This document shows positions 1-39,563 of a stretch of DNA of 39,563 nucleotides, piece by piece. The stretch covers positions 1 through 39,563 of the forward strand of contig NW_002238021.1 in the NCBI RefSeq assembly GCF_000150955.2, read 5' to 3'. Within the stretch, counting starts at the first letter, position 1. Each line of letters begins with the position of its first letter. Made by a program: the position numbers and the translations under genes. The notes beneath the pieces were generated by a model. That model was not told where the DNA came from. It was given only the letters and a program-made list of their open reading frames with translations, and made no database searches. The DNA comes from Phaeodactylum tricornutum CCAP 1055/1 (taxonomy: Eukaryota; Bacillariophyta; Bacillariophyceae; Surirellales; Neidiaceae).

Positions 1-15
1 GGTACCCGGGGATCC
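1..15. other. pUC-type polylinker remnant (vector boundary)
   Basis: The first 15 bases, GGTACCCGGGGATCC, are the KpnI-SmaI-BamHI block of the pUC18/19 multiple cloning site. Homology with the right arm stops at position 17, directly after this block, whereas the right arm continues into the rest of the piggyBac gene. The left edge is therefore most likely a cloning or assembly junction and not a biological breakpoint. Confidence 0.85.
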
Positions 16-767
16 CACTTCAGTTGGTGACCTTATTGGTCAAGACTCTGACAATGAGGTGAGATTTTCGCGCCTCGAATATTTTCTGCTCATGTTTCCG
101 CCGACCCAGCTGACTACTATGTGTTGGCTTACAAATACTATGCTTGCTCAACAAAACAAGCATCCAATCACAGCCGGAGAACTTCTTCGGTTCTTTGGAA
201 TCCTCATACTCACCACAAACTTTGAGTTCAGTAGCCAGGCCCAACTATGGTCCACAACTGCACCCTCCCAACAAAGAGGGTGACAAGGAGGATGAGTATC
301 TACCTCATGGTGCAAAGATTATCAAAGAACTTGTTTGTCCTTGGTGGGGGAATGATTGGATTGTGTGTGCTGATTCTTATTTTGCCTCCGTTGTGACAGC
401 TGTCGAGCTTAAGAGGATTGGCTTGAGATTCATTGGGGTTGTGAAGTCAGCCACGAGAATATATCCAAGACACGTGGTTAGCCTACTGCCAATGTACAGG
501 AATAGGAAAGTCTGCTGGACAGAAAGAAAAGCAGAAGGATTTCTACAGTGCCTTACAGTGGGCGTCACCATAGGATGAAGAAATAAACTCAGTATATGGG
601 TATCTATTTATGTGTCAAATGTACAATGGAGCGACTTTATGAAGCGGTAGGTATCTCAGCCGCCTTCGGCTAGATACATAGATGAGACCATGAAATTGGA
701 TAAATAACCCGGAGAACCACTAGTATTTACGTATTAAAAAAAACTACATTGATAAATTGCAACTTAC

Positions 768-958
768 CAAATGTTAAGTTGTTTTTTACACTCTTGTCGG
801 CCCAACTTGGTGTTGGATGCCTTTGGAGACTTCGATCGGGACAATTTTGACGAAATTTTTTTCCCGGTATCTTCCATTGTACGTTTCCTTGTGACTCTAC
901 AATTTTTATCAGATTCATCATCTGATGAAGCGATGAAAGCTTCATCCAAGTCCGCCAT
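768..958 (-). pseudogene. First exon of lost transposon gene, MADLDEAF... (left copy)
   Basis: A minus-strand ATG in strong context (CACCATGGCG) opens about 63 codons of charged, Ser/Lys-rich protein beginning MADLDEAFIASSDDESDKN. The coding stretch ends at a consensus splice donor, TTTG|GTAAGT, near 767. No matching acceptor or downstream exon is visible before the element's TIR about 210 bp away. I infer that this is exon 1 of an autonomous parent whose remaining exons were deleted. The product is not recognised. The right-arm copy differs by one residue (Gln for Arg near the end). Confidence 0.5.
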
Positions 959-997
959 GGTGACTTTTGTGTTTCAACGATTTGGCGTCGAAATCCA

Positions 998-1017
998 CTC
1001 GTGACTCGAGTCACGAG
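998..1017. promoter_or_regulatory. 20-bp perfect palindrome upstream of the exon (left copy)
   Basis: CTCGTGACTCGAGTCACGAG is a perfect dyad about 40 bp upstream of the MADLDEAF start codon. It contains two TGACTC half-sites of the type bound by AP-1/Gcn4-like bZIP factors. A role as an upstream control site is inference. Confidence 0.4.
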
Positions 1018-1448
1018 CTAGACCAAATTTTTTTGGACTATGATGACTCAATCTCTCCTAGGAGTCAGAAATTAAAAAAAAAACTGACTAGAAAGTTCGA
1101 ATCAATTCCTTTCCCACTGTAGGGACAGCAGAGCCATTTGCGCCTTTCTAGAAAAGTTATAGCCAAATGATCATCCTATGGTGACGCCCACTGTTAGCCA
1201 AGGAGCTGGTTGACAACCAGTACAATAGTGTTGGAAGTCGCAAAGTTGGGAGGGATGAGTTGGACAAGGATAGCCCAACAATCTCCAGACCTGGAGAGCC
1301 GCAATGTGGTTTCTCCGCACATCTAACACCCACCAAAAGAAAAAGAAAGAACAAAGATGGTACTATTAAAAACCAAAGACAGCAGGGAAGGTGTTTGGTG
1401 TGTTCCAAGAAGACCACATATGTTTGCTCTGTATGCAAAGTTGTTGAG

Positions 1449-1903
1449 ACAATTGAAAGCAAAGAACCATGGATTTGCTACACAACGGGAGGGCAGCTAT
1501 GCTCTGCCCAACACCTGACTGCCTTGCATGGTAGTTAAAGACTTTATAGTAGTAATTGGATACAAGTAACTCCTATTATTTATGGTAAAAATGTGTTTCT
1601 TAACCATCATAGCTAAATCCCTATTATCTGTATAGTTTTGTACTGTGTCTACAGGATTTGGCCCATTTAAATAATTTTTTTGTGTCAATTGAAGGCAAAG
1701 AACCATGGATTTGCTACACAACGGGAGGGCAGCCATGCTTTGCCCAACACCTGACTACCTTGCATGGTAGTTAAAGACTTTGTAGTACTAAGTGGATACA
1801 AGTAACTCCTAGTATTAATGGTAAAAATGTGTTTCTTAAGCATCATAGCCAAATCCCTATTATCTGTATAGTTTTGTACCGTGTCTACAGGATTTGGCCC
1901 ATT
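1449..1903. repeat. 236-bp tandem duplication of piggyBac 3' end (left copy)
   Basis: Two direct copies with period 236 bp cover the last ~30 codons of the piggyBac C-terminus (from CAATTGAA, then AAAGAACCATGG) and the following untranslated region up to CAGGATTTGGCCCATTT. The copies start near 1449 and 1685 and differ at many single positions, so the duplication is old compared with the palindrome. Confidence 0.88.
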
Positions 1904-1920
1904 TGTTTCTCTATTTCTGC

Positions 1921-1957
1921 GTCCTCAGCTGAGGACAAATGCCTGCCTCAGCTGAGG
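1921..1957. repeat. Twin CCTCAGCTGAGG palindromes at piggyBac terminus (left copy)
   Basis: GTCCTCAGCTGAGGAC (1921-1936, perfect dyad) and CCTCAGCTGAGG (1946-1957) lie just after a degenerate terminal-repeat-like sequence (TTTCTCTATTTCTGCG). The other ends of the two piggyBac elements carry CCTCAATTGAGG or CTCACCTGAGGA-type dyads in the same place. They may be transposase-binding sites; this is inference. Confidence 0.6.
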
Positions 1958-1964
1958 ACAAGGG

Positions 1965-2042
1965 CCTAAGGGGAGGGGTATCCCAGAGTAGTAACTATGT
2001 ACCTCGCTGTATAAAATTTATCCAAAAACTCTTCCTAAGTAA
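1965..2042 (-). repeat. Subtelomeric box (left copy)
   Basis: This is the inverted copy of the box at 31291-31368. Read on the minus strand it contains TTACTTAGGAAGAGTTTTTGG, then ATAAATTTTATACAG, then TACTACTCTGGGATACCCCTCCCCTTAGG. Close relatives lie next to the real telomere at 39084-39159 and 39277-39312. Confidence 0.8.
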
Positions 2043-2545
2043 TTCCTCTGGGATAGCAGGGTTTCCCTCTGGGATGTCTAAGTAATCCCTCTGGGATAGC
2101 AGGGTTTTGCTCTGAGATATCAGGGTTTCCCTCTGGGATATCAAATAAGGTTAAAGCTACTCCTCTGGGATACCTAACTTGCTGACGTCCGGCATACAGC
2201 CTTCACAGTCAGTTGTTCTTCCGCGAATTGTTTGTGTCGTGTATTTCCTCTGGGATATCATATCCTTCCTCTGGGATATCATGCATTCCCTCTGGGATAT
2301 CAAATAGGGTTAGAGCTACTGCTCTTGGATACCTAACCTGCGGACGTCTGGTATACAGCTTTCACATTCACAGTCAGCTATTCTTCCGCGAATTGCTTGT
2401 GTCGTGTATTCCCTCTGGGATATCATATGCTTCCTCTGGGATATCAAGTATTCCCTCTGGGATATCAAATAGGGTTAGAGCTACTCCTCTGGGATACCTA
2501 ACCTGCCGACGTCCGGCATACAGCTTTCTGTTGTTCTTTGCGAAT
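2043..2545. repeat. CTCTGGGATATC minisatellite with ~160-bp higher-order units (left copy)
   Basis: At least twelve near-copies of the core TCCCTCTGGGATATCA occur at roughly 20-bp spacing. From about 2137 they are organised into 159- and 165-bp units, each ending with GGATACCTAACCTGC, GACGTCCGG and CATACAG (unit marks at 2169, 2328 and 2493). An open frame runs through the array at 2213-2680, but its protein is only the translated repeat, so I do not call a gene. Confidence 0.85.
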
Positions 2546-2589
2546 CGTGTTTGCGTCAGCACGTTGTGTGGCTTTGTCGGCCATACGTA

Positions 2590-2920
2590 TCTTTTAATAT
2601 CCACGTGGTGCTCTGTTCATTGGCACTATGATATTCGGACTATGATTCCATTCATCGTTGTCCTGTCGCTTGACCAATGATTCCGCTGCGGCGGAAACCA
2701 TCTAATGCATGGCCATGGCGAAGTCTAACAAAGCACACAAGAGGACTAGTAGTACAGCTTGCAAAGTGCTTTAGAATAAAATAAAGTGAGCACATCATCC
2801 GATGTGCACAAGACTAGACTAAAGTGATGACCCTAGCATCTCATCCTGAGATGTCCTCTAAGGTCATTTGTCCTCAACCTTACTTCCCCATATCCGGGTC
2901 AGTATGGCTCTATCAAATCA
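2590..2920 (-). repeat. Copia 3' LTR (left copy, 331 bp)
   Basis: This is a direct repeat of 8748-9062. Read on the minus strand it begins TGATTTGATAGAGCC, immediately after a polypurine tract (GAGGGGA, 2922-2928), and ends ATATTAAAAGA. It differs from the 5' LTR by about nine substitutions and holds 16 bp (around CTCTAAGGTCATTTG) that the 5' LTR lacks. No matching 5-bp target duplication is visible next to the element. Confidence 0.9.
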
Positions 2921-3083
2921 GTCCCCTCGAGCTAGAACCGCAATACCTCCGCACACAGCAAAAGCTCTTGCGCGTCTAGCCCGATAAAGCACACTCTTCC
3001 AGAGGCTGGCTTCAGAATCCATTTTGGAAACTTCCACAGGGGTTTGGAATACCTTAGTACACCCGTTGTTGGCCTTTGGTCTT

Positions 3084-6000
3084 TTACCAAAGAACCGTAC
3101 CACTCAGCATTCTCAATCGCGGACCAGGAACACTCTTTGTCAGAAAATCACTCAGATTCGTCTCTGTCGGTTCCTTAGCAATTGAGACAATTCCTGCTGC
3201 CTGCGCCTCGCGCGTTCTATGATAATTTATCGCATTGTGCTTCCGCTTCAATGCTGTCTCCGGCACAGTCGAACTGATAACAACCGACTGGTTGTCACAT
3301 AACACATGGGTTGGTCCGTCCAGTCCAACTCCAAGCATCCTCAACTTATACCGCAATCCTTCAATCATGTCAATTGCCGTCCGCATCGCACAAAACTCTG
3401 ACGAGTACGTTGCTGATTCCACCGTGTTCTGCCGCTTCGAGTACCACAAAATTGGCGCACGGTTCACGTAAATCAATACTCCTGTATGCGACCGGCGAGT
3501 CAACCGACACCCGGCATGATCCGCATCAACAAAACACGTCATTGACACTGATCTACCTCGTTGTTCCGGTACGTTAGGCGGAATCGGCTCCGCTGCACCC
3601 GGGTAAAATTCCGACCAATCTTTCTGAACAAACCGTTCAGCATCAAACGTAGGAACTGAATCGTCAAAAACCAAGGTCGACCTTTTGTGAGCCTTCAGAT
3701 ATGCGAAAATATGAAATAGCTGCTGCAATTGCCCTTCGCGTGGCAGCACCAAAAAGCGAGACATCATTGCAACATCCACCAGAATATCGATCCGGCCCAA
3801 TTCACACATCCACCTTAGGACCCCCACTAGACCCTGATAATACGTGACCCTCCTTGCGTCCAATTCCGGACTCTGGTCTAACTCTGGCCTATAGCCAGCA
3901 CTGAGAGGCGTCGATACCCTTGTAGGAAGGCATTTATCAACTTTTGCCAACTCCGTTTCAACATCAGCAATAGCCGGCTTGATGTAGGTCTCCGAAGACA
4001 TCGCCCAGCGAATCTTCGCTGGATCGTCGGAACCCTCAATGCGCCACTTCTTGATCTCAGCTCCAAGATAAGTTGTTGGCTCCGCAACGGTACCGTTCTT
4101 GAGAGTGTACTTGGACTCTAGGTAGTCCATCGTACTTTTCGGGTCATGGCTAATGGCGAGAATATCGTCAGAATACACGAGAACGTACTCCCAGTACTTG
4201 AAACCATCTGGTTTGGTCGCGGGACGCATCCAAACATCAGGATCAGCCTTACTGCTGACATAATCCGCCTCACGTAGGGTTGCAGCCATATGGTCTCTCC
4301 ATCTAGCTCCACTCGACTTTAATCCATATAATGCGCGAACGATCAACACCGGTCGTCCGGCGTTTGATCCAAACTCCTTTCCAGCGCGCGTCCAGACTTT
4401 CTCTTTTGTTTTGGCGTTCAAATATGCGTTCTGTACGTCAGCCGCAAGAATGTCCAAGTCATTTAACGCCGCCAATAGGAACGCGATTCGCACACTGTCC
4501 CTAGAAACAACACTTGCGAATGTCGTATCTTTAGGTGGATCCGTCGTGTGCCCTCCTGCTACTAGGCGTGCTTTCCTTTGTAGTGAAAAGGCCTTGATAT
4601 CGAAAATCATGTGACATTTGATTTCCTTGTAGCCGACCGGCATCCGGTCATCGTCGCGAAATTCAAACGCAGGCATCACATTTTTCATTTCTTTCGCAAT
4701 TCCATCGCGCCAAAATGTGGTCCCCGTTTCCTTATCGATACGAAGTGCTTCTCCGACAGAATGAGGTAACTCAATGCCGTACTTGTGCGACCGCTTCCAG
4801 TATTTCGACTTGACCTTTTTAATTGCCCTGTCTCTAACACGAAGTGCATGCCGTACCCACCAAGCAAATGCAGGCTCTTCAACAATTTTGTTCGCAACTG
4901 CATACTCGGCTACTTCAATTGGGTTCGATTCTTTCAGATCCTTCAACGGAAGCCAAGTCGTCGATCCGTCTTTCCATGATACAAGAAGTTTCCATCCTTT
5001 TGTTGTCATGCGAGGTTTCCGTTCGCCATTCTTACCAGTGGTAAAGCCATCATCCTTGCGAACCGCGTTACCATCAACTTTATGGTCTGTGATCTCTTTC
5101 ATCAAGAGAAACTCACGACCTTCATGGTCAATTTGCGCGTACATATTCTCTGCAATTATGTTGGCCGCATACACGTTGATTGAACCGTCAGGAAGCTCTA
5201 CCTCATACTCACGTGAGTCGAGGATCGGATTGCTGTGACGGGTCCCCACAGGATTGCCATCAGCATCATGTTTCCGAGCCTTTACAACACCACGCAACAA
5301 TTCACCACCAGTTGGTAGTAAGACTTCAGCAGTCAGATATTCGTCCAGGGATTCCGGCGTATAATCGTCGGCTTCGGCCTTTTCGGCAGCCTCTTCGAGA
5401 GGGTGGAAGTCCTTGTCGGCATACCCTTCAAACAGATCATCAGTCGGACCCGAAATTACATTTGCAAGTTGACCATCAATAACCTGGTTTTCTTCTGCAG
5501 TTTTACTGTTTCCAATTCTATTTTCGATGGCTAGATCAAGTTCAGCAAGGTCAGCCTTAAATTCATCGGTAGCGGCTACGTCTGGAAAGACGCGAGCAAC
5601 AGAGGAACGTGCAATTGGGATGCATAACTTTGGAAGAATCCAAAAAGTCATCGCCTGTCCCACATCTGATGCAACTCCGACCCATCGGCCCAATTTCTTC
5701 TTCATTTCAGGGAAAGCAGAAGTTGGGTCGATGAACCAGACAGGCTCATACCAGTCAAATTGCGCGTACTCAGAAATATCGGGGGTGTCCCCTTCCAAAA
5801 GCTCTGTGGCAACTCGACCGTTTAGCGCAGGAATGTCATGAGCAGTTAATCGACGGATAGCCGACACCCATTCACAACAAAAACACCATAGGCGCCGTGG
5901 TGCACGAGAAACCTGCAGTCGGTGCCGAACAGCCTTCTTAATTTCACGAATTTCTCCTTCAGCTCGATTCTGCCACTGGCTGTGTGGCTCCGTTACATGG

Positions 6001-6737
6001 TGATGTATATGGTGACGCTGCTCAATCTCTCTCCAATGTTTGCCACCTCCCTGCTCCTTAGACCCATCATAAACTAGGTCACTCATTACCCCAACATCAT
6101 GTATCCACTTCATTAGTGCATCAGGAGCTTGCTGCTTGGTCTGCAGAGGGTAAATACGCGAATAGGCCGTGTTGGTTGTGAAAACCTGGGCACACTTGTA
6201 CTGGCGGATGGAAATCACGGACGAAAACATGGTGTCGGTGTAAACCTTGGTCCGAATGGTAGGAAATCGTAAATGCGATTGGCGAGTACGATACCGTCGG
6301 GTCAAGGGATGCATCACCGTTCTCACACCTTTCTGCGTTGTTACTTGCAGAGTCCGCTTGGCCGAATCCAGGCCAATATTCCAACGCTTCGACAAAACCT
6401 CAGCTGTCAACGCTGACCGTCTTTCGCTTGATGTCATACCTGAGACGACACAAGTGAAGTCTTCTGAGTCCGGGTACACATCCGAGTCAGCTCTACCGTC
6501 CAACCCGTCTCCACAGTAATCATCCGACGCAACATTAACACAGGAAATAAGGCGGTCCGCCAGATTTGTCTCGCACAATTCAACCTCTGTCAAGGAACGA
6601 AAAGTCTCAAGTATTCGCTGCGAAGCCGCAACAGTTCGTATACCATATGGGTGTGCTGATAGGATTGCGTGGCCAGTGGAAAGTCCCGTTGTGTCTACCA
6701 ATGATACGCTCCGGTCTCTCTTAGCGGCCTCTTCTTC
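3084..6737 (-). pseudogene. Copia pol: integrase, reverse transcriptase, RNase H (left copy)
   Basis: About 1217 codons run from the TGA at 6738-6740 to the stop at 3084. Numbering from the TTG at 6701, the integrase core is seen as YTDTMF (D156), YDGSKE (D212) and NRAEGE (E248). The Ty1/copia RT follows with ADVQNAYLNA (D755) and VYSDDILA (about 843-848), and then RNase H with CFVDADHAG, SSEFCAM and LCDNQS. The frame is uninterrupted, but nothing visible starts translation here because it is the continuation of gag-protease beyond a TGA. It differs from the right copy at five residues noticed (for example Ala/Thr in LSTGHA, Leu/Ser in PKLCIP, Asp/His in LKDLKE). Confidence 0.92.
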
Positions 6738-7343
6738 TCAACGGGCAAAGTCCGTTGAGCAAGGCTCCCACGGCACATCAGAGGTGAGTATGATATGCTC
6801 ACACTCGTCAAGTTCCTGTTGCGTGGGCTTCCGCGACTCCAAAAACGAGAATATACCGCGCAGCTGCAGCGGAATCCGAAGTTGGGAGTCAGGAACATAC
6901 AAAGAGTGCTTGGAGTTGGCGACGTACTGCCGAGGGGCATCGTCAACATCAATGCCAAAGTCTCGCATCTGGTTGGGGGTCAATAGGGTGTTTTTCAATC
7001 TGTCCCCAAAGAATAGGACCTGATTAATAATAAGAAGCACCACTCTCCCGTCTTCTGGTACTGTGTAAGCTGTGGCAACCGTTCCAATGGGGATATTCTT
7101 CAGTGCAGAATATTCACCGGAGAAAGGTCGCACAGTTACGGACTTCTGCGATTCACCAATCAAGACAGTGTTTGCCCCAGCCACGCATGTGTCTGCATGT
7201 GAATCCAACTCGCAGCGGCCCTCACCAAGATGAGTGCATGCGTTGAGATCACAAATGCTGCGTGTAGAGGTGAGGCTCAATATCACTCGATCTGGTAAAA
7301 TGCATTGCTTAGTCCCCGAAACACTGGCATCGGGTGCCGCGTT
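6738..7343 (-). pseudogene. Copia aspartic protease segment (left copy)
   Basis: About 200 codons carry the retropepsin-like active site in ELDSHADTCVAG. The segment is bounded by in-frame TGA codons at 7344-7346 (after gag) and 6738-6740 (before integrase). It is in the same reading frame as both neighbours, so gag, protease and pol are one frame cut by two TGAs, each of which could derive from CGA (Arg) by a CpG-to-TpG change. Both TGAs are shared with the right arm. Confidence 0.85.
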
Positions 7344-8161
7344 TCACGCATCGTGATGCGTTTTCTGCTTCTTCGTTCCGTTTTCAGAAGGAGAAGCGGT
7401 GTCCGCAGTGAATCCGACCGATTTCTTATACGCACCACGGCCAAATTGCAGGCCAGCCGCATCTGAAGTCGGTTCCATTTCACTGCTGGTATGGACTTCC
7501 TTAGTGTCCACAGGCTCACCCCGTGCTACACTGTCAACACTCCTCTCTGATTCCTCGGGTTTCCCTCCTTGCTTCTTTTTATTACGCAGCGATCGCACTT
7601 TTTCCTGTTGGTCCTTGGAAAAACTTTTCCATTCTCCCGGAGTATAACTGCGAGCCGTGACTGCACCCTTGAAGGGAGTCGGGTTGCTGGCTCCTTTCCC
7701 GGTACCTCCTTTCTTACTCCCACCGGAGGCCCCACTACCTGATGTTTGCACATCATTGACCTGTCGAGGCGTGTTTTCGGATTTGCTCGTGGACGAAGAC
7801 ACAAAAGTCTTCACAAAAAGCTGCGCTTCCGGAAAACTGTTCCGATAAGTGGCATTGGTGCGAATTGTGTCACAAACATAACTCAGACTTGGGTCCTTCA
7901 ATGCCTGGACCAAATAAGTCACAAGCTGCCCATCCGGCAACGCAACTCCGTCATTTTTGACCAATTCCGAGATGGCATACTGAAATTTCTGCAACAGCAT
8001 ATCAATATTCCAGTTACAACTTGGACCATTGTATGTCGTAGTTGACAGGATCTTGATGGCATCATCACGACAAACTGACTCGTTTAATGTTCCTTCCGCC
8101 TGTTCCTTTAATTTCAAAATGGACCAGCTTCAGGAGCGTTGGGAGCATCAGCATCAGCCAT
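7344..8161 (-). pseudogene. Copia gag, start region broken (left copy)
   Basis: An ATG at 8161 in good context begins MADADAPNAPEAGPF and reaches TGA after 15 codons. A different frame then opens at 8117 and runs 257 codons to 7344 with a gag-like helical region followed by a Gly/Ser/Lys-rich tail. The abrupt change of frame right after GPF suggests an internal deletion that removed the N-terminal half of gag. No CCHC zinc knuckle is visible. Identification as gag rests on position upstream of the protease in the same frame. Confidence 0.7.
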
Positions 8162-8747
8162 GGTAAGTGGTGGAAACGGTGGGAATTGAGTAAACGGTAG
8201 GACACGGCATTTCGGAAAATTTCGGATGAATTTTCAGAAAAGTGACAAGTTCGAACAACAAAACTGAAAATTGCGAATGACTGGTGACAAAATTGATAAG
8301 TACACGGGTCATTCCGACCCTGTAATCCAGTCATTGTGACTGAAATTATCATAAATCAAATAGGAACGCATCGGTTAAGATACTTTTGTGATTCGTATAA
8401 TCGTTTTGAAGGAGGGGAAAACTCGTGAGATAGATTAACGAAGTATTGACCACAGGCGACCATCTGAAACCACCTGAATTTTACTTAACTGATTTCAAGA
8501 TCAATTGTCAACTGATCGTACCCGCGGATTTAAAAGCCGCTATTGGGCGCGAACCAAGATCTGTTCTGGTTCTTTTTCTCCCACTGCACGGATCACACTG
8601 GTAGGTGTTACGAAACGCGCGACATTACTGTCAAGTTTTACAGATCCGATGAAAAACTCAGTGCAGTCTAGCGCCTGGTACCAATCCACTCGCAAGAGCT
8701 GTGTGGGTAATTTTGCGCATGTTGTATGCGATGGGTTTCTGATAAAC
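8162..8747 (-). other. Copia 5' leader (left copy)
   Basis: About 586 bp lie between the 5' LTR and the gag ATG. Adjacent to the LTR, read on the minus strand, is GTTTATCAGAAACCC, which shares TATCAGA with the common Copia primer-binding site for initiator tRNA-Met; the match is weak. The 1-bp difference between the palindrome arms lies here, near 8695. No gene is seen. Confidence 0.6.
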
Positions 8748-9062
8748 TCTTTTAATATCCACGTGGTGCTCTGTTCATCGGCACTACAATATTCGGACTA
8801 TGATTCCATTCATCATTGTCCTGTCGCTTGACCGACGATTCCGCTGCGGCGGAAACCATCTAATGCATGGCCATGGCGAAGTCTAACAAAGCACACAAGA
8901 GGACTAGTAGTACAGCTTGCAAAGTGCTTTAGAATAAAATAAAGTGAGCACATCATCCAATGTGCACAAGACTAGACTAATGTGATGACCCTAGCATCTC
9001 ATCCTGAGATGTTCCTCAACCTTACTTCCCCATATCCGGGTCAGTATGGCTCTATCAAATCA
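8748..9062 (-). repeat. Copia 5' LTR (left copy, 315 bp)
   Basis: Direct repeat of the 3' LTR at 2590-2920, with the same termini (TGATTTGATAG... and ...TATTAAAAGA on the minus strand). It carries an internal dyad CATCTCATCCTGAGATG and lacks 16 bp present in the 3' LTR. It lies 615 bp from the 3' end of the ATPase gene. Confidence 0.9.
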
Positions 9063-9677
9063 CTTTGGGCCATCATCCGTCTGTGAGATGGCTTTTTTCC
9101 TCATGCGTACCCTGCGGATTATTATTCTTTACTTGAACAAATCCCATTCGAATGCAGAAAGGCAGAAGACCGAACAGCTGTTGGTACAGTTTCCCTTTAT
9201 ATCTGCCGTTGGATGGAAGAGTGACTGCTATGACGGCACAAGATGAGGCAGGTATTGGAAGTGATATCCATAGTCAATAGGCTCCCAAGTTGACATGATA
9301 AACGCTATCTTGTTCCAATCATTACAGCATGCCGTCAACAAAACTGAGTCCCTTTCCTCCAACGGTATCGACACAGCCTTTGTTTGGTTTCTCAAAGGTG
9401 CTGCTACACTGTGCCTCCATATACGCAGTCAGTAAGTGTCTAACTGTAAAAGAATACACAATATTTCCTTTGCTCATAGTCAGTTCAAAAACATGCTTAT
9501 AAAATCACAGGTCTGGTGATATTTCCTCTTCTGGGGCTGGAAGCCAAGTTCTCTGCGGCATCCAGCATTTGTGAGATATATTTTTACTGACGAGAAAGTG
9601 AGAGGCTTTATCCTTTTAATATATTTTCGGAGGGTTACTCGAAGGTGTGCACGGAATTGTAGAAGTTAACGGAATAT
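9063..9677. other. Intergenic, ATPase 3' flank (left copy)
   Basis: About 615 bp between the Copia 5' LTR and the ATPase stop codon. It is AT-rich near the gene and should contain the ATPase 3' UTR. I see no coding signature, repeat or RNA gene in it. Confidence 0.6.
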
Positions 9678-12600
9678 TTATGTCATCCGAACGACTGATT
9701 TGTGGGAGTGAGCATGGTTGTGACCGGAGCTGTAATCCGAAGTCGCTAAACTTTCGCAAGCTACAAGATGGGATCCGTCGCACCCTTTCTTGAGATCATC
9801 GATCTCGACATTAGGAGATTTGGAGCCGCTGCAACACTTCTCGATTACAGACGATTGCTTGGCCTCGGCGTCCTTCACCACTTTACTACCGCAACAGTTG
9901 TCTACAGCAAGTACCACCCGTTTAGAGTCGCCACATCCCTCCTGACAAGCCGCTCGGTTTGAGGCTGCAGTCGTGGCCTTTTCGGTGTCGCAGCATCCCT
10001 TCTGGCAAGCCACCTGGCTTACAGCCTCGGTTGCGGCTTTCTCGATGTTGCTGCATCCCTCCTGACAAGCCGCTCGGTTTGAGGCTGCGGCCGTTGCCTT
10101 TTCGGTGTTGCAGCATCCCTCCCGACAAGCCGACTGACTCACAGCTGCGGTAGCGGCTTTCTCGGTGTCGCCGCATCCCTCCTGACAAGCCGCTTGGTTT
10201 GCGGCTGCGGTCGTTGCCTTCTTTTCAGCTTTGCGGTATCCTTTCTGAGAAGCCCCTTGGCGTGCTGCAGGAGCTGTCTTCTCAGTGTCGAAGCAATTCT
10301 TTTGGCAAGCCGCGTGGCTAACGGCTAGCGTCTTCGTCTCAGTCTCGCAGCATCCCTTATCGCACGAAATTTTATAAACTTCCACTTTACCGGAACCTTG
10401 CGCGGCATTGTCAGAGAGAGTTGAGTCAGAATCTTGCCGCTTCATTTTCGCACGCCCTTGTTCAATATCACCTTCCTTCCTGTGAAAAGCTTCCTCTCTC
10501 TGGCGTTTCGGCAAGAGCAACATTGCATTCAAGGTAACAAGAATCATGGCTCCCACGTCGCTTGCTATAGCTGCCCAAAGATGAGTCAGCCCGGCAAGGG
10601 CGAAGCCAAGAACCACAAATTTCACGGTTAAGCTGAAAGCCACGTTTTCTTTGATTTTACGCGTGACCCTGTGGCCCATTTTGATGCTATATTCAAGCTT
10701 CTCTAGATTTGAATCCAATAGAGTCACGTCCGCAGTCTCCATCGCAAGCGCCGCCCCAGCACCCATTGCTACACCAATGTCTGCAGCTGCCAGAGCTGGC
10801 GCGTCGTTCACCCCGTCCCCACACATCATCACCAAGCGCCGCTGACCACATGGATTCGACAAAATTGAACCTCCAGTACAGCCAGAGCTCAAAGATTCAA
10901 TAAACGCCAGCTTCTCTTCGGGCAGTAGCTTGGACTGGATCTCCTGCTCAGACAAACCCACTTGCGCTCCAACTGCCAACGCTGCGTCGCGATTGTCCCC
11001 AGTCAACATGGTCACTTCAATACCGCACTTCCTCAAACGACTCAAAACACTAGCAGACTCGGCTCGGACACCATCGGCCGCACAGTACGCACACACAATT
11101 CCCTCCCCTTCTATACTCATGTACCCAATCGTCCCTCCAAGACCCTTCCACGATTCTACCTTGGCCCGTACCGTCTCGGGTACGTCCTTCAATAGACCGA
11201 TACGACCAAACATCCTCTCGTTACCAACGTGCACCTCGCGCCCATTGATAATGCCCAAAACGCCCTCGCCAGCAACGATGGTGTGCCTCTCGAGTTCCGT
11301 ATCTTTCGGTATACTGACTTTCTCGTTGCGAGCACCGGTCAAGATGGCTTGCGCCACAGGGTGCGACGCGCGCTCTTCCATCAAGGCTAGGTGCTCAAAT
11401 ACCTCCTTTCGCGACATATTCTTCGCAAAGTCTTCCAGGCTCAGCAACGCAAACTCCCCGTTCGTCAGTGTGCCCGTCTTGTCGAAGCAAATATGCTTCA
11501 CGAGGCTGAGTGCCTCCAAGTGTGCACCACCTTTGATAAGAATTCCATTTTGAGCCGTCGCAGCAAGACCAGCAACGTAAGACACAGGCGTCGAAATGAT
11601 CATGGCACACGGACAGGCCACAACGATCAGAATCAGCCCATTCTCAGTCCATGTTCTACCGGTTTCCTGTCCAAAAGCCCACGGTACACTGCACATGAGA
11701 ACGGCCGCGAGCACGACGAACGGTGTGTATATCTTGGCAAACTCGTCCACCAGCTTTTCCGTGTCCGATCGATTGGCTTGAGCTTCCTCGACCAGCCGAA
11801 TCAAACGAGACACGGCCGAGTTTTCCGAGGTCGATGTCGTTCGCACCATGATCTGCGTCATTCCAGAATTCACCGTACCACCCGAAACAACGTCATGTAG
11901 ACCTTTTCGAATGGGGCGGGCCTCTCCTGTCAAGGACGATTCGTCGACGGTCGTTGTGCCTTCCACGACAATACCATCGCACGGGATCTTGTCGCCGGTC
12001 TTCACAGACACAAGCGCCCCGACGGGAACCGCTGACGCCGGAATCACCACCAATTGTCGTGTCTGTGGATGCACCAGATTGGCCTTTTCGGGTCGTAAGT
12101 GTACAATTGCCGATAGGGCATGTCGGGCACGCGCCGTTGCGCGTACTTCCAGCCACTCTGAAATGGCAAACAAGAAGACGAGCGCTGCCGCCTCGGTATA
12201 CTCTTGTAACGCCACAGCACCGCATGCCGCAAATAGCATCAGGCAATTGGTATCGAACTGATACCGAGCCATCGTGCGAATCGCTTTGATGGCAATAGCG
12301 GGTAAACCAAACGCTACTGACGCGAGTCCCACCCACTTCAAATTCGTTAGGTTGCCTTCGGCCAAACTTAACATGGAAACAAGCCAGCAGACTCCGGAAA
12401 GAACGACAGCCGGCTTGGGATAGGTGTTCGGTTCGCTCACCATCTGTTCATCGTCTTTGAAAGAATCATCTAACCAAGACAAGTCCCACGACGAAGGATC
12501 CGCTCCATCTTTCCTTACAATGGTTTGTATTCCTGTTTCCGTAAACAGGGCTGAAGAAATGCACTGTGCGGTAACCGAGAAGGGGTTGTGGACAACTTTA

Positions 12601-14198
12601 ATCTCTTTTTGTGGCAAATCCACAATGAAGCTTTCCATTTGAATTTGCGTAGGGTCGTAATTATTGCGAAGAAACATAGTCAAAACGGAAACCAAATTCG
12701 ATGACGCCTCTTCATCTGCACCTTCCATGGACAAGATTGTTTCGCAAAACACGGAGCGAGCTTTTAAACTCTGCGCCGCATCTTTGCGGATGTCAGCCGC
12801 AAAGCCTTGCTTGTTGAGGGCATCGCGAATTTCTTGAGCCGACACCAGTTGAGTGTTGTGAGTCACGTAGACAGTCTTCGTTGTGACATTGATTGTGATC
12901 ACCGAAACGCCCGTAATCGGCTCGACGATCTGATTTATGGCTGGGATCTCACTGGCGCAGCAAATGTGCTCGACATAAAAGGTTGATTTGCCAGTTACCG
13001 GCTGCGATTCCATAGCGAGACCACCATCACGTTTAATAGTCGCAGCAAGATTTTCGACGTTCAAAGCTTTCGTCATGGCCTTGGCAGAAACTTGAGTAGC
13101 GTCATAATCAACCAAAATTTGCTTGAGAGGTACGTTGACGCGCACCTTTTTAACGCCCTTGATCGGCTCCAGGATTCGATTGATGATCGGAATTTCGGCG
13201 GCGCAGCAGATACCATTGCACACCAAGACACTGCGAGCCAGCTCGGGCTTCAAGGACTTGCTTGAAGAAGAACTCTTTTTCAGCGAAGGGCGTCGGGATG
13301 GAGAGTCCATGATATTGTCGACAGCCTTAACACGATCCGACTCGAGAGAAAAGATCTTGAGGTGGTCCAAAATGTTGAACTTGGCGGGCGCTATCTCGAA
13401 AAAGTGAACTTGAATGTCCTTCTTACCGTCGCGACGATGCTTCCACTGTCGCTGACCGATGTTCTGAAAAGTTCCGTGAACATCATCGTGACCACATCCG
13501 TCACAGGGGTGTTCCAAATGTAAGTTGCCAGTCTTGGCGTTGTGAACGAGATAGTCAACATGATCTTCGTGCTGCACAGCATGCATTCGGCGGCGGTGGG
13601 TACCGCCTCCCTGGCACGATCCGTTGCTACTTTTGGTATCGAACAGTGCTTGACTATTACATTCGTTAGGCATGGCCTCCGAAACATCAATATTCAAAAG
13701 GGATCGCTCAGGCTCTGTTTCTTTCACCAAAGGATGCAGAATGTGCGTCGCAAGTTTAGCCGGGTCATCGCAGGCTTCGTCGCAATGAGCCGCTCGCAAG
13801 TGCGCGTGCATGTGTGGAGTTTCCACTCCACAAAAGCATGATTCTTCTGGCACTCCGTGCTTGCCTTCTTCGTCCAAGCAAGGCGTCAAGAAGGATCCGT
13901 CAATCGAGCCGTGCGGTTTGAAGCACAAGTCGCTGATGTTTTTTTCGTAGCGAAAGGTCTTGGGGATACCGGTGGCATCCAAGAGAACAATATCCGTGCC
14001 GTTCTCGCGGACGACAGCCAAGCAAAGAGTAGACTCTTCGCGCGTGATATCTTCACCGTGAGCGCACGCATTTCGTTGGGAACGCGAGTGCTCACCGGAG
14101 CCTCCTTTGCCCTCCGAGCTTGCCTTGCTGTCGGTTGCTGTCGCTGGCGCCTCGGCCTTGCCGCATCCCATGCTATCGCAGCAGCCATTGCTCGCCAT
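9678..14198 (-). CDS. P1B-2 heavy-metal (Zn/Cd) exporting ATPase, copy 1
   Basis: This 1506-codon intronless gene is the mirror copy of 19134-23654 and differs by one residue noticed (Leu673 here, Val in the other copy) plus at least one silent change. It encodes a P-type ATPase expected to pump Zn2+/Cd2+/Pb2+ across a membrane: two HMA domains with GICCAAE and HICCASE, a third degenerate HMA-like region, TGEA, the CPC ion channel motif, DKTGT phosphorylation site, SHP, GDGVND and a Cys-rich repeat tail. The start ATG lies in a strong context (CACCATGGCG) and is preceded by about 510 bp of its own upstream DNA, identical in both copies apart from rare SNPs. Both copies therefore look fully functional. 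A full domain description is given with copy 2. Confidence 0.96.
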   Translation of the reverse strand: MASNGCCDSMGCGKAEAPATATDSKASSEGKGGSGEHSRSQRNACAHGEDITREESTLCLAVVRENGTDIVLLDATGIPKTFRYEKNISDLCFKPHGSIDGSFLTPCLDEEGKHGVPEESCFCGVETPHMHAHLRAAHCDEACDDPAKLATHILHPLVKETEPERSLLNIDVSEAMPNECNSQALFDTKSSNGSCQGGGTHRRRMHAVQHEDHVDYLVHNAKTGNLHLEHPCDGCGHDDVHGTFQNIGQRQWKHRRDGKKDIQVHFFEIAPAKFNILDHLKIFSLESDRVKAVDNIMDSPSRRPSLKKSSSSSKSLKPELARSVLVCNGICCAAEIPIINRILEPIKGVKKVRVNVPLKQILVDYDATQVSAKAMTKALNVENLAATIKRDGGLAMESQPVTGKSTFYVEHICCASEIPAINQIVEPITGVSVITINVTTKTVYVTHNTQLVSAQEIRDALNKQGFAADIRKDAAQSLKARSVFCETILSMEGADEEASSNLVSVLTMFLRNNYDPTQIQMESFIVDLPQKEIKVVHNPFSVTAQCISSALFTETGIQTIVRKDGADPSSWDLSWLDDSFKDDEQMVSEPNTYPKPAVVLSGVCWLVSMLSLAEGNLTNLKWVGLASVAFGLPAIAIKAIRTMARYQFDTNCLMLFAACGAVALQEYTEAAALVFLFAISEWLEVRATARARHALSAIVHLRPEKANLVHPQTRQLVVIPASAVPVGALVSVKTGDKIPCDGIVVEGTTTVDESSLTGEARPIRKGLHDVVSGGTVNSGMTQIMVRTTSTSENSAVSRLIRLVEEAQANRSDTEKLVDEFAKIYTPFVVLAAVLMCSVPWAFGQETGRTWTENGLILIVVACPCAMIISTPVSYVAGLAATAQNGILIKGGAHLEALSLVKHICFDKTGTLTNGEFALLSLEDFAKNMSRKEVFEHLALMEERASHPVAQAILTGARNEKVSIPKDTELERHTIVAGEGVLGIINGREVHVGNERMFGRIGLLKDVPETVRAKVESWKGLGGTIGYMSIEGEGIVCAYCAADGVRAESASVLSRLRKCGIEVTMLTGDNRDAALAVGAQVGLSEQEIQSKLLPEEKLAFIESLSSGCTGGSILSNPCGQRRLVMMCGDGVNDAPALAAADIGVAMGAGAALAMETADVTLLDSNLEKLEYSIKMGHRVTRKIKENVAFSLTVKFVVLGFALAGLTHLWAAIASDVGAMILVTLNAMLLLPKRQREEAFHRKEGDIEQGRAKMKRQDSDSTLSDNAAQGSGKVEVYKISCDKGCCETETKTLAVSHAACQKNCFDTEKTAPAARQGASQKGYRKAEKKATTAAANQAACQEGCGDTEKAATAAVSQSACREGCCNTEKATAAASNRAACQEGCSNIEKAATEAVSQVACQKGCCDTEKATTAASNRAACQEGCGDSKRVVLAVDNCCGSKVVKDAEAKQSSVIEKCCSGSKSPNVEIDDLKKGCDGSHLVACESLATSDYSSGHNHAHSHKSVVRMT
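9924..10310 (-). repeat. 60-bp coding minisatellite in ATPase tail (copy 1)
   Basis: About six and a half units of 60 bp (20 codons, consensus ACQEGCxDTEKAxTAAxSxx) are repeated in the 3' part of the ATPase gene. Units ending AVSQ and ASNR alternate, giving a 120-bp higher-order period. The array is the same length in both palindrome arms. Confidence 0.88.
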
Positions 14199-14708
14199 GG
14201 TGGTGATTGTTGTACGTTATTTCTGGATGTTCAAAGGGGTCTCGACGGATGATTCGTTTGTGAGAACACTAGTGTGATGGTTCTGGTTGTGACCTCGGCT
14301 ACTACCAAGAACCACCGTACGACTTGGCTCTCGGAAAGGGATACGTCTACCGTACCTGTCTTGATTGTTGTCCGAGTGGCATACGCTGGCACGCTCCCAT
14401 CGAGGGAAACACGATTTGACGACGTGTATTTTCACAGTCAATGAAAACCTACAAAAACTATATTCCGAATTCCTTTTGCACTAGATTTCAGGATTAGGAC
14501 CGTGTTTCTGCGTCTTGTGGGTTGCCACCGTTGCTTGAGCTGGACCTCTATACTAGCTAGTAGACCTTGTCAAGCCTCTTGTACAAGATAGATTTAGCTC
14601 TCTTACTATTGATTTACACTTTGCACAAAGGACTAGAATCACACACACCATTTATACATATTTTTCAAGCAAAGAGTCATCTTCTGTTGCAGTTGCTATG
14701 GTCTCGCT
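14199..14708. other. ATPase 5' flank (left copy)
   Basis: This 510-bp region lies between the ATPase ATG and the interstitial telomeric repeat and presumably holds its promoter and 5' UTR. No motif is clear enough to call. The short spacing puts this gene within about half a kilobase of what looks like a former chromosome end. Confidence 0.5.
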
Positions 14709-14729
14709 GGGTTAGGGTTAGGGTTAGGG
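14709..14729 (+). repeat. Interstitial telomeric repeat (left copy)
   Basis: There are 3.5 perfect GGGTTA units on the + strand, so the G-rich strand points towards the palindrome centre. On one side is the ATPase upstream region and on the other the 3' end of the Penelope-like element. This is the sequence of the telomere at 39321-39563. Confidence 0.95.
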
Positions 14730-15816
14730 TCAGGTACGTACAGGACGTAAAAAGGAGCTAATGCACTATTCCCAGAATAACGAAGGTGTTAAGGTAAGTT
14801 ACTCGCAACACTGCGAAGACAGCAGTTCAGTGTTTCGGTTTCCCTTCAACGGGCGAGGCTCACAAAGAGGCAAAGATCGTCGTTTCGATAGAAATGAACG
14901 GTTGGCAGAAAGTGGGAAATGAGCATTTAAAATGCAAAGGTTTGAAATTGAAAGAAAGGGACCCGGGAGACTGCAAGGATGAAGCAGGGTAGGGCCACAG
15001 ACAAAACAAGATCAAAACTCGTAATGAAGAGTCAAGTCGGGCAGACGGAACAGAAAGCAGCAGACAGCCGGATAAGGATAGGTCGGGCAGACAGAACCGA
15101 AAGACTAAGACTGACAGATAAGAGTGGTAGGGGCAGCCAAGTCCAAAGTGACAGACAAACGGATAGGATTGCGTCGGGCAGACAAGAGAAGTTCAATCAG
15201 ACACACTGATATCAGGATCGGGCAGAAGATGGTAGGTGAAGTCAGACAGACGGATAAGCAAGCAGACTTGACCAGAAATCCAAAGATCCAAGTTCGAGAA
15301 CGAATTTGAAATTTGAGACCAACAGGGGAGCGGGTTAGGGCTCCAGAGATAAAGGGTCAGGGTTAATGACGCCCACAGGATCGTCGAAATCACGAAGGAT
15401 AACCGAAACTGGGGCGTCATTGGTGGTCCGGATACGGCGGGGGGCGAGAAGGTTTCCAAGGTTGCGAGGCCGATGATACGCAACAATCAGTCGATTGCAG
15501 CCGAAGCGAGAAAACGAGCGATTCCGGAGGTCCGGCAGAGGAGGTTCGCCAGGAGGATGCAACATAGTAGACGCGAACGTCTGCTGCAAAGTGGCCGTCG
15601 GCACATCCAATGGATGATATTGGACATGAAGAAATAAAACGGGATCGGCAACGGGTGGCGAGTCGGAAAGCGACGCAGAGGGTGCCGGGCGAAGCAACGA
15701 CTCAGCAAGAACAAGAGCAGAATTGAACAAAGGTAATAACATTGTTCGCGAATACCCTCGAGCCCAAAGACGAAGGAACAACTTTCTCACTAACTCAGTG
15801 CGTTTGCCATGCGTTG
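14730..15816 (-). mobile_element. 3' fragment of Penelope-like element (left copy)
   Basis: This is the inverted copy of 17516-18602: about 605 bp of 3' non-coding sequence with degenerate TCTGCCCGAC-type repeats, then about 160 C-terminal codons of the reverse transcriptase (15335-15816) including the thumb-region stretch NRLIVAYHRPRNLGNLL. The open frame continues to 15946 only by reading the spacer antisense. One residue noticed differs from the right copy (LRLWARG against LRLRARG). It lacks the RT core and is a fragment. Confidence 0.88.
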
Positions 15817-17997
15817 GGCCGGTCGAAAAGTCGTGCAATTCGCCGACGAGTCTTCCAACGCTTCTTCCGCCGCCGCCAAGCCCTCTACGAAAAAGAAATC
15901 GAATCTTCGGAATCCAAAACGATTCGGCGGTTCGCGACCGTCGCAACGAAAATAAAGCAAGTGTACGGCTTTGTTGCCAACCCTGCTCTCACTCGCTGCC
16001 ACAACCTAAGTATCCTTCTGCGCGACATGCCTGCGTGGCTTTATTTTAGTCGCCCACTCAATGCTGCGTTCCATAACCTTTGCTCCTCGGCTACTACCGT
16101 TCCGTCGAACACTCGGTCTCTACTTGGCCTCGGTCTCTCCTTCTGCGTGCGTCGATCCCGTACCGGTGGTCCACGCACAGTTGATTTCCGTCGTTTCCGT
16201 CGCGATTGCTTTACAAAAATGCTCTTTGCGGGAAGCGACCCTCTCCCACCGACGAAACTCTTTATTCGCTCGACTTGGGAACCACCCCCGGATGAAATTC
16301 CTCCTGAATTTCGTGTCCGCGTCGCAACTTTTTCTCGCGACGTCCGTCGCCTTTTCCGGCGACAATCTTGTTCTTCGAACTTACTTCCGTCTCAGTCTGC
16401 CGCGCTTCGTACCCTTCGTACAAATTATTCGCTGATTGTGTGCAAAACGGATAAAAATTTGGGCCCCGCCATCATGGATCGTTCGACATACATTTGTCGA
16501 GCCTTCCAGGATCATCTTGCGGATGCCTCTACCTACCGTCGCCTCTCTGAAATTACGGCTACCAATCGGATTTCCGCTGTGCGCCGTATTATTTTGGGTT
16601 TCATTTCGACAACGTTTCCTACACGAAACGACCCTACACGTAAGTTCTTACTTCGCTCACTCGAGCAAGTATCGGATCCGTTTGGATATTTCTATATTCT
16701 CGCGAAGATCCATAAGACGCCTTGGAAAACCCGCCCCATTGTCTCTGTCAGTGGCAGCCTGTGCCATGGCCTTGGTCGTTGGGTCGACTCGCAACTGCAG
16801 AAGTTGCTTCCATCGCTCCCGTATGTCTACAACAGTTCCACCCACGTCTGCCAACGCTTACGTGTGCATTCGGATCTCCCGTTGTCCGCTCGCTGCTTTT
16901 CTCTTGACGCCGTTTCGATGTATACCAACATTGACACACGTCATGCTCTTTCTGAGATCCGTGCTTACTTCGACTCTTCTGGTATTTGTGAACGTCATGG
17001 TGTTCAGTCGATGGCCCTTCTCAAGGGCCTCGAAATTATTATGCTTCACAACGTTTTTCGATTTGGCGATACATTCTGGGTTCAGAAAACCGGAACCGCC
17101 ATGGGTACACCGCCGGCACCCATGTACGCGACTCTGTATTTTGCCATTCACGAACACCGTATTCTCCCTTCTTTCTCGAGAGAGTTGGTGGAGTACGGTC
17201 GCTACATTGACGATGGATTCGGAATCTGGATTCCGGATCCAACTCTTTCCGATGTGGACAATGACGCTCGTTGGCTGTCGTTCCAACAGGCCGTCAACGA
17301 TTACGGACGTCTTACTTGGGAATTCACCCCTCGGTGTTCTTCCCTGACTTTTCTGGACCTGTTTATTGAACTTGTCCCCCACGAGCCTATCCGTACATCT
17401 CTGTACGAGAAAGCTCTCAACTTGTACCTTTATTTGCCCCCTCACTCCGCCCATTCTCCCGGAATGATTCGAGGGCTTATTATTGGTCAAGTTCGACAAA
17501 TTTTCTTGCTCACTTCAACGCATGGCAAACGCACTGAGTTAGTGAGAAAGTTGTTCCTTCGTCTTCGGGCTCGAGGGTATTCGCGAACAATGTTATTACC
17601 TTTGTTCAATTCTGCTCTTGTTCTTGCTGAGTCGTTGCTTCGCCCGGCACCCTCTGCGTCGCTTTCCGACTCGCCACCCGTTGCCGATCCCGTTTTATTT
17701 CTTCATGTCCAATATCATCCATTGGATGTGCCGACGGCCACTTTGCAGCAGACGTTCGCGTCTACTATGTTGCATCCTCCTGGCGAACCTCCTCTGCCGG
17801 ACCTCCGGAATCGCTCGTTTTCTCGCTTCGGCTGCAATCGACTGATTGTTGCGTATCATCGGCCTCGCAACCTTGGAAACCTTCTCGCCCCCCGCCGTAT
17901 CCGGACCACCAATGACGCCCCAGTTTCGGTTATCCTTCGTGATTTCGACGATCCTGTGGGCGTCATTAACCCTGACCCTTTATCTCTGGAGCCCTAA
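15742..17997 (+). CDS. Penelope-like reverse transcriptase (751-codon open frame)
   Basis: The protein is a reverse transcriptase of the Penelope/telomerase-related group. An N-terminal region contains LGLGLSFCV. Then come KTDKNLGPAIMDR (about 235-247, fingers), SLDAVSMYTNID (motif A, D389), TGTAMGTPPAPMYA (motif B), YGRYIDDGFGIW (motif C, D490 and D491), FTPRCSSLTFLDLFIEL and a thumb-like C-terminus with NRLIVAYHRPRNLGNLL. The catalytic Asp residues are all present. The stop follows soon after the thumb, so there is no C-terminal GIY-YIG endonuclease. The first 25 codons (15742-15816) are antisense of the gene's own C-terminal region, created by the palindrome junction; the native start is lost, and an internal ATG such as 16027 is possible. 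It could still yield a near-complete enzyme, but no native promoter is visible. Confidence 0.9.
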   Translation: MFANTLEPKDEGTTFSLTQCVCHALGRSKSRAIRRRVFQRFFRRRQALYEKEIESSESKTIRRFATVATKIKQVYGFVANPALTRCHNLSILLRDMPAWLYFSRPLNAAFHNLCSSATTVPSNTRSLLGLGLSFCVRRSRTGGPRTVDFRRFRRDCFTKMLFAGSDPLPPTKLFIRSTWEPPPDEIPPEFRVRVATFSRDVRRLFRRQSCSSNLLPSQSAALRTLRTNYSLIVCKTDKNLGPAIMDRSTYICRAFQDHLADASTYRRLSEITATNRISAVRRIILGFISTTFPTRNDPTRKFLLRSLEQVSDPFGYFYILAKIHKTPWKTRPIVSVSGSLCHGLGRWVDSQLQKLLPSLPYVYNSSTHVCQRLRVHSDLPLSARCFSLDAVSMYTNIDTRHALSEIRAYFDSSGICERHGVQSMALLKGLEIIMLHNVFRFGDTFWVQKTGTAMGTPPAPMYATLYFAIHEHRILPSFSRELVEYGRYIDDGFGIWIPDPTLSDVDNDARWLSFQQAVNDYGRLTWEFTPRCSSLTFLDLFIELVPHEPIRTSLYEKALNLYLYLPPHSAHSPGMIRGLIIGQVRQIFLLTSTHGKRTELVRKLFLRLRARGYSRTMLLPLFNSALVLAESLLRPAPSASLSDSPPVADPVLFLHVQYHPLDVPTATLQQTFASTMLHPPGEPPLPDLRNRSFSRFGCNRLIVAYHRPRNLGNLLAPRRIRTTNDAPVSVILRDFDDPVGVINPDPLSLEP
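15817..17515. other. Unique spacer at palindrome centre
   Basis: These 1699 bases occur once and separate the inverted arms. The whole spacer is coding for the Penelope-like reverse transcriptase (RT N-terminal region, fingers, palm with the YIDD box). A loop this long argues against a simple short-hairpin fold-back and fits end-to-end joining of two copies cut 1.7 kb apart. Confidence 0.93.
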
Positions 17998-18602
17998 CCC
18001 GCTCCCCTGTTGGTCTCAAATTTCAAATTCGTTCTCGAACTTGGATCTTTGGATTTCTGGTCAAGTCTGCTTGCTTATCCGTCTGTCTGACTTCACCTAC
18101 CATCTTCTGCCCGATCCTGATATCAGTGTGTCTGATTGAACTTCTCTTGTCTGCCCGACGCAATCCTATCCGTTTGTCTGTCACTTTGGACTTGGCTGCC
18201 CCTACCACTCTTATCTGTCAGTCTTAGTCTTTCGGTTCTGTCTGCCCGACCTATCCTTATCCGGCTGTCTGCTGCTTTCTGTTCCGTCTGCCCGACTTGA
18301 CTCTTCATTACGAGTTTTGATCTTGTTTTGTCTGTGGCCCTACCCTGCTTCATCCTTGCAGTCTCCCGGGTCCCTTTCTTTCAATTTCAAACCTTTGCAT
18401 TTTAAATGCTCATTTCCCACTTTCTGCCAACCGTTCATTTCTATCGAAACGACGATCTTTGCCTCTTTGTGAGCCTCGCCCGTTGAAGGGAAACCGAAAC
18501 ACTGAACTGCTGTCTTCGCAGTGTTGCGAGTAACTTACCTTAACACCTTCGTTATTCTGGGAATAGTGCATTAGCTCCTTTTTACGTCCTGTACGTACCT
18601 GA
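17998..18602 (+). other. 3' non-coding region of the Penelope-like element
   Basis: About 605 bp follow the RT stop. The middle part (about 18100-18300) contains degenerate repeats around TCTGCCCGAC at roughly 45-50 bp spacing with TCCTATCCG-like spacers. Its junction with CCCTAA repeats marks the element's 3' end. No endonuclease-like ORF is seen. Confidence 0.65.
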
Positions 18603-18623
18603 CCCTAACCCTAACCCTAACCC
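18603..18623 (-). repeat. Interstitial telomeric repeat (right copy)
   Basis: CCCTAACCCTAACCCTAACCC on the + strand (3.5 units) abuts the 3' end of the Penelope-like element. This is the orientation of a left-hand chromosome end, opposite to the true telomere at 39563, and it mirrors 14709-14729. Confidence 0.95.
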
Positions 18624-19133
18624 AGCGAGACCATAGCAACTGCAACAGAAGATGACTCTTTGCTTGAAAAATATGTATAAATGGTGTGTGTGATTCTAGT
18701 CCTTTGTGCAAAGTGTAAATCAATAGTAAGAGAGCTAAATCTATCTTGTACGAGAGGCTTGACAAGGTCTACTAGCTAGTATAGAGGTCCAGCTCAAGCA
18801 ACGGTGGCAACCCACAAGACGCAGAAACACGGTCCTAATCCTGAAATCTAGTGCAAAAGGAATTCGGAATATAGTTTTTGTAGGTTTTCATTGACTGTGA
18901 AAATACACGTCGTCAAATCGTGTTTCCCTCGATGGGAGCGTGCCAGCGTATGCCACTCGGACAACAATCAAGACAGGTACGGTAGACGTATCCCTTTCCG
19001 AGAGCCAAGTCGTACGGTGGTTCTTGGTAGTAGCCGAGGTCACAACCAGAACCATCACACTAGTGTTCTCACAAACGAATCATCCGTCGAGACCCCTTTG
19101 AACATCCAGAAATAACGTACAACAATCACCACC
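18624..19133. other. ATPase 5' flank (right copy)
   Basis: 510 bp between the interstitial telomeric repeat and the ATPase ATG, expected to contain the promoter. No recognisable core element could be called. Confidence 0.5.
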
Positions 19134-22100
19134 ATGGCGAGCAATGGCTGCTGCGATAGCATGGGATGCGGCAAGGCCGAGGCGCCAGCGACAGCAACCG
19201 ACAGCAAGGCAAGCTCGGAGGGCAAAGGAGGCTCCGGTGAGCACTCGCGTTCCCAACGAAATGCGTGCGCTCACGGTGAAGATATCACGCGCGAAGAGTC
19301 TACTCTTTGCTTGGCTGTCGTCCGCGAGAACGGCACGGATATTGTTCTCTTGGATGCCACCGGTATCCCCAAGACCTTTCGCTACGAAAAAAACATCAGC
19401 GACTTGTGCTTCAAACCGCACGGCTCGATTGACGGATCCTTCTTGACGCCTTGCTTGGACGAAGAAGGCAAGCACGGAGTGCCAGAAGAATCATGCTTTT
19501 GTGGAGTGGAAACTCCACACATGCACGCGCACTTGCGAGCGGCTCATTGCGACGAAGCCTGCGATGACCCGGCTAAACTTGCGACGCACATTCTGCATCC
19601 TTTGGTGAAAGAAACAGAGCCTGAGCGATCCCTTTTGAATATTGATGTTTCGGAGGCCATGCCTAACGAATGTAATAGTCAAGCACTGTTCGATACCAAA
19701 AGTAGCAACGGATCGTGCCAGGGAGGCGGTACCCACCGCCGCCGAATGCATGCTGTGCAGCACGAAGATCATGTTGACTATCTCGTTCACAACGCCAAGA
19801 CTGGCAACTTACATTTGGAACACCCCTGTGACGGATGTGGTCACGATGATGTTCACGGAACTTTTCAGAACATCGGTCAGCGACAGTGGAAGCATCGTCG
19901 CGACGGTAAGAAGGACATTCAAGTTCACTTTTTCGAGATAGCGCCCGCCAAGTTCAACATTTTGGACCACCTCAAGATCTTTTCTCTCGAGTCGGATCGT
20001 GTTAAGGCTGTCGACAATATCATGGACTCTCCATCCCGACGCCCTTCGCTGAAAAAGAGTTCTTCTTCAAGCAAGTCCTTGAAGCCCGAGCTGGCTCGCA
20101 GTGTCTTGGTGTGCAATGGTATCTGCTGCGCCGCCGAAATTCCGATCATCAATCGAATCCTGGAGCCGATCAAGGGCGTTAAAAAGGTGCGCGTCAACGT
20201 ACCTCTCAAGCAAATTTTGGTTGATTATGACGCTACTCAAGTTTCTGCCAAGGCCATGACGAAAGCTTTGAACGTCGAAAATCTTGCTGCGACTATTAAA
20301 CGTGATGGTGGTCTCGCTATGGAATCGCAGCCGGTAACTGGCAAATCAACCTTTTATGTCGAGCACATTTGCTGCGCCAGTGAGATCCCAGCCATAAATC
20401 AGATCGTCGAGCCGATTACGGGCGTTTCGGTGATCACAATCAATGTCACAACGAAGACTGTCTACGTGACTCACAACACTCAACTGGTGTCGGCTCAAGA
20501 AATTCGCGATGCCCTCAACAAGCAAGGCTTTGCGGCTGACATCCGCAAAGATGCGGCGCAGAGTTTAAAAGCTCGCTCCGTGTTTTGCGAAACAATCTTG
20601 TCCATGGAAGGTGCAGATGAAGAGGCGTCATCGAATTTGGTTTCCGTTTTGACTATGTTTCTTCGCAATAATTACGACCCTACGCAAATTCAAATGGAAA
20701 GCTTCATTGTGGATTTGCCACAAAAAGAGATTAAAGTTGTCCACAACCCCTTCTCGGTTACCGCACAGTGCATTTCTTCAGCCCTGTTTACGGAAACAGG
20801 AATACAAACCATTGTAAGGAAAGATGGAGCGGATCCTTCGTCGTGGGACTTGTCTTGGTTAGATGATTCTTTCAAAGACGATGAACAGATGGTGAGCGAA
20901 CCGAACACCTATCCCAAGCCGGCTGTCGTTCTTTCCGGAGTCTGCTGGCTTGTTTCCATGTTAAGTTTGGCCGAAGGCAACCTAACGAATTTGAAGTGGG
21001 TGGGACTCGCGTCAGTAGCGTTTGGTTTACCCGCTATTGCCATCAAAGCGATTCGCACGATGGCTCGGTATCAGTTCGATACCAATTGCCTGATGCTATT
21101 TGCGGCATGCGGTGCTGTGGCGTTACAAGAGTATACCGAGGCGGCAGCGGTCGTCTTCTTGTTTGCCATTTCAGAGTGGCTGGAAGTACGCGCAACGGCG
21201 CGTGCCCGACATGCCCTATCGGCAATTGTACACTTACGACCCGAAAAGGCCAATCTGGTGCATCCACAGACACGACAATTGGTGGTGATTCCGGCGTCAG
21301 CGGTTCCCGTCGGGGCGCTTGTGTCTGTGAAGACCGGCGACAAGATCCCGTGCGATGGTATTGTCGTGGAAGGCACAACGACCGTCGACGAATCGTCCTT
21401 GACAGGAGAGGCCCGCCCCATTCGAAAAGGTCTACATGACGTTGTTTCGGGTGGTACGGTGAATTCTGGAATGACGCAGATCATGGTGCGAACGACATCG
21501 ACCTCGGAAAACTCGGCCGTGTCTCGTTTGATTCGGCTGGTCGAGGAAGCTCAAGCCAATCGATCGGACACGGAAAAGCTGGTGGACGAGTTTGCCAAGA
21601 TATACACACCGTTCGTCGTGCTCGCGGCCGTTCTCATGTGCAGTGTACCGTGGGCTTTTGGACAGGAAACCGGTAGAACATGGACTGAGAATGGGCTGAT
21701 TCTGATCGTTGTGGCCTGTCCGTGTGCCATGATCATTTCGACGCCCGTGTCTTACGTTGCTGGTCTTGCTGCGACGGCTCAAAATGGAATTCTTATCAAA
21801 GGTGGTGCACACTTGGAGGCACTCAGCCTCGTGAAGCATATTTGCTTCGACAAGACGGGCACACTGACGAACGGGGAGTTTGCGTTGCTGAGCCTGGAAG
21901 ACTTTGCGAAGAATATGTCGCGAAAGGAGGTATTTGAGCACCTAGCCTTGATGGAAGAGCGCGCGTCGCACCCTGTGGCGCAAGCCATCTTGACCGGTGC
22001 CCGCAACGAGAAAGTCAGTATACCGAAAGATACGGAACTCGAGAGGCACACCATCGTTGCTGGCGAGGGCGTTTTGGGCATTATCAATGGGCGCGAGGTG

Positions 22101-23654
22101 CACGTTGGTAACGAGAGGATGTTTGGTCGTATCGGTCTATTGAAGGACGTACCCGAGACGGTACGGGCCAAGGTAGAATCGTGGAAGGGTCTTGGAGGGA
22201 CGATTGGGTACATGAGTATAGAAGGGGAGGGAATTGTGTGTGCGTACTGTGCGGCCGATGGTGTCCGAGCCGAGTCTGCTAGTGTTTTGAGTCGTTTGAG
22301 GAAGTGCGGTATTGAAGTGACCATGTTGACTGGGGACAATCGCGACGCAGCGTTGGCAGTTGGAGCGCAAGTGGGTTTGTCTGAGCAGGAGATCCAGTCC
22401 AAGCTACTGCCCGAAGAGAAGCTGGCGTTTATTGAATCTTTGAGCTCTGGCTGTACTGGAGGTTCAATTTTGTCGAATCCATGTGGTCAGCGGCGCTTGG
22501 TGATGATGTGTGGGGACGGGGTGAACGACGCGCCAGCTCTGGCAGCTGCAGACATTGGTGTAGCAATGGGTGCTGGGGCGGCGCTTGCGATGGAGACTGC
22601 GGACGTGACTCTATTGGATTCAAATCTAGAGAAGCTTGAATATAGCATCAAAATGGGCCACAGGGTCACGCGTAAAATCAAAGAAAACGTGGCTTTCAGC
22701 TTAACCGTGAAATTTGTGGTTCTTGGCTTCGCCCTTGCCGGGCTGACTCATCTTTGGGCAGCTATAGCAAGCGACGTGGGAGCCATGATTCTTGTTACCT
22801 TGAATGCAATGTTGCTCTTGCCGAAACGCCAGAGAGAGGAAGCTTTTCACAGGAAGGAAGGTGATATTGAACAAGGGCGTGCGAAAATGAAGCGGCAAGA
22901 TTCTGACTCAACTCTCTCTGACAATGCCGCGCAAGGTTCCGGTAAAGTGGAAGTTTATAAAATTTCGTGCGATAAGGGATGCTGCGAGACTGAGACGAAG
23001 ACGCTAGCCGTTAGCCACGCGGCTTGCCAAAAGAATTGCTTCGACACTGAGAAGACAGCTCCTGCAGCACGCCAAGGGGCTTCTCAGAAAGGATACCGCA
23101 AAGCTGAAAAGAAGGCAACGACCGCAGCCGCAAACCAAGCGGCTTGTCAGGAGGGATGCGGCGACACCGAGAAAGCCGCTACCGCAGCTGTGAGTCAGTC
23201 GGCTTGTCGGGAGGGATGCTGCAACACCGAAAAGGCAACGGCCGCAGCCTCAAACCGAGCGGCTTGTCAGGAGGGATGCAGCAACATCGAGAAAGCCGCA
23301 ACCGAGGCTGTAAGCCAGGTGGCTTGCCAGAAGGGATGCTGCGACACCGAAAAGGCCACGACTGCAGCCTCAAACCGAGCGGCTTGTCAGGAGGGATGTG
23401 GCGACTCTAAACGGGTGGTACTTGCTGTAGACAACTGTTGCGGTAGTAAAGTGGTGAAGGACGCCGAGGCCAAGCAATCGTCTGTAATCGAGAAGTGTTG
23501 CAGCGGCTCCAAATCTCCTAATGTCGAGATCGATGATCTCAAGAAAGGGTGCGACGGATCCCATCTTGTAGCTTGCGAAAGTTTAGCGACTTCGGATTAC
23601 AGCTCCGGTCACAACCATGCTCACTCCCACAAATCAGTCGTTCGGATGACATAA
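19134..23654 (+). CDS. P1B-2 heavy-metal (Zn/Cd) exporting ATPase, copy 2
   Basis: 1506 codons, no introns, ATG in strong context (CACCATGGCG). ATP-driven export of Zn2+/Cd2+/Pb2+ is expected from P1B-2 family features. Domains: a long Cys/His-rich N-terminal extension (about 1-320, with CCDSMGC, HMHAH, HPCDGCGHDD); HMA domains at about 322-392 (GICCAAE) and 404-473 (HICCASE), the GICC-type seen in plant Zn/Cd pumps; a degenerate third HMA-like region at about 480-565 with no CxxC; membrane segments from about 598; TGEA (757-760); CPC (862-864); DKTGT (906-910); SHP (945-947); TGDN; GDGVND (1127-1132); Lys1193 and Asp1214 in the last two membrane helices, diagnostic of Zn/Cd pumps. The tail (1297-1425) has 20-residue Cys repeats and ends with HNHAHSHK. 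At 1506 residues it is far longer than bacterial ZntA (about 730). Subcellular membrane is not evident. Confidence 0.97.
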   Translation: MASNGCCDSMGCGKAEAPATATDSKASSEGKGGSGEHSRSQRNACAHGEDITREESTLCLAVVRENGTDIVLLDATGIPKTFRYEKNISDLCFKPHGSIDGSFLTPCLDEEGKHGVPEESCFCGVETPHMHAHLRAAHCDEACDDPAKLATHILHPLVKETEPERSLLNIDVSEAMPNECNSQALFDTKSSNGSCQGGGTHRRRMHAVQHEDHVDYLVHNAKTGNLHLEHPCDGCGHDDVHGTFQNIGQRQWKHRRDGKKDIQVHFFEIAPAKFNILDHLKIFSLESDRVKAVDNIMDSPSRRPSLKKSSSSSKSLKPELARSVLVCNGICCAAEIPIINRILEPIKGVKKVRVNVPLKQILVDYDATQVSAKAMTKALNVENLAATIKRDGGLAMESQPVTGKSTFYVEHICCASEIPAINQIVEPITGVSVITINVTTKTVYVTHNTQLVSAQEIRDALNKQGFAADIRKDAAQSLKARSVFCETILSMEGADEEASSNLVSVLTMFLRNNYDPTQIQMESFIVDLPQKEIKVVHNPFSVTAQCISSALFTETGIQTIVRKDGADPSSWDLSWLDDSFKDDEQMVSEPNTYPKPAVVLSGVCWLVSMLSLAEGNLTNLKWVGLASVAFGLPAIAIKAIRTMARYQFDTNCLMLFAACGAVALQEYTEAAAVVFLFAISEWLEVRATARARHALSAIVHLRPEKANLVHPQTRQLVVIPASAVPVGALVSVKTGDKIPCDGIVVEGTTTVDESSLTGEARPIRKGLHDVVSGGTVNSGMTQIMVRTTSTSENSAVSRLIRLVEEAQANRSDTEKLVDEFAKIYTPFVVLAAVLMCSVPWAFGQETGRTWTENGLILIVVACPCAMIISTPVSYVAGLAATAQNGILIKGGAHLEALSLVKHICFDKTGTLTNGEFALLSLEDFAKNMSRKEVFEHLALMEERASHPVAQAILTGARNEKVSIPKDTELERHTIVAGEGVLGIINGREVHVGNERMFGRIGLLKDVPETVRAKVESWKGLGGTIGYMSIEGEGIVCAYCAADGVRAESASVLSRLRKCGIEVTMLTGDNRDAALAVGAQVGLSEQEIQSKLLPEEKLAFIESLSSGCTGGSILSNPCGQRRLVMMCGDGVNDAPALAAADIGVAMGAGAALAMETADVTLLDSNLEKLEYSIKMGHRVTRKIKENVAFSLTVKFVVLGFALAGLTHLWAAIASDVGAMILVTLNAMLLLPKRQREEAFHRKEGDIEQGRAKMKRQDSDSTLSDNAAQGSGKVEVYKISCDKGCCETETKTLAVSHAACQKNCFDTEKTAPAARQGASQKGYRKAEKKATTAAANQAACQEGCGDTEKAATAAVSQSACREGCCNTEKATAAASNRAACQEGCSNIEKAATEAVSQVACQKGCCDTEKATTAASNRAACQEGCGDSKRVVLAVDNCCGSKVVKDAEAKQSSVIEKCCSGSKSPNVEIDDLKKGCDGSHLVACESLATSDYSSGHNHAHSHKSVVRMT
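23022..23408 (+). repeat. 60-bp coding minisatellite in ATPase tail (copy 2)
   Basis: Residues about 1297-1425 are 20-residue repeats of the form ACQEGC..TEKA. Five units carry the pattern AC-x-x-x-C; a sixth is degenerate (ASQKGYRKAEKK) with its Cys residues lost. Each unit offers paired Cys as a potential metal ligand; metal binding is inference from composition. Confidence 0.88.
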
Positions 23655-24269
23655 ATATTCCGTTAACTTCTACAATTCCGTGCACACCTTCGAGTAACCC
23701 TCCGAAAATATATTAAAAGGATAAAGCCTCTCACTTTGTCGTCAGTAAAAATATATCTCACAAATGCTGGATGCCGCAGAGAACTTGGCTTCCAGCCCCA
23801 GAAGAGGAAATATCACCAGACCTGTGATTTTATAAGCATGTTTTTGAACTGACTATGAGCAAAGGAAATATTGTGTATTCTTTTACAGTTAGACACTTAC
23901 TGACTGCGTATATGGAGGCACAGTGTAGCAGCACCTTTGAGAAACCAAACAAAGGCTGTGTCAATACCGTTGGAGGAAAGGGACTCAGTTTTGTTGACGG
24001 CATGCTGTAATGATTGGAACAAGATAGCGTTTATCATGTCAACTTGGGAGCCTATTGACTATGGATATCACTTCCAATACCTGCCTCATCTTGTGCCGTC
24101 ATAGCAGTCACTCTTCCATCCAACGGCAGATATAAAGGGAAACTGTACCAACAGCTGTTCGGTCTTCTGCCTTTCTGCATTCGAATGGGATTTGTTCAAG
24201 TAAAGAATAATAATCCGCAGGGTACGCATGAGGAAAAAAGCCATCTCACAGACGGATGATGGCCCAAAG
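23655..24269. other. Intergenic, ATPase 3' flank (right copy)
   Basis: 615 bp between the ATPase stop and the Copia 5' LTR. It presumably contains the ATPase 3' UTR. I see no gene, repeat or RNA gene. Confidence 0.6.
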
Positions 24270-24584
24270 TGATTTGATAGAGCCATACTGACCCGGATAT
24301 GGGGAAGTAAGGTTGAGGAACATCTCAGGATGAGATGCTAGGGTCATCACATTAGTCTAGTCTTGTGCACATTGGATGATGTGCTCACTTTATTTTATTC
24401 TAAAGCACTTTGCAAGCTGTACTACTAGTCCTCTTGTGTGCTTTGTTAGACTTCGCCATGGCCATGCATTAGATGGTTTCCGCCGCAGCGGAATCGTCGG
24501 TCAAGCGACAGGACAATGATGAATGGAATCATAGTCCGAATATTGTAGTGCCGATGAACAGAGCACCACGTGGATATTAAAAGA
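24270..24584 (+). repeat. Copia 5' LTR (right copy)
   Basis: Begins TGATTTGATAGAGCC and ends GGATATTAAAAGA, directly repeated at 30413-30743. It lacks 16 bp present in the 3' LTR. Confidence 0.92.
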
Positions 24585-25171
24585 GTTTATCAGAAACCCA
24601 TCGCATACAACATGCGCAAAATTACCCACACAGCTCTGTGCGAGTGGATTGGTACCAGGCGCTAGACTGCACTGAGTTTTTCATCGGATCTGTAAAACTT
24701 GACAGTAATGTCGCGCGTTTCGTAACACCTACCAGTGTGATCCGTGCAGTGGGAGAAAAAGAACCAGAACAGATCTTGGTTCGCGCCCAATAGCGGCTTT
24801 TAAATCCGCGGGTACGATCAGTTGACAATTGATCTTGAAATCAGTTAAGTAAAATTCAGGTGGTTTCAGATGGTCGCCTGTGGTCAATACTTCGTTAATC
24901 TATCTCACGAGTTTTCCCCTCCTTCAAAACGATTATACGAATCACAAAAGTATCTTAACCGATGCGTTCCTATTTGATTTATGATAATTTCAGTCACAAT
25001 GACTGGATTACAGGGTCGGAATGACCCGTGTACTTATCAATTTTGTCACCAGTCATTCGCAATTTTCAGTTTTGTTGTTCGAACTTGTCACTTTTCTGAA
25101 AATTCATCCGAAATTTTCCGAAATGCCGTGTCCTACCGTTTACTCAATTCCCACCGTTTCCACCACTTACC
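24585..25171 (+). other. Copia 5' leader (right copy)
   Basis: 587 bp between the LTR and the gag ATG, starting GTTTATCAGAAACCC (weak primer-binding-site resemblance: TATCAGA). It contains the single extra base relative to the left arm (GCTCTGTGCG here, against GCTCTTGCG). Confidence 0.6.
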
Positions 25172-25989
25172 ATGGCTGATGCTGATGCTCCCAACGCTCC
25201 TGAAGCTGGTCCATTTTGAAATTAAAGGAACAGGCGGAAGGAACATTAAACGAGTCAGTTTGTCGTGATGATGCCATCAAGATCCTGTCAACTACGACAT
25301 ACAATGGTCCAAGTTGTAACTGGAATATTGATATGCTGTTGCAGAAATTTCAGTATGCCATCTCGGAATTGGTCAAAAATGACGGAGTTGCGTTGCCGGA
25401 TGGGCAGCTTGTGACTTATTTGGTCCAGGCATTGAAGGACCCAAGTCTGAGTTATGTTTGTGACACAATTCGCACCAATGCCACTTATCGGAACAGTTTT
25501 CCGGAAGCGCAGCTTTTTGTGAAGACTTTTGTGTCTTCGTCCACGAGCAAATCCGAAAACACGCCTCGACAGGTCAATGATGTGCAAACATCAGGTAGTG
25601 GGGCCTCCGGTGGGAGTAAGAAAGGAGGTACCGGGAAAGGAGCCAGCAACCCGACTCCCTTCAAGGGTGCAGTCACGGCTCGCAGTTATACTCCGGGAGA
25701 ATGGAAAAGTTTTTCCAAGGACCAACAGGAAAAAGTGCGATCGCTGCGTAATAAAAAGAAGCAAGGAGGGAAACCCGAGGAATCAGAGAGGAGTGTTGAC
25801 AGTGTAGCACGGGGTGAGCCTGTGGACACTAAGGAAGTCCATACCAGCAGTGAAATGGAACCGACTTCAGATGCGGCTGGCCTGCAATTTGGCCGTGGTG
25901 CGTATAAGAAATCGGTCGGATTCACTGCGGACACCGCTTCTCCTTCTGAAAACGGAACGAAGAAGCAGAAAACGCATCACGATGCGTGA
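25172..25989 (+). pseudogene. Copia gag, start region broken (right copy)
   Basis: ATG 25172 gives MADADAPNAPEAGPF and then TGA at 25217-25219. The gag-like body is in the next frame from about 25216 to 25986 (contains LNESVCRDDAIKIL and a Gly/Ser-rich tail GSGASGGSKKGGTGKG) and ends at TGA 25987-25989. The frame change directly after GPF suggests that a deletion joined the N-terminal tip to the C-terminal half. Recognition as gag is by position and composition, not by a zinc knuckle. Confidence 0.7.
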
Positions 25990-26595
25990 AACGCGGCACC
26001 CGATGCCAGTGTTTCGGGGACTAAGCAATGCATTTTACCAGATCGAGTGATATTGAGCCTCACCTCTACACGCAGCATTTGTGATCTCAACGCATGCACT
26101 CATCTTGGTGAGGGCCGCTGCGAGTTGGATTCACATGCAGACACATGCGTGGCTGGGGCAAACACTGTCTTGATTGGTGAATCGCAGAAGTCCGTAACTG
26201 TGCGACCTTTCTCCGGTGAATATTCTGCACTGAAGAATATCCCCATTGGAACGGTTGCCACAGCTTACACAGTACCAGAAGACGGGAGAGTGGTGCTTCT
26301 TATTATTAATCAGGTCCTATTCTTTGGGGACAGATTGAAAAACACCCTATTGACCCCCAACCAGATGCGAGACTTTGGCATTGATGTTGACGATGCCCCT
26401 CGGCAGTACGTCGCCAACTCCAAGCACTCTTTGTATGTTCCTGACTCCCAACTTCGGATTCCGCTGCAGCTGCGCGGTATATTCTCGTTTTTGGAGTCGC
26501 GGAAGCCCACGCAACAGGAACTTGACGAGTGTGAGCATATCATACTCACCTCTGATGTGCCGTGGGAGCCTTGCTCAACGGACTTTGCCCGTTGA
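25990..26595 (+). pseudogene. Copia aspartic protease segment (right copy)
   Basis: This segment is in frame with gag upstream and pol downstream, separated from them only by TGA 25987-25989 and TGA 26593-26595. The active-site segment is CELDSHADTCVAG, typical of diatom Copia proteases (DSHADT in place of DTGA/DSGA). The protease processes the Gag-Pol polyprotein. As written it would need readthrough of the first TGA to be made. Confidence 0.85.
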
Positions 26596-29500
26596 GAAGA
26601 AGAGGCCGCTAAGAGAGACCGGAGCGTATCATTGGTAGACACAACGGGACTTTCCACTGGCCACACAATCCTATCAGCACACCCATATGGTATACGAACT
26701 GTTGCGGCTTCGCAGCGAATACTTGAGACTTTTCGTTCCTTGACAGAGGTTGAATTGTGCGAGACAAATCTGGCGGACCGCCTTATTTCCTGTGTTAATG
26801 TTGCGTCGGATGATTACTGTGGAGACGGGTTGGACGGTAGAGCTGACTCGGATGTGTACCCGGACTCAGAAGACTTCACTTGTGTCGTCTCAGGTATGAC
26901 ATCAAGCGAAAGACGGTCAGCGTTGACAGCTGAGGTTTTGTCGAAGCGTTGGAATATTGGCCTGGATTCGGCCAAGCGGACTCTGCAAGTAACAACGCAG
27001 AAAGGTGTGAGAACGGTGATGCATCCCTTGACCCGACGGTATCGTACTCGCCAATCGCATTTACGATTTCCTACCATTCGGACCAAGGTTTACACCGACA
27101 CCATGTTTTCGTCCGTGATTTCCATCCGCCAGTACAAGTGTGCCCAGGTTTTCACAACCAACACGGCCTATTCGCGTATTTACCCTCTGCAGACCAAGCA
27201 GCAAGCTCCTGATGCACTAATGAAGTGGATACATGATGTTGGGGTAATGAGTGACCTAGTTTATGATGGGTCTAAGGAGCAGGGAGGTGGCAAACATTGG
27301 AGAGAGATTGAGCAGCGTCACCATATACATCACCATGTAACGGAGCCACACAGCCAGTGGCAGAATCGAGCTGAAGGAGAAATTCGTGAAATTAAGAAGG
27401 CTGTTCGGCACCGACTGCAGGTTTCTCGTGCACCACGGCGCCTATGGTGTTTTTGTTGTGAATGGGTGTCGGCTATCCGTCGATTAACTGCTCATGACAT
27501 TCCTGCGCTAAACGGTCGAGTTGCCACAGAGCTTTTGGAAGGGGACACCCCCGATATTTCTGAGTACGCGCAATTTGACTGGTATGAGCCTGTCTGGTTC
27601 ATCGACCCAACTTCTGCTTTCCCTGAAATGAAGAAGAAATTGGGCCGATGGGTCGGAGTTGCATCAGATGTGGGACAGGCGATGACTTTTTGGATTCTTC
27701 CAAAGTCATGCATCCCAATTGCACGTTCCTCTGTTGCTCGCGTCTTTCCAGACGTAGCCGCTACCGATGAATTTAAGGCTGACCTTGCTGAACTTGATCT
27801 AGCCATCGAAAATAGAATTGGAAACAGTAAAACTGCAGAAGAAAACCAGGTTATTGATGGTCAACTTGCAAATGTAATTTCGGGTCCGACTGATGATCTG
27901 TTTGAAGGGTATGCCGACAAGGACTTCCACCCTCTCGAAGAGGCTGCCGAAAAGGCCGAAGCCGACGATTATACGCCGGAATCCCTGGACGAATATCTGA
28001 CTGCTGAAGTCTTACTACCAACTGGTGGTGAATTGTTGCGTGGTGTTGTAAAGGCTCGGAAACATGATGCTGATGGCAATCCTGTGGGGACCCGTCACAG
28101 CAATCCGATCCTCGACACACGTGAGTATGAGGTAGAGCTTCCTGACGGTTCAATCAACGTGTATGCGGCCAACATAATTGCAGAGAATATGTACGCGCAA
28201 ATTGACCATGAAGGTCGTGAGTTTCTCTTGATGAAAGAGATCACAGACCATAAAGTTGATGGTAACGCGGTTCGCAAGGATGATGGCTTTACCACTGGTA
28301 AGAATGGCGAACGGAAACCTCGCATGACAACAAAAGGATGGAAACTTCTTGTATCATGGAAAGACGGATCGACGACTTGGCTTCCGTTGAAGCATCTGAA
28401 AGAATCGAACCCAATTGAAGTAGCCGAGTATGCAGTTGCGAACAAAATTGTTGAAGAGCCTGCATTTGCTTGGTGGGTACGGCATGCACTTCGTGTTAGA
28501 GACAGGGCAATTAAAAAGGTCAAGTCGAAATACTGGAAGCGGTCGCACAAGTACGGCATTGAGTTACCTCATTCTGTCGGAGAAGCACTTCGTATCGATA
28601 AGGAAACGGGGACCACATTTTGGCGCGATGGAATTGCGAAAGAAATGAAAAATGTGATGCCTGCGTTTGAATTTCGCGACGATGACCGGATGCCGGTCGG
28701 CTACAAGGAAATCAAATGTCACATGATTTTCGATATCAAGGCCTTTTCACTACAAAGGAAAGCACGCCTAGTAGCAGGAGGGCACACGACGGATCCACCT
28801 AAAGATACGACATTCGCAAGTGTTGTTTCTAGGGACAGTGTGCGAATCGCGTTCCTATTGGCGGCGTTAAATGACTTGGACATTCTTGCGGCTGACGTAC
28901 AGAACGCATATTTGAACGCCAAAACAAAAGAGAAAGTCTGGACGCGCGCTGGAAAGGAGTTTGGATCAAACGCCGGACGACCGGTGTTGATCGTTCGCGC
29001 ATTATATGGATTAAAGTCGAGTGGAGCTAGATGGAGAGACCATATGGCTGCAACCCTACGTGAGGCGGATTATGTCAGCAGTAAGGCTGATCCTGATGTT
29101 TGGATGCGTCCCGCGACCAAACCAGATGGTTTCAAGTACTGGGAGTACGTTCTCGTGTATTCTGACGATATTCTCGCCATTAGCCATGACCCGAAAAGTA
29201 CGATGGACTACCTAGAGTCCAAGTACACTCTCAAGAACGGTACCGTTGCGGAGCCAACAACTTATCTTGGAGCTGAGATCAAGAAGTGGCGCATTGAGGG
29301 TTCCGACGATCCAGCGAAGATTCGCTGGGCGATGTCTTCGGAGACCTACATCAAGTCGGCTATTGCTGATGTTGAAACGGAGTTGGCAAAAGTTGATAAA
29401 TGCCTTCCTACAAGGGTATCGACGCCTCTCAGTGCTGGCTATAGGCCAGAGTTAGACCAGAGTCCGGAATTGGACGCAAGGAGGGTCACGTATTATCAGG

Positions 29501-30249
29501 GTCTAGTGGGGGTCCTAAGGTGGATGTGTGAATTGGGCCGGATCGATATTCTGGTGGATGTTGCAATGATGTCTCGCTTTTTGGTGCTGCCACGCGAAGG
29601 GCAATTGCAGCAGCTATTTCATATTTTCGCATATCTGAAGGCTCACAAAAGGTCGACCTTGGTTTTTGACGATTCAGTTCCTACGTTTGATGCTGAACGG
29701 TTTGTTCAGAAAGATTGGTCGGAATTTTACCCGGGTGCAGCGGAGCCGATTCCGCCTAACGTACCGGAACAACGAGGTAGATCAGTGTCAATGACGTGTT
29801 TTGTTGATGCGGATCATGCCGGGTGTCGGTTGACTCGCCGGTCGCATACAGGAGTATTGATTTACGTGAACCGTGCGCCAATTTTGTGGTACTCGAAGCG
29901 GCAGAACACGGTGGAATCAGCAACGTACTCGTCAGAGTTTTGTGCGATGCGGACGGCAATTGACATGATTGAAGGATTGCGGTATAAGTTGAGGATGCTT
30001 GGAGTTGGACTGGACGGACCAACCCATGTGTTATGTGACAACCAGTCGGTTGTTATCAGTTCGACTGTGCCGGAGACAGCATTGAAGCGGAAGCACAATG
30101 CGATAAATTATCATAGAACGCGCGAGGCGCAGGCAGCAGGAATTGTCTCAATTGCTAAGGAACCGACAGAGACGAATCTGAGTGATTTTCTGACAAAGAG
30201 TGTTCCTGGTCCGCGATTGAGAATGCTGAGTGGTACGGTTCTTTGGTAA
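26596..30249 (+). pseudogene. Copia pol: integrase, reverse transcriptase, RNase H (right copy)
   Basis: The frame runs open for about 1217 codons after TGA 26593-26595. Counted from 26632, the integrase catalytic triad is D156 (YTDTMF), D212 (YDGSKE) and E248 (NRAEGE). The RT has ADVQNAYLNA (D755), RALYGLKSSGARWR and VYSDDILA (D845, D846). RNase H has CFVDADHAG, SSEFCAMRT and LCDNQSVV. No HHCC integrase finger is obvious. All polymerase and integrase catalytic residues survive, so decay is limited to the TGAs and the gag start. The C-terminal part (KRKHNAINYHRTREA, NLSDFLTK) is standard for Copia. Confidence 0.93.
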
Positions 30250-30404
30250 AAGACCAAAGGCCAACAACGGGTGTACTAAGGTATTCCAAACCCCTGTGGA
30301 AGTTTCCAAAATGGATTCTGAAGCCAGCCTCTGGAAGAGTGTGCTTTATCGGGCTAGACGCGCAAGAGCTTTTGCTGTGTGCGGAGGTATTGCGGTTCTA
30401 GCTC

Positions 30405-30411
30405 GAGGGGA
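30405..30411 (+). promoter_or_regulatory. Copia polypurine tract (right copy)
   Basis: GAGGGGA sits one base before the 3' LTR start (TGATTTG at 30413). This is the expected site and composition for plus-strand priming. The 155 bp between the pol stop and here contain no gene. Confidence 0.7.
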
Positions 30412-30412
30412 C

Positions 30413-30743
30413 TGATTTGATAGAGCCATACTGACCCGGATATGGGGAAGTAAGGTTGAGGACAAATGACCTTAGAGGACATCTCAGGATGAGATGCTAG
30501 GGTCATCACTTTAGTCTAGTCTTGTGCACATCGGATGATGTGCTCACTTTATTTTATTCTAAAGCACTTTGCAAGCTGTACTACTAGTCCTCTTGTGTGC
30601 TTTGTTAGACTTCGCCATGGCCATGCATTAGATGGTTTCCGCCGCAGCGGAATCATTGGTCAAGCGACAGGACAACGATGAATGGAATCATAGTCCGAAT
30701 ATCATAGTGCCAATGAACAGAGCACCACGTGGATATTAAAAGA
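30413..30743 (+). repeat. Copia 3' LTR (right copy)
   Basis: 331 bp, direct repeat of 24270-24584. It carries a dyad CATCTCAGGATGAGATG-like segment and the extra 16 bp around ACAAATGACCTTAGAG. Outside it the minisatellite region begins. Confidence 0.92.
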
Positions 30744-30787
30744 TACGTATGGCCGACAAAGCCACACAACGTGCTGACGCAAACACG

Positions 30788-31290
30788 ATTCGCAAAGAAC
30801 AACAGAAAGCTGTATGCCGGACGTCGGCAGGTTAGGTATCCCAGAGGAGTAGCTCTAACCCTATTTGATATCCCAGAGGGAATACTTGATATCCCAGAGG
30901 AAGCATATGATATCCCAGAGGGAATACACGACACAAGCAATTCGCGGAAGAATAGCTGACTGTGAATGTGAAAGCTGTATACCAGACGTCCGCAGGTTAG
31001 GTATCCAAGAGCAGTAGCTCTAACCCTATTTGATATCCCAGAGGGAATGCATGATATCCCAGAGGAAGGATATGATATCCCAGAGGAAATACACGACACA
31101 AACAATTCGCGGAAGAACAACTGACTGTGAAGGCTGTATGCCGGACGTCAGCAAGTTAGGTATCCCAGAGGAGTAGCTTTAACCTTATTTGATATCCCAG
31201 AGGGAAACCCTGATATCTCAGAGCAAAACCCTGCTATCCCAGAGGGATTACTTAGACATCCCAGAGGGAAACCCTGCTATCCCAGAGGAA
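30788..31290. repeat. CTCTGGGATATC minisatellite (right copy)
   Basis: On this strand the core reads TGATATCCCAGAGGGAA and is repeated at least twelve times, with ~160-bp higher-order units marked by GGTTAGGTATCC. It is the mirror of 2043-2545. The adjacent box (31291-31368) links it to the terminal subtelomere. Confidence 0.85.
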
Positions 31291-31368
31291 TTACTTAGGA
31301 AGAGTTTTTGGATAAATTTTATACAGCGAGGTACATAGTTACTACTCTGGGATACCCCTCCCCTTAGG
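31291..31368 (+). repeat. Subtelomeric box (right copy)
   Basis: TTACTTAGGAAGAGTTTTTGG, then ATAAATTTTATACAG, then TACTACTCTGGGATAC and CCCTCCCCTTAGG. The same ordered blocks occur at 39084-39159, and the first part occurs at 39277-39312, right beside the telomere. The box is in the same orientation as those copies. Confidence 0.85.
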
Positions 31369-31375
31369 CCCTTGT

Positions 31376-31412
31376 CCTCAGCTGAGGCAGGCATTTGTCC
31401 TCAGCTGAGGAC
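31376..31412. repeat. Twin CCTCAGCTGAGG palindromes (right copy)
   Basis: CCTCAGCTGAGG at 31376-31387 and GTCCTCAGCTGAGGAC at 31397-31412 mirror 1921-1957. They mark the inner end of piggyBac-like element 1. Confidence 0.6.
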
Positions 31413-31429
31413 GCAGAAATAGAGAAACA

Positions 31430-31884
31430 AATGGGCCAAATCCTGTAGACACGGTACAAAACTATACAGATAATAGGGATTTGGCTATGATGCTTAAGAA
31501 ACACATTTTTACCATTAATACTAGGAGTTACTTGTATCCACTTAGTACTACAAAGTCTTTAACTACCATGCAAGGTAGTCAGGTGTTGGGCAAAGCATGG
31601 CTGCCCTCCCGTTGTGTAGCAAATCCATGGTTCTTTGCCTTCAATTGACACAAAAAAATTATTTAAATGGGCCAAATCCTGTAGACACAGTACAAAACTA
31701 TACAGATAATAGGGATTTAGCTATGATGGTTAAGAAACACATTTTTACCATAAATAATAGGAGTTACTTGTATCCAATTACTACTATAAAGTCTTTAACT
31801 ACCATGCAAGGCAGTCAGGTGTTGGGCAGAGCATAGCTGCCCTCCCGTTGTGTAGCAAATCCATGGTTCTTTGCTTTCAATTGT
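31430..31884. repeat. 236-bp tandem duplication of piggyBac 3' end (right copy)
   Basis: Mirror of 1449-1903. Two direct copies contain the last transposase codons and the 3' flank (GGGCCAAATCCTGTAGACAC...). Several substitutions separate the copies, while the arms are almost identical. Confidence 0.88.
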
Positions 31885-32315
31885 CTCAACAACTTTGCAT
31901 ACAGAGCAAACATATGTGGTCTTCTTGGAACACACCAAACACCTTCCCTGCTGTCTTTGGTTTTTAATAGTACCATCTTTGTTCTTTCTTTTTCTTTTGG
32001 TGGGTGTTAGATGTGCGGAGAAACCACATTGCGGCTCTCCAGGTCTGGAGATTGTTGGGCTATCCTTGTCCAACTCATCCCTCCCAACTTTGCGACTTCC
32101 AACACTATTGTACTGGTTGTCAACCAGCTCCTTGGCTAACAGTGGGCGTCACCATAGGATGATCATTTGGCTATAACTTTTCTAGAAAGGCGCAAATGGC
32201 TCTGCTGTCCCTACAGTGGGAAAGGAATTGATTCGAACTTTCTAGTCAGTTTTTTTTTTAATTTCTGACTCCTAGGAGAGATTGAGTTATCATAGTCCAA
32301 AAAAATTTGGTCTAG

Positions 32316-32335
32316 CTCGTGACTCGAGTCACGAG
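32316..32335. promoter_or_regulatory. 20-bp perfect palindrome upstream of the exon (right copy)
   Basis: CTCGTGACTCGAGTCACGAG lies 39 bp before ATG 32375. It is a candidate bZIP-type site. Confidence 0.4.
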
Positions 32336-32374
32336 TGGATTTCGACGCCAAATCGTTGAAACACAAAAGTCACC

Positions 32375-32565
32375 ATGGCGGACTTGGATGAAGCTTTCAT
32401 CGCTTCATCAGATGATGAATCTGATAAAAATTGTAGAGTCACAAGGAAACGTACAATGGAAGATACCGGGAAAAAAATTTCGTCAAAATTGTCCCGATCG
32501 AAGTCTCCAAAGGCATCCAACACCAAGTTGGGCCAACAAGAGTGTAAAAAACAACTTAACATTTG
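32375..32565 (+). pseudogene. First exon of lost transposon gene, MADLDEAF... (right copy)
   Basis: The ATG in CACCATGGCG opens about 63 codons (MADLDEAFIASSDDESDKN..., Lys/Ser-rich) to the donor TTTG|GTAAGT at 32566. Read through, the frame stops at 32569. No acceptor or second exon fits in the remaining ~208 bp. The product is not recognised; I infer an accessory or transposase gene of the autonomous parent. Confidence 0.5.
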
Positions 32566-33928
32566 GTAAGTTGCAATTTATCAATGTAGTTTTTTTTAAT
32601 ACGTAAATACTAGTGGTTCTCCGGGTTATTTATCCAATTTCATGGTCTCATCTAGGTATCTAGCCGAAGGCGGCTGAGATACCTACCGCTTCATAAAGTC
32701 GCTCCATTGTACATTTGACACATAAATAGATACCCATATACTGAGTTTATTTCTTCATCCTATGGTGACGCCCACTGTAAGGCACTGTAGAAATCCTTCT
32801 GCTTTTCTTTCTGTCCAGCAGACTTTCCTATTCCTGTACATTGGCAGTAGGCTAACCATGTGTCTTGGATATATTCTCGTTGCTGACTTCACAACCCCAA
32901 TGAATCTCAAGCCAATCCTCTTAAGCTCGACAGCTGTCACAACGGAGGCAAAATAAGAATCAGCACACACAATCCAATCATTCCCCCACCAAGGACAAAC
33001 AAGTTCTTTGATAATCTTTGTACCATGAGGTAGATACTCATCCTCCTTGTCACCCTCTTTGTTGGGAGGGTGCAGTTGTGGACCATAGTTGGGCCTGGCT
33101 ACTGAACTCAAAGTTTGTGGTGAGTATGAGGATTCCAAAGAACCGAAGAAGTTCTCCGGCTGTGATTGGATGCTTGTTTTGTTGAGCAAGCATAGTATTT
33201 GTAAGCCAACACATAGTAGTCAGCTGGGTCGGCGGAAACATGAGCAGAAAATATTCGAGGCGCGAAAATCTCACCTCATTGTCAGAGTCTTGACCAATAA
33301 GGTCACCAACTGAAGTACGGATATAGAAGTGCCCAATATAGACATGGCCATTCACATCCAGCCGGGTTTTTCTTTCATTCACATACCACTCTGTTTGGTG
33401 CACTGTGGCTACCAGAATTTCGGACTCTGTGTCAGCCAAGGTATTGTCATCAACCGGGGTCTCGACAATTTCGGCTACCGGGCTATCGGGCTCTGTGTCA
33501 ACCAAGGTATTGGGCTCTATGTCAGCCGGGGTTTCAACGATTTCGGCTACCGGGGCTTCGACACTCTCTTCCATCAAGTTTCCGGCTTCCATGTCTGCCT
33601 CTGCTGCCTCTGCGGCTATTTCCTCAATTAAGGACATTCCTTCATCTTCTGGCAGTACAAATGCCTTTACACTCCGAATGTTCAGTGTTTTTTCCTTGAA
33701 CAAACTCTCTCCAAAATCATAAACTGTTGTAATCAAAGTAGAGGTACGCCCGGTTGAAACGGATACAGGGGTGGTCGTGACGTCTAGAACCGTTCCAACA
33801 AGCCGCTTGGAGTGCTTGTTGACGCCATATCTCTGTGCGCACTTGCTCAGATGCACAACATGACAAGCCTTTGCCGTCACCTTCCCTCCAATTCGAAGTC
33901 TAGGATCCCTCACTGGCATGTCTGACAA

Positions 33929-34195
33929 TGCACCAAGCCTAATTTATATGACATAAACCAAGTATCAGGGATGTAATGGCCATTTCATTGACGTCCAGAC
34001 AAGCCATTTTACCCGCCAAAAAAAATTGAAAAAAAACGATGAACTTTCCGTTGACGGTCATTTCTCTGTCACTTTTTGATATTAAAGCTTGCTACTTTAC
34101 CCCAAGACGTTTTAGAGCATGCTGAAGACAACGGTAGCGGTAACTTTCTTTAATAATGATTTCTTTGTTTATTACCATAGGTCTGAAAAGTGGCC
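33929..34195. other. 5' flank of piggyBac-like gene 1
   Basis: About 270 bp between the transposase ATG and the terminal repeat block. It is AT-rich (ACGATGAACTTTCCG ... TTTTTGATATTAAAG) and probably holds the promoter. No specific site is called. Confidence 0.4.
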
Positions 34196-34267
34196 TCACC
34201 TGAGGTCTGAAAAGTGGCCTCACCTGAGGACTGGTCCTCAGGTGAGCACAGAAGTAGAATAGACACT
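34196..34267. repeat. Terminal repeats of piggyBac-like element 1
   Basis: A tandem TCTGAAAAGTGGCCTCACCTG repeat is followed by the dyad CTCACCTGAGGA / TCCTCAGGTGAG and the terminus AGTAGAATAGACACT. The terminus is the inverse of the first bases of element 2 (AGTGTCTATTCTACT), so 34253-34283 forms a near-perfect 31-bp palindrome at the element-element junction. Confidence 0.75.
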
Positions 34268-34548
34268 TAGTGTCTATTCTACTGTGCAAACTCCTCAATT
34301 GAGCAGGATTTTTCCTCACAGTCAATTGAGGGGAGCAAAAAACGGACGGAAAGCAAAATTGTAGTGTGTACGATATGTACCGAGGGCTACTAGAACAAAA
34401 CCAAAAACTAAGGTACACTTTGAACTCCTATACCTAATACAAATTATGGTCGAAAATAAAAGAACATACATAAACCTGTACTTCAGTGGGTGAATAAACT
34501 CAAGGCCTTTGCATGCAACTCAAGTACGTAAAAGTGGAAATTAACGGG

Positions 34549-36827
34549 TTACAGACCGTGTACATTGTGCATGTGACGTACATAGCACATCTTGCCTTTC
34601 TTTGTACCGCAAATCCACACCTCTTTTCCCCCTATAGTCTCATCCAAACATTGAGAACAACAGGATGTAGTCTTTTGTGTACACACACAACATTGACCCT
34701 GTAGCAGATAGTTCGTTTCAGTTCCGTCTTTTTGTTTTCTCTTTCGTTTAGTTGGAGTGAGATGAGCAGCTAATCCTGATCTTGGTGCCAATGATCCACA
34801 AGCAAGGAGGGGACTCACATCATCTATCACATCCAGACGCCGTCGGATTGATGCCAATCCACCCATGTTGTCGTAGTTGTTGTCAATCAACTCATCTGCA
34901 AGTGTAGCATAAAATTCCTTCTGAGTTGTCTTAGTATTGGTGGATTGGTGATAAACTAGCCAAGAGTCAACCACAATCATTCCGAAAATAGTCATGTTGA
35001 CTCGCATGGACCAGTCATGTGTACCCAGCTTTCGCTCCAGCATTAGAGTGTCCTGCCGGTGTCTATTGTGTCTGTCAATCATAGGACAGCATGTATAGTA
35101 AATCTCAGCTGCCTTTGGTTGCGGAACACTCAGCAGCACCAGGGATGGCTGTGCATTGGGAGCTTCATCTACCTGCCTCCATTGTTGCCTTTGAAACTTT
35201 TTCCCGGGCTCAAGTGAAGAGGCAGTTGCAATGAAGTATCTTCTCTCTCGATCCATCCAAACAAATGAGAGCATGGATGCCTGACCACTGGAGTCCCTAG
35301 TTATGAGCCCACTTTGATCTCCTTGTTGATGCAATTCTTTGTTTGATAGGTAGTTCATGGGGTATCTTCTTGTTACTGTTTTGATGACACCGATAAATCG
35401 CAATCCTACTCTCATCAGTTCCCCAGCACTGAAGCAAAGTAGCTATCTGCACATACAATGTGGTCAGACATTGTCCATGGCTGTACAAGATACTTGAGAA
35501 TCATTGTACCATGAAGAGTTTCTCTGTGACGCTCTCCATTAAGTGCTTCTTCTGCTGCTGTCTTTACCAACCTTAGCAGAAGCATGACGCCACTGCTACC
35601 GCAAGCAGTGTTATGAATCTCACACCCGTTCTCCGGCTTTCTATCAATTGCAACATACATGGGGAGTCCATGATTTATCCAATGGCCACCCTGTCCATAC
35701 CACCGTGATATTGATTCGTCGATGCAAAGAAGATCAGATGGTCTGAACCGATTTTCACGGTGAGCATTAAATTGCTGAACAAAGCCATCTACCATAGTCC
35801 ACCAAACGCTTTCATTCCCCATTTCAGCAAACAAATGATCAGCTCGTTTGGTCCAGCAAAGGCACTGCCACACTTTGTCAAATCTTTCCCGAGACATCCC
35901 AGTCCTACCAAAAGCTGGAGCCGGCACATACTTTGAGGTGCTCCTTGTCAACCAAAGGCTTGCCCTTGCCAAAAACTCGAAGCGTGTGGCAAGGATTAAT
36001 ACACCAAAGAACTTTAGCATCTCTCCATTTGAGATTTCCTTTTGACCCATAGAAGAAAGAACTTTCCTTGTCTCATCTGACATTGTATTGAGGGTTGTAG
36101 TTGGAAACATCATTAGAAAGTAATCCAGACATGAAACAGATCTTCGTGAATCAGTACCTTGACCAAAAATTTCACCAACAGTATTTTTAACACCCCACGG
36201 CCGGAAGGAGACTTCTCCATTCATTTGACATTTAGTTGCATTGCTGTTGTTATACCAGAATGTTCCGTGGGTATCCGCATTGGGCGCTACATCTCGGTCC
36301 ATGGGTTGATCTTCAGAGTCCAACCCAGTATTTTCATCTCCATTATTGTTACCCGTCACTTGAGCTAGTCCTGGATGGATATCCATAGGTATGGGGGGTA
36401 TAGGAGTGTACGGAATGGGAGTTTGTGTCTCCTCGGGATAATCAGAGTGTGCTTCCTCTCGCGGAAGCAAAGACAGCGATGCTTGGTCAAGGTTTGATAT
36501 TTCACAATTGCGATTGGTGATATTAAGCGCAGAAGGCGCAAATAATTTCACTCTTCGAATATTCAATGTTTTCACCCTGAAAGTTCCTCCCCCGAGATAA
36601 TATTGTGCCTTTATGTTGGTTGTCGACCGATTGGTTCGAAAGCCTGGAGTCACCAGCACTTCTGAAATTACTCCTTGCACCATTTTTGAATTCCACAAGG
36701 CACCATATCTACGACGACATTTGGCTTCGCAGGTGACAGCAGTGGCCTTAGTTTCGACCCAACTACCCACTTCTCTCCGGGGATCATTTCTGGTTGTCAT
36801 GGTTATTTTATTGTACAGTTGTAACAA
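34549..36827 (-). pseudogene. piggyBac-like transposase 2 (one frameshift)
   Basis: Two overlapping minus-strand frames make one transposase: 36827-35415 (470 codons) and 35415-34549 (288 codons), meeting at TGATG. The N-terminal domain (NDPRREVGSW ... TFRVKTLNIRRVKLF) is shared with gene 1, followed by a Pro/acidic linker. The DDE_Tnp_1_7 core has CIDESISRWYGQGG (D370), CADSYFASV (D461) and, in the second frame, PMIDRHNRHRQD (residue 114 of that part); these are the three piggyBac Asp positions. The C-terminus is Cys-rich (CCVCTQKTTSCCSQC ... CGTKKG ... CYVRHMHNVH), a zinc-type domain. At the break, gene 1 reads ASVVTAVELKR where gene 2 jumps frame, so a small deletion is likely; programmed frameshifting is less likely. 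The start may be the ATG at 36800 (MTTRNDP). Confidence 0.88.
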
Positions 36828-37098
36828 CCTTAATAGTCAAACAAATGCTCAAGATGGGCAAGCAGAACACGTTTAAAGGTTTTTAAAAAATTGAAAAAAT
36901 TACTAAATTTTTCGTTCGGTATCCTCAACAATCAAAGCATGCTCGGACTCTATTGAAATTGAAAGCATGCCACCTCTATCCCATAACACAAAAAACACGC
37001 TGATAGAAATAACGGCAAACGTTGCAACCGACAGCTTTGTTGTGATTACTTCGGTTGAAAAATGCACCTCAATTGAGGAGTAGCTCCTCAATTGAGGT
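36828..37098. other. 5' flank and inner dyads of piggyBac-like element 2
   Basis: About 270 bp upstream of the transposase, AT-rich. It ends with two CCTCAATTGAGG dyads (about 37069-37096) back to back around AGTAGCT, directly inside the TIR. These may be transposase-binding sites (inference). Confidence 0.55.
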
Positions 37099-37118
37099 GC
37101 ACAGTAGAATAGACACTA

Positions 37119-37509
37119 GAAAACTGGAACAATAACGGGCTAGAATCATCTAAGGAACCGAAAGGATCCCGCAAACTTTCGTAGACGACCAAAGGCGTAA
37201 AAACATAAGATTATAGACTTGTCAGATAGACTTAGGGATATGAACCCCTCATGTACCGCTTGACGTAGGGTTTTCTAGTCCCCACACATCGAAACCATAA
37301 ACATAGACATGGACATGGAGAGATGTGTCCCCTCAAAACCACTATGGGAAAAGTAGGGATCCACAACTTGTAAAATAAAAACTTCGACACTGCATGCAAT
37401 GACATGTAGTACTGCAAATGCAATTTGTTCCAATACTGTCTTCATCGAAACGGGAAAGTCGGCAAACCCTTCTTCACTTGAATCAATATAAAATTTGACG
37501 CATAAGATT
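37119..37509. other. Unassigned sequence
   Basis: About 390 bp between piggyBac-like element 2 and the Copia fragment. I see no ORF with family similarity, no repeat and no RNA gene. The last part is probably 3' sequence of the minus-strand Copia fragment. Confidence 0.4.
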
Positions 37510-38097
37510 CTATTGTACTGGAGCTGACTGCGCCTTTGTTAGCGCATTGGCTAAGTTTGTCTCCGATGGCTCATAAGCAATCTTGATAGCTCCCATTGCG
37601 ACATTCTCTCGTACAAAGTGATATGCAATAGCATTACTCTTCTTCTTCAACACTGATTCCGGCGCTGTAGTATTGTGTACCACCGACATATTGTCGCACA
37701 AAACTCTAGCCGGACCATCGATCGGAATACCCATCATCCGTAACTTATACCTTAAACCCTGAATCATCTCCGTGGCAATCTTTAACGCAACAAACTCACT
37801 TCCGAACGAAGACGTTTCAACTGAATTCTGACGCTTCGAAAACCACATAATCGGAGCACAATTGAGATAAATCAAAACACCTGTTCGTGAACAACAAGTG
37901 ACTTTGTCTCCAGCATGGTCAGCGTCAACAAAAGCAGTTATCTCCACAGCCCTACCGTGCGGCTTCGGAGCATTCGGCGGAATAGGTTCCTTTACATTAC
38001 CATAAAAATCCGTCCAATCTGCACCATCTATAAAATGGTTCTCAATATCAGCATACGAATCATCAAACACAAATCGTGACCTGTTGTGAGATTTCAA
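37510..38097 (-). pseudogene. Copia RNase H fragment A
   Basis: 195 codons encode the RNase H end of a Copia polyprotein (FVDADHAGD, SFGSEFVALKIATEM, VLCDNMSVVHN, SETNLANALTK). They align well with the C-terminus of the full element in the arms (CFVDADHAG, SSEFCAMRTAIDM, VLCDNQSVV) but are clearly a different, diverged family member. The RT, integrase and gag are absent. It is cut off abruptly near 38100. Confidence 0.85.
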
Positions 38098-38107
38098 ATA
38101 ATCGTCC

Positions 38108-38636
38108 TATGTGTGTCATAGCCACCGAAGCAGAACTCGGTGCCCTCTTTTACAATGCCAAGGACGCTACCGCTTTCCGGGTCACTCTCGACGAACTTGG
38201 CCACATTCAGCCACCTACCCCTATTCAGACCGATAACGCTTGTGCATCCGGCATTGCCAACGAAACTATCAAGCAACGACGTTCTAAAGCCATTGACATG
38301 CGTTTCTACTGGGTTAAGGACCGCGTCGAGCAAAAACAGTTTATTATTTACTGGCGACCCGGCCTCACGAATTTGGCCGACTATTTCTCCAAGCATCATT
38401 CTCCCGCTCATCATCGCAAAATGCGCTCGCACTACCTTCTCGAACAGTCATCAACCAATGACATAGCAACTTCTCATTTGCAGCGAGGGTGTGTTGATCC
38501 AACTCCTGGTAAGGACAGCGTCTTACCAGAAGTTCAATCGCCTACTGCTAAACTCCAAGTCGCTTCCGTCCCACACACAACGAATCACAGCCCCACAGTC
38601 CCTACGAATATCCAAGAGTACATTGTAGACTCATAA
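38108..38636 (+). pseudogene. Copia RNase H fragment B (opposite orientation)
   Basis: The open frame runs 38076-38636, with family-like sequence from about 38108: VIATEAELGALFYNAKDA, PIQTDNACASGI, KQRRSKAIDMRFYWVKDR, WRPGLTNLADYFSKHH. This is the C-terminal half of RNase H of a second Copia lineage, followed by a C-terminal tail to the stop at 38636. The first ~10 codons belong to fragment A read antisense, so the frame is chimeric. It has no catalytic completeness. Confidence 0.8.
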
Positions 38637-38764
38637 TCTTCGTAGTTCATCGTTTTCCTGACTTCGATCTCCATCGTCGTTTTGTGTTCATCAATAGTTT
38701 TCACAGCGTCACTTTACATTAGTAAGGATTTGAAAAAGATTTTATTGCTTTAGAAAAGAAGTAT
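38637..38764. other. Copia 3' flank, unassigned
   Basis: About 130 bp with no recognisable feature, between Copia fragment B and the subtelomeric repeats. Confidence 0.4.
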
Positions 38765-39312
38765 TGTTCTCCGGGTTAACCAAGAGGGTTTACTTATGTT
38801 GTTGGACACTGAACCCGGAGGAATTACTTACAACATCGGACAGTGAACTGGGAGGGAATACTTATATGTCGCACTGTGAACTCAGAGGGAATATTTATAT
38901 GTCGCACTGTGAACTCAGAGGGTTAACTTATGAGGAGTTTTTGGATAGAGTAACTTTCACCCTTTTTGAATCTCAGTGGGAATTTTTTGGATCCCAGTGG
39001 GGTGCGTTAAGTAAAAAATGAATCCCTGTGTAAAGATAAAATATTCATTCATGTATAAATTTACTACACAGGGATCTCCTTTTGCTTAGGAGTAGTTTTT
39101 GGATAGATTATAAGCATCATTGTAGGAAAGTACTACTCTGGGTTCTCCCTCCCCTTAGGGTACCGAGTTCTATTCGAATAAGGTTGCGAAGCGAAGACAG
39201 ATCCCTGAGTAATTACTATGAGGTCCGGTTCTGATCCCTGAGTAGTACTTAGAAGCAAGGACAGATCCCTGAGTAATTACTTAGGCGTAGTTTTTGGATA
39301 AATTCTATACAG
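38765..39312. repeat. Terminal subtelomeric repeat block
   Basis: Short direct repeats: GTCGCACTGTGAACTCAGAGGG (twice, about 38867-38921); ATCCCTGAGTA(AT)TACT (three copies, about 39202-39283); and the box CTTAGG-x-GTAGTTTTTGGATA. The box occurs fully at 39084-39159 (ending CTCCCTCCCCTTAGG), in part at 39277-39312 and in a shorter form near 38926-38950. The block leads directly into the telomere. Confidence 0.85.
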
Positions 39313-39320
39313 TATTAGAG

Positions 39321-39563
39321 TTAGGGTTAGGGTTAGGGTTAGGGTTAGGGTTAGGGTTAGGGTTAGGGTTAGGGTTAGGGTTAGGGTTAGGGTTAGGGTT
39401 AGGGTTAGGGTTAGGGTTAGGGTTAGGGTTAGGGTTAGGGTTAGGGTTAGGGTTAGGGTTAGGGTTAGGGTTAGGGTTAGGGTTAGGGTTAGGGTTAGGG
39501 TTAGGGTTAGGGTTAGGGTTAGGGTTAGGGTTAGGGTTAGGGTTAGGGTTAGGGTTAGGGTTA
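39321..39563 (+). repeat. Telomere, (TTAGGG)40.5
   Basis: 243 bp of perfect TTAGGG repeats run to the window end, G-rich strand 5' to 3' outwards. A degenerate start (TATTAGAG, 39313-39320) joins it to the subtelomeric box. Synthesised by telomerase; the window therefore ends at a chromosome terminus, unless it was truncated within the array. Confidence 0.98.

Follow-up and report, generated by a model that had tools for sequence, protein, structure and literature searches.

The window, by which we mean the whole stretch of 39,563 nucleotides of Phaeodactylum tricornutum DNA that was analysed, holds a giant palindrome that lies beside a telomere (Table 1). Self-BLAST of the window aligned positions 17-15816 with 33316-17516 in inverted orientation at 99.88% identity over 15,801 columns, which rules out chance or a simple repeat as the source of the palindrome, and alignment of the arms disclosed 18 substitutions and one 1-bp indel. 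A first-pass annotation had described two inverted arms of about 15.8 kb and about 99.9% identity, at least 17 substitutions and a 1-bp indel between them, and a telomere some 6 kb away. This is confirmed here, the telomere being an array of 41.5 TTAGGG units (39315-39563) that begins 6.0 kb past the end of the matched right arm. That annotation proposed no mechanism for the palindrome. It also described a 1.7-kb unique spacer; the size was right (1,699 bp), but this stretch is more than nondescript unique sequence: it makes up most of a reverse-transcriptase (RT) frame, which extends with its 3' part into the right arm and of which a truncated inverted copy ends the left arm. An asymmetric spacer between inverted arms, with a telomere alongside, is the layout expected of a terminal inverted duplication. 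Each arm also carries one intact frame for a heavy-metal P1B ATPase and a Copia-type element, and a tRNA scan of the window returned nothing informative.

Table 1. Features of the window, with coordinates, strand and supporting evidence
Feature	Coordinates	Strand	Evidence
Probable fosmid vector polylinker plus CAC half-site	1..18	.	k-mer search
Left arm, as cloned	19..15816	+	self-BLAST and alignment
Copia-type LTR retrotransposon, left arm (repeats 2590-2920 and 8748-9062)	2590..9062	-	self-BLAST, RVT_2
P1B heavy-metal ATPase frame, 1512 codons, left arm	9678..14216	-	Pfam E1-E2_ATPase, Hydrolase, HMA
Mirror telomeric tract, left arm	14709..14729	+	sequence scan
Truncated inverted copy of RT 3' part, stops at left junction	15338..15865	-	protein search
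RT frame, 756 codons, crosses both junctions, read as Penelope-like	15727..17997	+	frame and protein reading
Spacer, 1,699 bp, most of the RT frame	15817..17515	+	alignment, frame, protein reading
Right arm, as far as the left arm was cloned	17516..33316	-	self-BLAST and alignment
Telomeric tract after RT 3' region, right arm; G-rich strand toward centre	18603..18623	-	sequence scan
Second ATPase frame copy, right arm, one residue different	19116..23654	+	TIGR01525 and TIGR01512 above cut-off; copy comparison
Mirror Copia-type element, right arm	24270..30743	+	self-BLAST, frames
Flank from matched right arm to telomere, many transposon pieces	33317..39314	+	genome matches, Pfam
Telomere array set into dispersed repeat	39315..39563	+	repeat scan, genome matches

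Divergence of the arms

The arms differ by 0.12%, whereas an allelic divergence of 0.9% has been reported for P. tricornutum. At that level two alleles would show about 142 differences against the 18 substitutions observed, so that the arms do not look like two average alleles, and this origin was rejected; differences as few as these could still stem from a loss of heterozygosity at this locus. Twelve of the 18 substitutions were transitions, and 15 of the 19 arm differences could be polarised with relatives, which placed 11 of the changes on the left arm and 4 on the right one. These 19 differences, with private changes in each arm, led us to reject a single mirrored sequence. The earlier impression that the arms look independently sequenced holds in that there are two distinct sequences, but these do not prove one genomic molecule. 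The outermost 1.2 kb held six of the 19 differences (p 0.002, the stretch having been picked after looking), and the best 750-bp stretch gave p 0.019. Variants of the left arm lie, for example, at 452, 474 and 678.

The element at the centre of the palindrome

Residues 1-30 of the RT frame are left-arm sequence, and the frame is continuous with the right arm. The truncated copy matches query residues 580-756 at 91%, and its last 49 bases belong to the spacer. Two 5'-truncated RT copies therefore stand head to head at 15816/15817, with the RT 3' part in both arms, and no telomeric repeats were found at this junction. In Pfam, RVT_1 matched the frame weakly (E 0.17, residues 328-496); no family was found at E 0.01 or better in Pfam and NCBIfam, nor up to E 1 in PHROGs, and no profile library named the RT as a Penelope-like element (PLE). 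RVT_1 was the sole Pfam match up to E 10 and no GIY-YIG endonuclease appeared at that level, where a diverged domain could escape. Searches of phages and viral contigs found no relatives, PDB gave two chance-level matches only, structure prediction was useless (mean pLDDT 38), and a codon score favoured the frame weakly, in its right-arm part. From its motifs, we tentatively read the RT in the spacer and inner arm ends as a putative PLE without endonuclease, an assignment made without a database match.

The right-arm telomeric tract lies about 600 bp beyond the RT stop and is mirrored in the left arm. Besides the window, one other lineage has telomeric repeats at the 3' end of the element or close to it. 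Contigs C62 and C16 contain the terminal 132 bp of the element at 97.7% identity, there too ending in telomeric repeats, and these two contigs, being 97% alike over 2 kb, represent a single lineage. In both, the 3' end of the element faces a contig end close by. A 134-bp module of the 3' region was found at eight other places among the matches listed, all eight within 3-17 kb of a contig end and with the 5' side toward that end, and at least two pairs of these places are near-duplicates. Similarity among the module loci extends over about 500 bp, whereas with the window it covers only 134 bp, and the module could therefore be a subtelomeric repeat in its own right. The left end of C62 is not telomeric, and a telomeric contig end was seen for the right end of C11 only. 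Two other RT relatives, disclosed by protein search, are remote from contig ends (in C24, 421 kb of 512 kb; in C2, 440 kb of 1,498 kb), which indicates that the RT family is not strictly terminal. Genome searches covered an assembly of 27,450,724 bases in 88 contigs, and the matches from one of the tools are lower bounds, a whole-arm query having missed the window itself, which a shorter piece recovered.

The outer limits of the arms

The first 18 bases of the window resemble a cloning-vector junction, so that the cloned DNA ends at base 19. The polylinker is probably that of a fosmid vector. The 18-mer was found in the genome contigs only at C44:1 and C30:7985, the 15-mer without CAC was likewise confined to these two sites, and the sequence after the 18-mer differs between them, which supports the earlier suggestion that vector-like sequence hides the outer limit of the left arm. 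The presumed other half of the polylinker had one match (C9:873234), in apparently ordinary sequence. Fosmid cloning by blunt Eco72I is described in the available part of PMC5872301. The window start is probably a fosmid vector/insert junction and, on this basis, the whole contig probably derives from a single fosmid with a telomere at its end. The arm limits were rejected as biological ends because they coincide with the vector junction; moreover, an open frame of the right arm (33050-33943) continues beyond 33316. Neither outer limit is thus demonstrably biological, and the true arms may be longer than those visible. At the other end of the window, the telomere interrupts a repeat that continues into other DNA at all eight matched places (four fetched loci), and the best reading of this boundary, for this telomere alone and judged from its sequence, is that a new telomere may have healed an outer break inside the repeat.

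Formation of the palindrome

We tentatively propose, at a little under an even chance, that the centre of the palindrome is a former PLE-capped chromosome end that was joined head to head, with telomere healing afterwards. An endonuclease-lacking PLE, primed on the telomeric overhang, would have capped a chromosome end of P. tricornutum, with its 3' end on telomeric repeats and its truncated 5' end outward, toward the telomere as in other elements of this kind. Once this end became uncapped, two copies of it would have been joined at 15816/15817; these were most simply sister chromatids, trimmed to different points inside the element, and the 1.7-kb spacer would be the extra element sequence from one side of the joint. 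The duplicated arm would later have broken further out and a telomere would have been placed on the break at 39315, inside the repeat, while the centromere would lie past the cloned-off left end. We infer this order of events, the PLE identity, the side of the centromere, and the joining of sisters in preference to fold-back.

Telomere-associated PLEs deficient in endonuclease were reportedly described by Gladyshev and Arkhipova in 2007. According to the available sections of PMC3846280, endonuclease-deficient PLEs prime on exposed termini, and telomeric repeats are acquired on the truncated 5' end. The window resembles these elements in an RT without endonuclease match, in 5'-truncated copies, in telomeric repeats past the 3' end and in 3'-end relatives near contig ends. 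It departs from them in the opposed arrangement of its two truncated copies at the palindrome centre and in the chromosome-internal position of two other RT relatives, membership itself being a tentative reading of motifs. With the terminal inverted duplications of sister fusion and breakage-fusion-bridge cycles it shares inverted arms, a short asymmetric spacer and one telomere set into other DNA, with a dicentric stage and a side for the centromere that would be presumed; unlike in those duplications, the joint lies inside a retroelement beside telomeric tracts. The continuity of spacer and right arm was dropped as an exclusion of breakage-fusion-bridge, because unequal sister joining yields the same layout and recombination between arms can invert the spacer.

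Sister joining is weakened by yeast, where palindromes formed after telomere loss were ligase 4-independent and sister fusion was considered incompatible with them (PMC4981268). The fold-back proposed there, which we consider unlikely here, would have the single strand of an eroded end looped at a short inverted repeat or an inverted partial PLE, synthesis then copying the arm and leaving the spacer as the loop. It yields the same final layout, and inverted partial copies flanking PLEs are known (PMC3846280, likewise in part). If the centromere is at left, however, the spacer should continue the left arm, whereas the RT frame continues the right one, and fold-back would then require inter-arm recombination to have inverted the spacer afterwards, which is possible. 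The yeast palindromes of PMC4981268 resemble ours in the link to an uncapped end and the spacer between arms, but the window is without a demonstrable short inverted repeat at its joint and the yeast arms can reach 500 kb.

Somewhat less likely still is an artefact, in which a fosmid took up two pieces of one locus in head-to-head ligation, or finishing joined them, the genome being single-copy. The contig was unplaced and bears and ends at a vector junction, and the same vector tag inside C30 indicates that clone ends did enter the assembly wrongly. Against this, the 18 substitutions are far from the 142 or so of two alleles, yet exceed what a second reading of one allele should show at presumed finished-quality error levels, two thirds of them are transitions, and both ends at the joint lie inside the same retroelement, beside telomeric tracts. 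A further reading, which we regard as very improbable, makes the scaffold the greater part of a free, linear mini-chromosome, a perfect-ended palindrome about 45.8 kb long that carries two terminal telomeres, was born from a retroelement-capped end and has the heavy-metal pump doubled: the left end cut by cloning and the RT frame continuous with the telomere-side arm would fit, but the window has no AT-rich centromere-like stretch, its lowest 500-bp GC being 37% against a centromere threshold that we take to be near 33%. Such a molecule would have been missed by the published telomere graph, built on reads over 50 kb (PMC9266582, available part), but PFGE bands are reported from about 480 kb upward (PMC8147415, available part).

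Returning to the joined, formerly PLE-capped end, the doubling of the metal pump would be a by-product, and it is speculative that it may also be useful. Large palindromes include the inverted-duplication amplicons of Leishmania, which may double a metal-resistance gene, and the rDNA of Tetrahymena; the likeness of the window to them is that of a large palindrome, whereas an extrachromosomal state, a raised copy number or selection would be hypothetical here. Terminal retroelements are thought to help cap chromosome ends. If our proposal is true, the window would be a sequenced case of a retroelement-capped end that gave way and became joined to a copy of itself, the retroelement being left at the centre of a giant palindrome and telomere healing coming afterwards, and it would link retroelement capping, palindrome formation and gene dosage in a tractable diatom.

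Structure and content of the palindrome

Self-BLAST of the window aligned two inverted arms at 99.88% identity over 15,801 columns, separated by a 1,699-bp spacer, and comparison of arm against arm disclosed 18 substitutions and one 1-bp indel. These values confirm the arms, identity and spacer described in the first-pass annotation, as well as its count of at least 17 substitutions and a 1-bp indel; the telomere that it placed beside the palindrome is borne out by a TTAGGG array beyond the end of the right arm match. The assembly searched comprises 27,450,724 bases in 88 contigs. PMC8147415 divides the 27.4 Mbp P. tricornutum reference into 33 chromosome scaffolds, the largest reaching 2.5 Mbp, and 55 unlinked ones (the "bottom drawer"), and we infer that C44, the contig forming the window, is one of the unplaced scaffolds. 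In our literature search no paper describing this palindrome was found, and the main text of PMC9266582 contains no word starting with "palindrom".

Features of the window, those of the arms ordered from the outside to the centre
Feature	Left arm or single copy	Right arm	Remarks
Vector-like start	1-18		15-base polylinker, then CAC
Matched arm	17-15816	33316-17516	
piggyBac-like transposase pieces			outer arm; PF13843
Minisatellites	2082-2528	30804-31251	several; at these positions a 165-bp minisatellite of TCCCTCTGGGATAT-type units, common to many other assembly places
Copia-type retrotransposon			with terminal repeats; between minisatellites and ATPase
P1B heavy-metal ATPase			1512 codons in each arm; TIGR01525, TIGR01512
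Cys-rich 60/120-bp tandem repeats	9927-10290	23112-23405	ATPase C-terminal region
Telomeric tract	14712ff	18603ff	mirror copies
Partial reverse transcriptase (RT)	15338-15865		inverted; nearly all in left arm
RT frame	15727..17997 (+)		756 codons
Second piggyBac-like transposase	34549-36836		two overlapping frames, between matched arm and telomere
Telomere array	39315-39563		41.5 TTAGGG units

The ATPase frames of the two arms are one residue apart and the Copia pol frames five. The ATPase passed the cut-offs set for TIGR01525 and the cadmium subfamily TIGR01512 but fell short of the one for ZntA. Among the matches listed, its 5' region (12500-14700) hit the assembly twice, once in each arm of the window. 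The closest relative, at 483-487 kb of contig C16, is an open frame of 1422 codons with 79% identity over residues 207-1433; it also has a repeat region related to the Cys-rich repeats of the window.

The central element and its relatives

The RT frame traverses the spacer, with roughly its last 160 codons lying in the right arm, and in a protein search its residues 580-756 recurred as the inverted partial copy. We read its motifs as those of a Penelope-like (PLE) RT without endonuclease. Against Pfam, the sole match up to E 10 was RVT_1 (E 0.17, residues 328-496), while no family in PHROGs or NCBIfam matched.

About 600 bp past the RT stop, the right arm carries three and a half CCCTAA units with the G-rich strand toward the centre. 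The element's final 132 bp were found at 97.7% in contigs C62 and C16, with telomeric repeats at the end in both. There (C16:754902-755250 and C62:8129-8477), two successive truncated retroelement 3' ends, the second shorter, each end in telomeric repeats; since these contigs are 97% alike across some 2 kb, they represent one lineage. Within the 3' region, a 134-bp module matched eight other places in the assembly, all of them 3-17 kb from a contig end and with the 5' side toward that end. Judged by their sequences, these places do not count as independent, because the C11 right and C8 loci are 99% alike, those of C16 and C62 97%, and about 500 bp are common among the loci (only 134 bp with the window). 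A telomere was seen only at the C11 right end, and the left end of C62 is not telomeric. Two RT relatives from the protein search, both with stops, count against a terminal rule, as they are interior (421 kb of 512 kb in C24; 440 kb of 1,498 kb in C2).

Origin of the palindrome

Endonuclease-deficient PLEs are described as priming on exposed termini or breaks, after which the truncated 5' end gains telomeric repeats (PMC3846280). Under the rule as given there, both RT copies would point a former chromosome end to the palindrome centre. No telomeric repeat lies between the two truncated copies where they meet (15816/15817). The simplest account of these sequences would be that a chromosome end bearing the element lost its cap and was joined to its sister, the two having been cut back to different points, so that the spacer would be the difference in length between them. 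The main rival is fold-back synthesis. In its favour, yeast palindromes formed after telomere loss did not require ligase 4, and the authors regarded them as inconsistent with sister fusion (PMC4981268). However, fold-back with the centromere to the left predicts a spacer continuous with the left arm, whereas the RT frame joins the right one without a break, and a later inversion by recombination between the arms would then be required.

We take CCAP 1055/1 to be the reference strain. PMC6604790 equates its P. tricornutum culture with this strain and reports a heterozygosity of 0.9% and a substitution rate of 4.77e-10 per site and generation. An average allele pair would thus differ at about 142 sites over an arm, versus the 18 substitutions (12 of them transitions) seen, and the divergence amounts to about 1.2 million generations, assuming no gene conversion. 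Relatives polarised 15 of the 19 differences and placed 11 of the changes on the left arm, against 4 on the right (substitutions only, n=14: 10 versus 4, p 0.18). Six of the 19 fall in the outermost 1.2 kb (312-1045 vs 33021-32288). The arms look like copies that were identical at birth and have diverged since.

Clone junction

The polylinker and the CAC, presumably an Eco72I half-site, are in our assumption fosmid vector. Eco72I fosmid cloning of end-repaired inserts has been described (PMC5872301), and the start of the window looks like such a blunt junction. The polylinker occurs at two places in the assembly, C44:1 and C30:7985, followed in both by CAC and then by differing sequence. The second tag (C30:7985-8002) is internal to a contig of chromosome size (317 kb), a position suggestive of a leftover fosmid end or a misjoin in the assembly. 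The other 39,545 bases of C44 match a fosmid insert in size, so that C44 is most likely a single fosmid terminating in a natural telomere on its far side. A chimeric clone may lie behind the palindrome; the stretch without the left arm would measure 23,747 bases, short for fosmid packaging, which is an argument for clone length and none against a chimera.

Telomere boundary

A dispersed repeat gives way to the telomere at 39316. In all eight matched places, from four loci (two in C31, four in C16, one each in C4 and C11), this repeat runs on into other DNA. A telomere set in a dispersed repeat would fit a healed break.
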